Assembly: GCA_015057445.1 (NCBI GenBank)
Contig: SVEI01000011.1
Coordinates: 1 to 57,705, forward strand
Direction: 5' to 3'
DNA: 57,705 nt
Origin: Lachnospiraceae bacterium
Lineage (GTDB): Bacteria; Bacillota; Clostridia; Lachnospirales; Lachnospiraceae
Below, piece by piece: positions 1 to 57,705 of this stretch (positions are counted from its first letter, which is position 1; every line of letters begins with the position of its first letter). The notes under the pieces were generated by a model that ran no database searches, had not been told where the DNA came from, and saw only the letters and a list, made by a program, of their open reading frames with translations. A program made the translations under genes and the position numbers.

Positions 1-26
1 GTGATCATACGCCTTCAATGTGATTC

Positions 27-329
27 TCATAATTTGACTTGCCATAAAAAAAGCCGCCTCCTTTTCGCACTTATTAGTAGTACGACAAGTGGTGACTGTA
101 CAACTTTCCCGTGTGTGTCGTAAATTTTCACATTCCAATTTACTAAATCTTCACACGTCATCTCCGCCCTTTGACGGATGGTATTTGGTACAGTGACTTG
201 TCGCCAGTTATCTTTAATTGACATTCGCTCCACGAAAAACCTACCTAATTGCTTAAGTAGCAACCTTCGCTTCCACGCTATCAATGTCACAGCAAGAATG
301 ATTATATAACAAAGAAATATAATATGCAA
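27..329 (-). CDS. Doubtful 100-aa ORF with N-terminal hydrophobic segment
   Basis: An open frame with a hydrophobic first 18 residues followed by a basic stretch and a soluble tail. No Shine-Dalgarno motif precedes the first ATG; an internal ATG at residue 36 has a GGAG only three bases away. I recognise no family. It may be a degraded fragment or a chance ORF near the window edge. Listed only because it covers the first 300 bases, where nothing else is visible. Confidence 0.2.
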   Translation of the reverse strand: MHIIFLCYIIILAVTLIAWKRRLLLKQLGRFFVERMSIKDNWRQVTVPNTIRQRAEMTCEDLVNWNVKIYDTHGKVVQSPLVVLLISAKRRRLFLWQVKL

Positions 330-422
330 GAACTTTTTTGTATTTTTTTATGTACAATTTTCGTCACTTTTTCCGCACACAAAACCTAGTGTTTTTAAGT
401 TTTTTTATACTAAATATATTGC

Positions 423-465
423 CTTAAGAATTCCGACAACCTTATAAGTCATCAAAATTCTTAAG
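423..465. terminator. Inverted repeat with T-run on the plus side
   Basis: A 10-bp perfect inverted repeat, CTTAAGAATT (423-432) and AATTCTTAAG (456-465), is followed on the plus strand by ACTTTTTTGG. On the minus strand, which carries the small gene ending at 508, no T-run follows the stem directly. It could terminate a plus-strand transcript or act as a weak 3' stabilising hairpin for the small minus-strand gene. The rest of 330-507 shows nothing else. Confidence 0.45.
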
Positions 466-507
466 ACTTTTTTGGGGTCATATCAAAACATACTGACCAT
501 TTCTACA

Positions 508-708
508 CTATTGGTTATAACCCATTACCCTGAAATTTGCTATAGCCGCAACCTCTGCGTCACTTTCTTCTTTATTTGTTACACTTCTTCCTCTAGACTT
601 CATAATCTCCATATCTTCTAGAGTAAGCTTTTCTTTCTTCCCATCAGGAATACCTGTATCCATATCTAGATTAAGGTCTATATTTGTTTCTAGGTTTGTT
701 TTCTTCAT
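508..708 (-). CDS. Small hypothetical protein, 66 aa
   Basis: I do not recognise this protein. It is short, charged and lacks membrane segments; the N-terminal part is rich in Asp, Asn and Leu (DLNLDMD). The start at 708 is supported by GGAGG at 718-722, nine bases upstream. A second ATG at 712 gives only a 13-codon frame. A T-tailed terminator for the methyltransferase upstream (725-769) lies just ahead, so this gene is probably read from its own weak promoter or by read-through. Confidence 0.6.
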   Translation of the reverse strand: MKKTNLETNIDLNLDMDTGIPDGKKEKLTLEDMEIMKSRGRSVTNKEESDAEVAAIANFRVMGYNQ

Positions 709-724
709 TCATATTTACCTCCAT

Positions 725-769
725 AAAAAAATATGTTCTACACAATATTTACATATTATATAGAACATA
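725..769 (-). terminator. Rho-independent terminator of the 814-1983 methyltransferase
   Basis: Arms TATGTTCTA and TAGAACATA form a 9-bp stem (732-740 with 761-769), followed on the minus strand by a run of T. It lies directly downstream of the methyltransferase stop codon. Confidence 0.8.
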
Positions 770-813
770 CTTTATTATGTTCAAATATCCATATACAATT
801 CCACACAAGTTAG

Positions 814-1983
814 TTACTTGTTTTTTAGCAGGGATACTATGGTGGGTTCCACTCCAAAAAACTCACACATTGTTTTTGCCTCTTCCAACGACTTTTCTTT
901 CTTGTCCTTAGTTACATTGGTCTTCACTGCCCTAATGAGTATGTTCTTTGGGGAATGTGCCAAATCTACAAACTCAAGCAACTGCGTTTTATAACCACAA
1001 TACTCAAGCATTACCCCTCTCAAAGCATCTGTTGCAAGCGCCGCTGTCCTTTCCTTAATAATGCCATATTTCATCATAGGACCAAGAGTATCGCTGGCAA
1101 TGCTCTTATTCATCTCATGCTGACAACATGGTACGGACATTATATATGTAGCATTCCATTTAACTGCATTATATAAAGCGTAATCTGTGGCCGTATCACA
1201 AGCATGCAAGGTTACCACCATATCCACCGGCATATCAGACTTGTAACCATTTATATCTCCTAGTTCAAACACCAGACCATCATATCCATATTTTTTAGCT
1301 GTTTGATTGCATTTTTTTATTACATCTTCCTTAAGGTCTAGGCCTACAATATTGACTTTCTTTCCTTTTAACTCTACCAAATAATAATAAAGGATAAATG
1401 TTAAATAAGATTTCCCACAGCCAAAATCTATTATATTAATAGTATCTCTATTATGGTTCTTTATTACATCATCCACCATTTCAATAAATCTGTTTATCTG
1501 TTTAAACTTATCGTACATGGATGCAACAACTTTTCCATCCTTGGTAAATACCCCCATGTCCACTAGTGGTGGTACAACCATACCTTCCTTTAAGATATAA
1601 TTTTTCTGTCTGTTATGGGTAGCTATATCAGATTTATCATTCCGACTTTCCGCAGTGGTAAGCATTCTACTATTCTTAAGTAGCTTCCCTGACTTAGAAC
1701 ATTTGAAGCTTACTTCTTTATTGTTAGTGAAAATATTCACCTGTTTAAGCTTATCAGGAAAAATATCCATTAACACCGATACAGTTTCTTCTATATTAAT
1801 GTTATCTTGAAATACCTGTTTTTCTGTATAACGACTCACCTGGTATTTTTCTTTTCCCTTAACAACAACCTTATTTAATTCTATTCTTCTGTATTCATAA
1901 GTTTTGTTGGTTTTATTACTAATTATAATTCGATTAAAACCCTGAGCTATAGTTGTCTCCAACTGTTTTTTTATTTCTTCCAT
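814..1983 (-). CDS. Class I SAM-dependent methyltransferase (Methyltransf_32-like)
   Basis: The C-terminal two thirds hold a Rossmann methyltransferase core: motif I IIDFGCGKSYLT at about residue 188, an acidic motif II position (VGLDLKEDV), and later VVTLHACDTATD and MSVPCCQHEM. The CCQHE motif and layout are typical of the Methyltransf_32 family found in bacteria and eukaryotes, whose substrates are mostly unknown but often RNA-linked. The N-terminal 110 residues look like a separate substrate-binding part. At 389 aa the length is usual for the clostridial members. The SD AGGAG lies rather far (about 14 nt) from the ATG. It follows the cardiolipin-synthase gene by 66 bases and ends in a clear terminator. 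Cytoplasmic; the true substrate cannot be read from sequence. Confidence 0.8.
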   Translation of the reverse strand: MEEIKKQLETTIAQGFNRIIISNKTNKTYEYRRIELNKVVVKGKEKYQVSRYTEKQVFQDNINIEETVSVLMDIFPDKLKQVNIFTNNKEVSFKCSKSGKLLKNSRMLTTAESRNDKSDIATHNRQKNYILKEGMVVPPLVDMGVFTKDGKVVASMYDKFKQINRFIEMVDDVIKNHNRDTINIIDFGCGKSYLTFILYYYLVELKGKKVNIVGLDLKEDVIKKCNQTAKKYGYDGLVFELGDINGYKSDMPVDMVVTLHACDTATDYALYNAVKWNATYIMSVPCCQHEMNKSIASDTLGPMMKYGIIKERTAALATDALRGVMLEYCGYKTQLLEFVDLAHSPKNILIRAVKTNVTKDKKEKSLEEAKTMCEFFGVEPTIVSLLKNK

Positions 1984-2049
1984 ATAAATATATGCGTCTC
2001 CTATCCTTTACAAGTGGTATATAAACTAATTGGCATAAGCTGCACATTC

Positions 2050-3627
2050 TTAAAGTAAAGGCGCTAGCAATCTAAGCACACTCTGCCCTAGTCGCTTTAC
2101 ACTTCCAATCTTGTCCAATTCCTTAGATGTTATCATCTGGCATTTCCCTTGAGTCTTGAGAAAATCTTCCTTTATCTCATAAATAGCCGCACAGTTAAAC
2201 ATCCACACACCACATTCAAAATGCAAATACAAACTTCTGTAGTCAAAGTTTATTGTTCCCACAGTAGCAACGCTATCATCCACAACCACTGTTTTAGCAT
2301 GAATAAAGCCTGGAGTGTATTGATAAATCTTCACTCCCGCTCTTACCAATTCTCCATAATATGACTGAGTAACCATAAATACCATCTTTTTGTCTGGTAT
2401 TCCTGGGGTAATAATTCTGACATCTATACCACTTTTAGCAGCCAAAGTAAGGGCAGTCATCATTTCATTATCTATAATAAGATATGGGGTCATAATGTAC
2501 ACATAATGTTTCGCCTTATTAATCATATTTAGGTAAATGTTTTCTCCCACAATCTCATCATCCACCGGAGTATCTCCATAAGGCTGAATATATCCATCTG
2601 TATATATAGGTGTACGCTTATACTTCATAGGAATGTAAAGGGTGTAGTCCTCATCCTCCTTTGTCAGCATGCGCCATGTCTGAAGAAACATTACAGTCAG
2701 ATTCCACACTGCATTGCCCTTAACCATTATACCTGTATCTTTCCAGTGGCCATACTTACAACCAATATTTATATACTCATCTGCCAGATTGATTCCACCA
2801 GTAAAACCGGTATGACCATCTATAACTGTAATTTTTCTATGGTCCCTATTATTCTGTCTTAAGCTAAGTATTGGCTGAATAGGATTGAAAGGTATAGCTC
2901 TGATTCCATAGGACTTCATCTCTTCTATAAATCTAGATGGCATATGCATGGCACAGCCAAAATCATCATAAATTAGCCTAACATCCACACCTTCTTCTGC
3001 CTTTTCCTTTAGTATATCAAGAACACCATTCCACATTTTGCCTTGCTTGATAATAAAGTACTCCATAAATATAAAATGTTTGGCGTTCTTAAGCTCTTCT
3101 TTTAACCGAGAAAAGTTTTCCTCTCCTGATGAAAAATATTTTACGTTAGTATTTTTATATGCCGGAAATCCTACACTTTGAGAAATATAAGTAGACTGAA
3201 CACTGGCGCTCTTGCTTATTGACTTAATCTCCTTTTGTACGTTCTCATCTCTTGGCATATATTTAAAGATATCAACATAGCTTTCCTTGGCCTCTTTGAT
3301 AAACTTCATTCTAGTGCTGTTCCCAGAAAGCATAATGTACATAATGCCACCCACAAGGGGTACTGTCATCACGAAAACAACCCACGCCAATTTATATGCC
3401 GGATTCTCTGGTTTGTTAATCAAATACAGCACCACAAACGCAGTGAGAAGAAGGGCGCTGGTTCTCCAATAAAACACGTAGTTTCTGGCAATTCCATACA
3501 CAATCATCAAGAACAATATCTGTAGCAATATAAGCGTCACAATCACAGCAACTCTTGTAACAAAGAGACGCTTAGACATATCTGTAGAACCAATATTAGA
3601 TTTCTTTATTTTCTTGTTATCTGCCAC
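2050..3627 (-). CDS. cls: Cardiolipin synthase (PLD superfamily)
   Basis: The protein makes cardiolipin from two phosphatidylglycerols at the membrane. Two N-terminal transmembrane helices are followed by two PLD catalytic motifs: NNRDHRKITVIDG with GFTGGIN, and FIHAKTVVVDD with GTINFDYRS. This is the standard order for bacterial Cls. I prefer the GTG at 3627 (protein begins VADNKKIKKS) because AAAGGGGTGG lies seven bases upstream. The longer ATG frame (to 3672) would place that SD inside the coding region and has none of its own. Length about 525 aa fits the family. Confidence 0.92.
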   Translation of the reverse strand: MADNKKIKKSNIGSTDMSKRLFVTRVAVIVTLILLQILFLMIVYGIARNYVFYWRTSALLLTAFVVLYLINKPENPAYKLAWVVFVMTVPLVGGIMYIMLSGNSTRMKFIKEAKESYVDIFKYMPRDENVQKEIKSISKSASVQSTYISQSVGFPAYKNTNVKYFSSGEENFSRLKEELKNAKHFIFMEYFIIKQGKMWNGVLDILKEKAEEGVDVRLIYDDFGCAMHMPSRFIEEMKSYGIRAIPFNPIQPILSLRQNNRDHRKITVIDGHTGFTGGINLADEYINIGCKYGHWKDTGIMVKGNAVWNLTVMFLQTWRMLTKEDEDYTLYIPMKYKRTPIYTDGYIQPYGDTPVDDEIVGENIYLNMINKAKHYVYIMTPYLIIDNEMMTALTLAAKSGIDVRIITPGIPDKKMVFMVTQSYYGELVRAGVKIYQYTPGFIHAKTVVVDDSVATVGTINFDYRSLYLHFECGVWMFNCAAIYEIKEDFLKTQGKCQMITSKELDKIGSVKRLGQSVLRLLAPLL

Positions 3628-3687
3628 AGAACCACCCCTTTGTAATATAGATACCCGATATTTTCTCCCCAAAACTCAGGCAAAACT

Positions 3688-4548
3688 CTACCTACTCCAT
3701 CTTCCCGATGCTCCACAAGGAAGCACTAAACCACTTTCTGTAACTGGTAGACCTATTTCCTCTGATACAACCTGTCCACCAAATTTTGATTTAACTTCTG
3801 TTGATATCATATAAGTAAGTACCGCTGGTGCAAGACCAGTTGTATAAGAATTCACCAAAAAGAATAATGCATCTTCTCCTAGCAGCTGACTTGTCAATTC
3901 AATAAATGGATGAATTTTCTCTTCTAACTTCCATATTTCCCCCTTAGGGCCTCTACCATATGATGGTGGATCCATAATTATACCATCATACTTGTTACCG
4001 CGGCGAATTTCTCTTTCAACAAACTTAACACAATCATCCACCAACCATCTAATTGGCGCATCTCCCAAACCTGATGACACTGCATTCTCCTTAGCCCAAG
4101 TAACCATTCCCTTAGATGCATCAACATGAGTTACACTGGCCCCAGCCTTAGCAGCTGCAAGCGTCGCTCCACCTGTATAAGCAAACAGATTAAGCACCTT
4201 CACCGGACGATTAGCCTTCTTAATAATATCAGAAAACCAGTCCCAGTTCACCGCCTGCTCTGGAAACAATCCTGTGTGTTTAAATGCAAATGGTTTCAGA
4301 TTAAAGGTAAGCTCTCTGTAATTAATACTCCACTGCTCCGGAAGGTTCATAAACTCCCACTCGCCACCGCCTTTTGAGCTTCTATGGTAATGTCCATTAA
4401 GCTTTTTCCAAGCGTTATTTTTCTTCGTGGTATTCCATAATACCTGTGGGTCTGGACGAAGAAGTATATAGTCTCCCCATCTTTCAAGCTTTTCTCCCCC
4501 AGAACAATCTATAATTTCGTAGTCTTTCCAATTATCTGCAATCCACAT
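3688..4548 (-). CDS. Class I SAM-dependent rRNA methyltransferase-like protein
   Basis: The protein has the SAM-binding motif VLNLFAYTGGATLAAAKAGA at about residue 118, then VDASKGMVTWAKENA and the catalytic-loop motif MDPPSYGRG at about residue 192. This is the Methyltrans_SAM architecture of the RlmI/RlmK-related 23S rRNA methyltransferases. It lacks the N-terminal PUA domain of RlmI, and DPPSYGRG rather than a Cys-based m5C motif is present, so the exact target base is uncertain. The gene ends about 60 bases before the cls start, and the two probably form one transcript. No strong SD is visible before the ATG. Confidence 0.85.
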   Translation of the reverse strand: MWIADNWKDYEIIDCSGGEKLERWGDYILLRPDPQVLWNTTKKNNAWKKLNGHYHRSSKGGGEWEFMNLPEQWSINYRELTFNLKPFAFKHTGLFPEQAVNWDWFSDIIKKANRPVKVLNLFAYTGGATLAAAKAGASVTHVDASKGMVTWAKENAVSSGLGDAPIRWLVDDCVKFVEREIRRGNKYDGIIMDPPSYGRGPKGEIWKLEEKIHPFIELTSQLLGEDALFFLVNSYTTGLAPAVLTYMISTEVKSKFGGQVVSEEIGLPVTESGLVLPCGASGRWSR

Positions 4549-4771
4549 ATATTTTATCCGTCCTTATTCTGAATATTTTCATTTAATGTTTTTGGTTATT
4601 ATATCACGGTTACTATGGTCATACAAATATTATTTGAGATAGTATAATATAGTATATTCTCCAATCACATGTAATTCAAATCAATTATAGTTTAACATAG
4701 TGTTACCAATATTTTTACATCATTTAAAAGCATTTTTAATCAAAACTATTTCTAGTATTCCTTTATAAATA

Positions 4772-4822
4772 ATTAAGACAACCGGTCAATACAAATACTG
4801 CGTACCAACCGGCTGTCTTAAT
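4772..4822 (-). terminator. Terminator downstream of citrate synthase
   Basis: A 15-bp stem with one mismatch, ATTAAGACAACCGGT (4772-4786) and ACCGGCTGTCTTAAT (4808-4822). The minus-strand tail is A/T-rich rather than a clean T-run. It is the only structure I see in the 330-base gap 4549-4877. Confidence 0.7.
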
Positions 4823-4877
4823 CTTTACTTACTCCTGGTATGTAATCTCTTTGCAATTAAATTGTCGAATTATTACT

Positions 4878-6236
4878 CTACCAGTTTCTATCTTCTAATG
4901 CCTTATATTCCTTGTGTGTACCAACAAATTTATATGCTGGTCTAATAATCTTGCCGTTATTAACAAGCTCCTCTATTCTATGAGCTGACCATCCTGATAT
5001 TCTTGAAATTGCAAATATAGGTGTAAATATCTCTATAGGAAGCTTAAGCATAGTGTATACAAATCCACTATAGAAATCCACATTTGCACTAACTGTCTTA
5101 AAAGTCTTTCTCTGCTTGCCGATAAGCTCTGCTGCAATTCGCTCCACTCTATCATACAAAGCAAACTCTTCTTCTAATCCCTTTTCTTCAGACAACTTTT
5201 TTGCATATTTTTTCAAAATTACTGCTCTCGGGTCTGACTCACTATATACTGCGTGACCCATACCATATATAAGTCCCGACTTGTCAAATCCCTTCTTATC
5301 TAAAAGTGACTGAAGATATTCGCTTATCTCGTCTTCATTCTCCCAATCCTTAACATTTTCCTTAAGGTCATTGAACATTTGCTGCACCTTAAGATTTGCA
5401 CCACCATGTCGTGGCCCCTTAAGAGAACCTAAGGAAGCTGCCACCGCAGAATATGTATCTGTACCTGTAGAAGAAAGCACATGAGTTGTAAATGTGGAGT
5501 TATTACCACCACCATGTTCTGCATGTATTACCAAGCAAACATCCAAAACTTTGGCTTCAAGTTCTGTATACTTTCCATCAGATCTTAATAATCTTAATAT
5601 ATTCTCCGCTGTGGACAATCCCTTCTTTGGACGATGTACAACCAAGCTCTTATCTAAATAATAATGTCTATACGCCTGATATCCATAGGATGCCATAACT
5701 GGGAACTGAGCTATAAGCTTAAGACACTGCATAAGTACATTCTTAATACTTAAGTCATTTGGATCTGGGTCATATGTGTATAATGTCAGCACGCATTTTT
5801 GAAGAACATTCATCATGTCCTTACTTGGAGCTTTCATAATAACATCTCTGTTAAATGATTCCGGAAGCTGTCTCAAGTCCTCTAGAACCTCTATGAAGCT
5901 TTCCAACTGTTTCTTGGATGGAAGTTCTCCAAACAAAAGTAAATATGTAGTCTCTTCGAAACCATAAAGGCTATTCTTAAAGCCATTTACCAAGTCCTGA
6001 ACTTCATAACCCTGAAAATAAAGCTCTCCAGGTATAGGAATTCGCTCTCCCTCTTCCACCTTAAATGCAACAACATCCGAAACCTCTGTAAGTCCTGTTA
6101 ATACTCCTCGACCATGAGAATCTCTCAGTCCTCTTTTTACATTATATTCCTCGTAAAGATTCAGATCTATTTTACCTGATTCCTTACAATACTCTACATA
6201 TTCATCTATTATTTTTTCAAAATTTAAGTCTGCCAC
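4878..6236 (-). CDS. gltA: Citrate synthase
   Basis: It condenses acetyl-CoA with oxaloacetate at the entry to the oxidative TCA branch that supplies 2-oxoglutarate for glutamate. Family signatures include VIHAEHGGGNNSTFTTHV (substrate His), YGMGHAVYSESDPRA (catalytic His) and NVDFYSGFVY (catalytic Asp). The 452-aa length matches the clostridial long form with extra N-terminal residues. The start is a GTG at 6236 with AAGGAG eight bases upstream. It follows the kinase gene by only 40 bases without a terminator, so read-through is possible. gdhA in the same window consumes the 2-oxoglutarate it leads to. Confidence 0.95.
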   Translation of the reverse strand: MADLNFEKIIDEYVEYCKESGKIDLNLYEEYNVKRGLRDSHGRGVLTGLTEVSDVVAFKVEEGERIPIPGELYFQGYEVQDLVNGFKNSLYGFEETTYLLLFGELPSKKQLESFIEVLEDLRQLPESFNRDVIMKAPSKDMMNVLQKCVLTLYTYDPDPNDLSIKNVLMQCLKLIAQFPVMASYGYQAYRHYYLDKSLVVHRPKKGLSTAENILRLLRSDGKYTELEAKVLDVCLVIHAEHGGGNNSTFTTHVLSSTGTDTYSAVAASLGSLKGPRHGGANLKVQQMFNDLKENVKDWENEDEISEYLQSLLDKKGFDKSGLIYGMGHAVYSESDPRAVILKKYAKKLSEEKGLEEEFALYDRVERIAAELIGKQRKTFKTVSANVDFYSGFVYTMLKLPIEIFTPIFAISRISGWSAHRIEELVNNGKIIRPAYKFVGTHKEYKALEDRNW

Positions 6237-6276
6237 CTTATTATCTCCTTCTTAGAACCTTTAACCTTTTTTGTTA

Positions 6277-8652
6277 TTATGGTTCTATACTCTCAACCTC
6301 TACCTCATACCCCAACTTATATATTACCTTGGTATCGGGTTCTGAATAGCATGACACATAGTCATTACGATCATCTTTACGAATGGACACAAAATTAGAT
6401 ATAAACATAGCATACTCTGATATCATATAATCATCTCCCACATCAGAGTACAATGTCTGAAACTGTTCCTGAGTATCCCCAAGCTTTATTCCTCCTGGGA
6501 AAACCACATCAAAGCTACAATAATCTGCGTCAAATGATATCTCAGTAATATAACCATTAACAGGTATAATTGCATCTGTGGTAAAGTTTTCCACAGTAAT
6601 GGTTATTTGGTTTCCTTCTTTTTCCAACTCTGTTTCTATGCTTCCGCTACCTGGAATATATTCCTCCACATCTCGGCTTAAGCTCCAACCATTTGCAGTA
6701 AATTCTGATACTGGAACTGGCATAGCAACACTAAATCCATCAACTGTTATTATTCCATCAAACTTGTCTGCTGATTGTCCAGATGGTTTTTCATAGTATG
6801 AATTAATTTCTGGTGGTGTAACATCTATATCTCCTTCACCCACTTCATACCCTTCAGGAATTTCGCCATTAGCAAGAATGATTTCATATAACACTCCGTT
6901 TTCATTTAACTTTAAGCTAATACCATCATCTTCATTATCACCTGCATATTCCAGACGAACATATGACTTTCCCTGAAGGTCACCATCAGTTCTATTATCC
7001 GGAGCTCCATAAGTTTTCTTAATTTGTTCTTCTGTAGCCTCTCCCCACTTTATTCCACCTGATAACTCAATTTGAGCGTTTTCGGAAACATTATCATAAT
7101 CAGGGGTAATACTAAATCCTATAACAAAACACTCCTCAATAGGTTTCTCAGACATAGCATAATTCGCAACAGCAACATCCATCTCTATGGTGTCATTATA
7201 GAAAAAGAAATCATCAATTTGTCCTGCTGACAACGTTGGTGTTACCTGGTTTGAATTCCATCCACTTTCTACAAAATCTTTATATGGTATAGGAAACTGA
7301 TACAATTTATCTTCTATACGAACAGTATAATCACGCCAATCATCAGACAGCTCTGTAGGAGCCACATACGCATACTCTTCACTTTCGGTTGTGGAACCTG
7401 TACTTTCTGTACTTGCCTCTGTGCTATCTGCCACAGTTGTACCACCACCATTTGCATCCTTCTTGTCAAAAATCATCACAAGTCCAACAATAAGAGCAAG
7501 AGCTGCAACACCTGCAACTATACCGATAACAACTTTACTCTTCTTTGTATCTTTTGAAGCAACTGCCGGTGTATTCAAATACATAGACTGCATAGTTACC
7601 GGAGAACCGCCCACTGTACCAGAGCCGTTATATGGCACAGCACTGCCAGCCGGATTCGTATAGATACTCTCTATAGGAGTATTTCCATATAAATCTGTCA
7701 AAAGTTCTCCTATATTTTGATATCTGTCTGATACCTTAACAGCCAAGCCTTTTCTAAGAACCAACTCCGTTCTCTGGGAAACAGCCACACCCATAGAAGT
7801 TGGGTTTATGTAATCATCCTGTTCCATTCTCTCAACACTATTTGGTGGAACCTGTCCTGTAAGCATCTTATACATAGTTGCACACAAGCTATATATATCT
7901 GTCCAAGGTCCTTGATTACCCTTGGCATAATATTGCTCTGCCGGAGCGTAACCATGTTTTAATATTACAGTGTAGGTCTTATCTGTCTCAGATGACTGTC
8001 CTCTAGCAGAACCGAAATCTATCAACTTTATCTTATTGTCCTTATCAACCATTATATTATCCGGACTGATATCTCGATGCACCAAGCCAGATTTGTGCAT
8101 CTGATACAGGGATTCCAAAGCTGGTTTCATCAGAGCCAGTACAGTAGCTTCGTCAAGCTTACCACCAGCATTGTTAAGATATTCCTTGAGGTTAATACCA
8201 TTAATATATTCCATGACAATGTAGCCTGTTCCATTCTCATAGAAGAAATCTTTTACAGATACTATACCTTGGAGCTGATAGAATTTGGATAAATTCTGTG
8301 CCTCCTCAACGTACCTTTTTAACCCCTTGTCATACACATCCTTGGTGGAATCATTTGGAATAACCTGAGTAAAGCTATGTGATATATCTCTTGAAGCCAA
8401 ACTATCCGGATAGTACTCTTTAATCGCTATGTAGGTCTGTAGATTCAAATCCCAACCAATATATGTAATTCCAAATCCACCAACGCCTATAACTCTTCCA
8501 AGCATATATTTATTCTGTAAAACAGTAAAAGGTTTTAGACAATTAGGCTTCTCCTCATATGCACTTACACCAAAACCACAATACGGACACACATCATCCA
8601 TGGCTGGCAATCCCTGCATACAATTGGGACATCTATCATATCTATCCTGCAT
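6277..8652 (-). CDS. Membrane Ser/Thr protein kinase with N-terminal zinc ribbon and duplicated ectodomain
   Basis: Domains in order: a four-Cys zinc ribbon (C8, C11, C22, C25); an intact Hanks-type kinase (glycine loop GVGGFGIT at 56-63, Lys78 in AIKEYY, catalytic HRD 192-194, DFG 212-214); a Pro/Gly/Ser linker; one transmembrane helix (about 374-395); and about 390 extracellular residues. The ectodomain is two repeats: one starts near residue 437 (VRIEDKLYQFPIPYKDFVESGW), the second near 636 (TVDGFSVAMPVPVSEFTANGW). No PASTA domains are present, so it is not a PrkC orthologue. The start has AGGAGG eight bases upstream. It is the first non-T7SS gene after the Bat-type operon and effector pair. 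EssB of canonical T7SS is a pseudokinase with one TM and an outer domain; this active kinase shares that topology, but any link is inference. Confidence 0.88.
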   Translation of the reverse strand: MQDRYDRCPNCMQGLPAMDDVCPYCGFGVSAYEEKPNCLKPFTVLQNKYMLGRVIGVGGFGITYIGWDLNLQTYIAIKEYYPDSLASRDISHSFTQVIPNDSTKDVYDKGLKRYVEEAQNLSKFYQLQGIVSVKDFFYENGTGYIVMEYINGINLKEYLNNAGGKLDEATVLALMKPALESLYQMHKSGLVHRDISPDNIMVDKDNKIKLIDFGSARGQSSETDKTYTVILKHGYAPAEQYYAKGNQGPWTDIYSLCATMYKMLTGQVPPNSVERMEQDDYINPTSMGVAVSQRTELVLRKGLAVKVSDRYQNIGELLTDLYGNTPIESIYTNPAGSAVPYNGSGTVGGSPVTMQSMYLNTPAVASKDTKKSKVVIGIVAGVAALALIVGLVMIFDKKDANGGGTTVADSTEASTESTGSTTESEEYAYVAPTELSDDWRDYTVRIEDKLYQFPIPYKDFVESGWNSNQVTPTLSAGQIDDFFFYNDTIEMDVAVANYAMSEKPIEECFVIGFSITPDYDNVSENAQIELSGGIKWGEATEEQIKKTYGAPDNRTDGDLQGKSYVRLEYAGDNEDDGISLKLNENGVLYEIILANGEIPEGYEVGEGDIDVTPPEINSYYEKPSGQSADKFDGIITVDGFSVAMPVPVSEFTANGWSLSRDVEEYIPGSGSIETELEKEGNQITITVENFTTDAIIPVNGYITEISFDADYCSFDVVFPGGIKLGDTQEQFQTLYSDVGDDYMISEYAMFISNFVSIRKDDRNDYVSCYSEPDTKVIYKLGYEVEVESIEP

Positions 8653-8720
8653 AGCTCTTTCCTCCTATAGTTTTTAAGCATTAATTAATAATTATATCAA
8701 AGCTATTACATTTTAACAAG

Positions 8721-9518
8721 TTAATTTACTGATAATGATTTCAAACTCACCTGAACAACTCTATTTACCACTATCATTGGAGCATATGACCAGCTCTCCA
8801 TGGTAACAAACATGTCATAGGCAAAATAATATATCATGAAAACCAATGCGATATTATTCAATATTCTTAAACCCTTTATACTTTTTTGTCTTTCCACTTC
8901 ATCCATTCTTGGAACGCAATGGGATATCATAATCACTACGTATATTGTCAAAGCCATAGGGATGAGAACGTTGGTAGCAATATACAAAAAACACTCATCG
9001 CCAAATATCAATTCCGATATCAAACATACAAATTCATAAGTAAAATCGTCACACTCTAATCCGCATATTTCCCCAACGGAAAACACATTAAGAAAATTGG
9101 AAAGAAATACTCCTAAAATTGTCAATAAGATTATTCCTGTATTGTATTTCCAGTTTAATTTTATCTCTTTCTTTCCATATTCGAATCTCAATACAATTAG
9201 CAGAATTGCCAGGATAATAATATACCCCAACCATCCTTCAAATTCAATTCTATCAAAAAGCCAATTTTCATTGTCTCTGTTATAATATCCATCCTCAAAA
9301 AGGTTGTCTGCTAGCGTACAAAATTCGTTATGGATTAAAGATAATGCTTCCGTCAACAAAAATATTATGTGAATTTTTGTTACTAATATGTACGAACTAT
9401 TAGATATACTATTTGTCTTTTTTAATAATAAACATATAATATAGACCGCAAACATTACTATAAACAGTATTGCGTGCACGCTATATCCATACCAAATTTC
9501 CAAACATCTCTCCAACAT
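8721..9518 (-). CDS. Multi-pass membrane protein, unknown function; possible immunity partner
   Basis: About six hydrophobic segments are spaced across 265 residues with short polar loops; there is no recognised domain. The ATG lies two bases after the stop codon of the 9521-10918 gene and its SD GAGG is inside that gene's last codons, so the two are translationally coupled. If the upstream gene is a secreted effector, a membrane-embedded immunity protein would fit here. That is inference from position and topology only. Confidence 0.7.
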   Translation of the reverse strand: MLERCLEIWYGYSVHAILFIVMFAVYIICLLLKKTNSISNSSYILVTKIHIIFLLTEALSLIHNEFCTLADNLFEDGYYNRDNENWLFDRIEFEGWLGYIIILAILLIVLRFEYGKKEIKLNWKYNTGIILLTILGVFLSNFLNVFSVGEICGLECDDFTYEFVCLISELIFGDECFLYIATNVLIPMALTIYVVIMISHCVPRMDEVERQKSIKGLRILNNIALVFMIYYFAYDMFVTMESWSYAPMIVVNRVVQVSLKSLSVN

Positions 9519-9520
9519 AA

Positions 9521-10918
9521 TTACCTCTTCTTAGAAAAGTCATCATCCATTTCATATTTTTGTTTATATTGACCTTTTTCTGGAGAAGCCAATCCTTCTC
9601 TCATATTTTGTCTATAATTGGGGTCATTGTCATTAACTACGCCACTATCTATTATTTCATGAACATCTCCATTACTATCCGCGTAATTAAATGACTCTGT
9701 ATTAGCCACCTGCATCTTCGCCTCATCCCATGTATAAGGCTTACTAGATGCATTTTCCCCATTATACTCATCATAATAGTACTGATAATCACTAATCACC
9801 GTACCATCATCATTCCACTCCAAAACATTCCACTGACTTACAAAATCACCATTCCCATCAATTATGAATTCTGAATGAAAATCAGGAGTTAATCTTTTTC
9901 TATTCTGCTCTCTGCCACTATAGTACTCTTCATAAGTGGTAGTAGTTGGAAATTTATTGTGATAACGAGCAGGCTCTGCATCCATCAAATCTCCATTCAA
10001 TCCATTTTCATCAAAAACATATGCCCTCAAAGCATCCTCATCCGTCATACCTTCACCCTTATAGTGTTCTCTTATATATGTAATATTCTGGTAGTCTATA
10101 TAATATCTCAACTGATGTATCTTCTGCACATCTGTTCCATCATAGTCTGCACCTTTCTTTCCATACGAATTAGTCACACAATCCGACAACACATCATAAA
10201 AATCTGCATGTGGCGGCATATTAGGGTCAAATTTAAAATCACCAGTCAACTGTAGCATTCCATTTTCATCAATAGTACCACCCATCTGATCAATTACTAA
10301 ATCTGCCTTTTCTTTATCACTTAATCCTGATGCCTTTAACATATCTGTATATACATCCGAGCCAACCATAGTTGATTCATCATGTATATTACTGATAATT
10401 TCTGAATAATCACTACCATCTGAATCCGCCAAAGCATCATTCAGTTTTTTTACATAGCAGTTTGTAGCCTTAGGATCCCATCCATAGCCTCTTTGAGCCT
10501 CGACTTCCTTTGTTATATCCCTTAGCATATCTAAATATTCTTCATCAGACATTCCATCTGGTTTATGAACTAAGAACATAAGAAATATATCAAAGTCAAA
10601 AGGATTTTCACCCTCAGCCTTTTCCTGGGAATTAATATAGTCCTCCATCTCCCGCAATTCCATTAGCATATTCTCATTATCTTTATAGATATCAATACAT
10701 CTATCAAGCAAATTTAATAACGCTCTGGTTTCATGTTTTTGTCTGTGCAAATCATCCACAATAACATTTAGACTATTTTCCACTCCATAAATTCTTAAGC
10801 TTTTAAGCTCGTCTTGTATTCTCTCTAATTTAATTGCAGAAGAATTCAGCCCATACTCCACTTCTGCAAGGCGATTTACAGCACTATCTAGTTTTGGTAA
10901 ATCTACATAAAAATTCAT
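9521..10918 (-). CDS. Putative T7SS-type effector with helical N-terminus, 465 aa
   Basis: Residues 1-105 look like a long helical hairpin (KLDSAVNRLAEVEYGLNSSA..., DRCIDIYKDNENMLMELREME), as in WXG/LXG-type N-terminal domains. The middle and C-terminal parts are acidic and Tyr-rich, with SEFIIDGNGDFVSQWNV near residue 345. That motif reminds me of the DUF3114 family, but I cannot confirm it. There is no signal peptide. SD AGGGG lies eight bases before the ATG. It sits between the Bat-type operon and a membrane protein coupled to it by two bases. Activity unknown; a toxin role is inferred from layout and the T7SS nearby. Confidence 0.65.
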   Translation of the reverse strand: MNFYVDLPKLDSAVNRLAEVEYGLNSSAIKLERIQDELKSLRIYGVENSLNVIVDDLHRQKHETRALLNLLDRCIDIYKDNENMLMELREMEDYINSQEKAEGENPFDFDIFLMFLVHKPDGMSDEEYLDMLRDITKEVEAQRGYGWDPKATNCYVKKLNDALADSDGSDYSEIISNIHDESTMVGSDVYTDMLKASGLSDKEKADLVIDQMGGTIDENGMLQLTGDFKFDPNMPPHADFYDVLSDCVTNSYGKKGADYDGTDVQKIHQLRYYIDYQNITYIREHYKGEGMTDEDALRAYVFDENGLNGDLMDAEPARYHNKFPTTTTYEEYYSGREQNRKRLTPDFHSEFIIDGNGDFVSQWNVLEWNDDGTVISDYQYYYDEYNGENASSKPYTWDEAKMQVANTESFNYADSNGDVHEIIDSGVVNDNDPNYRQNMREGLASPEKGQYKQKYEMDDDFSKKR

Positions 10919-10949
10919 ATTAATAACCCCTTATCATTATATAGTCATG

Positions 10950-11660
10950 CTACCATATTGTTCCACCATAATCATAATCTGTGTTTATATCAAATTCCTC
11001 ATTTAATTCCATGTTATCTTCTCTTTCCTGCAATGCATCTGCTTGATTTTGCTGAAGAGCTTCGATTATCTCGTCTTCACGAGCATCTTCTTGGTTGGAA
11101 CTGTTATTATTTTGATTATTCTGTGGGTCTTGATTTGATTGACCTGAAGATTGCTTTTGTTGTTCTAATTCCTCAATCATCTTATCAATCTCCTCTTTTA
11201 ATTTTTGAGAAGTATCATTATGACCATCTCCATTATCAGATGCGCACCCCTTATCCATAAGAACTTCCCTTGCTTCTTTTAATTTAGCTATAGACGAATC
11301 TATTTTCTCGGGAGCTGCGTAATCATCTCCCAATCCATATACCATAGAAAGAGCAAGATTAATTCTTACAGAACACTCTTCATCCTGTGACATATCATAT
11401 GTCAAGGCTTCCCTGTACTCTTCTTCAGCTTCTTCATAATCCCCCTGCTGATAATACACATTTCCTGTATTATAATATACAATGTGGGGTTCAAATACAT
11501 TACAGGTTCCAAGTGGCTTGGTGTTAACATCATATTCACCATCATTATATTTAGTTGTAATAATCTGATTGTAGATATAATTAAATGCATACTTGCCAGA
11601 CACTATAAAGCCAAGTATCCAGATTACACCTAGAATATAAACAATACACTTTTTCACCAT
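10950..11660 (-). CDS. Membrane-anchored TPR protein (BatC-like)
   Basis: One N-terminal transmembrane helix (about 5-27) is followed by tetratricopeptide-type helices: YYNTGNVYYQQGDYEEAEEEYREAL near residue 61, then a second repeat. The C-terminal third is low complexity, rich in Gln, Asn and Asp, and ends in an acidic tail. In Bat operons a TPR protein of this size follows the VWA proteins, as here. The gap to the VWA gene is five bases, so it belongs to the same transcript. Its likely role is as a scaffold in the MoxR/VWA complex. Confidence 0.78.
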   Translation of the reverse strand: MVKKCIVYILGVIWILGFIVSGKYAFNYIYNQIITTKYNDGEYDVNTKPLGTCNVFEPHIVYYNTGNVYYQQGDYEEAEEEYREALTYDMSQDEECSVRINLALSMVYGLGDDYAAPEKIDSSIAKLKEAREVLMDKGCASDNGDGHNDTSQKLKEEIDKMIEELEQQKQSSGQSNQDPQNNQNNNSSNQEDAREDEIIEALQQNQADALQEREDNMELNEEFDINTDYDYGGTIW

Positions 11661-11665
11661 TGCAT

Positions 11666-12625
11666 CTACGCCTTTCTAAAGATTTTTCTTCGATAATATA
11701 TAAAATCAATTATCAATAGCACCACAAGAGGTATAATGAAAATATAGTAAAACTCTTTATCTCCCTGTGGCATAACTATATCATTATTCATCTCCATAGG
11801 TCCTATTTCATCTTGTATCCCCTTGATTGTATCATCAATATTGGACTGTTTTGTCATGTGTACATACTCCACACCCAGGTCATCTGCGATAGATTTTAAA
11901 TTATCCTCGTCCAGTTTAGATATGGCCTTAAGTCTGTTGAAATCATCGTCATAATAGTACAGATACTCTGGTTCATCTGTATCACCTGCGTAATACACAG
12001 GTCGCATAGGTCCGCCTTCCTTAGTGCCATACCCAAGTACTGCTCCACCATCAACATATTTATCTAATCCAGAATAGCTTTTTAAAGTTTGCTCACTGGT
12101 ATCTTCTCCGTCAGTAATAAAGAATACTATCTGATAGGTTTCTCTTTCCTTATCTAAAAGCTTCTCCATCTCACCCATTATATCATTTAGGGTAGTTCCT
12201 CTTGCATACAGCTGTCCCTGACCATTTAATATTCCTATTGTCTGCTTTGTTATGGTCACATCTGAAGTGTATGGTGTCCTAAGGTCTACCTTATTGTCAA
12301 AGCTCACAACCGAGAATGACGCTCCAGGAAACTGGTCTATTATGTACTCACAGTCCTTCTTAACTGCATCTAATCTCTTGCCATCACCATTATAATCTTC
12401 TGCAATCATACTTATAGTATTATCACAGACAAATAACACATCTACATCCACCGCACCTTCTATATGATCAGTTCCAGGTATAGTGAAGCGAAGATTTATG
12501 ACAAACAAAAGCACTACGATTATTATCTGCCTTATAAAGTCAAATGTTCCTTTTCTTTTCATCACCAAAAAGAGCACACATATTATAGCCATAGCCCAGA
12601 TTGGTATTATTGGATTTATTATCAT
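11666..12625 (-). CDS. VWA-domain membrane protein (BatB-like)
   Basis: Two N-terminal hydrophobic segments, then a von Willebrand factor A domain whose metal site reads DNTIS (about residue 90) in place of the usual DxSxS, with ITDGEDTS further on. A C-terminal transmembrane helix precedes a short basic tail. The topology matches BatA/BatB proteins, which present a VWA domain at the membrane and work with MoxR ATPases. The start overlaps the stop of the next VWA gene by four bases (ATGA), indicating coupled translation. Confidence 0.85.
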   Translation of the reverse strand: MIINPIIPIWAMAIICVLFLVMKRKGTFDFIRQIIIVVLLFVINLRFTIPGTDHIEGAVDVDVLFVCDNTISMIAEDYNGDGKRLDAVKKDCEYIIDQFPGASFSVVSFDNKVDLRTPYTSDVTITKQTIGILNGQGQLYARGTTLNDIMGEMEKLLDKERETYQIVFFITDGEDTSEQTLKSYSGLDKYVDGGAVLGYGTKEGGPMRPVYYAGDTDEPEYLYYYDDDFNRLKAISKLDEDNLKSIADDLGVEYVHMTKQSNIDDTIKGIQDEIGPMEMNNDIVMPQGDKEFYYIFIIPLVVLLIIDFIYYRRKIFRKA

Positions 12626-13653
12626 AATTTTACCTTCCTACTAATAACAAAATAAACTCCCAAAACTGCAACTAATACTATAAACAACGCCTGTGGCTGG
12701 TCGTAAAACAAAAGCTTTGTCTCCACAATTACAGATGCTTCTGTCTTCTTGATTTCTTTTACCAAATCATCAAATGCACCAGGTGTAGTATTTCTATAAT
12801 ACTTTCCGCCAGTTTTTTCTATATTACTCTTAAAGCTTTCCTCATCAACCGCATTCTCAGGTGCAATAGCAAACACCTTAACATTATGCTTCTTACACAA
12901 ATCTGTAGCTTCATCAACGGTTACCAAAGGAGTACCATTTAGCTCATTATCAGTAGTAAATATAATGAGTCTTGTTCTGTCTGGATCTTCCTCCATATCT
13001 GGAAAACTGTACAGGCATGACGCCAATCCATCTCCTATAAAGGAACTACCCTCATCACTAAGTGTACCTTCATATTTGTAATTATAGAGGTCGTAATCGA
13101 TATTTGCCACGTCTTCGTATGTGTAATTACCATCTCCATAATAGTAATCGTACATAATAAAACTTTCCTCGAAAGATGCCTCTAAATTATCAATTATTTC
13201 AAGAACATACTCATAATCTGTGGTCAGTGGTACCATCAACACAGACTTTGCGTTAAATATAGATATTCCTACTCTTTCCCCCTCTAAATCCTTAATTACC
13301 CCTCTTATCTCATCACACATAGCCAAATTCAGTTCATCAACAGAGCTTGAAATATCCATACAGAGGAATATATCTCTGTTTCTGTTCTCTCTTGTGATTG
13401 TCTCGATTTTTGAAGGACGAGCCATAAGTACAAAGCTTACGCCTATGGCAACAAGTAAAAATAACAATGCCACAGCAGAGAAAATCTTATATCTATTCAT
13501 AAGCTTTTTGTACAAATCAGTTTCTTCTATAAATCCTGTATTGGCCACCTTATTACCCTTGGTGAACTTGTCCCTTCGCTTAAATCCCAAAAAAGGAAGT
13601 ATAAGCACTACAGGTATGCCAATATACAACATCCAGGGAAATACTAACTCCAT
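12622..13653 (-). CDS. VWA-domain membrane protein (BatA-like)
   Basis: An N-terminal transmembrane pair is followed by an aerotolerance-regulator type linker (KRRDKFTKGNKVANTGFIEETDLYKKL region), a VWA domain with the canonical MIDAS DISSS near residue 100, and IIFTTDNELNG. A C-terminal helix ends in a basic tail. It is the classical BatA position: after DUF58 and a small membrane protein, before a second VWA gene. Overlaps at both ends show a tightly coupled operon. Confidence 0.88.
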   Translation of the reverse strand: MELVFPWMLYIGIPVVLILPFLGFKRRDKFTKGNKVANTGFIEETDLYKKLMNRYKIFSAVALLFLLVAIGVSFVLMARPSKIETITRENRNRDIFLCMDISSSVDELNLAMCDEIRGVIKDLEGERVGISIFNAKSVLMVPLTTDYEYVLEIIDNLEASFEESFIMYDYYYGDGNYTYEDVANIDYDLYNYKYEGTLSDEGSSFIGDGLASCLYSFPDMEEDPDRTRLIIFTTDNELNGTPLVTVDEATDLCKKHNVKVFAIAPENAVDEESFKSNIEKTGGKYYRNTTPGAFDDLVKEIKKTEASVIVETKLLFYDQPQALFIVLVAVLGVYFVISRKVKL

Positions 13654-14144
13654 TCCGCAATTACCTTCCTTGCCTTATTAATCGATTCATATACATTTCC
13701 TACATTTTCAGCAGCAAACTCTGGAACATAGCACTCTGCTATTAGATAATACAGATTAGGTATATTTACCCTTCCGATTTCTTCTAGGGTGTAGTTCTGT
13801 ACTTTAATGCCTGTAGCATCATATACAAAATGCCTTATCACCTTGCTGAGTTCCTGATACGCTTCTCTATCGGTTATCTTGTTTGCATATCTCTTCTGCT
13901 CTATATTAATCAACATGTTATTATACTTAGTCTTAATATGCTCCAACTTGTGTGGCTTTGGAGTATGTATTATTGCCCCTTCACCCTTGTTCTTTTTATT
14001 GCGTTTTGCTATTAACATCACTGCAATGAAAACCAACAATGCTACAAGCAGTAAAATCGCAATAACAAGACCTATAGATGAATAAGCCATCATACCCTCT
14101 AATTCAACAGTAATTGGAATCCCTGTATTACCGGCTGTTTGCAT
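13644..14144 (-). CDS. Small membrane protein of the MoxR/VWA operon (DUF4381-like position)
   Basis: 166 residues: a short outer N-terminus, one strong transmembrane helix (about 24-48), a Lys-rich segment and a helical cytoplasmic domain with DREAYQELSKVIRHFVYDATG. The helix-plus-helical-domain shape and the place between DUF58 and VWA genes match the DUF4381-type component of such operons. It overlaps its upstream neighbour by 17 bases and its downstream neighbour by 10. The SD AGGGGG precedes the ATG by about eight bases. Confidence 0.72.
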   Translation of the reverse strand: MQTAGNTGIPITVELEGMMAYSSIGLVIAILLLVALLVFIAVMLIAKRNKKNKGEGAIIHTPKPHKLEHIKTKYNNMLINIEQKRYANKITDREAYQELSKVIRHFVYDATGIKVQNYTLEEIGRVNIPNLYYLIAECYVPEFAAENVGNVYESINKARKVIAEWS

Positions 14145-15003
14145 GCTTATGTCCCCCTAACAATTCTGTTATCTTGTCTACTATATCTTCCTCTGAATCC
14201 ACCTGGGTGGTTACTATTTTATATTTTGACAATTTCTTCTCATTATGTTCCAGTAAGGCCTTTTTAGCTTGGTGCTCCATAGCCTTTAATTCCTTGTTAT
14301 CAGCAATAAAATCAGGAACATACTGATCTTTTTCAACACTGTAAGCATTCTTCTCTGTTATATCTGCATCACTAATATTTATAAACAACACATCATGCTG
14401 ATAAGTAAGCTTCTTGATTGTGTCATCACTTACTGTGCTCATACCCTTATCATCCGTTATAACAAAAACTATCATTTTTCTATTGATATATCGAATGATA
14501 TACTGCAGACTTTTCTCTATGTCTCCCATATATCCTTCAAAATCCTCCTTACCATACTCAGTAAGAATTCTTTCGATATTCATAGTACCAGTTTTTAGAG
14601 GATAATACTGTATAAGTCCACTTCTATTATATATGGCTCCAACATTATCACCATTAAGTCCTGCAAGATAAGCAACAGTTCCGCCAGCATTTAGAGCGAC
14701 CTTATGTTTTGACTCCAATGCCTTAGTTACAGCAGTCATATTTTTGCCCGAATCAAACACAAGCATTATATTGTGTTTCTTCTCAGCAATATAACGTTTA
14801 ACCAGCACCTTTCCACTTCGAGACGAAGCTTTCCAGTCTATATCTCTTATACTATCCCCAGGTATATATTCTCTAAGATTTTCAAAATCCAAACCATTAC
14901 CCTGATAGATTGACTTGTATGAACCATCAAATACATTGCTACTTTTTTTGCTAGCATATATTCCCACTCTGGTTCTTATCTGTGCTACATAATTATTTAT
15001 CAT
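14128..15003 (-). CDS. DUF58 protein of the MoxR/VWA operon
   Basis: The DUF58 signature is clear: GNGLDFENLREYIPGDSIRDIDWKAS with SGKVLVKRYIAEK near residues 35-75. It is followed by a VWA-like fold with MLVFDSGKNM in place of a full MIDAS. No membrane segment is seen, unlike many DUF58 proteins. It overlaps the MoxR stop by four bases. The family is thought to be a soluble or membrane partner of MoxR ATPases in metal-dependent remodelling of target proteins. Confidence 0.88.
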   Translation of the reverse strand: MINNYVAQIRTRVGIYASKKSSNVFDGSYKSIYQGNGLDFENLREYIPGDSIRDIDWKASSRSGKVLVKRYIAEKKHNIMLVFDSGKNMTAVTKALESKHKVALNAGGTVAYLAGLNGDNVGAIYNRSGLIQYYPLKTGTMNIERILTEYGKEDFEGYMGDIEKSLQYIIRYINRKMIVFVITDDKGMSTVSDDTIKKLTYQHDVLFINISDADITEKNAYSVEKDQYVPDFIADNKELKAMEHQAKKALLEHNEKKLSKYKIVTTQVDSEEDIVDKITELLGGHKHANSR

Positions 15004-15992
15004 GGTGTCTGCACTGCTCCTACTATTGCATTAATAATCTGTTCCTCAGTTACTCCATCAGCTATAGCTGCGTAATTTAGTGTTATTCTATGTCTAAGAA
15101 CACTGTGAATCAGCGCCTTTACATCATCTGGTATCACATAATGTCTTCCTCTAATTAAAGCCATGGCCTTAGACACCTCCATTAACGCTATTGCACCTCT
15201 TGTACTAGCTCCCATAGTGATATACTGTGCTAACTCTGGGGCAATAAAATTCTGTGGATGTCTTGTTGCATTAATAATCATAATAATATATTTTTTAACT
15301 GCAGCATCTATATACACCTTGTCAGTAAGCTCCTGCAAGAACTTAATGTCCTTTAAGGTTACAACTGAGCTTTGGTCTGCAAATACATTTTTCTCAATTC
15401 TATTAAGGATTTCAAGCTCCTCATCCATACTTGGATAAGTAAGCTTCTCTTTCAGCAGGAATCTATCTAACTGTGCCTCCGCCAAGAGATATGTACCCTC
15501 CTGCTCAATAGGGTTTTGTGTGGCAACTACCATAAATATTTCTGGCATATCATATGCCTCGTTACCGATTGTCACCTGATGCTCCTGCATTACCTCGAGC
15601 ATGGCACTTTGAGTTTTTGCACTAGATCTATTTATCTCATCCAAAAGTACAAAGTTGGCATATACTGGTCCTAGCTTTGTATCAAATGAATTAGTAGTAT
15701 AATTCAAAATCTGAGTTCCTATAATATCACTAGGAAGCAAGTCTGGTGTACACTGAATTCTGGAAAATTTACCATTAACAGCCTCTGTTATAGTTTTTGC
15801 TGCTGTGGTCTTTGCAAGACCTGGTACAGACTCAAGAAGAATGTGTCCATTACACATCATAGACACCAAAAGAGATGTTCCAAGTTGGTACTGACCTACC
15901 ATCTTTGAAAAATAATAATTGTTAATTTTCATTACAATAGCTTTTGATTGCTCCAGCTCCTGCTGATTAATTCCTACATAATTGTTATCCAT
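15000..15992 (-). CDS. MoxR-family AAA+ ATPase
   Basis: Walker A is SVPGLAKT (about residue 54), Walker B LLDEINRSSAKTQSAMLEVMQE, and the sensor 1 region VATQNPIEQEGTYLLAEAQLDRF; the arginine-rich lid follows. This is a standard 330-residue MoxR chaperone-like ATPase. I chose the ATG at 15992 because GGAGG lies five bases upstream; the longer GTG frame to 16004 runs through that SD. It heads a six-gene operon (to about 10950) whose members overlap or nearly touch. A sigma-A-like promoter lies at 16044-16072. The same 16-base 5' leader motif precedes the T7SS lipase gene, hinting at shared control. Confidence 0.92.
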   Translation of the reverse strand: MDNNYVGINQQELEQSKAIVMKINNYYFSKMVGQYQLGTSLLVSMMCNGHILLESVPGLAKTTAAKTITEAVNGKFSRIQCTPDLLPSDIIGTQILNYTTNSFDTKLGPVYANFVLLDEINRSSAKTQSAMLEVMQEHQVTIGNEAYDMPEIFMVVATQNPIEQEGTYLLAEAQLDRFLLKEKLTYPSMDEELEILNRIEKNVFADQSSVVTLKDIKFLQELTDKVYIDAAVKKYIIMIINATRHPQNFIAPELAQYITMGASTRGAIALMEVSKAMALIRGRHYVIPDDVKALIHSVLRHRITLNYAAIADGVTEEQIINAIVGAVQTP

Positions 15993-16015
15993 AGTAACCT
16001 CCACTTATTTATATG

Positions 16016-16031
16016 ATTAATATTTTCAAAC
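16016..16031 (-). repeat. 16-bp leader motif, copy 1
   Basis: ATTAATATTTTCAAAC (plus-strand reading) is identical to 17958-17973. Both copies lie in the 5' untranslated leader about 20-25 bases upstream of the start codon, here that of the MoxR gene. Confidence 0.6.
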
Positions 16032-16043
16032 TCACATATATAA

Positions 16044-16072
16044 AATATATAATAATATGCGTATGATTTCAA
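16044..16072 (-). promoter_or_regulatory. Sigma-A-like promoter of the MoxR/VWA operon
   Basis: On the minus strand TTGAAA (16067-16072) and TATATT (16044-16049) are separated by 17 bases, 52 bases ahead of the MoxR start codon. No LytTR-type repeat is seen upstream. Confidence 0.65.
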
Positions 16073-16155
16073 GTATTGCAGCCTCCCTTTGCCACATATT
16101 TATTATACGAGTCACGCATATATTTTTATGGTTTTTCAATAGAAATATTTAACAT

Positions 16156-16196
16156 AAAAATGGCGACAGCCAAAGCCTTTGACCATCACCATTTTT
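16156..16196. terminator. Terminator after the lipase gene
   Basis: Arms AAAAATGGCG (16156-16165) and CACCATTTTT (16187-16196) pair with one mismatch and give U-runs on both strands. It separates the lipase transcript from the MoxR promoter. Confidence 0.7.
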
Positions 16197-16223
16197 TCTT
16201 ATACACAGTTAATTATATCTCAT

Positions 16224-17939
16224 CTACATAGCTGCTAACTTAGATTCATTTTGAACATAAACATTCTTGATATTATCAAGACAAGATGCCAATTCGTTAC
16301 ACTCACCAGACTCCTGTTTGATTTCAAACTTAATTCTATCTAATGACTTGTTGATAAAATGTCCAGCAGGTCCAAGTCCAGTAACATTCTCTGGTACCTT
16401 GTTACTTGCTGACGATAACAAAGCATGTGCCTCTCTAAGATTAGCAACAGCTCTATCCATCTCCTTCGGAGATACCTCAAATGCCTGAATTCCAAGTGCG
16501 GATACTATACCATTAGCAATATCAGTAATGGTATCTATTGCATTATTCATTGCATCCTTTGCAGCATCTACGATAGTATCTATAATTCCAGGCTCATCCG
16601 AAACCTCTCGATCACTTCCATCCTTAACATCAATGTCATATCTATCCTCTGCCGCATTAGATATCAGCTTCAGTACATCTCTTATCTGATCCTCAGTAAG
16701 ATCAATTCCCTTGCTCTTAAGAAATTCGTCAATCTTATCTATAGCCCCGTCTGGAAGGTGATCTATCACAAATCCCGCAACGCTCCATAGCCATTCCTGA
16801 TCAATCAACCATTCAGCTGCATCAACCACACCTACTAAGTCACCAGCACCCATATCTTCTAAGCTATCTTTTAGCTTATCAAACATCTCAGGATTTTCCT
16901 CTGCATACTCCAAGATATAACCCAAAAGATAACCAGCTGTATCAATATTATCCGGATCAGTTAGTAAGTCAACAAAGAAATCCTTATCTTCTTTTCCAAA
17001 ATATCCCTGCACCAAATCTCCGATTAGATTTAATGCTTCAGCCTTCTCACCATCACTCATAGATCTTAAATATCCATTAAGCAAATCGTCAGCAACTTCC
17101 ATAGCATAAGCCTGACCGTCCTCATTAACAGTCATAGTTATATTGCCATTTTCATCTACCTGGAAAAAGCTATTTGGAGCATGATATTGTAACACTCCAT
17201 CTATATTCTGAGCTTCATAAAATGTTGTATCTCCCACATCATTAAGCAACAAATTAACAAAGTCAGCATCAACATTATGGTTCTCAATCAAGTCCTGTCT
17301 TGCCAGAATCTCATCACCATATCTCTCAAAAAACTCATCAGAAAATCCCTGTCCATCAAAAGACAAGCATCGATCTACTTCATCCTCACTTAAAAGAGTT
17401 ATGTACTTTGCTTTATTACCACCCTTAGAATGACCAGTTACAGTTATATCATAGTTTTCCAAACCATATTCATCATATATACTTTCATACCATTCTAATG
17501 CATTTTCCTGTTGTGCTGTAGAAACTCCGTCCTCTGCACTAGTCGCTCCACCACCAGTAAAATTATCTTTCCACTCTTGTTCAGCAGTTCCTCTGAATGC
17601 AACAATAGCCTCACCAGTACTATCATTAATCAACAGCACACTTCTTCCACCACCACCATCAGCGGAGTTATCAGTATGTGTTTCTGCAATTCTGATATTC
17701 ATAAGTTCATCATTAGCCTGAATTGCACTTATAGTTTCTTTCCAATCGGCTCCTGTCATCTCTGAACCATACATATGTGAATCTTTTAACGAATCAACAT
17801 CAACTGTTTCTAGCCACTCTCCCACTGTCATATTTTTATTATCATCACTTACAAAACTACTTCCTTCAATATCATTGAAATAAGTTAAGTTTTCTAATAA
17901 GAGTACCTCTTCTGTTGTCAACATATCACCTAATGCCAT
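16224..17939 (-). CDS. Putative T7SS-secreted lipase, TslA-like (N-terminal alpha/beta hydrolase, C-terminal helical domain)
   Basis: The N-terminal 260 residues form an alpha/beta-hydrolase of the Mbeg1/DUF2974 lipase type: AIVAFRGT near 111-117, nucleophile elbow GHSKGGNKA (Ser171), SFDGQGF (Asp195) and YHAPNSFF (His253) as candidate catalytic residues. A long acidic helical middle follows, and the last 80 residues form a WXG/LXG-like helical hairpin (MDRAVANLREAHALLSSA, then NVYVQNESKLAAM). This enzyme-first, secretion-domain-last order is that of the S. aureus T7SS lipase TslA. There is no signal peptide. I prefer the ATG at 17939 (GGAGG six bases upstream) over the 20-codon longer frame. 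It has its own promoter with LytTR-type repeats (18027-18059) and a lipoprotein gene just upstream. Confidence 0.82.
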   Translation of the reverse strand: MALGDMLTTEEVLLLENLTYFNDIEGSSFVSDDNKNMTVGEWLETVDVDSLKDSHMYGSEMTGADWKETISAIQANDELMNIRIAETHTDNSADGGGGRSVLLINDSTGEAIVAFRGTAEQEWKDNFTGGGATSAEDGVSTAQQENALEWYESIYDEYGLENYDITVTGHSKGGNKAKYITLLSEDEVDRCLSFDGQGFSDEFFERYGDEILARQDLIENHNVDADFVNLLLNDVGDTTFYEAQNIDGVLQYHAPNSFFQVDENGNITMTVNEDGQAYAMEVADDLLNGYLRSMSDGEKAEALNLIGDLVQGYFGKEDKDFFVDLLTDPDNIDTAGYLLGYILEYAEENPEMFDKLKDSLEDMGAGDLVGVVDAAEWLIDQEWLWSVAGFVIDHLPDGAIDKIDEFLKSKGIDLTEDQIRDVLKLISNAAEDRYDIDVKDGSDREVSDEPGIIDTIVDAAKDAMNNAIDTITDIANGIVSALGIQAFEVSPKEMDRAVANLREAHALLSSASNKVPENVTGLGPAGHFINKSLDRIKFEIKQESGECNELASCLDNIKNVYVQNESKLAAM

Positions 17940-17957
17940 ATTAAACCTCCATATATA

Positions 17958-17973
17958 ATTAATATTTTCAAAC
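17958..17973 (-). repeat. 16-bp leader motif, copy 2
   Basis: Identical to 16016-16031. It lies between the -10 box of the lipase promoter and its SD. Confidence 0.6.
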
Positions 17974-17986
17974 CCATTTTTACAAT

Positions 17987-18059
17987 AGTATACTACCACA
18001 TAAGTTGGTTGATTTTTTTATTCTCCGACCAATAACCATTTTTTCACGACCAATAACCA
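17987..18059 (-). promoter_or_regulatory. LytTR-type operator and promoter of the lipase gene (site 1)
   Basis: On the minus strand TGGTTATTGGTC occurs twice (18048-18059 and 18027-18038), separated by GTGAAAAAA, so the period is exactly 21 bp, two helical turns. The -10 box TATACT (17987-17992) lies 34 bases downstream and the lipase ATG 88 bases from the repeat edge. No good -35 is visible, as expected for an activated promoter. LytTR-family proteins bind such paired direct repeats; the regulator at 23283-23990 is the likely ligand. Confidence 0.75.
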
Positions 18060-18065
18060 CCCATC

Positions 18066-18101
18066 AAAAAACCCTCTCTGCTACTGTTGTAGCAAAGAGG
18101 G
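18066..18101 (-). terminator. Strong terminator after the lipoprotein gene
   Basis: CCCTCT-C-TGCTAC with GTAGCA-A-AGAGGG forms a long stem with one mismatch and a TGTT loop, followed on the minus strand by TTTTTT. It abuts the lipase operator, isolating the lipase from the upstream operon. Confidence 0.9.
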
Positions 18102-18150
18102 CACTTACCTGACTTTGGTCAAACAATTGGTAAAACCAACTATGTCAGTA

Positions 18151-18969
18151 CTATAAATCAAATGTGTTAAACTGTATGAAATTTAATCTATTTTTCTTTC
18201 TATACTCTAAGCATTCATCCCCAGAAGAGCATTCATCCATTATACCAGGAACAAAATAAACCGAATGGGCTCCATAAATATTTAATGCTCTTATTTCTTC
18301 CTCAACAGTTTTTACCACCTCGGACTTCTTGGTTTCATCTTCAAAAGGCATATCTACGTAAACTTCTACATCCCTTTTCATAGATTTACCCAAAGAAAAA
18401 ATATCATCCATACTGGTATTTGCGTCTACTTCTTTTCCATAAAATCCACTTATTCTAGCATTGACATAGAATTTGTCCAATCCTGCAGTTTTGAATTTTT
18501 CCTCCAACATTTTTTCATATGCAGGCGAAAGCAAATAACCTGCCAAATTGTCGGTAATCACATATTCATCATCTTCAACAATAAGCTGCGCTGTGAAATA
18601 ATTTTCTGTATCATCAATAGTAAACTCCAATTTTGTAACATCACTAGTTTTACTTATGGGTGAAAACGCAAAATATTCAAAATCATATCCTGGGTACTTT
18701 GCATCAAGATAATCATTAGCACTTCTAAATTGATTCAAAGCCTCCAACTGATAGTCATATAGCTTTCCTTCATTAATTCTATCCTCATTTACATATATAC
18801 TACAAAGGATTTTCTTTTCTTCATCTGTCATCTGTATTACATTATTGTCCATGTCATCCTCCTCATTTACATATGAATTATTATTGCCCTGACCACTTCC
18901 CCCTGCATCACAGCCAGTCAACGCAAAACAAGCTAATCCCACCAATGCGATTAATACTTTTTTTCTCAT
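18151..18969 (-). CDS. Lipoprotein, 272 aa; possible immunity or T7SS accessory protein
   Basis: A signal peptide with lipobox LTGC (Cys about residue 20) predicts a membrane-anchored outer lipoprotein. An acidic Asn/Ser-rich linker and a mixed alpha/beta domain without a recognised family follow. GGAGG lies just before a double ATG; I chose the second (18969) for better spacing. It follows the pseudoprotease gene by 13 bases and ends at a strong terminator. In S. aureus the TslA lipase has a lipoprotein immunity partner (TilA); this gene is adjacent to the TslA-like lipase, so such a role is possible, but no sequence match is claimed. Confidence 0.75.
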   Translation of the reverse strand: MRKKVLIALVGLACFALTGCDAGGSGQGNNNSYVNEEDDMDNNVIQMTDEEKKILCSIYVNEDRINEGKLYDYQLEALNQFRSANDYLDAKYPGYDFEYFAFSPISKTSDVTKLEFTIDDTENYFTAQLIVEDDEYVITDNLAGYLLSPAYEKMLEEKFKTAGLDKFYVNARISGFYGKEVDANTSMDDIFSLGKSMKRDVEVYVDMPFEDETKKSEVVKTVEEEIRALNIYGAHSVYFVPGIMDECSSGDECLEYRKKNRLNFIQFNTFDL

Positions 18970-18982
18970 CATTCCTCCACTA

Positions 18983-20149
18983 TCACGATGCCGCTCTTTC
19001 CTGTTTCATTCTCTTTCTATTTTTAAGTCCTTTTGCTAGCAGCAAGCTAAACAATACAACAACTACCAATAAGATAATTGCTATCACAATTAACTTTTCA
19101 TATTTTGCCTTTATTTTCTTTCTAGCTTTTTCTAGCTCAATTATACTATCTTCATATTGCTTTTTAGTAGAATCGATATTAGAGCATACTTCCTCTCCCT
19201 TTTCTATAGCGTTATATAAAGCATCCCATGTTTTCTCTGTGTAACTAAAACGCTTAATTGAAGAAATGTATTCCTTATTCTCTCTAACCAATTCTGTTAA
19301 TTCTAGCTTTAACTTTGCATCTGGCACATCGTATGTCTCATCATCTGCACTTGTAAGATAGTTAATATCCAATGAATCTAATATAATTCTTATATTTTTT
19401 ACTGATATGGCCTTCATCTCTCCATTATGTAAGATGAACATACCAGACACGCAACCTTCATCATCGATTATAGGAGCTCCAGCCATACCTTCTTCAATAT
19501 GCTCTCCAACGTGGAAATATGTTATCTCTTCACCATAGTATGATGCAGTTTGCAACTCTGTAATTATGGTATCATATTCCACCATCTGTCTGTCAGCAAC
19601 CTGACCTTGATCTAGCAAGCTCCTTGATCCCGGATATCCAGTAATATGTATTCTCGCATTCTGAGTTACTTTACTTCCGTCACCTAGCTTATAGTATGAT
19701 TTATCTGCCATGGCCATATCTGTCTCTAACACTGCATATCTTGTATCCTGACTATAGGACTTAAGAGACATACTTGTCATTACACCCATACTACCAATTG
19801 CATAATACTTTAATTCTAGCTTTGAATCCGCAGGTAAACCATTTCTTTTCTTTATGGTTTCGATGACAACGTTATCGCCCTCTAAAATTCCGTAATCTGT
19901 AAAAACGTGCTTAGATGAATTTTGATTACCATCTACTCCAACTAAAAATCCTGTTCCCTGTTTTGCATAATAAGTGTTTCCATTTTCATCTGTATAAACT
20001 GTCAGTATCTTAACAACATTGCTTTTAGTTTCTTCTTCAACAGTCTCCTCCGAAGACTCTTCAGACGCTTGAACAACAATATTAAAATTACAAAGGCAAA
20101 CAAGAGCCATCAAGCATAAAATATATCGTATAAAATTTGTTATCTTCAT
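18983..20149 (-). CDS. Membrane pseudoprotease of trypsin-like fold with FIVAR-like segment
   Basis: Signal peptide, trypsin-like domain, FIVAR-like helical segment (FSYTEKTWDALYNAIEKGEE), C-terminal transmembrane helix and basic tail. It aligns well with the protease at 29581-31398, but all three catalytic positions are changed: His becomes Gly87 (VFTDYG against VITNNH), Asp becomes Arg137 (DTRYAVL against DWDFAVL) and Ser becomes Ala223 (GMAGA against GSSGG). The fold and flanking residues are kept, so this looks like a selected binding or scaffold protein, not decay. The start at 20149 has GGAGG seven bases upstream. It follows the WXG operon and precedes the lipoprotein by 13 bases. Confidence 0.82.
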   Translation of the reverse strand: MKITNFIRYILCLMALVCLCNFNIVVQASEESSEETVEEETKSNVVKILTVYTDENGNTYYAKQGTGFLVGVDGNQNSSKHVFTDYGILEGDNVVIETIKKRNGLPADSKLELKYYAIGSMGVMTSMSLKSYSQDTRYAVLETDMAMADKSYYKLGDGSKVTQNARIHITGYPGSRSLLDQGQVADRQMVEYDTIITELQTASYYGEEITYFHVGEHIEEGMAGAPIIDDEGCVSGMFILHNGEMKAISVKNIRIILDSLDINYLTSADDETYDVPDAKLKLELTELVRENKEYISSIKRFSYTEKTWDALYNAIEKGEEVCSNIDSTKKQYEDSIIELEKARKKIKAKYEKLIVIAIILLVVVVLFSLLLAKGLKNRKRMKQERAAS

Positions 20150-20258
20150 CTTGTATCCTCCACAGTTATACATTAGTAATTTATATTATACCTTTTTTCA
20201 GGCTTGTATTCAAATCCATATTCAAACTTTTTCAAAAAAACTTCTATATATGAACATA

Positions 20259-20284
20259 GCACAAAACGCCTAAGCATTTTGTGC
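20259..20284. other. Hairpin downstream of the WXG operon
   Basis: GCACAAAA and TTTTGTGC with extra GC pairs form an 11-bp stem (one mismatch) around CTAA, without an adjacent T-run. It could be a processing or stabilising hairpin that lowers expression of the following gene relative to the abundant WXG proteins. Confidence 0.5.
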
Positions 20285-20311
20285 ATATGTCCTTCGCTAT
20301 ATGTATCTATA

Positions 20312-20626
20312 TTAGAAAAATACCTCTGTAGCAAGATTCTGAGAAATAGCTGTAGTCTCTTCCTCAACCTTCTGATACTCATCAGCGATAGCATTTAAGT
20401 CTGTGCTTAATTCCTGAGTAGTATCATACATTCTCTGTGCATCGTCACGTAACTCATCAAACTGGTTAGTGTAAGCATTCTGTGACTGACCTGACCATAC
20501 TGTACCGTTGATAGAATCAACTAAGTCGAACATCTTGTCTGTAGTAGTCTTCATCTCTGTACCCTTGTCTGAAATCTGATTAGCTTTTGCACGAAGGGCT
20601 TCAGGAGTAGTTTTAATTATATCCAT
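20312..20626 (-). CDS. WXG100 family T7SS substrate
   Basis: 104 residues forming a helical hairpin with the WSG turn at about residue 44 and a C-terminal YQKVEEE (YxxxE-type secretion signal). Residues after the signal (TTAISQNLATEVFF) resemble the end of the paralogue at 21387-21701. RBS GGTGG precedes the ATG. It is the last of six small helical genes read from a LytTR-type promoter. WXG100 proteins are exported as dimers by EssC-type ATPases. Confidence 0.9.
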   Translation of the reverse strand: MDIIKTTPEALRAKANQISDKGTEMKTTTDKMFDLVDSINGTVWSGQSQNAYTNQFDELRDDAQRMYDTTQELSTDLNAIADEYQKVEEETTAISQNLATEVFF

Positions 20627-20648
20627 TCTAATTTACCACCTTTCTTAA

Positions 20649-20939
20649 TTAGTTCTTAGCAGTTGCTACATTCATACTCTCTGCCTTCTTGTACTCAGCA
20701 ATGATAGTATCAAGAGCCTTAACGTATGAATCGATAACTGAACAAAGATTTTCCATTCTGCCAATATCCTTCTGTGATCTAGCCTTGTAAGCATCAGCTG
20801 CATTACCCTCCCACTCAGCATCGAGTGACTTAATCTGCATCTGAAGTTCTTTGATCTGTGTCTTTAAAGTGCTGTTAAGTGAACTTAACTCTTCCTTCTT
20901 AGCTTCAAGCTGAGAAGCTGTTAACATTATAACTCCCAT
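20649..20939 (-). CDS. WXG100 family T7SS substrate
   Basis: 96 residues, helical hairpin with WEG at about residue 43, and YKKAE near the C-terminus. Two starts are plausible: 20939 (GAGG upstream) and 20927 (GGGAG upstream). Gap of 22 bases to the next WXG gene. Confidence 0.88.
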   Translation of the reverse strand: MGVIMLTASQLEAKKEELSSLNSTLKTQIKELQMQIKSLDAEWEGNAADAYKARSQKDIGRMENLCSVIDSYVKALDTIIAEYKKAESMNVATAKN

Positions 20940-21004
20940 TTTTCTTCCTCCTCTTTGATTTTGGTAGTTTTTATAATTATATATATAAAATATATTATTA
21001 TCGA

Positions 21005-21373
21005 TTAATTAGGACCATTATTTCCTGTTGCTGCTGCGGCTAATTCTGCTGCTTTTCTAGCTGCCTCTTCCGCTGCTCTTGCTATAGCCAATGCTCTAAG
21101 CTCAGCTTCTTTAATCTCAGCTGCAATCTTTCTTATTGCATCTGCTGTCTTCTTAACATCATCTCTAGTATCCTGAATTTTTTCTCTTTCCTTAATACAC
21201 TTAGCTACGAAAGCCTGTGAATTCATACCTTCCCAATTACCTTTTAAAGTAGATATAGCCGAATTCAACTCGTTAATTGCTGCGTCCAAGTCCTTTGTTA
21301 CGGATTCTATCTCAGCGGCTTTCTGTATAGCCTGATTATAATTAAAATTTATAGTATATTCTGACAACGCCAT
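21005..21373 (-). CDS. WXG100-like protein with alanine-rich tail
   Basis: 122 residues. The hairpin turn is WEG near residue 47; the second helix continues into an Ala/Glu-rich coiled tail ending in GNNGPN. No clear YxxxE is present, so it may be the partner that depends on a co-secreted paralogue. GGAGG precedes the ATG. Confidence 0.85.
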   Translation of the reverse strand: MALSEYTINFNYNQAIQKAAEIESVTKDLDAAINELNSAISTLKGNWEGMNSQAFVAKCIKEREKIQDTRDDVKKTADAIRKIAAEIKEAELRALAIARAAEEAARKAAELAAAATGNNGPN

Positions 21374-21386
21374 ACCTTTTGCCTCC

Positions 21387-21701
21387 TTACATTATTACTT
21401 CTATTGGAAGTGACATAGAAATCTCCGTAGTAGCTTCTTCAGCTTGCTCGTATACACCAGCAATCTTATACAAGTTAGATGGTTCCTTTGCTAACTCAGT
21501 GTAAACCTTAGTATAATCAGCCTTTATGTCATCATTCTTACGTACATGATTATCGCTAGCCTCTCCCTGCCAATATCTTTGGCTCTTATTAACTATCTGG
21601 TCGATTTTGGTATAAGCATTATTCAATTTACTAATATCTTCTTGAAGTCTACCAGCAATCGATGCCAGTTCTTGTGAATCTACTCTTAATAACCCGTTCA
21701 T
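21387..21701 (-). CDS. WXG100-like protein
   Basis: 104 residues with WQG at about residue 44 and YEQAEE near the C-terminus, a YxxxE-type signal. The tail TTEISMSLPIEVIM is similar to that of the 20312-20626 protein. GGAGG lies upstream of the ATG; the gap to the next gene is 13 bases. Confidence 0.87.
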   Translation of the reverse strand: MNGLLRVDSQELASIAGRLQEDISKLNNAYTKIDQIVNKSQRYWQGEASDNHVRKNDDIKADYTKVYTELAKEPSNLYKIAGVYEQAEEATTEISMSLPIEVIM

Positions 21702-21720
21702 TTACATACCTCCGTCTCGT

Positions 21721-22026
21721 TTACGCAATACTTACCTCAGAAATCATTCCTGCGATACTCTTCTCCCCATTATTATATGTATCAGTCGATGTATCTTCAT
21801 ACTGAGCCAACAACTTAAGACGATCAATTATATTCTGCATCTGCTTTATCTCCTGATCAAGCTCCTGAAGGAATGCCTCTGAAGCATCGCCATCCCATTC
21901 ACTGTCAAGCTTTGCTTTGCAGCTAATTATGTCTGATAAGCTTTCTTCCATAATTTTAATATTAGCTTTAACTTCATCTGCATCTGAAGCCAATGTAGCC
22001 ATATTACACTTTATTCTGTCTATCAT
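21721..22026 (-). CDS. WXG100-like protein
   Basis: Helical hairpin with WDG near residue 44 of the chosen form. The start at 22026 (protein begins MIDRIKCNM) is favoured by GGGAGG six bases upstream; the longer frame overlaps the preceding gene. The tail is short and lacks a clear YxxxE. Confidence 0.84.
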   Translation of the reverse strand: MIDRIKCNMATLASDADEVKANIKIMEESLSDIISCKAKLDSEWDGDASEAFLQELDQEIKQMQNIIDRLKLLAQYEDTSTDTYNNGEKSIAGMISEVSIA

Positions 22027-22039
22027 ATTATACCTCCCA

Positions 22040-22411
22040 TTATATAGTAACAAATTTTATATCCATAGACTCCATGGCACTCGATACCGTATTGTAGTCA
22101 TACATACCAAATTCCACTTTACTAAAAGAATCATTTGTTTGGAATCCCATCTCCAAAATGTTTTCTTCCATTTCTCTATAACAATCTATTATGTCTTGCA
22201 AGCACTCTGATAACTCTCTTGATTCTCTGTGGTATTCTGCCAGTCTGTCAGCTAACACTTCCATACTGTTGTTACACTTATCTAATGCATAATTCCCTTT
22301 ACCTTCAGATGAAATTTCTCTCAGTACTCTGGAATTCTTTTTAAGTGTAGCAGAAGCCTCACCGAGAGCTCCTCGCGCCTTACCTATACTATTTAGAAAT
22401 ACACTAAACAT
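22040..22411 (-). CDS. Helical T7SS-linked protein lacking the WXG tryptophan
   Basis: 123 residues, largely helical, with the turn region EGKGNYAL in place of WXG and CYREMEE late in the second helix. It is the first gene of the WXG operon. The start at 22411 is preferred (GGAAAG seven or more bases upstream) over a GTG at 22435. It could be a chaperone-like or adaptor partner for the WXG proteins, as Lap proteins are for TslA, but this is inference. Confidence 0.75.
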   Translation of the reverse strand: MFSVFLNSIGKARGALGEASATLKKNSRVLREISSEGKGNYALDKCNNSMEVLADRLAEYHRESRELSECLQDIIDCYREMEENILEMGFQTNDSFSKVEFGMYDYNTVSSAMESMDIKFVTI

Positions 22412-22455
22412 ATCATCACTTTCTTTCCAAATCACTCACTCTTAAGTACAATCAC

Positions 22456-22524
22456 ATATTATCACAAGTTAAAAAATATTGTAAAATTTCTGACAGACGA
22501 CCAGTTATTCACGACGAATAACCA
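22456..22524 (-). promoter_or_regulatory. LytTR-type operator and promoter of the WXG operon (site 2)
   Basis: On the minus strand TGGTTATTCGTC (22513-22524), spacer GTGAATAAC, then TGGTCGTCTGTC (22492-22503): again 12-bp repeats with 9-bp spacer and 21-bp period; the second copy matches 8 of 12. A -10 box GATAAT or TAATAT lies about 28-30 bases downstream (22456-22463). The ATG is 81 bases from the repeat edge. The operator abuts the stop codon of the EsaB-like gene. Confidence 0.7.
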
Positions 22525-22525
22525 C

Positions 22526-22774
22526 CTAGACCATCAAAAGCTTACTTCCATTGATAATATTGTTCTCTGTCAGAGAAATACTACTATTCAAAATTCTGCC
22601 ATCCGTAATAGAACAAAGCATGAATTCTTCAGCAGTTTTATTGAGTGTACTCTTATATTTGTTGGTAAGCATCTCACTAATTTCCTGAACAACACTGGTT
22701 ATTTTTACGGTTTCATCTACTCGAAAATCGTAGGTCGCTCCCAGTGATGGAATATATACATCAATCATAATCAT
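22526..22774 (-). CDS. EsaB/YukD-like ubiquitin-fold T7SS protein
   Basis: 82 residues with a beta-grasp pattern (MIDVYIPSLGATYDFRVDET, then a helix with VVQEISEMLTNKY, and ending in GSKLLMV). Size, pattern and position in an EssC locus match the EsaB/YukD family, a cytoplasmic T7SS component. GGAGG lies nine bases before the first ATG. It is the last gene of the EssC operon. Confidence 0.85.
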   Translation of the reverse strand: MIMIDVYIPSLGATYDFRVDETVKITSVVQEISEMLTNKYKSTLNKTAEEFMLCSITDGRILNSSISLTENNIINGSKLLMV

Positions 22775-22780
22775 AGCAAG

Positions 22781-23314
22781 TTACTCCTCCTTACAATACT
22801 TAGAAATATATCCATTTATAAAATCTTTTGTAGTTTCTGCAGAAATAGCCACTTTTTCTCTTTCCTGTCCGTCAGAAACATTTTTTAGACTTATACTAAG
22901 GCTATTTCCTTCTGCTGCAATTTGCATAAGTTCCTCCACAATTTCCTCCTTATCCATTGCGTAGATACATATTATGTCTCTAGACTTCTCATCAATAGAA
23001 ACCACTGCAATTTTTTCTCCCAAATAACAACATTTGAGAATATGGTCTGTTTTTTCTGCATTTACAGCCATAACATACCTGGACTTTCTAATTATGCCCA
23101 TAATTTCTCTAACATCTTTATCAATTACAAATCCTTCTTGATTATAGTTATCGATAATTTTATTTACATACAAGCTATGTAATACCATACAAATATCTTT
23201 ATTATCCATTGGTTTGGCAGAACCCAATCCATACAAGCTTTTTATTCCAGAATTTGCCATAAGAACCGCCAATTCATTGGAGTTAAGATAATATCTCTTT
23301 TTCGTTGTGTCCAT
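22781..23314 (-). CDS. T7SS-locus cytoplasmic protein of unknown family
   Basis: 177 residues, no membrane segment. The N-terminal part (LNSNELAVLMANSGI, then LHSLYVNKIIDN) looks like a small helical or winged-helix unit; the C-terminal half alternates strands and helices. The layout is loosely reminiscent of EspG-type WXG/PE-PPE chaperones, but I cannot claim homology. It overlaps the LytTR gene by 32 bases and precedes the EsaB-like gene by six, so it is translated as part of the same unit. Confidence 0.65.
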   Translation of the reverse strand: MDTTKKRYYLNSNELAVLMANSGIKSLYGLGSAKPMDNKDICMVLHSLYVNKIIDNYNQEGFVIDKDVREIMGIIRKSRYVMAVNAEKTDHILKCCYLGEKIAVVSIDEKSRDIICIYAMDKEEIVEELMQIAAEGNSLSISLKNVSDGQEREKVAISAETTKDFINGYISKYCKEE

Positions 23315-23990
23315 TACTCATCAACCCCCTAATCGCTTGTTTGTAAGTTCTAGATAAAGGAATCTGTATCTGGTTGTTAAGCACAAGATAATTTTCCGAA
23401 AATCTCACCTTACTTATAAATGTACCATTAACAATATAACTTCTATGACATCTAACAAAGCTATCTGGCAAACTCTTCTCGAATTTGTCTAAGCTACCAT
23501 AGATATTATATTCCATAGAATTTAGTCGAAGACTTAACATCTTATTAGATGCTTCAAGATACAGTATATTATTATATTGTACCTTAATTTTTCCATCAGA
23601 TGTATCTATCCACATTCCCCCTTCTTCCTCAGCCAAGAGTTTATGTAAAAACTCCCCAACCACTTCTTCTACCTCATTTTTAGAATACGGCTTTATGGCT
23701 AATGAAATGGGCCTTATTTGTGGATTCAAATATTTCATAGGTGATATTTTTGCATCGGCAATTAACATTACCTCTATATTAGAAAACTTGTTTCTAATAT
23801 TTTTAACATACTCTAATCCGTCATCTTCACAAATGTTCACAATGGCACATTCTGGTTCTGAATCCGCTTCTGAAATATCATATATAATATTAATTTTTTC
23901 ATTGCTTACATGAGCAGTTACTTCTTTACATATATCGCAAAGAAACTCTCTTTCTTCTTCATCTTCCGAATGTATAAGCATTGTAAACAT
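23283..23990 (-). CDS. LytTR-family transcription regulator with degenerate receiver
   Basis: Residues 1-115 follow the response-regulator fold (acidic SEDEEE after strand 1, conserved Lys in LAIKPYS), but the phospho-acceptor position reads AIVNI, Asn in place of Asp. Residues 125-225 are a LytTR DNA-binding domain with the hallmark FVRCHRSYIVN and IPLSRTYK. No histidine kinase is nearby. The SD AGGAGG overlaps the EssC stop codon, so it is coupled to the ATPase gene. The matching direct repeats at three promoters of this island make it the probable local regulator. Confidence 0.88.
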   Translation of the reverse strand: MFTMLIHSEDEEEREFLCDICKEVTAHVSNEKINIIYDISEADSEPECAIVNICEDDGLEYVKNIRNKFSNIEVMLIADAKISPMKYLNPQIRPISLAIKPYSKNEVEEVVGEFLHKLLAEEEGGMWIDTSDGKIKVQYNNILYLEASNKMLSLRLNSMEYNIYGSLDKFEKSLPDSFVRCHRSYIVNGTFISKVRFSENYLVLNNQIQIPLSRTYKQAIRGLMSNGHNEKEILS

Positions 23991-23996
23991 CTGCGC

Positions 23997-26900
23997 CTAC
24001 CTCCTGGCAAGTGGTACTATCATCTTGATTACTCCATCTGCCATCTCTGATGATTCTAAACCGATACCTGCCTTATACATCTTAGCTTGCTCCTTATATG
24101 GAATAGAGTCAAAATTAAAGTATCTGTTTGATCCTGAGTTACCACCAAAGTGCACTCCTGTCTTAGATGATATAAATAGCTTAAATGCTTTTCTGTAATC
24201 AACTTCATTAATTTTGTCTAAACCAACTACACCGAAGAAGAATATGTTATGAAGCTTACCCTTCTCTGTAATATTCTCAAGGAAACCATTAATATTATTT
24301 TTACCTTCATATACAGCCTTCATATACCATATGAAATCTGAAATTAATATTATGATTGGTCTCTCATTGCTTATTACTTCATATACTTCTTCTTCCTCTA
24401 AATCTTGGGCAATCAAATCCCTCTTAATCTTATTTCTTCTTTGGAATTCAGGAATCATCTTGCTGTAGTAATCAAACAAGCTTTCCTCACTATCGACATA
24501 TGTGACGCAATCTTCGTCTTTATATGCTTCTAAATATTTTGTATTGCCATCAATAATACATACATCTGCGTTTTTCTTTATAGCACTCTGAAGTACAACT
24601 CTTAAGAAATTCTTCTTTCCACTTCTTGGTAGACCAGTAACCAGGTAACAATATATCTTACTTAAGTCAATGCTATAAACAGACGCATCCTCTGCGTTAT
24701 AACCAACTGGCAATAATCTCTTGTCACTGATAGCCTTATCAAAGTCATCAGTGTTGCTAAACTCTGACCAGACAGGTTTTTCTGGAATAACAGGAATAGG
24801 TTTTGCTCTTCTACCCTTCCATGCATCTCTCATCTCTTCGCAAATTGTAGTAATCTTATTAAGTCTCTCGTAATCATCCTGAGCCTCTACGCCAAGAGCT
24901 GTCTGATACTCTAATATTCTCTTTCCATAAATAGCAAGTCCACGTCCCTTAACTCCATTTTCAGGCAATACATCTATACCAAAAGAATGTAATACATCTG
25001 TATACGCATATTTGTCCGCCATCTCTGTAGTTATACAGGTCTTGATATTTTCTGCTATTCTTCCTGGAATTTCTCCACTACCATATCCTGCACTAGACAT
25101 AATAAGGTAAATTCCGTTACTAACACCTTCCTTGGCCAAAGTCATTACATCTGAAAAATACTTTTCTTCTGTCTTCTCATTGAAGGCACCATAGTTATCA
25201 ATAAATACAAATATAGCTGGAATGGTAACTCCATTTACCTGAACATACTGCTTGTAGTTACCACCTCTAAGTAACTTCTTTCGCTCTTCAAGTATACCGC
25301 CAAGCATCTTAAATAATTTGCCAATCTTTTCATACTCGCCTTCGTAAAGCACATCACCAACATGAGGTGCACTTTCCATAGCAGACATCATCTTACTACT
25401 GAAATCGATGGCATAAATATTGACATATGTAGGGTCATACTTGTGAATAAGAGCAAATGCAATTGTTTGTAAGGATGTACTTCTTCCTGATGTAACCATA
25501 CCACAAACTGCATGATGTCCACCTTCTGTAAAGTTCAATCTAAGTGGAATCTGTGCCTGATTCTGTGGGTCATCCAAAAGTCCTACCACAATATCAATAG
25601 ACCACTCTCCAGTATGTGTTACCCATTTTCCATTGGAATAGAAATCCTCTGTTCCACTTGAAATATCCTTCAAATACAAGTGGGATGGAAGAACTGGCAT
25701 CCAAAGCTGTAGCTCATGGGTATAACCATTCTCTTTGGCAACCTCTGCCAAATAATCCTTTACAGCATCAAGCTGTGTTTTCTCTTTTTCTTGTGGCAAC
25801 TTCACCTTATTTGCTGCTGCATAGTTCAACAGATTTCTTATTACATCGCCTTCCATATGCATGGCTTGGTAATAACTTGTTATAAAATCCTGAAGTCTTG
25901 CTGAATTATAAACACTGGCTGGATAATCAATACCGATCTTCTCAAATTCGTTGTAAGCTTCCTCAACTACGCTTTCCATCTTTGTTCCTGATGCAACGCA
26001 CTGATCAATATTAGTATTCTGCTTAATCATTGCGTTAGCTACAACACCTTCAAGTGTCTGAGCCCACTTATACATGCTCTTTTCTTTCTGAGCAGTCTTA
26101 GTGAAGTTTCCTGTCATATCAACCTTACCAGTTAAGCTGATAAGCTTGGCAACATCTGTATTAACATCCTCTTCTTCCTGATATGTAGCACCACTGTATC
26201 CGGACTGGAATAATTCAAATATTTCATCATTACCAACCTGAAGATAACATCTACCAGCCTGTGAAATATAAGCAGCGTCTGGTTTATGAAGCATGTCCAT
26301 ACTATCTTGCTTTTCAGCAACTCTAAGACAAAGTCTAAACTTAGTATTACTCCAAATATTATCATCAACTGTTCCGTTAGGCTTCTGAGTTGCAAGAATA
26401 AGATGAACACCCAAGCTTCGACCTACCTGAGCAACACTTATAAGCTCTCTCATGAAGTCTGGTTCCTCACGCTTAAGCTCCGCAAACTCATCGATTATAA
26501 TAAACAGATGTGGAACTGGAAGTGTAGCTTCATTATTCTTGTAGAGTTTTGTGTATAAGTTTATATTGTTAACTCCACTTTCATTAAAAATAGTCTGTCT
26601 ACGTCTATTCTCACTCTTTATGGAAACCATAGCTCTTCTTACCTGGTTTCCTGAAAGGTTGGATATCTGTCCAATGAGATGTGGCAATCCGTTAAAGAGG
26701 TTTGCCATACCACCACCCTTGTAGTCAATTACGAAGAATCCAATATCATCAGGACTGTAATTTACGGCCAAGGATAACATATAAGTCTGTAGCGTCTCAC
26801 TCTTACCTGAACCTGTAGTACCTGCTACAAGTCCGTGTGGGCCGTGATATTTTTCATGCACATCAAGATAACACAAATTGCCACCTGCTTTTGCACCCAA

Positions 26901-28970
26901 AAAGCCTCTAATATTATCGTATACTCTATTTTTTCTCCATCTGTCTATTACATTCAATTCGCTCAGTCGATTAACACCATACATATCAAAGAAGGACAAT
27001 CCTGAAGGTATATCCCCACCACTTTCTGTCTCTCTGATATAATAATTGGATAATCTTCTTGCAAACTTCTCTATAGAATCATCACTTATCTGATCAAATG
27101 CTATAGCTAATCTAACTTCTTCCTCTTCTGATACGTTATATTTTCCAGCAAAGATTTCATCATTCTCTACTACATATTCACATTCATTTGGAAGGCTTCC
27201 GTAGGAATCTGTTACAATAACTGTAGATAGTCCGTACTTTGGATTATTTTCAAGCACATACTTTGAAATCAATTCGCCCTCTAACATCTCTGGGTTCATA
27301 ACAAACATAATATAGTAAGGGCTTGGTACAGATCCTTCCTTTAGTTCATTAACTTCACCTCTCTGACGGAAGATTCTGGCCAATTCAAAGAATACATCTC
27401 CTGCCTCTTGCTGATTAGAAGCAACATATCTAACCTTCTTATCCTGTGACCATACATGCGGGAACCATTTTACAAAATCCCATTGGTCCATATTATAGGC
27501 TGAGTTATTATTGTACACAAATACCATCTTAACATCTGTGTAACTGTTATTTGCAGCAATCTGTGTAGCCAAAAGCTTAACTATATCAACAGCTCCTGTA
27601 AAATCCTTACCACCGACCAGACCAAGCATTTTGTGCTTCATAAGGTCAACGCCAACCGGCACATTATACAAGGTGCTAAAATTATCTTTGATTATTCCAG
27701 GTTTGTTCAGCAATCCATCTTCCGGAGCCAAAGAGAAGGACTTTCGCGGAATGCTAATATTTGCTTGGAATGGAATATTTCCTAAGCCTAATCTATAAAA
27801 CAAGAAGTCGTCATGTCTGTGGTTTCTGTTCCATAACAGTTCTGACTCAGCATCATATTTTGAACATTCATCTGCACTTCTATACATAGCGTGCATAGCA
27901 TTCATATTGTTATTATATTTTTGTCGTATCTTATCAGTTATCTCAATAAGATATTTGCCGTAAGCGTCAAATCTATGGAGGTCATCCTTCTTCTCTTGCT
28001 TTTTCTGAGATACTCTGTTGATTAATGTCCACATAATTCCCAGCAATGCAGAAGAAACTGACATAATGATACCGGTGTACATAAAGCCACCTCTACCACC
28101 ACCACTTTGCTTGTTTGAATAAATCATCATTATACCACAAAGCAGCATAGGTAGTGACATTGTGAGGGACTGACCTATTGTAAGCAGTAAAGACTGTTCC
28201 TTAGACTGATTCTTGGCCGGAACTGCTTCAATCTCTATAGGAGTCTTGTCTATCTTGATAATATTTCTCGGAGATCTGTGAAGTAAAACACGCTTATCTC
28301 TTTGAATCATATCATCATCGTCGTGGGCTTCTAAAACCGGCGGACAATAAACAGGAAGTACATTATAGTTAATTCGTACATCTTGCTTTGAATTGTCAAT
28401 GGCTAATATCTCTCCTAAGAAAACCAAATCCAAACCCATTATACTGATATGATCACCAAATCTGATAACGGTTTCATCCACTATATGCTTAGAATTTACA
28501 TATAAACCATTAGGACTTTTGTTAATTATAGTCCATCCCTCTGGTCTTCTTGCTATAACAGCATGCTCTCTTGATACCAAGCCCAGCATATCATAGCAGA
28601 TATCCATATCCTGCTTCTTACCTATAGTAATCTGATTTATAGCTGAAATATCAAACTTATCATACACTGCAGGCGCATGTGGAATATCTCTTACTATCAA
28701 GGTTAAGCTCTCTCTATTAACCGTATATACCTGGAGAACATCATTATTATTTAGTCCAACTTCACCAAAATAAGCCTGGTCTTTGATTATTCTATAATCA
28801 GTGGATTCCTTTAAAATCCACTGATTATTTATTGTCTCAAATACCAGTTCAATGTCCTTCTTAATATTAAATTGACTTTTATGTAATACGACAGAATAGT
28901 CTGAGTCACTTATAACAGGAAGTCTTAATTCCTTATAAAATTCATTGAAATATACAGATAAAACGAACAT
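23997..28970 (-). CDS. essC: EssC-type T7SS FtsK/SpoIIIE ATPase
   Basis: The central motor of a Firmicute T7SS, 1657 residues. Order: N-terminal FHA-like region and a clear FHA domain (SREHAVIARR, about 134), two transmembrane helices near 270-330, then three FtsK-type ATPase domains. Domain 1 has an intact Walker A (GTTGSGKSE, about 718) and Walker B (LFIIIDEFAEL). Domain 2 Walker A is VTSGRST, with Arg replacing Lys. Domain 3 has LPRSGKKN (about 1447). GGGAGG lies five bases before the ATG. It forms one transcript with the FHA proteins upstream and LytTR and EsaB-like genes downstream. EsaA, EssA and EssB are absent from the locus. Confidence 0.95.
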   Translation of the reverse strand: MFVLSVYFNEFYKELRLPVISDSDYSVVLHKSQFNIKKDIELVFETINNQWILKESTDYRIIKDQAYFGEVGLNNNDVLQVYTVNRESLTLIVRDIPHAPAVYDKFDISAINQITIGKKQDMDICYDMLGLVSREHAVIARRPEGWTIINKSPNGLYVNSKHIVDETVIRFGDHISIMGLDLVFLGEILAIDNSKQDVRINYNVLPVYCPPVLEAHDDDDMIQRDKRVLLHRSPRNIIKIDKTPIEIEAVPAKNQSKEQSLLLTIGQSLTMSLPMLLCGIMMIYSNKQSGGGRGGFMYTGIIMSVSSALLGIMWTLINRVSQKKQEKKDDLHRFDAYGKYLIEITDKIRQKYNNNMNAMHAMYRSADECSKYDAESELLWNRNHRHDDFLFYRLGLGNIPFQANISIPRKSFSLAPEDGLLNKPGIIKDNFSTLYNVPVGVDLMKHKMLGLVGGKDFTGAVDIVKLLATQIAANNSYTDVKMVFVYNNNSAYNMDQWDFVKWFPHVWSQDKKVRYVASNQQEAGDVFFELARIFRQRGEVNELKEGSVPSPYYIMFVMNPEMLEGELISKYVLENNPKYGLSTVIVTDSYGSLPNECEYVVENDEIFAGKYNVSEEEEVRLAIAFDQISDDSIEKFARRLSNYYIRETESGGDIPSGLSFFDMYGVNRLSELNVIDRWRKNRVYDNIRGFLGAKAGGNLCYLDVHEKYHGPHGLVAGTTGSGKSETLQTYMLSLAVNYSPDDIGFFVIDYKGGGMANLFNGLPHLIGQISNLSGNQVRRAMVSIKSENRRRQTIFNESGVNNINLYTKLYKNNEATLPVPHLFIIIDEFAELKREEPDFMRELISVAQVGRSLGVHLILATQKPNGTVDDNIWSNTKFRLCLRVAEKQDSMDMLHKPDAAYISQAGRCYLQVGNDEIFELFQSGYSGATYQEEEDVNTDVAKLISLTGKVDMTGNFTKTAQKEKSMYKWAQTLEGVVANAMIKQNTNIDQCVASGTKMESVVEEAYNEFEKIGIDYPASVYNSARLQDFITSYYQAMHMEGDVIRNLLNYAAANKVKLPQEKEKTQLDAVKDYLAEVAKENGYTHELQLWMPVLPSHLYLKDISSGTEDFYSNGKWVTHTGEWSIDIVVGLLDDPQNQAQIPLRLNFTEGGHHAVCGMVTSGRSTSLQTIAFALIHKYDPTYVNIYAIDFSSKMMSAMESAPHVGDVLYEGEYEKIGKLFKMLGGILEERKKLLRGGNYKQYVQVNGVTIPAIFVFIDNYGAFNEKTEEKYFSDVMTLAKEGVSNGIYLIMSSAGYGSGEIPGRIAENIKTCITTEMADKYAYTDVLHSFGIDVLPENGVKGRGLAIYGKRILEYQTALGVEAQDDYERLNKITTICEEMRDAWKGRRAKPIPVIPEKPVWSEFSNTDDFDKAISDKRLLPVGYNAEDASVYSIDLSKIYCYLVTGLPRSGKKNFLRVVLQSAIKKNADVCIIDGNTKYLEAYKDEDCVTYVDSEESLFDYYSKMIPEFQRRNKIKRDLIAQDLEEEEVYEVISNERPIIILISDFIWYMKAVYEGKNNINGFLENITEKGKLHNIFFFGVVGLDKINEVDYRKAFKLFISSKTGVHFGGNSGSNRYFNFDSIPYKEQAKMYKAGIGLESSEMADGVIKMIVPLARR

Positions 28971-28984
28971 TTGAACCTCCCAGT

Positions 28985-29563
28985 TTATATTATGCCTATC
29001 TCCATAGTCGAATCCTTGAACTTAATTATATCTCCATGATTTACTTTGACAGGAATATCTGTCAAAACATATTTTTGCTTTCCCCTCAACAATGTTGCTC
29101 TATATTGTTCTGATACATTCTGAATATATAATTCCTTGGACTGCTTCATAAATCGTAGGTGCTTTCCAGCAATCTCATCCTCATTAATGCACACCTTATT
29201 TGTCTTATCACTACCCAAATATGCTTCATCCATAACATTTATAACATACTTTTTCGTAGAAATATTTCCATGGTAAACCAAGTGCACACATATGGCATCT
29301 ATAGGTTCAACCTTTGATTCTTCATGGAACTCTACACTGTAAGGTACTGCCTCTATGTCAGAAATAGACTTATCTACATGATGATACTCATTCTGTAGTT
29401 TTGCGTCTAATTGCTCTTCTCTGACAGATCTCTTGTACTGAGAAAGCATCTCCTTATATCGTTTATTTTTCTTCTTCGTGATTATATTTGCAACGATTAA
29501 CGAGACAATAATCACTGCTTCTGCAATTATTATACCTATGTAAAAATATTGATTTTGAAACAT
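28985..29563 (-). CDS. Single-pass membrane protein with FHA-like cytoplasmic domain
   Basis: An N-terminal transmembrane helix (about 8-30) is followed by a Lys-rich coil and a C-terminal 100-residue FHA-like domain (AYLGSDKTNKVCINEDEIAGKHLRF, then HGDIIKFKDSTMEIG). FHA domains read phospho-threonine, so a link to the island's Ser/Thr kinase is plausible. I chose the ATG at 29563 (GGAG six bases upstream) over longer TTG/ATG starts. It lies between the FHA protease and EssC genes with tight spacing. Confidence 0.8.
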   Translation of the reverse strand: MFQNQYFYIGIIIAEAVIIVSLIVANIITKKKNKRYKEMLSQYKRSVREEQLDAKLQNEYHHVDKSISDIEAVPYSVEFHEESKVEPIDAICVHLVYHGNISTKKYVINVMDEAYLGSDKTNKVCINEDEIAGKHLRFMKQSKELYIQNVSEQYRATLLRGKQKYVLTDIPVKVNHGDIIKFKDSTMEIGII

Positions 29564-29580
29564 ATTATTCTCCATTAAAA

Positions 29581-31398
29581 TTAACAACCAAGTCTAAAAA
29601 CAAATTCTACATCAGAAAGATAAATCACATCCCCATCGTGTAGTGCTTTCTTATCTCCTGGTGCTATTCTTTCTCCATTTAGATATGAGAAATTAGTTGA
29701 ACCTAAATCCTCAATGAAAAAGTCATCATACTTTCTTGTAATCTTTGCATGTTTACGGCTAACTGTGTCCACCTTAACCACATAGTCTACATATTCTGGT
29801 ACTTTACCGATAATAAACTCTTCTCCATCTATGAAGATGTTTTCTCCAGTAGCTGTACGACACATAAATCCATTTATGGTTGGATTGGCAATATTAGTCA
29901 ATATAGTAGTTCCTGGATTAACCTCTGCAAGAAGAGTAGTTCCAACAGGATCTATTGTAGCTGATGATTCTCTAAAGGCTGGAACATTCCTATCTCCACC
30001 ATTTGAATATAGCTGTGAACTATTTCCATGCTGTGACATATTTGTAGGTTGTGGAATATGTGTAGGCTGCGGAATGTTTGTAGGCTGAACATTAACGTTC
30101 ATGTCCTGAGCCTTAAACTTCAATTCAGCACTATTTTCATTTGCCTGTGGCAAAGTTTTAATTTGCTGACTTTCTTTCTTCTTAGCCTTATTCTTCTTTC
30201 CCTTTTTAACTAATACAACAATAAGTACTACTATAAGTGCTACGAGAATAACACCACCAACACTTATGGCAACTATTAATGGCACATTAGATTTCTTCTC
30301 TACCTTCTTTAGGTTATCAATGGCATTTCTCAGGTTAATAGTATCACTATCTATAGTTGTCTGTGGTGCCATTGGATCTTCATAGGTGATTTTTGCGTAT
30401 TCCAAATTCAGATTCAAATCACGAAAGCTTTCTTCTGTATATACGCCGTCATTTCCCTCATCGTAAATAAGCTGCGCTTCCATTATAACTCTATTCAATT
30501 CATTCTTATCAGTAGTAGGTTGAACTATAACCTCCTCTGTTGTTGCATTCTCTATTTCGTCTATGGATTTGTCATCTTCAATGTAAACAACTCCTGAACG
30601 CTCTAGATATCCCTTTATGTTGTTTATAGGCAATGCACAATATGTTCCATCAGTACTGTCCTTGTAGGTAGTAATACCCATAACTCTACCGTACTTATCT
30701 ACAAGTGCACCACCTGAACTTCCAGACTCTAATCTTGCGTCAAAGCTAATCACTCCACCATCAAGATTCACACACTTTCCATTAGTTGTTATTACATCTT
30801 TGGCAGTGAAAGAAACTGCATTACCATAATTTACAGAAGGAAGGCCAATAGTGGAAATCTCCTGCTCTAAAGAAACATTTTCACTATTTCCCAATACAGC
30901 TGGAGTCTTGTCAGACTGACTTGAAAGAGATAATACAGCAAAATCCCAATCATTACTTGAAAGAGCAACTGTTGCAATGTTGTATATATCTGCTTCCTGT
31001 ACTATAGCAATAGAATATGTTGCCACATTCTGTGATGAGTCCTCTGTTTTAACAAATGATACATCATAACCAAGCTTCTCTGTAAGGTAAGCACCTGCCT
31101 CTGTCTTTAAAGTATCTGACATATATGTAAGGTGATTGTTGGTAATAACTGTCTTACCTTCAATTAATATTCCACTACCACTCTGTAAGATATGGTATAC
31201 AGAATTAGTATCCTGATACAGCAATACTACTTGAACTATACTCTCACTTGCATTATATCCTTCAAACACCACTTCCTCTGTATCTGATTCTGTGGCCGAA
31301 ATACTAGATACATTAAAAATCACCGAAACAAAAACTAAAACTAAACTTACAATAAGTGCTATATACCTTTTACAGCACAAAAAAGACATCTTCTTCAT
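29581..31398 (-). CDS. Membrane serine protease with cytoplasmic FHA domain
   Basis: Order: signal peptide (about 1-36); trypsin-like protease with triad His89 (TNNHL), Asp152 (DWDFAVL) and Ser228 (GSSGG); a FIVAR-like helical segment; a transmembrane helix; a Lys-rich stretch; a linker with PQPTNIPQPTHIPQPT-like repeats; and a C-terminal FHA domain (VSRKHAKITRKYDD, DLGSTNFSYLNG). The protease faces outside, the FHA domain inside. It may process T7SS substrates, in a place like that of mycosins in mycobacterial systems, though the fold differs. The ATG at 31398 has GGAGGAG six bases upstream; the earlier ATG at 31419 has none. It opens the T7SS core operon, behind LytTR-type site 3. Confidence 0.88.
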   Translation of the reverse strand: MKKMSFLCCKRYIALIVSLVLVFVSVIFNVSSISATESDTEEVVFEGYNASESIVQVVLLYQDTNSVYHILQSGSGILIEGKTVITNNHLTYMSDTLKTEAGAYLTEKLGYDVSFVKTEDSSQNVATYSIAIVQEADIYNIATVALSSNDWDFAVLSLSSQSDKTPAVLGNSENVSLEQEISTIGLPSVNYGNAVSFTAKDVITTNGKCVNLDGGVISFDARLESGSSGGALVDKYGRVMGITTYKDSTDGTYCALPINNIKGYLERSGVVYIEDDKSIDEIENATTEEVIVQPTTDKNELNRVIMEAQLIYDEGNDGVYTEESFRDLNLNLEYAKITYEDPMAPQTTIDSDTINLRNAIDNLKKVEKKSNVPLIVAISVGGVILVALIVVLIVVLVKKGKKNKAKKKESQQIKTLPQANENSAELKFKAQDMNVNVQPTNIPQPTHIPQPTNMSQHGNSSQLYSNGGDRNVPAFRESSATIDPVGTTLLAEVNPGTTILTNIANPTINGFMCRTATGENIFIDGEEFIIGKVPEYVDYVVKVDTVSRKHAKITRKYDDFFIEDLGSTNFSYLNGERIAPGDKKALHDGDVIYLSDVEFVFRLGC

Positions 31399-31447
31399 GT
31401 ATGTCTCCTCCAAATACAATATTTATTTATAAAACTCACTAATTTTA

Positions 31448-31517
31448 ATTATCTTTTTGTGTAATTTTACATAAAAATTATACTTTGAATAACCATTTTC
31501 GTCAAGATTAACATTAA
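31448..31517 (-). promoter_or_regulatory. Probable LytTR-type operator and promoter of the T7SS core operon (site 3)
   Basis: On the minus strand TGGTTATTC with the preceding ACGAAAA matches the promoter-proximal repeat and spacer of sites 1 and 2 (31485-31505). The distal repeat at the 21-bp offset (31506-31517) is degenerate, about half matching. The -10 box GATAAT (31448-31453) lies 31 bases downstream; the protease ATG is about 87-90 bases from the repeat. The conserved position supports the site despite the weak distal half. Confidence 0.5.
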
Positions 31518-31537
31518 CTATCTCTATTAATTTTTAC

Positions 31538-31571
31538 CAAAAAAAGATGTTTGCCAAAAATTCAGCAAACA
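31538..31571. terminator. Terminator after the phosphoesterase gene
   Basis: TGTTTGC (31548-31554) pairs with GCAAACA (31565-31571). On the minus strand TCTTTTTTT follows. It separates the phosphoesterase from the T7SS core promoter. Confidence 0.85.
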
Positions 31572-31585
31572 CCCTTTTTTATACC

Positions 31586-32176
31586 TTATATTTCTACTAT
31601 AAACTTTTCGAATGCATTAATAACTCTAGTCTCATTATACATAGAATCTCTCTTGAAATCTCTGCCATAATTGATATGAACATGACCATGGGCAAAAAGC
31701 TTAGGCTTGTACATATCCATAATCTCTATAAATGCTTCAAATCCAGTATGTGGTAAGTCCTCACTATCATTGAGCTTATATGCTGGTGCATGGGTAATTA
31801 AAATATCTATCCCTCCAGCCTTCTTAATTTTTCTTCTAAGCTTTTTAACTCGTTTCTTCATCTCATCCTGAGTGAACTGATATGGGCCATAATTATAACT
31901 CATACATCCACCCAGTCCCACAATTCTTTTTCCTTCATAAATATACACATCATCATCAATACTTATGCAACCCTCAGGTGGCGTCTCATCATAGCAATAA
32001 TCGTGATTTCCATGTATATACAAAACTGGGACCTTTGCAAAAGTTGCTAGAAATGATAAAAACTGAGGAGCTAAATCACCACAGGATATAATAAGATCTA
32101 TCCCATCTAGCTTACTCTTTTCAAAGAAATCCCAATAATATTTTGATTCTTCATCTGCAAGTAACAAAATCCTCAT
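31586..32176 (-). CDS. Calcineurin-like metallophosphoesterase
   Basis: Metal-binding motifs in order: LLADEES (the family DxH, here without the His), SCGDL, HGNHD, THAP and AHGHVHI. The 196-aa length and single-domain form fit small bacterial phosphoesterases; the substrate is unknown. The DEES variant at the first motif is worth noting, but the other ligands are intact. Cytoplasmic. It lies 43 bases downstream of the ParB/BMP gene and is probably co-transcribed with it. Confidence 0.88.
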   Translation of the reverse strand: MRILLLADEESKYYWDFFEKSKLDGIDLIISCGDLAPQFLSFLATFAKVPVLYIHGNHDYCYDETPPEGCISIDDDVYIYEGKRIVGLGGCMSYNYGPYQFTQDEMKKRVKKLRRKIKKAGGIDILITHAPAYKLNDSEDLPHTGFEAFIEIMDMYKPKLFAHGHVHINYGRDFKRDSMYNETRVINAFEKFIVEI

Positions 32177-32219
32177 GACATATTTCCATTTGCCTTTCTA
32201 CATTAATTCCCCAAATATG

Positions 32220-34151
32220 CTACTGAACTTCCTCAGTCTCACTAACTCCTTTAAGAGATACTATTGACTTAGCCTCTTCCCTAAGGTCATCTATCTCAGG
32301 AATCTCTCCCTCAACATTCTCCACAAGCCAGTTCATCTTCATAATCTCTTCTGGGGACATTCTATAACCATTTTCATTCTTTATAATGCCACCCTGAGAT
32401 TTGATTTCATCCTGAAATGGAGTGAATTCATTATCTATTATCTGTTGCTTTATTACATGTACCAGTTTTTTTGTACCTTCTGGAATCTTTCTAGAGTAAA
32501 TCAAATCTACTACCCCTGCGGAAAGTCCCCACCAATAGTTTATTGCCTTATCTGCACTGTCCTCATTTTCCTGTTTGAAGGTTCCACTCATTACAGAATC
32601 TATAAGTTTAGAATAAAATGGTCCCCAAAGGTACATTGGCATTGCAACATTTACGGGTTCATCCTCAGATATACTATAAAGACCAAACTGCTTACTAGCC
32701 TCATTTGGTTTTATCATAACCTGGTCTGATACATATTCTACGCCCTTTTCCTTAAAGCCTTCAATAGCCTTTTCTCTAGAAACTCCTTTAACCTTTGTCC
32801 ATTCTAGAAATACCTTAGCTCTTGGATTAACCATCTGAGCACCTAAAGCAAAGGCATTGATATTTGCTGGTGTTCCAACTATAGGGTAATCGGCTATGTA
32901 TCCAATATTTCCACTTTCCGACAAGGCTCCTGCTAACATACCCGCTAAAAACTTAACTTCATAAAGTCTAGCATAATATGTTCTAATCAATTTATGTGAT
33001 GTGTTAAGTGAACAATTCAAAATTATTACATCTTTATGCTCTGCTGCCACTTTAAGACTGGCACTAACCTGCTGAGCAGAAGTAGTAAATATCACATTTA
33101 CTCCCATATCAATCAGGTCACTCATAGCCACAACAGCTTCTTCTTCCGAGTTAATATTATGCACCTTTAAGGTCTTTATATTATCACCACAATGTTCTTC
33201 TAAGTAAAGTCGTCCTAATTCATGGGCATAAAGCCACTCACTTTCACCAGGATCCTTATCGAATACAAATGCAACCATAATCTTCTTAGGTCCCGGATTC
33301 CATATGTAATTAACCAGTTTCTTCCTTCCTGTGGCCACTGGCTCAGTTTTAAGCTGAACCTCTCCACCCTTTGATTCCATAAGGAACTCCCCCATAAGAG
33401 GATCCAGCTTTTCCTTCATCTCATTGGCAGTAAGATTCTTAATCTCTTCGTATCCATAAATATCTATAAATATAAGAAATGCATCACCACTAGTTAATGG
33501 AAGCTTCTTTCCCTCTGTTTTATTCAGTGCTGTTACAAAATTATGATGAGCAGAACCAAAATCCTTAATCTGATCTTCGGTCCACTTTGCCTCTGGGTCC
33601 TGGCAGGTAAGCTCTAACATCTTTTTAAAGCCACCCTCCTGGGAAAACCACAGATAGTTTATCTCATTCAGCTTATAAAACTCCATAAACTCATAATATA
33701 TCTTCACCTGAAGGTCTTCTGTAAGCTTTGGAATTTTTCTAGTAACCTGAGCTGGTACTGTAACTGCTCCACAGTATTTTAGAACTGAAACTCTCTTATT
33801 GCCCTCGACCACATAAAATTTGTTCATATACTCATAAACTTTAATTGGCTCACGAATACCTTCTTCGATATGGCTTTCATATAGACTTGACCACTTAGCT
33901 CCAAATTCTGTTTTATAATCAAGGATAGGCATAAAGTTGTTAGCAAACGCATAAGTTCTTCCCACATTGCTGGTTCCCACAACACTATCAAGTGGTATCT
34001 GAACTAAGCCTAAGCTTACCTCTCCTACAATATCAACTCCATTTAAGATTTCATCCAACACTGGCAGGTACTCACTTTCCCCTTTTGACAAGGCAACTTT
34101 CTGTGCCTTAAGTCCCGCCTTCTGCGCTTTTTCGTAATCAACGTATGACAT
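32220..34151 (-). CDS. Cytoplasmic fusion of ParB-like domain and BMP-family ligand-binding domain
   Basis: Residues 45-145 carry a ParB/Srx-like pattern: IPLDSVVGTSN, then GIREPIKVYEYMNKFYVVEGNKRVSVLKYCGA. After a helical linker, residues from about 285 resemble the BMP/Med periplasmic-binding family (VAFVFDKDPGESEW, NVIFTTSAQQVSASLKVA, IGYIADYPIVGTPANINAFALGAQMVNPRA). There is no signal peptide or lipobox, so this is not a transport lipoprotein; a nucleoside-like ligand sensed in the cytoplasm is possible. GGGGAAAGGAG lies before the ATG. 643 aa. Confidence 0.75.
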   Translation of the reverse strand: MSYVDYEKAQKAGLKAQKVALSKGESEYLPVLDEILNGVDIVGEVSLGLVQIPLDSVVGTSNVGRTYAFANNFMPILDYKTEFGAKWSSLYESHIEEGIREPIKVYEYMNKFYVVEGNKRVSVLKYCGAVTVPAQVTRKIPKLTEDLQVKIYYEFMEFYKLNEINYLWFSQEGGFKKMLELTCQDPEAKWTEDQIKDFGSAHHNFVTALNKTEGKKLPLTSGDAFLIFIDIYGYEEIKNLTANEMKEKLDPLMGEFLMESKGGEVQLKTEPVATGRKKLVNYIWNPGPKKIMVAFVFDKDPGESEWLYAHELGRLYLEEHCGDNIKTLKVHNINSEEEAVVAMSDLIDMGVNVIFTTSAQQVSASLKVAAEHKDVIILNCSLNTSHKLIRTYYARLYEVKFLAGMLAGALSESGNIGYIADYPIVGTPANINAFALGAQMVNPRAKVFLEWTKVKGVSREKAIEGFKEKGVEYVSDQVMIKPNEASKQFGLYSISEDEPVNVAMPMYLWGPFYSKLIDSVMSGTFKQENEDSADKAINYWWGLSAGVVDLIYSRKIPEGTKKLVHVIKQQIIDNEFTPFQDEIKSQGGIIKNENGYRMSPEEIMKMNWLVENVEGEIPEIDDLREEAKSIVSLKGVSETEEVQ

Positions 34152-34320
34152 AATTTCTCCTTTCCCCGTAGGTCGTCATAGTGTACAAATGTATATAAAA
34201 AATGTCTTGGTTCACATTTTCTTACGATTATATCCTATATTCCCTGTTTTTTAAATGCAATATTTCAATAAACATTTTTATCATTTTCTATGGTTTTTGT
34301 AAGAATTTGACAATTGAAAA

Positions 34321-34371
34321 GTTCCGGAATAATCATTCCCTGAGAATTTTAGGAAACGATTATTCCGGAAC
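34321..34371. terminator. Long inverted repeat downstream of the oxidoreductase operon
   Basis: GTTCCGGAATAATC (34321-34334) and GATTATTCCGGAAC (34358-34371) are perfect 14-bp arms; the loop has a further TTCC/GGAA pairing. A short T-run follows on the minus strand. It lies nine bases after the alpha/beta gene stop codon. The remaining gap to 34152 is A/T-rich with nothing visible. Confidence 0.75.
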
Positions 34372-34379
34372 TAATTCTA

Positions 34380-36725
34380 TTATTTATCTATCTCGCACTT
34401 CTTTTTTAATGAATTATATCTTTGATCTATCTCTTGCTGTATCTTCTCCACTATATGACTATATTCCGGATTAGACAAATGCTTAGTTCGCCCCATCATA
34501 GAAAGCCAATCCACAGCAGGTATTTTCTTCCCCTGTTTTTCTGGTTGATAAGATAACCTTGTCACTCCATGCTCCACTTCGTAAAGCGGGAAGTAACAGC
34601 AATTAACTGCTGCCTCTATAACTCTTCTCTCAGTTGCAGGTTTATCATTCCAATTAAGTGGGCAAGCAGAGATAGCCTTAACGTAGGCAGTTCCACAAGT
34701 CTTTGCATAATAAGCTGCCTTGGCGGCTTTCTTAATAAAGTCAGTAGGGTTTGACTCTGCTACTGTAGCCACATAGGGAATACCTGTAGCAGCCATTATC
34801 TGTGGCATATCCTTATTGAAAAATGTTTTTCCATACTGTTCCCTACCCACATGGGAAGTGGAGCTTTTGGCTCCAAGTGGAGTAGAATATGATAACTGAT
34901 ATCCTGTATTCATATATCCGCCATTATCATACTCAAAAATCAAAAGTCTATGACCACGAAGTGCGGTTCCTATGGCAGAGCCCATTCCTATATCCATACC
35001 ACCATCACCACTAACCATCACAAATACAATATCTCCTGGTGGTATCTCTCCCTTTTGCTGTTTTCTATAACAAATCTCTGCCACACCACTTAAGGTTGCT
35101 GCTCCATTTTGAAATAGATTGTGTACATAAGGTACCCTAAAGCTTGTTCTTGGATAGGCTGTAGTTACAATCATTGCACATCCTGTCTGGAACAAGAACA
35201 CCACTGGGTCTTCTATACCTCTAAGCAACAGATTAAGGTTAACTGGAATACCACAACCAGGACACGCTCCGTGTCCTGGAGCAATACGTGCAGGCATAGC
35301 TGTGACTGCATTTAAATTACCGCCTGTCGCCTTTACAAAAGTCTGATTTTGCTCCGCTGGCTTTATGGCTTCAGTCTCTACATCATCTACTTCATCAACT
35401 TGGGCGCCACTAATCAGTTCAACCTTAGTTGCATCTATATTAGTCTTCTCTGGGGTTATAGGGGCAAATAGCGATTCTTCCACACTACATCCCTCTGCTC
35501 CCGGAGTTACACCATAATAGTCAAAATCCGGTGCATTTTCCTCCTGTGCCAGTTCAAACATCCTTCTGGCATCTTCCTTAAAGAAGTCCTTGCCCCCTAA
35601 GCCATACACCAGGCTTTTTACCCTGGCAGCACTGCCGTACTTTTGAAGCATAGCGCGCACCTCCAGAGAAAGATTTCCGCCGCCGGCGCCGTAGCTATCC
35701 TGTCTGTCAGCCACCATTATATTTTTGGCGTGACCTATAAGCTCATATAGCTCCTTGTTTGGAAATGGCCTTAAGGTGTGAATGGTAGCAACACCAACCT
35801 TTTCTCCTGCTTCTCTCATCTCCTCCACCACTTCTAGGGTTGTATCATAGGACGAACCAAGAAGGACAAGTATGGTATCTGCATCCGGACAGTGACTACC
35901 TTCAACATTTCCATAGAACCTACCCGATAATTCTCCATAGGCTTTAAATATACCTGGTAGCTCACAGCTTACCTGCTCCATGGCAAGATGAAGCTGATAT
36001 CTATTGTTAATCAAATCTGGCTCATTCATATAGGAACCAACAGTAATAGGGCGCTCCAAATCAAGAAATGGATACTTTTCAACCTTTGGGCCTATAAAGC
36101 TTCTAACGGTTTCATCACTATCAAATCTATAGCATCTGCCCTTCTGGTGACTGGTAAAGAATCCGTCATAGGCCACAACCACTGGAAGTCTTACCTGTTC
36201 TGCCAGCTTTAGGGCTATAATATTAAAGTCATAGACCTGTTGAACTGTGGTGGCAAAAAGAATGGGCCAGCCTGCATTTAATAAATACATAATGTCGCTG
36301 TGATCTCCCTTTATGGAAAGTGGACCTGATACAGTTCTACAGACCACATTCATTACCATAGGATATCTTGTTCCTGACTGAACAGGAAACTGTTCTATGG
36401 CATATAAGAGACCATTTGCGCTAGTTGCATTTACCACACGGCCACCAGCCACTGCAGCTCCATAGCATATACCTGCTGCGCTGTGTTCACCCTCTGCTGC
36501 CACCATAACAATGTCTGTCTCACCATTTGCACGCATTATGTCAAGGTTTTCTGCTATCTGGGTCGAAGGCGTAATAGGATAATATCCCATCAAATCATAG
36601 CCAATCTGTTTAATGGCTATGGCAGCTATTTCATTGCCAGATGCATATTCCATTAGCTGATTCTTCTGACAATCATCCCCCGCCACCTTATCTAAATGTC
36701 TATCCCTAAGGTTATCTTCTCTCAT
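34380..36725 (-). CDS. 2-oxoacid:ferredoxin oxidoreductase, fused alpha and beta subunits
   Basis: Residues 25-400 are the alpha part (GNEIAAIAIKQIGYDLMGYYPITPSTQIAE, then AAEGEHSAAGICYGAAVAGGR and TVSGPLSIKGDHSD). Residues from about 475 are the TPP-binding beta part (GHGACPGCGIPV, then VSGDGGMDIGMG, and YDNGGYMNTGYQ). A hydrophilic linker joins them. It oxidatively decarboxylates a 2-oxoacid to an acyl-CoA with reduction of ferredoxin. The substrate cannot be fixed from sequence; branched-chain 2-oxoacid or 2-oxoglutarate types are the likely options. The gene overlaps the gamma/delta gene end by one base. Confidence 0.88.
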   Translation of the reverse strand: MREDNLRDRHLDKVAGDDCQKNQLMEYASGNEIAAIAIKQIGYDLMGYYPITPSTQIAENLDIMRANGETDIVMVAAEGEHSAAGICYGAAVAGGRVVNATSANGLLYAIEQFPVQSGTRYPMVMNVVCRTVSGPLSIKGDHSDIMYLLNAGWPILFATTVQQVYDFNIIALKLAEQVRLPVVVAYDGFFTSHQKGRCYRFDSDETVRSFIGPKVEKYPFLDLERPITVGSYMNEPDLINNRYQLHLAMEQVSCELPGIFKAYGELSGRFYGNVEGSHCPDADTILVLLGSSYDTTLEVVEEMREAGEKVGVATIHTLRPFPNKELYELIGHAKNIMVADRQDSYGAGGGNLSLEVRAMLQKYGSAARVKSLVYGLGGKDFFKEDARRMFELAQEENAPDFDYYGVTPGAEGCSVEESLFAPITPEKTNIDATKVELISGAQVDEVDDVETEAIKPAEQNQTFVKATGGNLNAVTAMPARIAPGHGACPGCGIPVNLNLLLRGIEDPVVFLFQTGCAMIVTTAYPRTSFRVPYVHNLFQNGAATLSGVAEICYRKQQKGEIPPGDIVFVMVSGDGGMDIGMGSAIGTALRGHRLLIFEYDNGGYMNTGYQLSYSTPLGAKSSTSHVGREQYGKTFFNKDMPQIMAATGIPYVATVAESNPTDFIKKAAKAAYYAKTCGTAYVKAISACPLNWNDKPATERRVIEAAVNCCYFPLYEVEHGVTRLSYQPEKQGKKIPAVDWLSMMGRTKHLSNPEYSHIVEKIQQEIDQRYNSLKKKCEIDK

Positions 36726-37828
36726 TACACTTCGCCTCCTTCCATACGCTTCTCTGTCAGATAGGACTCAGAGGTAATATAGCCATCTGGCCCCGACTCC
36801 TCATAGTAATCTGGAGTCCTAATCAACTCCTGATTGGCCATGAAATATTCCTTGTTAGGATGCTCTGATTCCACCCCTCTTACAAGAGCATTTACAGGGC
36901 ACACATCCACACATCTAAGGCAACCCTTGCAGTGATAATAGTCAAGTCCTTGATTCACCATCATCTCTTTTCCCTTGTACTGCCCCTTTGCAAATTGGAA
37001 CACCATATCGGGACATGTGGAATGACACAGGCCACAGTTGATACATCTTTCTTTTATAAACAAAGGTATAAAACCCTGTCTTGATGGAGATAAATCAGCA
37101 AGCACTGTGCTACCAAAACGGGGATTAATTCCACCTATAGGTGCATTTTCATAGCCCCATACAGGCTGTCCCATCTTACTCTCATTACTACATTCTGTGC
37201 CTTCAACATCCATAAGTCTTACTTCGTGAAATCCTCTTCTCAGCCCTTCAAGATTTCCCTCTAGAGCCTCTGGATATTTTTTACCCAATGTATCCCTACA
37301 TATCCTCTCTCCTGCCTCAACATCCTCTAGCCCCATCAGCTTTAAGGCTGCCCCTAGCATTACCATATTGATTCTAGATTTGGTTTCTATAGCAATTCTT
37401 TGAGCCTCCAAGCCATAGACGATACCCATGTTGCACTTAAGTCCACCCACCTTTTCCTGACCTGGCTCCAAGGCTACAATTACAGCGGTATCAGCACTGC
37501 ACCCCTTCCAAACGCTATCATCCTTAAGGAGAGCCTGATGAAATACCACCAAAAGGTCAGGTTCAACCACCGGGTAATGTACTCTAATCTCCTTATCCTT
37601 ATTACAAAGCCTTACAAAGCCCTTAACTGGAGTTCCCGTCTTCTCGGAACCATAGCTAGAAAAGCTGGTGCTGTTTAAATCCAAATATTTTACTCCCAGT
37701 TCCCCAAGCATTTTTCCACAGAGATTAGCCCCAAGACCACCTATGCTTTCTAAGCGAATCTCGTAGTATCCCTTATCAAGCTTTAGCTTGTCATATAATC
37801 CCATTTCCCTACTCAAAGCATCTACCAC
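36725..37828 (-). CDS. 2-oxoacid:ferredoxin oxidoreductase, fused gamma and delta (ferredoxin) subunits
   Basis: Residues 20-190 are the gamma domain (IRLESIGGLGANLCGKMLGE); from about 260 a delta ferredoxin domain carries two 4Fe-4S clusters (CINCGLCHSTCPD and CKGCLRCVDVCP). The start is a GTG at 37828 whose first base is the last base of the rubredoxin TAG, with GAGGTGG nine bases upstream inside rubredoxin. Electrons pass from TPP and the clusters to ferredoxin or directly to the rubredoxin encoded upstream. Confidence 0.88.
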   Translation of the reverse strand: MVDALSREMGLYDKLKLDKGYYEIRLESIGGLGANLCGKMLGELGVKYLDLNSTSFSSYGSEKTGTPVKGFVRLCNKDKEIRVHYPVVEPDLLVVFHQALLKDDSVWKGCSADTAVIVALEPGQEKVGGLKCNMGIVYGLEAQRIAIETKSRINMVMLGAALKLMGLEDVEAGERICRDTLGKKYPEALEGNLEGLRRGFHEVRLMDVEGTECSNESKMGQPVWGYENAPIGGINPRFGSTVLADLSPSRQGFIPLFIKERCINCGLCHSTCPDMVFQFAKGQYKGKEMMVNQGLDYYHCKGCLRCVDVCPVNALVRGVESEHPNKEYFMANQELIRTPDYYEESGPDGYITSESYLTEKRMEGGEV

Positions 37829-37989
37829 TACTCATCCACCTCACTAAAGCTTTCCTTACCCACAAAGCAAAGTGGACACACAAAATCTTCAGGCAAATCC
37901 TGAAATTTAGTCCCTGGTTCTATGTTCAAATCCGAATCCCCAAGCTCCTCATCATAAATCCACCCACACACATCACATACATATTTCAT
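37828..37989 (-). CDS. Rubredoxin, 53 aa
   Basis: A small one-iron electron carrier. Cys5 and Cys8 ([14 protein letters not shown]) and Cys38 and Cys41 ([11 protein letters not shown]) form the Fe(SCys)4 site; [16 protein letters not shown] is the family's conserved approach to the second pair. AGGAGG lies eight bases before the ATG. It is the first gene of the oxidoreductase operon and its stop overlaps the next start. Short, but the motif leaves little doubt. Confidence 0.95.
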
Positions 37990-38003
37990 ACTTTATTCCT
38001 CCT

Positions 38004-38270
38004 TCATATTTTGCCAATACATTCACCATATATTGTCTGTAAATCAAGGAATAATATGTATGAGATGAAATAATTATTGTTTTTTGAATACAAAAAAGTC
38101 CTACAAACTCGCAGGTCTGTAGGACTTAATTTATCTGTCACTTCTTGTAACGCTTTAACATGGCAACAGAATTTAACTACCTTTCCACTTGCCATCTGTT
38201 TATCGTACAACTTGTTGACTTTTCCAATTACTTCATCAATTATCTTCAAGTAAAAAGAATAATCATTCAA
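38004..38270 (-). CDS. Doubtful 88-aa ORF running through a terminator
   Basis: The first 45 codons may be the remnant of a small gene; after that the frame reads straight through the terminator at 38092-38127 (SPTDLRVCRTFLYS is its translation). No family is recognised. It lies between the DUF2625 gene and the rubredoxin operon. A truncated immunity gene or a chance frame are equally likely. Confidence 0.2.
   Translation of the reverse strand: MNDYSFYLKIIDEVIGKVNKLYDKQMASGKVVKFCCHVKALQEVTDKLSPTDLRVCRTFLYSKNNNYFISYILFLDLQTIYGECIGKI
38092..38127 (-). terminator. Terminator at the end of the Rhs/immunity region
   Basis: AAGTCCTACA (38096-38105) and TGTAGGACTT (38118-38127), then TTTTTT on the minus strand. 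It insulates the rubredoxin operon from the genes upstream. Confidence 0.88.
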
Positions 38271-38279
38271 CAGTATAAC

Positions 38280-38900
38280 TTATTGTATTTTTTCAGCATA
38301 ATCAAAATTTAAGTTCATCAACTCATCAAATATAACATTTCTTTTAGTAGCACTATTTATATCACATTCTTTAGACCATAAAAAAGGATATATTAATTTA
38401 CAAGTATTATACTCCATATTTTTACATTCTTCTCTCCAATTATTCCACCGCATAGATTCATAAAAATCATTTATATTTCCCGTTAATGTCCAAGCAATAA
38501 AATCTATATATTTCATACTCATACTTTCCCACTCTAAAGTATCTGGAGCAAAATACCATATTACACTTTTATCAACATGAAACCTTGAAATATTTATAGC
38601 GTATATTCCTCCTACAATATCAGTAGCTACAATAAACATCCCATCCAAATAGCTACTTTTCGCTATGGAATTATGGTGTAACACACCATTTCTATTTTCA
38701 TTCCCATGCCCTAAAATTTTTATCCAATTATCAACAATTATTCCACTACAATTCATCACAACGCTCGCAAGAGCTGAGTCATACGGAATGTTGAGTTTAT
38801 CACATTCATTTTTTCCAATTTCTTTTACTCCATCATATATTATAATGTCATAATTGGACTTACAAAATAAATCTTGTAACTTCTTCCATATATTATCCAT
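38280..38900 (-). CDS. DUF2625 family protein, probable Rhs immunity
   Basis: About 206 residues with GIIVDNWIKILGHG, VATDIVGGIYAINISRFH, WYFAPDTLEWESMSMKYIDFIAWTLTG and YESMRWNNWREE, the conserved blocks of DUF2625. The family is commonly found beside Rhs toxin tips, so an immunity role is likely. The start at 38900 is preferred over a GTG at 38909 because AAAAGGTG then has good spacing. It sits downstream of a small Rhs scrap (38933-38995), with no intact toxin nearby. Confidence 0.78.
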   Translation of the reverse strand: MDNIWKKLQDLFCKSNYDIIIYDGVKEIGKNECDKLNIPYDSALASVVMNCSGIIVDNWIKILGHGNENRNGVLHHNSIAKSSYLDGMFIVATDIVGGIYAINISRFHVDKSVIWYFAPDTLEWESMSMKYIDFIAWTLTGNINDFYESMRWNNWREECKNMEYNTCKLIYPFLWSKECDINSATKRNVIFDELMNLNFDYAEKIQ

Positions 38901-38932
38901 TTTAATCACCTTTTCCTATATTCGTAGTAAAC

Positions 38933-38995
38933 TTAATTCTCTGCATTATCTACTGTTGAGACTACCGCACCGGCAGAATTATAGTTGTAGTAGCT
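38933..38995 (-). pseudogene. Rhs fragment, very short
   Basis: The minus strand encodes AELSFTSYYNYNSAGAVV then STVDNAEN and a stop. The SYYNYNSAGAVVSTV pattern is Rhs/YD-repeat-like, and no start is present. The stretch 38996-39127 holds further short frames without a gene. Confidence 0.4.
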
Positions 38996-39127
38996 GGTGA
39001 AGCTTAGCTCTGCACCGCAGTCCACTCACTGATGTTGCTTCTTATGGTTTGAACAACTGTACACTCTGCTATGGAGAAGTATCCTGTGAAATTAGCTTAT
39101 AAATAAAATTTAAAATATATTTTTAAA

Positions 39128-39823
39128 TCAACATCCAAAATTCGGCTCATAATCATAAACACTACCTATATCTACACATTTTAATTTTAACGGAATACTA
39201 TCAGACGTTAATACAATTTCTGATTCTATTAAAATGTCATTTTTATCTAATATAGCAATATCATATTCCTTTCCTATGTCGAAATTTTCAGCTAGTTTAA
39301 ACATTATTATCGCTAATTTTTTTAAACCTTCATAATTAATTTCAAATAGTACTTCATTTATATTTCCTGAAATATCTATATTGTTATTACTATAAATTTT
39401 GATATCTGCAATATTTTTAAACCCAATCTCATAATCTTCTAAATCATTATCTGCCAGCGGTGGTAATACTTCGATACATTTTTCTGTCCTTAACCTAGGT
39501 TGAATTTCATTATCTAAGCATTTAATTGCATCATAATCATTTAAATAATTTATTCTAAACACAAGAATTGGACTGTTTTTTGTCAAATAGAAGCCAAGTA
39601 CCTGATTTCCAGAAGGCACTCCTCCTAACGGATCAGTGCAAACGTAAAATTTTCTATTTTTTTCAATATCTTCATACATCCATATCAAGTTTTTTGCAAA
39701 CCCAATCAATGCATCTTTATTAAAAGACATTTCAATATAGCTAATTTCCACATTGTTAATTTCTGAAACATTGACTTTTGCAATTTCATACAATATAGAA
39801 CTAGAATTTAATTTGATTTTCAT
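39128..39823 (-). CDS. Hypothetical protein, orphan immunity candidate
   Basis: About 231 residues, acidic, mixed alpha/beta, no membrane segment and no recognised family. The start at 39823 has GGAGG five bases upstream; the longer frame lacks support. It lies 17 bases after a truncated Rhs repeat gene, where a toxin's immunity gene would normally be. Very A/T-rich, like the other genes here and unlike gdhA. Confidence 0.6.
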   Translation of the reverse strand: MKIKLNSSSILYEIAKVNVSEINNVEISYIEMSFNKDALIGFAKNLIWMYEDIEKNRKFYVCTDPLGGVPSGNQVLGFYLTKNSPILVFRINYLNDYDAIKCLDNEIQPRLRTEKCIEVLPPLADNDLEDYEIGFKNIADIKIYSNNNIDISGNINEVLFEINYEGLKKLAIIMFKLAENFDIGKEYDIAILDKNDILIESEIVLTSDSIPLKLKCVDIGSVYDYEPNFGC

Positions 39824-39840
39824 ATAAACCTCCATATTAA

Positions 39841-40195
39841 TTATGCATCATAAGAGTATGAGTCAGTTACTGCACCCGCAGAATCAGTTAACATTATTAC
39901 ACTTCCGTGACCATCAAGAACATAATACCATATATCTTCTGTACCTTCTACACTTATAAGATCGCTACATCTTGTGTATGACGATTTTAAACTACCCTCT
40001 ATATCAGTTTCTGCTACTACCTGTGATAAATCACCACTGTTATCTACCACATATATGGTTGTATCAGTTCCATTAACAGTCTTTGTTGTTCTAGTTCCTG
40101 CGTAATCGTAGGTATAAGATTCAACAGTTTCAGTATAACCATTATGTGTTGTAACACGTATAAGATGTCCTTCCAGGTCGTAGCTATATTCTACG
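39841..40195 (-). pseudogene. Truncated Rhs/YD-repeat fragment
   Basis: The minus strand reads VEYSYDLEGHLIRVTTHNGY, then YTYDYAGTRTTKTVNGTD and YYVLDGHGSVIMLTDSAG, ending YSYDA at a stop. These are standard Rhs YD repeats. No start codon is present at the upstream end, and the core, DPxGY cleavage motif and toxin tip are missing. Confidence 0.8.
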
Positions 40196-40216
40196 TTTTA
40201 CGCATTTTACAAACTT

Positions 40217-40266
40217 ATTAGACTGCCATTATTTTGATATTTATCCTAAAATAATGGCAGTCTAAT
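40217..40266. repeat. Perfect 19-bp inverted repeat
   Basis: ATTAGACTGCCATTATTTT (40217-40235) and AAAATAATGGCAGTCTAAT (40248-40266) around a 12-base loop. There are no real T-runs on either side. It lies exactly at the upstream break of the Rhs fragment, so it may be a recombination scar, a MITE-like remnant or a terminator. Confidence 0.6.
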
Positions 40267-40336
40267 CACACTATTGTTCTCTTTTCCGATTTGACAAATA
40301 AATTATTTTTTTCATCAAAACAAAAAACAATATTTA

Positions 40337-40549
40337 TTATTCATTTAAAAATCTTTCTATAATGATATTAACAAAACGCGATAATATTTTTTCTTCAATA
40401 TAACCACATACAAATAACATAACGATAAATATAATTAATTTGACAATCCATAAGTCAACAAAATTTAATGTGATATATATACTAATACCATATAAAATTG
40501 CATATGTTATCAAATTTGCAATAAAATACCATTTCCCATTTTTTTTCAT
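40337..40549 (-). CDS. Small two-helix membrane protein
   Basis: 70 residues with two hydrophobic segments (about 9-30 and 34-50) and a charged tail. GAGAGG lies six bases before the ATG. No family is recognised. Small membrane proteins in Rhs arrays are often immunity or accessory genes, but nothing shows the function here. The gap 40550-40723 has no gene. Confidence 0.5.
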   Translation of the reverse strand: MKKNGKWYFIANLITYAILYGISIYITLNFVDLWIVKLIIFIVMLFVCGYIEEKILSRFVNIIIERFLNE

Positions 40550-40723
40550 ATTGTACCTCTCTTTATAATTCTAAATATACTGTTTTAATTAGTATTGTCT
40601 TTAATGGTATAAGTGGTGTTAATGTATTTATTGATGAATTTAATTTTATCGGAATTCTAACGAGTGAACTACCCAAACCATAAAAAATAAACCCCGTTGC
40701 TATTTGAAATTCATACTAATTTA

Positions 40724-41266
40724 TTAGTATGAGTTTAATATATCAAAATATTTTTTTCGTAATTCAACAGTCATATTCTGATAAGTGTATTCAAAAGCAT
40801 CTTCTTTTGTTACAACATTTTGATTAATACAACATAACGTGTCTTTATTTTTTCCCAAATATACACGTGGAAGATTGTGTAATGCACATAACAAATAATA
40901 AATCTTTATTTTAGATACAAACATTTTTTTCATTTCGTGCATTAAATCATAAAATAGTATTTTCATCATATTATTTATTTCTGTATAACATAATCCATGC
41001 GTCAATTTGTAATTGTTTATGACTTTAAATTGATAAAATTTACCAATTTGTTCATTATTTTTACATTGGTACATAAATTTATTAATATATGATTCAATTT
41101 TTGTAACATCTTCTTCTGAAATTAATTCTAATAATCCGTTTAGAAGGAATATATGTTTTTTTAGAATTTTTTTATACTTTCCATTCCACCTAATTCCATA
41201 ACATCTTCCTTTTTCTGCTACAATTCCAATGTACAATAGTTCTCCTATAACATCTTCTATAATCAT
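40724..41266 (-). CDS. Probable cognate immunity protein of the 41267-41494 toxin tip
   Basis: 180 residues, mostly helical, Lys/Asn/Ile-rich, no recognised family. The ATG directly follows the stop codon of the toxin tip (TAAATG) with GGGTGG eight bases upstream, so translation is coupled. This arrangement is typical for toxin-immunity pairs. Confidence 0.6.
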   Translation of the reverse strand: MIIEDVIGELLYIGIVAEKGRCYGIRWNGKYKKILKKHIFLLNGLLELISEEDVTKIESYINKFMYQCKNNEQIGKFYQFKVINNYKLTHGLCYTEINNMMKILFYDLMHEMKKMFVSKIKIYYLLCALHNLPRVYLGKNKDTLCCINQNVVTKEDAFEYTYQNMTVELRKKYFDILNSY

Positions 41267-41494
41267 TTAATCAACCACCCTTATTGTAATTTCCCATACT
41301 TCGTACCATGATTTAGTCCAATGCACCTTAAATGACGAAGGTATTTGTGTTGTTGGACTGTAATTTTGAGCTATCTCCATAACTCTACTTTTGCTAATCA
41401 CAGTTTGACCTGGTCTTAAACCTGATTTTTCTAGCTTTCCAAGTGCATCATAAAACAAAGTATCAAATTCATTACTTATACCAGCACCTTCCAT
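41267..41494 (-). CDS. Rhs C-terminal toxin tip, probably frameshifted from its core
   Basis: 75 residues (DTLFYDALGKLEKSGLRPGQ, SRVMEIAQNYSP, WYEVWEITIRVVD). It overlaps the end of the Rhs-core frame (41472-41909) in another frame; joining them needs a single-base shift near 41480-41495. That suggests one former Rhs toxin whose tip is now out of frame. The toxin activity is not recognised. Confidence 0.55.
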   Translation of the reverse strand: MEGAGISNEFDTLFYDALGKLEKSGLRPGQTVISKSRVMEIAQNYSPTTQIPSSFKVHWTKSWYEVWEITIRVVD

Positions 41495-41909
41495 TCATTA
41501 CTAGCAATGCTTCCTTTAGTATCTCTTTAAAGCCTCCACCACCAAGCGCAGCATCTATACCACCTAACAATGCACCTGCCAGACCACCTACTATTGTATT
41601 GGCTATATCAAATTTCACTGGTGATATGAGAATCTGCGATATACTCAGACAAGCAACAAAATCAGCTACAGGCGAATATCCACTCGGGTCTATATTCATT
41701 ACCGGATTAGCATTGGCATACATATACTTGTGCAAGCTTGCCGGTTCGTATATGTTACCCTGATAGCTGTCCATAGTTGCGAAGGTTCCTGTACTTGGGT
41801 TCATATATCTTGCTCTTAAATAGTACAATCCTGTATTAGCATTATACTGTTCACCCACATACAGATAATCGTATTCTGTGCCCTTAATGATATTTGACCT
41901 TGGGCTCCG
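41472..41909 (-). pseudogene. Rhs repeat-associated core fragment
   Basis: Contains the Rhs core signature: EYDYLYVGEQYNANTGLYYL, RARYMNPSTGTF, ASLHKYMYANANPVMNIDPSGY. The DPSGY motif marks the junction to the variable toxin tip. The frame is closed by a stop at 41910-41912 and has no start or upstream repeats. After the core comes a Gly/Ala-rich hydrophobic segment, then the frame ends at 41472. Confidence 0.85.
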
Positions 41910-41930
41910 TTATAGTTTTAGGTATATGGT

Positions 41931-42340
41931 TTAATTTTCTTTCAATGCATGTAACTCATATTTTTCACAAATAATTTCCATGCACACCTCATTACCATTA
42001 ATCAAAATCAAATATAACTTATCAGAATTCGAAACATTCATATTATAACCATATTTATAATATGTTAATGAGTTTTCTACTTCTTCGACGTTTAATTCTT
42101 TTATATAAACATCAGCTATAAAATACGAAAAAACTTCATCTTCATAAAAATCATTTTCTATACAACATTTTAATATTTTAATACAATGGAGATTCTTATA
42201 AAAATCTCCATTGTACGAATTAGAAAAAGTAAACTCAATATGATTATTTTTTTGAATTATACCTCATCTAAATTTACATTTTGCATCAATATGTCCATAT
42301 TTTCCCACCATATATATTTAGGTATTTTAAAAATATTCAT
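41931..42340 (-). pseudogene. Frameshifted gene, orphan immunity-like
   Basis: The ATG at 42340 has AAAGGAG upstream and opens MNIFKIPKYIWWENMDILMQ, which hits TAA after NVNLDEV. One base offset later the frame continues without interruption (IQKNNHIEFTFSNSYNGD ... LYLILINGNEVCMEIICEKY) to a stop at 41931. The total length, 410 bases, is not divisible by three, fitting a one-base indel. No family is recognised; the size and position suggest an immunity gene. Confidence 0.65.
42182..42215. repeat. 13-bp perfect inverted repeat inside a broken gene
   Basis: TACAATGGAGATT (42182-42194) and AATCTCCATTGTA (42203-42215) around an 8-base loop, within the second half of the frameshifted gene. Confidence 0.6.
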
Positions 42341-42389
42341 TCCTATTCTCCTTTCATCCAAGAAGCTTCTCCATTTCATTTGTACGGCT

Positions 42390-42706
42390 TTACTCTTCCG
42401 TTATGGTATGTTCTTTTTTATTATTACTTGAAATAAATTCTCTCACTTCCATTAAAATAAGTGCTAGCTTATTTTTCCCAGAGTGATCTTTGCCACATCC
42501 CCAATAATAATCGTTAATTGTCTGTTCAATAATAATCTCATTACCAGTAGATAAGAGAATATCTTTAATCTCATCATTTTGTGTGAATTTAGCCAGTACT
42601 GCTTTCCACATAATGTCATCTTTTACCGTCTAACTCAAAGTCGTAATGCGCAAAATTTGAAAAACAACCATACTTACCATTAATTTTATAAAAATATATT
42701 GCCATA
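42390..42706 (-). pseudogene. NADAR (YbiA-like) gene with internal deletion
   Basis: The ATG at 42706 has AGGAG upstream and gives MAIYFYKINGKYGCFSNFAH then YDFELDGKR and a stop: the NADAR N-terminus. Directly downstream, in another frame, DIMWKAVLAKFTQNDEIKDI, LLSTGNEIIIEQTIND and YYWGCGKDHSGKNKLALILM give the NADAR C-terminal half. The stretch normally between them (the WPTSEHYFQA region) is missing, so the gene is deleted and frameshifted. NADAR proteins act on ADP-ribosyl conjugates; some reverse guanine ADP-ribosylation. Confidence 0.75.
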
Positions 42707-42709
42707 ATA

Positions 42710-43117
42710 TCATCTCCTAAGACTCATTATCCATTTATCAAAATATTCTAATTGTTCATCTATTGTTGCATATTCATCCAACGTGCAAATATCAAATATA
42801 TCAACTAATGAACTCATTCTAGCCTGTTCTCCATATGTTAGTGTATATGCTTTTCGTCCTGTCCCCATATTGAGTAGCATTCCAGATGGATAAACATTCC
42901 TACAACAACCTTTGCATAATAATTTGATATTAAGCTTTTCAAGTTTTTTCCTTATCTCAACTAATGCAACAAAATAATTTTCTCCATATTCTTCAAATTG
43001 TAATTTTCCACATGAAAACTTGATTACAACACAATCATCATTTTCTTTTAATTCTATTAATGCATTTATTTCTTGTTCTTTCTCTATACATAAAATATTA
43101 CATATTTCTTTATCCAT
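42710..43117 (-). CDS. Probable immunity protein coupled to an Rhs toxin tail
   Basis: 135 residues; LCKGCCRNVYPSGMLLNMGTGRKAY lies mid-protein, then a helical C-terminus (IDEQLEYFDKWIMSLRR). I recall similar small proteins beside toxin genes but cannot name the family. The ATG at 43117 overlaps the TGA of the toxin tail and GGAGG is six bases upstream, so it was translationally coupled to that toxin. The gene itself is intact. Confidence 0.65.
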   Translation of the reverse strand: MDKEICNILCIEKEQEINALIELKENDDCVVIKFSCGKLQFEEYGENYFVALVEIRKKLEKLNIKLLCKGCCRNVYPSGMLLNMGTGRKAYTLTYGEQARMSSLVDIFDICTLDEYATIDEQLEYFDKWIMSLRR

Positions 43118-43242
43118 CAATTACCTCCATAATTAGGGTTAGGAATAATATCCCCTCTAATTTCCCCACCCTGTTTTATATATACACCAACAATTTCAGA
43201 TGGTTTTATTCCACCAGGTATTGAAAATTCCATTTGTTCCAT
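43116..43242 (-). pseudogene. Tail of an Rhs-type toxin cut by the IS3 remnant
   Basis: The frame EFSIPGGIKPSEIVGVYIKQ then GGEIRGDIIPNPNYGGN ends at the TGA overlapping the immunity start. The IPGGIKPSEIVGVY ... IPNPNY ending resembles ends of ADP-ribosyltransferase-like polymorphic toxins, a tentative likeness only. Upstream it is cut by transposase sequence at about 43245. Confidence 0.55.
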
Positions 43243-43700
43243 CATACTCTAATCGATATGATACTGGACTCATATATCCTAATACCGAATGCAACCTTTT
43301 TCGGTTATAAAACAACTCTATATACCGGAACATATCTTTTTTCACTTCATCCATTGTATCATATTCTCTCCGGTATATCCTCTCTTTTTTCAGCGTAGCA
43401 AAAAAGTTTTCCATGCATGAATTATCATAAGGACAGCCAGGCCTACTCATACTCCCTGCAATACCATATTCTTCCAACATTTGATGAAATCCTTTACTGG
43501 AATATTGACATCCTCTGTCACTGTGAAATACTAATGCATTACTTATACCGTTCCTTGCTATTGCATTTGATAGTGCTTGTTTAACCAGTTCTGTGTCTAT
43601 CTTCTTACTTATTGAATATCCTATTACTTCCCTGTTATATAAGTCCATCACAGCCACTAGATATACCCAGCCAATCTGTGTTCGTCGCCGAGATTTTATG
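43196..43700 (-). mobile_element. IS3-family transposase (OrfB) remnant
   Basis: The C-terminal part of an IS3 rve transposase: RRTQIGWVYLVAVMDLYNRE, FHSDRGCQYSS, RPGCPYDNSCMENFFATLKK and FYNRKRLHSVLGYMSPVSY. Two of the three DDE residues (Asp in HSDRG, Glu in MENFF) are present; the N-terminal half, OrfA and the left end are gone. The copy begins right behind the gdhA terminator. The last 16 residues read into the toxin remnant. Confidence 0.85.
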
Positions 43701-43704
43701 ACAT

Positions 43705-43742
43705 CAAAAAAGCCCTATAGGCTTTAATCAACCTATAGGACT
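43705..43742. terminator. gdhA terminator
   Basis: AGCCCTATAGG (43711-43721) pairs with CCTATAGGACT (43732-43742) with one wobble; T-runs are present on both sides (GCTTTTTTG on the minus strand). Confidence 0.9.
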
Positions 43743-43778
43743 TTTTAGTAATATAATCAACTTGTGTTTAGTTATATC

Positions 43779-45203
<1,425 letters not shown>

Positions 45204-45258
45204 CTAAAAAGATAATTTTTTGCAAACATCCCGTAAGCTACGTCTATGAGGTTGTCGC

Positions 45259-45729
45259 TCACATCTCGCGCCAGTACTTACACCTATGCTTCACCAGCGT
45301 TGAAAATACAATCTGGGTCTTTGTCTTTCCAAAATGCTGCAACTCACCTATAAACTGGTCTAGCTCATGAGTTGTAGGAAATCTAACCTCTATAAGCATA
45401 GAATAGTCTCCTGTTACGGAATTACATTCTACTACATTCAGTACCCCTTCGATATACTCAGCAAATTCAGCCTTTCTCTCTGGTTCAATCTGTAGGTTGA
45501 TGAATGCCTTAATGTTATGAGCCATAGCCTCTGGGTTAATCCTAGTTGTAAATCCCTCTAGAACCCCTTCTTCTAACATTCTATCAATTCTAGCACCTAC
45601 AGCCGTAGGAGACATAAACACCTTTTCAGCAATATCCTTAAGAGATGTCCTTGCATTATCCTGCAATATAGTTAGAATCTGTGTGTCGATGTCATCTAAC
45701 TTATAATATACCAATTCGCGTTTTTCCAT
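45259..45729 (-). CDS. Lrp/AsnC-family transcription regulator
   Basis: An N-terminal winged-helix AsnC domain (KLDDIDTQILTILQDNARTS, then MSPTAVGARIDRMLEEGVLEG) and a C-terminal RAM ligand-binding domain (LNVVECNSVTGDYSMLIEV). The start at 45729 (MEKRELVYYK) is supported by AAGGAG seven bases upstream; the ORF frame extends 38 codons further without an SD. 156 aa is the normal family length. The gene lies 142 bases upstream of gdhA and downstream of an amino-acid transporter, so control of amino-acid supply is likely. Confidence 0.92.
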   Translation of the reverse strand: MEKRELVYYKLDDIDTQILTILQDNARTSLKDIAEKVFMSPTAVGARIDRMLEEGVLEGFTTRINPEAMAHNIKAFINLQIEPERKAEFAEYIEGVLNVVECNSVTGDYSMLIEVRFPTTHELDQFIGELQHFGKTKTQIVFSTLVKHRCKYWREM

Positions 45730-45774
45730 CTTCCAATTCTCCTTCTTTAAACTCCCTAATTTAAAGCTAGGATT

Positions 45775-45803
45775 ATAATAATACTGCAAGGAGAAGTTTT
45801 CAA
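45775..45803 (-). promoter_or_regulatory. Promoter of the Lrp/AsnC gene
   Basis: On the minus strand TTGAAA (45798-45803) and TATTAT (45775-45780) are 17 bases apart, followed by CTAGCTTTAAATTAG, a partial palindrome that could serve autoregulation. Confidence 0.6.
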
Positions 45804-45854
45804 GGAATTTTTTTATATATATAGGTGCTGGAAACTGTGCCAACTAATTACATT

Positions 45855-45926
45855 CCGGCCGTGACAGTGGTCGGGACTAAGTTGACCGTTTTAAGTGTCA
45901 GCGTGAACCGACCCTAGGCAGGCCGG
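45855..45926. other. GC-rich nested hairpin element, possible structured RNA
   Basis: Three nested stems can be drawn: CCGGCC (45855-45860) with GGCCGG (45921-45926), GGTCGG (45869-45874) with CCGACC (45908-45913), and GTTGAC (45881-45886) with GTCAGC (45897-45902). The GC content stands far above the surroundings. It lies upstream of the Lrp gene's promoter and before a bidirectional terminator. I could not match it to a riboswitch, 6S, SRP or tmRNA. The strand is undetermined. Confidence 0.45.
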
Positions 45927-45962
45927 CCAGTATACTGCCCCCTACAATTTTGGGCGTATTAT

Positions 45963-45998
45963 AAAAGAAGAGGAACCCTTTCGGATTCCTCTTCTTTT
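45963..45998. terminator. Bidirectional terminator hairpin
   Basis: AAAAGAAGAGGAA (45963-45975) and TTCCTCTTCTTTT (45986-45998), extended by further GC pairs in the loop. No annotated gene ends here, so it marks the end of an untranslated transcript on one or both strands. Confidence 0.8.
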
Positions 45999-46087
45999 CA
46001 TATGCTGATTATAATGTTCTGTGAGCCATAAGAAAATGGATAGCATTTTCAAAATTAGGGAGTTTGACTCACCGAACGTCTATGGTT

Positions 46088-46115
46088 ATTTTATCAAAGA
46101 ATTTAGTTTAGTCAA
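46088..46115 (-). promoter_or_regulatory. Promoter of a possible small RNA
   Basis: On the minus strand TTGACT (46110-46115) and TAAAAT (46088-46093) are 16 bases apart. The transcript would run about 110-120 nt to the hairpin at 45963-45998 without an ORF. TCAAACTCC and GGAGTTTGA flank the promoter region as an inverted pair. Confidence 0.4.
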
Positions 46116-46148
46116 TAAATCAAACTCCTTTCCCACATTTTAAGCAAA

Positions 46149-46208
46149 AATAAAAAAATAACTTGGTTTTCCTTTGTAAAATCATTTTTCACAAAGGAAA
46201 ACCAAGTT
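46149..46208 (-). terminator. Terminator of the NSS transporter
   Basis: A perfect 18-bp stem, AACTTGGTTTTCCTTTGT (46160-46177) and ACAAAGGAAAACCAAGTT (46191-46208), followed on the minus strand by ATTTTTTTATTTTT. Confidence 0.92.
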
Positions 46209-46257
46209 CACTTATCTAATATTTAATCAAATTTAACATTATACTTGCTTATTATAA

Positions 46258-47658
46258 TTACATTAAGCCAAATGCCTTAAGAAGAAGAATAACCATGAAT
46301 ACAGGTGCAAGGAACTTAATCATAACTGTATAAAGTACCTTTCTTCCCATTCTCTCACCATTCTTTTCTACCTCATCAATTATAGTTTGAGGCTTAGCAA
46401 TCCAGCCTATAAGAATACAAGTAAGAAGGGCAACAAGTGGCATCATAACTGAGTTACTTAAATAATCAAGTACATCAAGAACCTGACCTACTGCACCATT
46501 AGGAAGCTTAAGCTCAAAGTAAAGCTTATTATAGCCAAGACATACAAACAAACCACCAATTACTGCAATAACAGTTTCAATAACACAAGCCTTAAATCTT
46601 GATATATGGAACTGATCCATTAAGCTTGATACAACTGCTTCCATAACTGATACTGCACTTGTGAGTGCTGCGAAAAATACCATAGCAAAGAATGCTGTTC
46701 CCACAAGATAACCAGCAGGTCCCATAGCCTCAAAAACCTTAGGAAGTGTTACAAACATAAGGGATGGTCCAGAAGCCTGCATACCCTCTGTTCCCATAAA
46801 TGTATAAACTGCCGGAACAATCATAACACCCGCAAGTACCGCTACTGCTGTATCACAAAACTCAATTTGATTAATTGACTTTCCAAGATTAGCATCGTCC
46901 TTAACATATGAACCATAGGCAACCATAATACCCATAGCAACCGAAATACTAAAGAACAGCTGATTCATAGCGTCTACTAACACTGTGAAGAAACCACTTA
47001 CAGTAAGCCCTTCAAGATTAGGTATAACATATACCTTAAGACCTTCTAATCCAGTTCTTGTTACACCTGATGCATCAGTATGACTGAGTGCTATAGAGAA
47101 CACAGATATACCAATTACAAGCAAAAGAAGTATAGGCATAATTATCTTTGAAGCTGATTCTATACCCTTATTAACACCTCTAAACACAATAAATGCAGAT
47201 GCTCCGAGGAATATTGCGAAGAACACAAGTGGCCATACCTCCTGAGTAATAAACCCAGTAAAATAACCATCCTGAGCTGCATCTACACCTTCACCTGCCA
47301 AAAATGCCACGAAGTACTTTATTACCCATCCGCCAATTACACAGTAGTAAGGCATAATAAGAAGTGGTACTAAACTTGCTAGTAATCCAAGTCCCTTCCA
47401 GCCCTTCTTAATCTCACTGTATGCAGTAAGTGGACTCTGCTTTGTTTTACGACCAATTGCAACCTCTGTTGTAAGAAGTGCATAACCAAATGTAAGTACT
47501 AAGATGAGGTAAATTACAAGGAATAATCCTCCACCATCTTTTGCAGCAAGGTAAGGGAATCTCCAAATATTACCCAAGCCTACTGCACTTCCAGCTGCCG
47601 CAAGAACGAATCCCAGGGAGCCGGAAAATGAATTTCTGCTTTTCTTATTAGTTTCCAT
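46258..47658 (-). CDS. Sodium:neurotransmitter symporter family transporter
   Basis: 466 residues with about 11-12 transmembrane helices. The N-terminal signature FVLAAAGSAVGLGNIWRFPYL contains the unwound Na+/substrate site of the NSS (LeuT) fold; VLVDAMNQLFFSISVAMG is the TM6 region. Bacterial members import amino acids with Na+. Which amino acid cannot be read. It stands alone with its own terminator, upstream of the Lrp-type regulator and gdhA. Confidence 0.93.
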   Translation of the reverse strand: METNKKSRNSFSGSLGFVLAAAGSAVGLGNIWRFPYLAAKDGGGLFLVIYLILVLTFGYALLTTEVAIGRKTKQSPLTAYSEIKKGWKGLGLLASLVPLLIMPYYCVIGGWVIKYFVAFLAGEGVDAAQDGYFTGFITQEVWPLVFFAIFLGASAFIVFRGVNKGIESASKIIMPILLLLVIGISVFSIALSHTDASGVTRTGLEGLKVYVIPNLEGLTVSGFFTVLVDAMNQLFFSISVAMGIMVAYGSYVKDDANLGKSINQIEFCDTAVAVLAGVMIVPAVYTFMGTEGMQASGPSLMFVTLPKVFEAMGPAGYLVGTAFFAMVFFAALTSAVSVMEAVVSSLMDQFHISRFKACVIETVIAVIGGLFVCLGYNKLYFELKLPNGAVGQVLDVLDYLSNSVMMPLVALLTCILIGWIAKPQTIIDEVEKNGERMGRKVLYTVMIKFLAPVFMVILLLKAFGLM

Positions 47659-47741
47659 AAATTCTCCACTCTCTCTTTCTTATTTTACAAGTAGCCTAAT
47701 AATACCACAAAACTAGCCACAATAAAACAAATTTTTAACAA

Positions 47742-47784
47742 ATAAAGTGGATTTGTCCTATTATTTTCAACAAATCCACTTTAT
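47742..47784 (-). terminator. Terminator of the C39-like peptidase gene
   Basis: Perfect 15-bp arms ATAAAGTGGATTTGT (47742-47756) and ACAAATCCACTTTAT (47770-47784) with a U-rich tail on the minus strand. Confidence 0.85.
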
Positions 47785-47800
47785 ATCATCATAACCAAGG

Positions 47801-48670
47801 CTATTTAATTATTATGGCCATACTGCCTAACTTCTCATATCTTTCCCAGAACCCATCAGCATCTCTCTCCATAATTCCCTGAATAGGGTCATGAACTATA
47901 ACCACATTTCTCTCCAAATCATATCCAGAAAGCACCATACAGTGTTCACAATTATCCCAGGTGTAGGTTTTCTCGCCCCATTTTACACTAGAGCCAGTAG
48001 GTTGATTCTGCAGAAAATACACAGTATTCCATATTACAACTGGTGTTCCTTCTGACACATATCTGTATAATTCCTCTGGTGTACTGCCAGTAACATTTTT
48101 TGCGTTCAGCTCTGAACCCTGAGCATTCAAATACTTATTAGCTGTTCTTGTAAGTCCTGGAGAATATATACCAGCCCCACCTGATGTAAATGGATTACCT
48201 ACATATCCTTCCACAAAATTTGTTCCGTATATTAGATAATCGCTGGCTATGGTAGTTTTCTCTAGCTCGAAACCATAGTACTTAAGAAGCATAGTAAGAG
48301 CTACCGATTCACAGCCCGTAGGAAGCTCTGGATGTTGATATATTAGTTCCATCTCTATAGCTACACTGGTTGGTAGTTCTGTCTTAGGACGGTCTTCCCA
48401 CACTGTAATAGCATTACTAGAATCAATTATATCTTCTACCATCCTTCTACATTCCGCCTCAGTTTCAGCGTCCATGCTAGTAGCAACTTCATTTTGGGCA
48501 TCTAGCAATGTTGCATCTGCAGGTGTTGATGTTTCCAATGATTCCTCACCATGTTTCTTCCTGTTATTAGAATTAATGTTTGTAATTCCAATAACAAATA
48601 TAAGATATGCTAACAATAATGAAATTATAAAGGTCAAAATTCTGGTAATATTCTTCAAAAAATTATTCAT
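47801..48670 (-). CDS. C39-like cysteine peptidase family protein, membrane anchored
   Basis: An N-terminal transmembrane helix (FLKNITRILTFIISLLLAYL) and a C-terminal peptidase_C39_2-type domain: LPTGCESVALTMLLKYYGFE (catalytic Cys), DNCEHCMVLSGYD (His) and VIVHDPIQG (Asp). Such clostridial proteins face the cell exterior; substrate unknown. I prefer the ATG at 48670, which gives a proper signal anchor; the longer frame to 48796 would begin inside the terminator region of the gene upstream. The SD is weak. Confidence 0.8.
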   Translation of the reverse strand: MNNFLKNITRILTFIISLLLAYLIFVIGITNINSNNRKKHGEESLETSTPADATLLDAQNEVATSMDAETEAECRRMVEDIIDSSNAITVWEDRPKTELPTSVAIEMELIYQHPELPTGCESVALTMLLKYYGFELEKTTIASDYLIYGTNFVEGYVGNPFTSGGAGIYSPGLTRTANKYLNAQGSELNAKNVTGSTPEELYRYVSEGTPVVIWNTVYFLQNQPTGSSVKWGEKTYTWDNCEHCMVLSGYDLERNVVIVHDPIQGIMERDADGFWERYEKLGSMAIIIK

Positions 48671-48793
48671 ATAATCTCTTACAAATCTATGTTTTAAATA
48701 TACACTATTCCATTTAGTATTATAATAAATAGAATCACTCTTGTCTAATAATACTTTATTATAATTAGTATATATCAAATAACAAACATCATA

Positions 48794-48830
48794 CAAAAGT
48801 GGCTACAAAATTCAAAACTTTGTAGCCACT
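48794..48830 (-). terminator. Terminator of the ChW-protein operon
   Basis: AGTGGCTACAAA (48798-48809) and TTTGTAGCCACT (48819-48830), then CTTTT on the minus strand. Confidence 0.85.
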
Positions 48831-48838
48831 AAAATATT

Positions 48839-51019
48839 TTACTTTGTTATATACGCTTCTGTCCTAGTTGATACTACTCCATCATGGTTAGTAGGAGTTG
48901 CTCCTCCCTTAGGAACAAGCACTATCTGGATTCCTTCAAGACGTTTTGCGTATCCCGCTGTTCCTGATGGTTCTCCATTTTTTGCCCAACCAAGCCAACC
49001 GTAGGACTGGGCGTGAACTCTATAGTAAATGTCATAGTAATTAGCAATCTCTCCAGTAAGCTTTATCTTTATAGCTTCAAGTCGCTTTGCCTCACCACTA
49101 GTTCCTGACATCTGACCATCAGTCATCCATTTTGATGAATCATTTTCATCACCCTGCCAACCGTAAGTCTGAACATGAGTGGTATAAGCTATGCCTCCTT
49201 CATAATCCTTATTTGTAAGTTTGATGTTAATTCCCTCAAGTCTCTTCGATTCACCTGAAGTACCTGACATTTCACCATTATGCTTCCACTTCTGCCAACC
49301 ATAGGATTGCACGTGGGTTCTGTAGCTTACATTTGCTGTAGTCTCATTACCTGGTATAAATATTATCTCATCTGATACGGAAATATAAGCACTTTCGTCA
49401 TGTGGCAAGGTTGAAGCTTTTATTTCTCCGTAGTCAAGACCAGGACCTTCTTCCCCTCTTTTAACCACAACTACCTGAATTCCCTCTAGTCTCTTTCCCA
49501 AGCCTGCTGTACCAGATGGCTGACCATTTTTAGCCCAACCAAGCCATCCATAAGACTGAGCGTGCACACGGTAATATACGTCATAATCATCAGCTGTAAG
49601 TCCTGAAAGTCTAATCTTAATTGCTTCAAGTCTTTTGCCTTCACCACTGGTTCCATTTCTTTCTCCGTCTGCAGACCAAGGCAGCCAACCATAGGACTGA
49701 CAATGGGTAGTGTACTGTATTCCTAAGTCTTCTACACCTTCCACCTTAATCCAGATATCTTCTAATCGCTTTGCCTCTCCGCTGGTTCCTGACATTTCAC
49801 CATTCTTCTTTATAGCCTGAGTATCTCCATATGACTGAATATGGGTATGATAGGATACGGTTACATCTTCGTTATCGTTATAGTAATGGCCAATATTATC
49901 ATTGTAATATTCTGTTCTCAAATATATAAAGTCGACGTTTTCTCCATTATAGTATCCATCAGTAGAAATCCAAACATTATCAAAGTCAAAATCCTTAAAG
50001 GTTTCCTTCTTATTGTATTCTTCTCTTTCAAATGCAGTAGTATCAACTATGTAATCACCTGAGTCATATACAGCTTGTACATCATCATCTTCAGGGTAAT
50101 AACAATTTGTTATATCACCAGTAGCTTCATGTGCAATTGCATACTCAATCCCAGTTAAATTAATACAATTCTTAACATTTCCGCCTTTCCCTACAATACC
50201 ACCATATGCCGTTTCATCTCCTATAGCTACTACTGCTCCTCGATTTACACAATCAAATATATTTTTTCCCTCTGCAACAATTCCACCAGATACGGCATAA
50301 TCAAATTTATAGGTTGCATTAACAGCAAGAGCATTGCCTATATTAACACACTCTCGTATTGCATTGTCCTGAGTCTTTCCTGGTGAAAAGCAACTTATTC
50401 CACCTACATATCCTTCATTTGGTTTTATCATCTCGTGTTTATCGTTCAAGTAAAAGCTTATAACCTGTATATTTGCTTTATTAATTACTTTCTCGATAAT
50501 TCCATAATTTGTCTCCGCCACAGACGCTACAGACGCTTCATATGCATACATATAAATTCTGCCATCTACAAAGCAATTGCTTATTAATCCATAGTTAGTA
50601 TTACAAACACCGCCTATATGATACTCATTCTTTTCTAAAATATAATTTCCTTCTTCATCTGTTCCTAATTGAATATTTAGTTCAAAATTTAAGTTTTTGA
50701 TAGTTCCATAATTATTATTAATTATAGGACGTTTTACGTTTGTCAGTTTATATCCGTTACCATCTAATATACCAAAATAATTGTCAAAGAATTTCTCATT
50801 ACCCTCTAGGTCAAGGTCATTCATAAGAACATAGTTTGCTGTATTGTCTCCAAACAAGTCTTCAACCGTATAGACATAAATAGGTTCCGCTGCTTCAACT
50901 TGTTCTCCAGAATCATCTATAACTCCCTCTGTAGCAAAAGCTGTAAGGGGCATTATAATTATACACATTACTATTGATATAAATATTGGCAATACTCTTG
51001 TCATTAATTTTTTAATCAT
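48839..51019 (-). CDS. Secreted ChW-repeat protein with GLUG-like N-terminal region
   Basis: A signal peptide (to about residue 31) and an N-terminal beta-helix-like region with GLUG-type Gly/Asn turns (NYGTIKNLNFELN, GLISNCFVDGR, YGGIVGKGGNVKNC). Then six clostridial hydrophobic-with-tryptophan (ChW) repeats of about 40-50 residues (THVQSYGW ... GTSGE.KRLE.I.I). The six repeats fall into two triplets of distinct types. There is no sortase motif. The start at 51019 has AGGAGG five bases upstream. It follows a related ChW gene by 33 bases. ChW proteins are extracellular; adhesion or substrate binding is likely. Confidence 0.88.
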   Translation of the reverse strand: MIKKLMTRVLPIFISIVMCIIIMPLTAFATEGVIDDSGEQVEAAEPIYVYTVEDLFGDNTANYVLMNDLDLEGNEKFFDNYFGILDGNGYKLTNVKRPIINNNYGTIKNLNFELNIQLGTDEEGNYILEKNEYHIGGVCNTNYGLISNCFVDGRIYMYAYEASVASVAETNYGIIEKVINKANIQVISFYLNDKHEMIKPNEGYVGGISCFSPGKTQDNAIRECVNIGNALAVNATYKFDYAVSGGIVAEGKNIFDCVNRGAVVAIGDETAYGGIVGKGGNVKNCINLTGIEYAIAHEATGDITNCYYPEDDDVQAVYDSGDYIVDTTAFEREEYNKKETFKDFDFDNVWISTDGYYNGENVDFIYLRTEYYNDNIGHYYNDNEDVTVSYHTHIQSYGDTQAIKKNGEMSGTSGEAKRLEDIWIKVEGVEDLGIQYTTHCQSYGWLPWSADGERNGTSGEGKRLEAIKIRLSGLTADDYDVYYRVHAQSYGWLGWAKNGQPSGTAGLGKRLEGIQVVVVKRGEEGPGLDYGEIKASTLPHDESAYISVSDEIIFIPGNETTANVSYRTHVQSYGWQKWKHNGEMSGTSGESKRLEGINIKLTNKDYEGGIAYTTHVQTYGWQGDENDSSKWMTDGQMSGTSGEAKRLEAIKIKLTGEIANYYDIYYRVHAQSYGWLGWAKNGEPSGTAGYAKRLEGIQIVLVPKGGATPTNHDGVVSTRTEAYITK

Positions 51020-51052
51020 ATTTGCCTCCTGAATATATGTCTCATCCTGCAA

Positions 51053-53569
51053 CTACTGTTTTTCTATATATGGGTCTGCGTAAACAGATATTATTCCACC
51101 ATAGCTATCTGAAGGTGCTTCTTGGTTCTTAGGTACTATTACAATTTGAATACCTTCTAAACGCTTACCATAACCTGCTGTTCCTGATTCTTCTCCATTC
51201 TTTGCCCAACCTAACCATCCATAAGATTGCGCGTGAACTCTATAGTAAATGTCATAGAATTCTGACATTTCACCTGTGAGATTTACACATATAGCTTCTA
51301 GTCTCTTACCCTCACCACTGGTTCCACTCATTTCACCATTTTTCTTCCATGTTACAGGATCATCTAATTCACCCTGCCAACCATAAGACTGAACGTGAGT
51401 AGTGTAAATGATATCTCCTTGGTGGTCTTTATTTGTAAGTTTAATATCTATTCCTTCAAGTCTTTTGCCTTCGCCGCTGGTTCCACTCATTTGGCCATTA
51501 TATTTCCACCCTTGCCAGCCATAGGACTGTACATGAGTTCTGTAGGCTACATTTATTGTTTCTGCGCCTGGAACTATTGGATTTACATTGCTTGTAGCTG
51601 TGCTATTAGTAATAGGCGAGCTACCTTCCTTAGCTACAAAGCTTTCTGTCTTTACTGACACGATATTCTCCATAGCTTTATTAAAGCTTTGTCCCTTACG
51701 TACTACAACAATTTGAATACCCTCAAGTCTTTTACCATATCCCGCAGTTCCTGCTGGTGCACCATTTGATGCCCAACCTAGCCAGCCATAGGACTGAGCG
51801 TGAACTCTATAATATATATCATAATCCTTAGCATCATCACATGTTAGCTTAATCATAATAGCCTCCAGACGTTTTGCCTCTCCTTCTGTACCGTTCATAT
51901 CGCCATCAGCTGACCAAGGTAGCCAGCCATAAGACTGACAATGGGTAGTGTACTGAACTCCAAGATCTATGTCTTCGTCAGATTCCGTGCTGCTAACCAC
52001 TATGTTTATTCCCTCTAGACGTTTTGCTTTTCCTGAGGTTCCTGACATAGCACCATTCTTCTTCCATGTTGTTATATCATCCGCCTCACCTTCCCAGCCA
52101 TAGGACTGTATGTGGGTTCTGTAATTTACATTAACCTCTGGCATACCTACTGTTATGGTACATGTAGCCTTTACAACTTTCTTACCCTCTATGGTTGCTG
52201 TTATAATGGCTGTACCATTTGCCTTGGCATGTACTCCACCATATTGGTCTACTGTTGCCACATCTGGGTTACTACTTTCCCAAGTTACATCCTTTATGCT
52301 GGAATCTTCTGGAGATATAGTTTCTTCTAACTTCAGAAAATCTCCTACTCGAAGGGTAGTTGAGGTAGTGTTTAGTGAAAGGCCTTCAGGCCACTTTCTT
52401 ATTACAAGTACTTTATTATCACAGGATACACTAACATCTGGTGTGTTTGTAACATCCAATACTGTAATATTATTTTTTTCACAATCTACTCTGTTTAGTT
52501 CACTATTGTTTTCCAAATTCAACTCTGTTAATTGGTTATTTGAGCAGCCTAACTCATACAATTTAGAATTGTTTTTCAAATCTAATTCTGTAATGTTGTT
52601 GCTGGCGCAATTAAATATCTTTAAATATGTATTGTTGGAAACATCCATAGAACTCAACTGATTGCCACCACAATATAATTCTATCAATTTTTTGCTATTG
52701 CTTACATCCAAACTGCTTATACTATTAGAATAACAATACAAATATTCCAATTCAGTGTGATTCTTCACATTTAAAGCAGCAATAGTGTTATTACTACATT
52801 TTAAATAAGTTAATTTTGTATTCTTACTTACATCTAATTCCGTTATTTTATTTTTTGAACATTCTAATATTAAAAGGGCTGTATTTTTACTTACATCTAA
52901 TTTGGTTATTTGGTTATTGGAACAATAGAGACTTTCCAATTTTGTTAGTTTTGTCACATCTAATTCAGTCAACTTATTATATGTACTATTTATACTTTTC
53001 AGATTTATATTTGTGGATAGGTCCAATTCCTCTATATTATTATAGCTACATGACAAAGTCTCTAACTGTCTCAGATTAGTCAAATCCAATGATGATACAT
53101 TACTACTAAAACAATCTATCTTAGTCAAGCTATAACATCCACTTACTTTTAGTGTTTCCAAGTTATCACAATTACGGCACTCTAACACTTCAAGATTAAT
53201 GTTACTTGTCACATCTAAAGTTTTCATGTCATTATTGCCCACACTAAGACGAGTTAGCTTGCCAAAATATTCTATACCAGTAAAGTCAGCTATAGACATT
53301 TTTTCACATTCCATATAAGTTACCTTATCCAGCTCATCTAAAGATAAGATATCATCTTTATCTAAATCATATTTTTTTACAAATTCCCTAAAGTTTGCAT
53401 CCGGAAAACTATCCGAATCAATTTCTACAGCACTATTAAAGGAACCTGACCAATCTTCCTCTGCCGCAAATGTATTAACCACATTTCCGTTGCCACAGAT
53501 ACCTACTGCCATAACACCGGCAAACGCAAATGTAACCATTCGTGTAAACAATCTACTTCCTTTTCTCAT
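51053..53569 (-). CDS. Secreted LRR-Big2-ChW repeat protein
   Basis: Signal peptide; an EF-hand-like segment (KKYDLDKDDILSLDEL); about a dozen 21-residue leucine-rich repeats of the form L-x-CSxNxIxxLDVSxN; one bacterial Ig-like Big_2 domain (VTWESSNPDVATVDQYGGV); then six ChW repeats in two triplets, as in the neighbouring protein. GGAGG precedes the ATG. The two ChW genes are one operon, ended at 48794-48830. The LRR part suggests binding to a host or matrix protein; that is inference. Confidence 0.9.
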   Translation of the reverse strand: MRKGSRLFTRMVTFAFAGVMAVGICGNGNVVNTFAAEEDWSGSFNSAVEIDSDSFPDANFREFVKKYDLDKDDILSLDELDKVTYMECEKMSIADFTGIEYFGKLTRLSVGNNDMKTLDVTSNINLEVLECRNCDNLETLKVSGCYSLTKIDCFSSNVSSLDLTNLRQLETLSCSYNNIEELDLSTNINLKSINSTYNKLTELDVTKLTKLESLYCSNNQITKLDVSKNTALLILECSKNKITELDVSKNTKLTYLKCSNNTIAALNVKNHTELEYLYCYSNSISSLDVSNSKKLIELYCGGNQLSSMDVSNNTYLKIFNCASNNITELDLKNNSKLYELGCSNNQLTELNLENNSELNRVDCEKNNITVLDVTNTPDVSVSCDNKVLVIRKWPEGLSLNTTSTTLRVGDFLKLEETISPEDSSIKDVTWESSNPDVATVDQYGGVHAKANGTAIITATIEGKKVVKATCTITVGMPEVNVNYRTHIQSYGWEGEADDITTWKKNGAMSGTSGKAKRLEGINIVVSSTESDEDIDLGVQYTTHCQSYGWLPWSADGDMNGTEGEAKRLEAIMIKLTCDDAKDYDIYYRVHAQSYGWLGWASNGAPAGTAGYGKRLEGIQIVVVRKGQSFNKAMENIVSVKTESFVAKEGSSPITNSTATSNVNPIVPGAETINVAYRTHVQSYGWQGWKYNGQMSGTSGEGKRLEGIDIKLTNKDHQGDIIYTTHVQSYGWQGELDDPVTWKKNGEMSGTSGEGKRLEAICVNLTGEMSEFYDIYYRVHAQSYGWLGWAKNGEESGTAGYGKRLEGIQIVIVPKNQEAPSDSYGGIISVYADPYIEKQ

Positions 53570-53636
53570 ATTCTCCTCCTTGTATCTCCTAGTCTATTTT
53601 GTTACTTATAAATATCAGTATAAATATGTATATCAT

Positions 53637-53676
53637 AATAAAAAACAATGCCAGATGGCATAGCCACCTAGCATTG
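53637..53676 (-). terminator. Terminator of the amidase gene
   Basis: CAATGC (53646-53651) with GCATTG (53671-53676) and inner TGG/CCA pairing, followed on the minus strand by TTTTTTATT. It lies about 100 bases beyond the amidase stop. Confidence 0.8.
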
Positions 53677-53776
53677 ATGTTATCACAATGGTAATTTATT
53701 AACAAGTTGATTTATGACTGAATATAGTCCAAATTAGCAGAAAAATACCTACGATAAAACCCAACAAAATTTCAAT

Positions 53777-54568
53777 TTAAATTGTCGTAGTATAGCTTAA
53801 TGCTATCCAACCAGCACCACTTTTTAATTTACCCCATATGATTCCAGAAACGGTTTTAAAGTCAACTATTGTGTATACTCCCCTATCTGTAATTAGTCCT
53901 ACTACAGGATAACTTGTTCCTGGACCACTTCTTATGTTAAGGCCATCGGTAGTTACTTTTACTAGATATGGTTGCTTAGCATCTTGCCCTGGTGTATTTT
54001 CAGACTTGCCATCATCTACATTTTCATCTTTTATCCCCAAGGTTTTCAAAATTCCTTTTGCGTAGGCCACGCCGAATCTCGTACATTTTTCATCTGTATC
54101 TATCATCTTCACATCCTCTACATTATCCACAAATGCACCCTCACAGATTACAGCGGGGCAATTAGTCTGTCTGATAAATGCAAAATAGTCCGTTCCATTG
54201 CTTCCTACCCTAGTCTTAAGCCCTCTGCTGTTTTGATTTATTTTTATTATTTCTTCCTCGATATTATTAGCAAGATTTTTTCCAACGCCACCCACTATAC
54301 TGTGATAGATTTCAAATCCATTTCCATTGCCAGCGTTATTGTGACACTCCACTGCCACATCTGGATTAAAGTCGTTGCATTTTTTTATCTTTTCATTAAG
54401 GGATTCATTACCATCCTCACTTCTGGATAAAAGCACTTCTATACCTCTTTTGCTCAGATAGGTGGCGCATGCCTTAGCCATCTTAAGATTTACATCTTTT
54501 TCTACTACAAATCCTACTGCTCCAGTATCACTACCGCCGTGACCTGGACTTACGAATACCTTTGGCAT
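53777..54568 (-). CDS. N-acetylmuramoyl-L-alanine amidase with SH3 domain
   Basis: An Amidase_3 zinc domain (PGHGGSDTGA, His10; VVEKDVN, Glu23; VAVECHNN; and CEGAFVDN with the catalytic Glu) followed by a bacterial SH3 domain (GLNIRSGPGTSYPVVGLI). It cleaves the stem peptide from peptidoglycan. There is no signal peptide, as in endolysin-type enzymes, so its export route is unclear. The ATG is directly preceded by AGGAG and six Ts that belong to a large hairpin, so translation may be controlled by that structure. Confidence 0.92.
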   Translation of the reverse strand: MPKVFVSPGHGGSDTGAVGFVVEKDVNLKMAKACATYLSKRGIEVLLSRSEDGNESLNEKIKKCNDFNPDVAVECHNNAGNGNGFEIYHSIVGGVGKNLANNIEEEIIKINQNSRGLKTRVGSNGTDYFAFIRQTNCPAVICEGAFVDNVEDVKMIDTDEKCTRFGVAYAKGILKTLGIKDENVDDGKSENTPGQDAKQPYLVKVTTDGLNIRSGPGTSYPVVGLITDRGVYTIVDFKTVSGIIWGKLKSGAGWIALSYTTTI

Positions 54569-54621
54569 AAAAAACTCCTATAAACATATTCATTATCAAA
54601 ATATGCTTATGGGAGTTTTTT
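54569..54621. promoter_or_regulatory. Terminator-like hairpin sequestering the amidase SD
   Basis: AAAAAACTCCTATAAACATA pairs with TATGCTTATGGGAGTTTTTT with a few mismatches. On the minus strand the 3' arm includes the AGGAG that is the SD for the amidase ATG at 54568, and the T-run ends at the ATG. It can act as terminator for the HD-GYP gene and as a translational lock for the amidase. Confidence 0.65.
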
Positions 54622-54683
54622 GCTCTAAATCATCAAAAATACTTTCAACTGGATTTCTTTAATTATGTATTACTCACATTCTT

Positions 54684-56363
54684 TTACTCCGAATAATACT
54701 CTTCCAACTTTGCTCTACTCTTTACAAAGACTTCCTCCATCTGTGGGTCAAAATGACTTCCCATAGATTCCATCATAACAGAGTATGCTTGTTCAAAGCT
54801 CATAGCTTCTTTGTAGCAGCGCTTACTTACAAGTGCATCATACACATCAGCTATGGCCATTATTCTAGCCTCTAAAGGAATTTCTTCTCCCTTTAGCTTG
54901 TCTGGATATCCGGTACCATTCCATTTCTCGTGATGATGTCTTGCCACATTTTTGGCTATATTTACAAAATCCTCATCCTCCACACCTTGCAAGATACTTT
55001 CCACCAACTCCCCACTTCGTGGAGCGTGAGTCTGCATTATAGCAAATTCTTCATCAGTAAGTCGACCAGGTTTTCTAAGTATTTTATCATCGATACCAAT
55101 TTTACCAAGGTCGTGCATTGGCGCTGCCTTAATTAAATCCTGGCAGAAATTATCCTCTAAAGACAAAATATGATTCTCCTTTATGGTATTAATCAGTATC
55201 TCTATTACATAGCTTGTACGTTTGATATGACCACCCGTATTACCATCACGGTTTTCTACCATATTTGCCATACCAAGCAAAACTTTGGCTTGAATATTTT
55301 GAATATGTTCTGTTTTAGCCTTAACCTCTCTTTTTAATGTGTGGTTGTACTCGCCTAGGAACTTTGTAAGCTTATATCTATCAGTTGCATTTTCAATTTC
55401 AAATAAATATCCAACAGGCTTATCTGCATACCATATGCTATTTATATGGCCTTCATAATGCTCTCCATCTTTATCAAGCTCGAATTCAGAATCATCCATT
55501 TCATCGTATTCATCTAACTCTACTTTTATAAAATCCAGAGAATCATGTTTGTTAAGTGGTCTATCTATCTTACTATTCTGTAGCTCGGGAAGTATATTAA
55601 TGGCTAATTGGTTTGCTCCAAGATAATTTCTCTTTTTATCAAACATGATGTAACCATAGCTATCTTGTTTATCCAATGAACTTATAATGTTATCCTCTAA
55701 GCTATACACCGTTACCCGTCGATTTAAATAGAGCAAAATCCATCCATCGATAACAAATATAATTGGAGTTACCTCCACGTCCGGCGCTATCAATCTTCCT
55801 AATAAAAATACTGCTATAGTTACAATTTCTAATCCTATCAGCGCCCAAAGATTCTTACGAGATACAGAATTTTTCTTGCTTAAGCTATATACCAAAACAG
55901 CAATTCCTATCAAGAGATATCCATATAGAAGAACATAGAAAAAGCTATGACCAAAGTTATATTCAGGAATAATTCCAGTTGCGTCACCTATTTCAGTTAA
56001 TTTTGCATCTTTGTAATATATTTCACTATGACCAATAGTAAGTACCATACTATATATAACAAAACTATACATAATGAGAATATTTTCCATCCATTTACGA
56101 AGGCTAATATTACACATCTTAAATATTACAATAAGTATGATAGGCGGTATAAAACATGCTCCTATATAATGAATCTTTTTTGCTATATATGCCTCTTCTA
56201 GTGTTTTTGACATAGCCATAACAAGATTGCCTGCATTACTTATGGTTACTAATGCAAGTATGGCTAAGAAATAATAGTTTAGCTTTTTTTCTCGAAAAAA
56301 TAATATAAATATAATAAAATTGATCAGCGAAAGGGCTGACATTACTCCATAATATGCTGTCAA
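54684..56363 (-). CDS. 7TM HD-GYP cyclic-di-GMP phosphodiesterase-like protein
   Basis: An N-terminal domain of about seven transmembrane helices like the 7TM region of histidine kinases, a PAS-like middle segment (SYGYIMFDKKRNYLGANQLA), a coil, and a C-terminal HD-GYP domain (PMHDLGKIGIDDKILRKPG, ARHHHEKWNGTGYPDKLKGE, MAIADVYDALVSKRCYKE). All metal-binding motifs are intact, so it likely hydrolyses c-di-GMP on sensing a ligand in the membrane. I prefer the TTG at 56363 (protein begins MTAYYGVMSALS) because AAAGAGGTG lies six bases upstream; the longer frame has no SD. Confidence 0.88.
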   Translation of the reverse strand: MTAYYGVMSALSLINFIIFILFFREKKLNYYFLAILALVTISNAGNLVMAMSKTLEEAYIAKKIHYIGACFIPPIILIVIFKMCNISLRKWMENILIMYSFVIYSMVLTIGHSEIYYKDAKLTEIGDATGIIPEYNFGHSFFYVLLYGYLLIGIAVLVYSLSKKNSVSRKNLWALIGLEIVTIAVFLLGRLIAPDVEVTPIIFVIDGWILLYLNRRVTVYSLEDNIISSLDKQDSYGYIMFDKKRNYLGANQLAINILPELQNSKIDRPLNKHDSLDFIKVELDEYDEMDDSEFELDKDGEHYEGHINSIWYADKPVGYLFEIENATDRYKLTKFLGEYNHTLKREVKAKTEHIQNIQAKVLLGMANMVENRDGNTGGHIKRTSYVIEILINTIKENHILSLEDNFCQDLIKAAPMHDLGKIGIDDKILRKPGRLTDEEFAIMQTHAPRSGELVESILQGVEDEDFVNIAKNVARHHHEKWNGTGYPDKLKGEEIPLEARIMAIADVYDALVSKRCYKEAMSFEQAYSVMMESMGSHFDPQMEEVFVKSRAKLEEYYSE

Positions 56364-56492
56364 ATATATCACCTCTTTTGTAAGTAGTTTATAGCAAGAA
56401 ATAACCATTTCCTCCAAAAATATTTTTACATAAACTAAACCAATAATCAAATACTAATATCATAAATTTTATATTTTAATGGAGAAATGATT

Positions 56493-56789
56493 ATGAATAC
56501 AGATAATAATTTAGGTTCTCAGCTTGCAAAAGCATCTTTAGATCAAATTCCTACACCAAAAGAAAATGCAAAAGAAATTGTAGGATTAATTAAAAATAGT
56601 GGTAGAATATCTGGGTATCAGCTATCTGATGGCTCAAAGGTTTCTAGGGAAGAAGGAGTTTCTTTGGCTAAAGCTGGTGAAATCAAAAATGTTGGTATCT
56701 CACATAGAAAAGATACAGAGTATCTAAAGTCTATACCTGACGGAAGTGAAAATAATAATCTGGGTAATTTACCATCAATTAGTGAGTAA
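56493..56789 (+). CDS. DUF3892 family small protein
   Basis: About 98 residues with GRISGYQLSDGSKVSREEGV, SLAKAGEIKNVGISHRKDTEYL and the DUF3892 end SIPDGSENNNLGNLPSIS. The function of the family is unknown. The ATG at 56493 has GGAG eight bases upstream; an earlier ATG at 56487 is too close. It is the only convincing plus-strand gene in the window. It lies between the HD-GYP gene and the tRNA cluster, with a terminator downstream. Confidence 0.82.
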   Translation: MNTDNNLGSQLAKASLDQIPTPKENAKEIVGLIKNSGRISGYQLSDGSKVSREEGVSLAKAGEIKNVGISHRKDTEYLKSIPDGSENNNLGNLPSISE

Positions 56790-56883
56790 AATAAAAACTT
56801 TGTAAGAATAGGGTTTTTTCTGGCGACATTCATGGAACATTCCAGAATATGGGTCATCCACCAATTTTGTTCTGTAGAGCATT

Positions 56884-56914
56884 AAAAAAGCACATCATAT
56901 CGATGTGCTTTTTT
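56884..56914. terminator. Bidirectional terminator between DUF3892 gene and tRNAs
   Basis: AAAAAAGCACATC (56884-56896) and GATGTGCTTTTTT (56902-56914) give T-runs on both strands. It ends the tRNA cluster on the minus strand and the DUF3892 transcript on the plus strand. Confidence 0.92.
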
Positions 56915-56916
56915 AA

Positions 56917-57002
56917 TGCCGGCGACCGGAATCGAACCGGTACGGGAGATTAGTCCCGCAGGATTTTAAGTCCTGTGCGTCTGCCAGTTCCGCCACGCCG
57001 GC
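56917..57002 (-). tRNA. tRNA-Leu (anticodon TAA)
   Basis: The minus strand folds with a seven-pair acceptor (GCCGGCG/CGCCGGC), anticodon loop CTTAAAA and an extended variable arm typical of Leu tRNA; T-loop GTTCGATTC. Confidence 0.95.
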
Positions 57003-57029
57003 AAATTTTTTACAATATAAAATTGTTAG

Positions 57030-57103
57030 CGACCCGGAAGGGGTTCGAACCCTCGACCTCCGCCGTGACAGGGCGGCGCTCTAACCAGCTGAGCCACCGG
57101 GCC
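57030..57103 (-). tRNA. tRNA-Asp (anticodon GTC)
   Basis: Acceptor GGCCCGG/CCGGGTC with discriminator G; anticodon loop CTGTCAC; T-loop GTTCGAACC. Confidence 0.95.
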
Positions 57104-57244
57104 TAGTTATGAGCACTTAGACGGCAACGAGTTTTCCGAAGTTAGCGTCTTACGTGCGGTGCATGTCGGCACCCTTAGTGAAAGCAAGCTTTGCGATGCT
57201 TGAACTTAGTAGCCGACGAGTTATGTTTTCAATTAACTCTATAG
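57104..57244. other. Intergenic spacer inside the tRNA cluster with partial direct repeats
   Basis: 141 bases, far longer than the other tRNA gaps. Two related blocks are visible, CTTAGACGGCAACGAGTT near its start and CTTAGTAGCCGACGAGTT near its end, with GCATCG-like repeated pieces between. It looks like a dispersed intergenic repeat, not a tRNA remnant. Confidence 0.4.
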
Positions 57245-57318
57245 TGGACGTTCGGGGACTCGAACCCGGGACCGTCCGGTTATGAGCCGGATGCTCTAAC
57301 CAACTGAGCTAAACGTCC
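57245..57318 (-). tRNA. tRNA with anticodon CAT (Met elongator or Ile2)
   Basis: Acceptor GGACGTT/AACGTCC with discriminator A; anticodon loop CTCATAA; T-loop GTTCGAGTC. It is not the initiator (the C1-A72 mismatch is absent). Whether C34 is lysidine-modified (Ile2) cannot be told reliably here. Confidence 0.9.
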
Positions 57319-57330
57319 TAAAAATTAAAA

Positions 57331-57403
57331 AGCCGACGATCGGAATCGAACCGATAACCTGCTGATTACAAGTCAGCTGCTCTGCCAATTGAGCCACATC
57401 GGC
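57331..57403 (-). tRNA. tRNA-Thr (anticodon TGT)
   Basis: Acceptor GCCGATG/CGTCGGC, anticodon loop CTTGTAA, T-loop GTTCGATTC. Confidence 0.95.
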
Positions 57404-57433
57404 TTATTCAATTGTAGTACTTAATAGTACTAG

Positions 57434-57505
57434 TGACCCCAACGGGAATCGAACCCGTGTTACCGCCGTGAAAGGGCGATGTCTTAACCGCTTGACCATG
57501 GGGCC
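57434..57505 (-). tRNA. tRNA-Glu (anticodon TTC)
   Basis: Acceptor GGCCCCA/TGGGGTC with discriminator A; anticodon loop CTTTCAC; T-loop GTTCGATTC. Confidence 0.95.
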
Positions 57506-57521
57506 AAAGTTTAAAAAAAAG

Positions 57522-57594
57522 CTCCCCCTGTTGGACTTGAACCAACGACGCCCTGATTAACAGTCAGGTGCTCTACCGACTGAGCTAAGGAGGA
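57522..57594 (-). tRNA. tRNA-Asn (anticodon GTT)
   Basis: Acceptor TCCTCCT/AGGGGGA with discriminator G; anticodon loop CTGTTAA; T-loop GTTCAAGTC. It is the first tRNA after 23S rRNA. Confidence 0.95.
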
Positions 57595-57680
57595 ATAATA
57601 AAGGTATGTACCTTCAGAACTTCACACAGATGAGATTTTCATCTCTTCACAAACATTCTCCCGTTTTATAAGAAACCTCT

Positions 57681-57705
57681 AAGGATAAGCCCTCGACCTA
57701 TTAGT
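57681..57705 (-). rRNA. 23S rRNA, 3' end (partial)
   Basis: The minus strand reads ACTAATAGGTCGAGGGCTTA then TCCTT, the conserved 3' terminus of bacterial 23S rRNA; the gene continues beyond the window. The next 86 bases, to tRNA-Asn, hold short stems but no 5S rRNA. Confidence 0.88.

What the first reader, a model, noticed from the sequence alone, without database searches (positions are those of the whole stretch)
16224..31398. Divergent type VII secretion island lacking EsaA, EssA and EssB but rich in FHA and protease parts
Seen: EssC with three ATPase domains, an EsaB/YukD-like protein, six WXG-type proteins, two membrane FHA proteins, a serine protease and its dead paralogue, and no gene resembling EsaA, EssA or EssB between 16 and 31.4 kb. 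Known: Firmicute T7SSb normally needs those membrane parts. Inference: the FHA membrane protein (28985-29563) and the protease-FHA fusion replace them, giving a distinct T7SS subtype that may respond to Thr phosphorylation.
Basis: partly seen in the sequence, partly recalled or inferred. Interest (0 to 1): 0.85.

Follow-up and report, generated by a model that had tools for sequence, protein, structure and literature searches.

The report
Unusual protein-export machine with kinase wiring
This bacterium carries a type VII protein-export machine of a widespread build that we did not find described, in which membrane proteins with interchangeable outer domains and phosphate-reading inner domains stand where the usual membrane parts would be, so export may be controlled by protein phosphorylation.

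Summary
The island is real and lacks EsaA, EssA and EssB. Its EssC belongs to a lineage found in at least 80 other loci (Lachnospiraceae, Oscillospiraceae and others), with a recurring order: TM-FHA protein, EssC, LytTR regulator, EspG-fold chaperone, YukD-like protein, WXG array. An ectodomain-TM-FHA protein, a Ser/Thr kinase or a PPM phosphatase is usually in the locus. T7SS subtypes without EsaA/EssA/EssB were published in 2024 (T7SSc-j). T7SSi is nearest in gene order, but the window lineage is separate and lacks a TsiM-like protein.

A membrane kinase lies 15 kb further on. The genome does encode EsaA, EssA and EsaB, in a partial T7SSb locus on another contig. "Protease" is mostly a misnomer: 17 of 22 trypsin-TM-FHA proteins lack the catalytic Ser, and VWA domains occur on the same scaffold, so the outer domain is probably a binding module. 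The FHA of 28985-29587 lost its pocket Ser; EssC and the protease fusion keep theirs.

Best reading: a new T7SS variant whose EssC is assembled or gated by kinase-FHA contacts instead of the EssB pseudokinase. Parts are shown; the mechanism is inferred, and the nearest relatives show no kinase close to essC.

The parts
29581..31419 (-). Signal peptide / trypsin-fold ectodomain / TM / cytoplasmic FHA protein; His-Asp-Ser triad intact here
   Evidence: Trypsin_2 E 1.8e-16 and FHA E 6.6e-15; triad H/D/S; FHA motif kept
28985..29587 (-). N-terminal TM helix plus FHA domain, directly upstream of essC; pocket Ser replaced by Ala
   Evidence: AlphaFold pLDDT 88.7, helix 3-68 then strands; the 50 PDB matches listed are FHA-domain or FHA-containing entries; GSAH at the four pocket positions
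23997..28970 (-). EssC/TsxC ATPase with N-terminal FHA, pThr pocket kept
   Evidence: TIGR03928 1072.8 bits; trees; motif
23283..23990 (-). LytTR DNA-binding regulator (TsiN-like)
   Evidence: LytTR E 8e-22; profile built from the lineage hits the f22 (T7SSi-like) gene at 3e-45 to 2e-42
22781..23314 (-). EspG-fold substrate chaperone (TsxG)
22526..22774 (-). YukD/EsaB-like protein (TsxB)
   Evidence: PF08817 E 4.4e-4, below cut-off; a match within 3 kb of EssC in 49 of 69 loci
22040..22435 (-). 131-aa protein, probable WXG/LXG-like partner; no WXG match in Pfam
   Evidence: 29% identity over 87 aa to the N-terminus of 9521-10918, E 9e-6 for one comparison
21721..22053 (-). WXG100 protein
   Evidence: PF06013 E 6.6e-11
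21387..21701 (-). WXG100 protein
   Evidence: PF06013 E 2.1e-8
21005..21373 (-). WXG100 protein
   Evidence: PF06013 E 1.9e-8
20649..20939 (-). WXG100 protein
   Evidence: PF06013 E 4.4e-10
20312..20626 (-). WXG100 protein, candidate TsxA
   Evidence: PF06013 E 1.9e-17; TIGR03930 62.6 bits, cut-off 44.85
18983..20173 (-). Signal peptide / pseudo-trypsin / TM protein without FHA, in the place after the WXG array where many relatives carry VWA-TM-FHA or trypsin-TM-FHA
   Evidence: Trypsin_2 E 9.8e-7; triad positions G/R/A; place
18151..18972 (-). Lipoprotein-like protein, paired with the lipase (possible immunity protein, inferred)
   Evidence: Such pairs also in L039, L114, L145
16224..17999 (-). 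Mbeg1-like lipase, candidate secreted effector with a C-terminal helical targeting region (inferred)
   Evidence: PF11187 E 3.6e-10
9521..10918 (-). Candidate effector: WXG/LXG-like N-terminus and DUF3114
   Evidence: PF11311 E 2.4e-49
6277..8652 (-). Transmembrane Ser/Thr kinase, catalytic residues intact (TsxD-like); 15 kb from essC
   Evidence: Pkinase E 1.2e-31; K, D, N, DFG kept

Best explanation
The island is a type VII secretion locus of a distinct and widespread lineage, closest in gene order to the published T7SSi but separate from it. EssC is the motor. The YukD-like protein, the EspG-fold chaperone and the WXG proteins deliver substrates such as the lipase. The place held by EssB (pseudokinase) and EsaA (outer part) in T7SSb is taken by a transmembrane Ser/Thr kinase plus single-pass proteins that carry a swappable outer domain (VWA, or a mostly dead trypsin fold) and an inner FHA domain. 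The kinase phosphorylates threonines on itself or on partners; the FHA domains of EssC and of these proteins bind them and so assemble or gate the channel at the membrane; PPM phosphatases reverse it. The LytTR protein controls expression. Shown here: parts, order, phylogeny, conserved pockets, loss of the protease site, co-occurrence. Inferred: the phospho-switch, the assembly role, the secretion of the lipase.
For: EssC lineage and 80 related loci, most with the core order. EspG fold. EssC pThr pocket 70 of 81 lineage, 0 of 8 T7SSb, 1 of 13 T7SSf-like, 0 of 5 T7SSi-like; a pattern count that needs no alignment gives 60 of 81, 0, 0, 0. STK or PPM within 6 kb in 37 of 53 loci, within 8/9 kb in 32 of 44; none in the eight T7SSb loci. 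Kinase catalytic residues kept in 55 of 59 domains, the window's included. Ectodomain-TM-FHA protein in 23 of 44 long-flank loci; VWA metal-site motif kept in 24 of 25. Full-length trypsin-TM-FHA in 10 of 150 genomes, all 10 among the 29 with a non-T7SSb EssC, P 1.7e-8; without the two genomes that are in the profile itself, 8 of 8 in 27 of 148, P 4.7e-7. In B. subtilis the EssC FHA region binds the EssB pseudokinase, apparently without phosphorylation (PMC9600267, passages). Mycosin is needed for stable ESX complexes while protease activity of MycP1 is dispensable (PMC5082899, abstract).
Against: The window itself and its close relatives L093-L096 and L112 have no STK or PPM within 6 kb of essC; the window kinase is 15 kb away with a MoxR/VWA operon between, and no PPM was found in the locus. 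In L093-L095 and L112 a protein of about 2000 aa holds the place of the window's trypsin-FHA protein. 21 of 44 long-flank loci show no ectodomain-TM-FHA protein. Arg or Lys at pocket position 118 is kept in only 35 of 81 EssCs (with Ser, His, Asn). The TM-FHA protein next to essC has a broken pocket here. The trypsin-FHA profile was built from T7SS loci, so the association may be overstated. No phosphorylation or secretion data exist. Trees are FastTree on part of the rows.
Confidence: 0.5

Rival explanations
1. It is a plain member of a subtype already named (T7SSi, or T7SSe/j), with extra regulatory genes that are not part of the machine.
For: The EssC-LytTR-EspG-YukD order matches the T7SSi gene set and is seen in unnamed f22 genomes with a 442-503 aa C-terminal-TM protein like TsiM. 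STK, PPM and FHA parts are listed for T7SSe/f/j in PMC11217815.
Against: EssC of f22 falls outside the window lineage. The TsiM-like profile finds nothing in the window or the 80 loci, best lineage E 0.036. The pocket is lost in f22, 0 of 5. The main text of Garrett et al. has no 'trypsin' or 'peptidase' and uses 'protease' only for mycobacterial mycosins.
Confidence: 0.27
2. The machine borrows EsaA and EssA from the partial T7SSb locus on contig C10, so nothing was replaced.
For: C10 carries EsaA (E 4.6e-83), EssA (1.7e-11), EsaB (6.8e-11), a WXG-like protein and an Rhs protein. The assembly holds a single EssC.
Against: EssB is absent from the assembly. In the family sample 3 of 16 lineage genomes have any hit to the EsaA model and 0 of 16 a YukC hit over the cut-off; the hit of G090 has no EssA/EsaB beside it, those of G148 were not examined. 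The assembly is 82% complete, so the EssB-EssC end of C10 may simply be missing.
Confidence: 0.12
3. The protease is a true processing enzyme of the system, cutting secreted WXG or lipase proteins.
For: The window copy keeps His, Asp and Ser, as do 4 of the other 21 FHA-bearing relatives.
Against: 17 of 22 FHA-bearing proteins and the second window copy lack the Ser.
Confidence: 0.1

Closest known systems
T7SSi (Garrett, Higginson, Palmer 2024, PMC11217815)
   Same: FHA-bearing EssC, YukD-like protein, EspG-like chaperone and LytR-type regulator by the published description; same gene order in the unnamed f22 genomes that fit it
   Different: No TsiM-like protein; EssC outside the f22 group; pThr pocket kept; TM-FHA and VWA/trypsin-TM-FHA genes, kinases and PPMs added; found in many Lachnospiraceae and Oscillospiraceae instead of Vallitalea only
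T7SSe / T7SSj (same paper)
   Same: FHA-EssC with pThr motif, transmembrane STK, FHA protein; PPM in many relatives
   Different: No DUF6382 match in the window FHA proteins; chaperone and LytTR genes present; no protease or VWA-TM-FHA protein described there
T7SSb (S. aureus Ess, B. subtilis Yuk)
   Same: FHA-EssC motor, WXG100 proteins, YukD-like protein, lipase-type candidate substrate
   Different: EsaA, EssA, EssB absent from the locus; EssC outside the T7SSb group (local support 100)
Mycosin MycP of T7SSa
   Same: Membrane-anchored protease-fold part whose catalysis can be dispensable
   Different: Mycosins are subtilisin-type (recalled); here trypsin fold with a cytoplasmic FHA domain; convergent, not homologous

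Membership tests
Type VII secretion system (general) | EssC/EccC-type ATPase | tested here: met
   TIGR03928 1072.8 bits, cut-off 778.4
Type VII secretion system (general) | WXG100 proteins at the locus | tested here: met
   Five over the Pfam cut-off
Type VII secretion system (general) | YukD/EsaB ubiquitin-like protein | tested here: inconclusive
   PF08817 E 4.4e-4, below the curated cut-off; conserved position
Type VII secretion system (general) | EssC-dependent secretion | not testable with these tools
   needs an essC deletion and secretome
T7SSb | EsaA, EssA and EssB encoded with EssC | tested here: not met
   No hit in the window or 80 related loci. The T7SSb loci match by construction; the C10 genes are an independent positive
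T7SSb | EssC in the T7SSb group | tested here: not met
T7SSi | FHA-EssC, LytTR-type regulator, EspG-like chaperone, YukD in one run | tested here: met
   the YukD match is below the curated cut-off
T7SSi | TsiM-like C-terminal-TM protein | tested here: not met
   Profile from five f22 loci finds none in the window or the 80 loci
T7SSi | EssC grouping with TsiC | tested here: inconclusive
   f22 EssCs fall outside the lineage, but f22 is unnamed and only presumed to be Vallitaleaceae
T7SSe / T7SSj | DUF6382-FHA protein (TsxJ) | tested here: not met
   No DUF6382 match in the two window FHA membrane proteins or EssC
T7SSe / T7SSj | Transmembrane STK at the locus | tested here: inconclusive
   Present at 6277-8652, but 15 kb from essC
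T7SSe / T7SSj | EssC grouping with TseC/TsjC | not tested

The most novel reading that the evidence does not exclude
A further T7SS subtype, common in Lachnospiraceae, that shows a phospho-dependent form of the EssC-EssB contact: EssC FHA domains read phosphothreonine on active transmembrane kinases, and exchangeable VWA or pseudo-trypsin outer domains, tethered to FHA domains, form the outer part that EsaA or mycosin supplies elsewhere. T7SSb would then be the lineage in which kinase and FHA both lost their chemistry and became a fixed joint.
Probability: 0.27. Interest if true: 0.8.

Novelty: new variant of a known kind. Interest (0 to 1): 0.6.

Why it matters
Nearly all T7SS mechanism comes from mycobacteria, S. 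aureus and B. subtilis (general knowledge). In the family sample (150 genomes of different genera), this lineage is in 16 genomes, against 7 with an EssB over the cut-off, so T7SSb is the rarer form there. If the kinase-FHA link is real, it makes a standing question testable: why EssC carries FHA domains and EssB a dead kinase. The repeated loss of catalysis in a secretion-linked protease fold, and its exchange for a VWA domain, also gives a clean comparison with mycosins, where catalysis can be dispensable but the protein is not.

Tried and rejected
EssB-like fold in 28985-29587: rejected; the model is a TM helix plus FHA, and the 50 PDB matches listed are FHA-domain or FHA-containing entries. 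A second EssC in the genome: none found; PF01580 matches only EssC and FtsK, in an 82%-complete assembly. The island as a degenerate copy of a T7SSb: rejected; EssC is intact and of another group. Other EsaA-model hits in the family as signs of T7SSb: 12 places were fetched, out of 59 listed matches in 39 genomes; none has EssA, EsaB or EssB beside it, EsaA scores run from 7e-13 to 9e-4, and 11 of 12 have 5-6 predicted TM segments (some places are cut by contig ends); only C10 scores 1e-84. A link of the MoxR-DUF58-VWA operon to the machine: not supported, since MoxR and DUF58 were not found in the 80 related loci; but their flanks end 10 kb or less beyond EssC, so this is weak. My first count of kinase motifs was wrong for technical reasons and was replaced by an alignment-based count. 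The first EssC tree lacked the f22 rows and was rebuilt. Literature searches for this combination listed only PMC11217815 as relevant to new subtypes.
Full report
What is there. On the minus strand, 31.4 to 16.2 kb, lie in order: a trypsin-TM-FHA protein, a TM-FHA protein, EssC, a LytTR protein, a 177-aa protein, a YukD-like protein, six small proteins (five WXG100 over the Pfam cut-off), a second trypsin-like membrane protein, a lipoprotein-like protein and an Mbeg1-like lipase. The same strand goes on with a MoxR-DUF58-(166 aa)-VWA-VWA-TPR run (16.0-10.9 kb), a DUF3114 protein with a WXG-like N-terminus, a membrane protein and a transmembrane Ser/Thr kinase ending at 6277.

EsaA, EssA, EssB. 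I built profiles from T7SSb loci of the same bacterial family (up to eight loci, L051-L057 and L070; 5 EsaA, 5 EssA, 2 EsaB, 7 EssB sequences) and searched the window and the 80 related loci. For EsaA, EssA and EssB no hit was better than about E 0.02. The training loci match by construction; the independent positive is contig C10 of the same genome, which carries EsaA (E 4.6e-83), EssA (1.7e-11) and EsaB (6.8e-11) in T7SSb order, with a WXG-like protein and an Rhs protein. YukC (PF10140) has no match in the whole assembly, which is 82.4% complete. The island lacks these genes; the genome does not lack EsaA and EssA.

Relatives. An EssC alignment of 11 rows gave 80 loci from one-per-species genomes: Lachnospiraceae, Oscillospiraceae, Blautia luti, Anaerosporobacter faecicola, Oribacterium, Anaerostipes, Lachnoanaerobaculum saburreum and others. 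Neighbourhood counts come from the window plus 79 of the 80 (L169 was left out because its EssC is cut to 873 aa), each with its own denominator. With at least 3 kb downstream (69): LytTR 52, chaperone 51, YukD 49, all three 37. With at least 9 kb downstream (56): two or more WXG proteins 44. With at least 0.8 kb upstream (74): adjacent TM-FHA protein 35; by size and topology alone 44 loci have such a gene. With at least 8 kb up and 9 kb down (44): ectodomain-TM-FHA protein 23 (VWA 16, trypsin 9, both 2). VWA-TM-FHA proteins lie downstream of EssC in 17 cases and upstream in 8, trypsin-TM-FHA proteins downstream in 12 and upstream only in the window.

Kinases and phosphatases. Counted within equal flanks, STK or PPM genes lie within 8 kb up and 9 kb down in 32 of 44 loci and within 6 kb either side in 37 of 53. 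No STK, PPM, FHA, VWA or trypsin hit was seen in the eight T7SSb loci; six of them have 6 kb on both sides. Against my reading: the window and its close relatives L093-L096 and L112 are among the loci without STK or PPM within 6 kb. In L094 a kinase lies about 9 kb upstream, in the window 15 kb downstream of EssC. In L093-L095 and L112 a membrane protein of about 2000 aa holds the upstream place. The genome has 15 kinase hits in all, so a kinase in trans is possible.

Phylogeny. FastTree trees held 25 and 19 lineage rows, not all. In one search the window EssC lies in a 27-row set with local support 100; T7SSb (8 rows), a T7SSf-like group (11 of the 13 rows I had so labelled, by an FHA protein and a protein of about 350 aa whose AAA nature I did not test) and f22 (5 rows) are separate sets with 100 each. 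f22 is an unnamed family of the same order; genome size and gene content suggest Vallitaleaceae, hence T7SSi, but this is not verified. The f22 loci have a 442-503 aa protein with C-terminal TM, then EssC, LytTR, chaperone, YukD. The LytTR and chaperone profiles of the window lineage hit the f22 genes at 3e-45 to 2e-42 and 3e-10 to 6e-7. In the family sample, 16 of 150 genomes have the lineage, the window's genome included (by EssC identity of 38-60%, or by the tree for L042 and L047-L049).

FHA and kinase chemistry. Ser133, His136 and Asn154 of the EssC FHA are all kept in 70 of 81 lineage EssCs (73 and the window, plus 8 others placed there by the tree), 0 of 8 T7SSb, 1 of 13 T7SSf-like and 0 of 5 f22; a pattern count without alignment gives 60 of 81, 0, 0, 0. 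A stricter test that also asks for Arg or Lys at position 118 gives 35 of 81. Kinase catalytic residues are kept in 55 of 59 domains, including the window's; 23 of these have DFN instead of DFG, one of the other four is merely cut off. The TM-FHA protein next to EssC is mixed: 16 of 44 keep GRSH, while the window has GSAH.

The protease. Full-length trypsin-TM-FHA proteins were found in 10 of 150 genomes of the family sample, all 10 among the 29 genomes with an EssC over the cut-off and no YukC over the cut-off (P 1.7e-8; without the two genomes that are in the profile itself P 4.7e-7). At most 10 candidates a genome were scored and the profile came from T7SS loci, so the association may be overstated. 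The proteins are not always near essC: in G143, G029, G090, G147, G012 and G129 they are on other contigs. Pooled with 12 there are 22 FHA-bearing proteins; His, Asp and Ser are all intact in 5 (window, G058, G090, G148, G012); the Ser is lost in 17, and in 15 of these the His too. The window's second copy has Gly/Arg/Ala and no FHA. VWA-TM-FHA proteins share the topology and keep the metal-site motif DxSxS in 24 of 25. So the outer domain is most likely a binding module, and the FHA end is the constant part.

How it probably works. In B. subtilis the FHA region of EssC binds the pseudokinase domain of EssB, apparently without phosphorylation (PMC9600267, passages seen). Here EssB is missing, the EssC pocket is kept, and kinases with intact active sites, phosphatases and further FHA membrane proteins often accompany EssC. 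The simplest reading is that kinase-made phosphothreonines recruit EssC and the outer-domain proteins into one membrane complex. Garrett et al. 2024 (abstract, parts 2-5 of 7 of the text, and passages) raised phospho-control for several subtypes, so the idea is theirs; what is new here is the lineage, the exchangeable VWA/pseudo-trypsin-FHA parts and the contrast in conservation. Mycosins give a precedent for a protease part whose catalysis is dispensable (PMC5082899, abstract and outline). A C-terminal targeting region of the lipase is inferred from TslA (PMC10730906, search listing only; described in PMC11217815); my comparison of that region was weak. That TilA of S. aureus is a lipoprotein immunity protein is recalled and comes from no call.

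Limits. Uncultured assemblies with short contigs hide distant parts; gene calls are mechanical; the trees have no bootstrap; I saw no experiment on this lineage. Absence from print rests on the searches, 75 of an open-access library only; supplements of PMC11217815 were not seen.

Noticed in passing
own genome contig C10 (L087: 442-10176): Partial T7SSb locus: EsaA, WXG-like, EssA and EsaB homologues, small partners and a 1742-aa Rhs protein, with Rhs remnants after it; EssB and EssC are not in the assembly.
   Followed up: yes
own genome contig C90 (L079, L080): Nine of the genome's 15 kinase hits lie within about 34 kb of this contig, with PPM, FHA and LytTR genes and a 743-aa VWA-TM-FHA protein, and no T7SS motor.
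   Followed up: partly
own genome contig C11 (L083: 2-8995): FHA, PPM, TPR-kinase, single-TM low-complexity protein and a 1445+ aa Ig-like protein with signal peptide, resembling parts of the T7SSe/j set, without an EssC on this short contig.
   Followed up: partly
window 10950-16004: MoxR, DUF58, a 166-aa membrane protein, two VWA membrane proteins and a TPR protein in one run between the lipase and the DUF3114 gene.
   Followed up: partly
L062, L067: Trypsin-TM-FHA (L062) and VWA-TM-FHA (L067) proteins also occur in loci of the T7SSf-like EssC group, so these modules are not confined to one T7SS type.
   Followed up: no
L038: 4348-9315: EssC reading frame broken into two pieces in one relative (G147).
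   Followed up: no
L122 6214-8385, L117 17066-18079, L102 3845-4741: Three kinase-like proteins in lineage loci have lost catalytic residues, a possible parallel to the EssB pseudokinase.
   Followed up: no
L117 (Blautia luti): A WXG array lies upstream of EssC, an altered gene order within the lineage.
   Followed up: no
L093, L094, L095, L112 upstream of EssC: Membrane proteins of about 2000 aa in the place where the window has the trypsin-TM-FHA protein; not identified.
   Followed up: no
window 56916-57594: Cluster of six tRNA genes at the window end.
   Followed up: no
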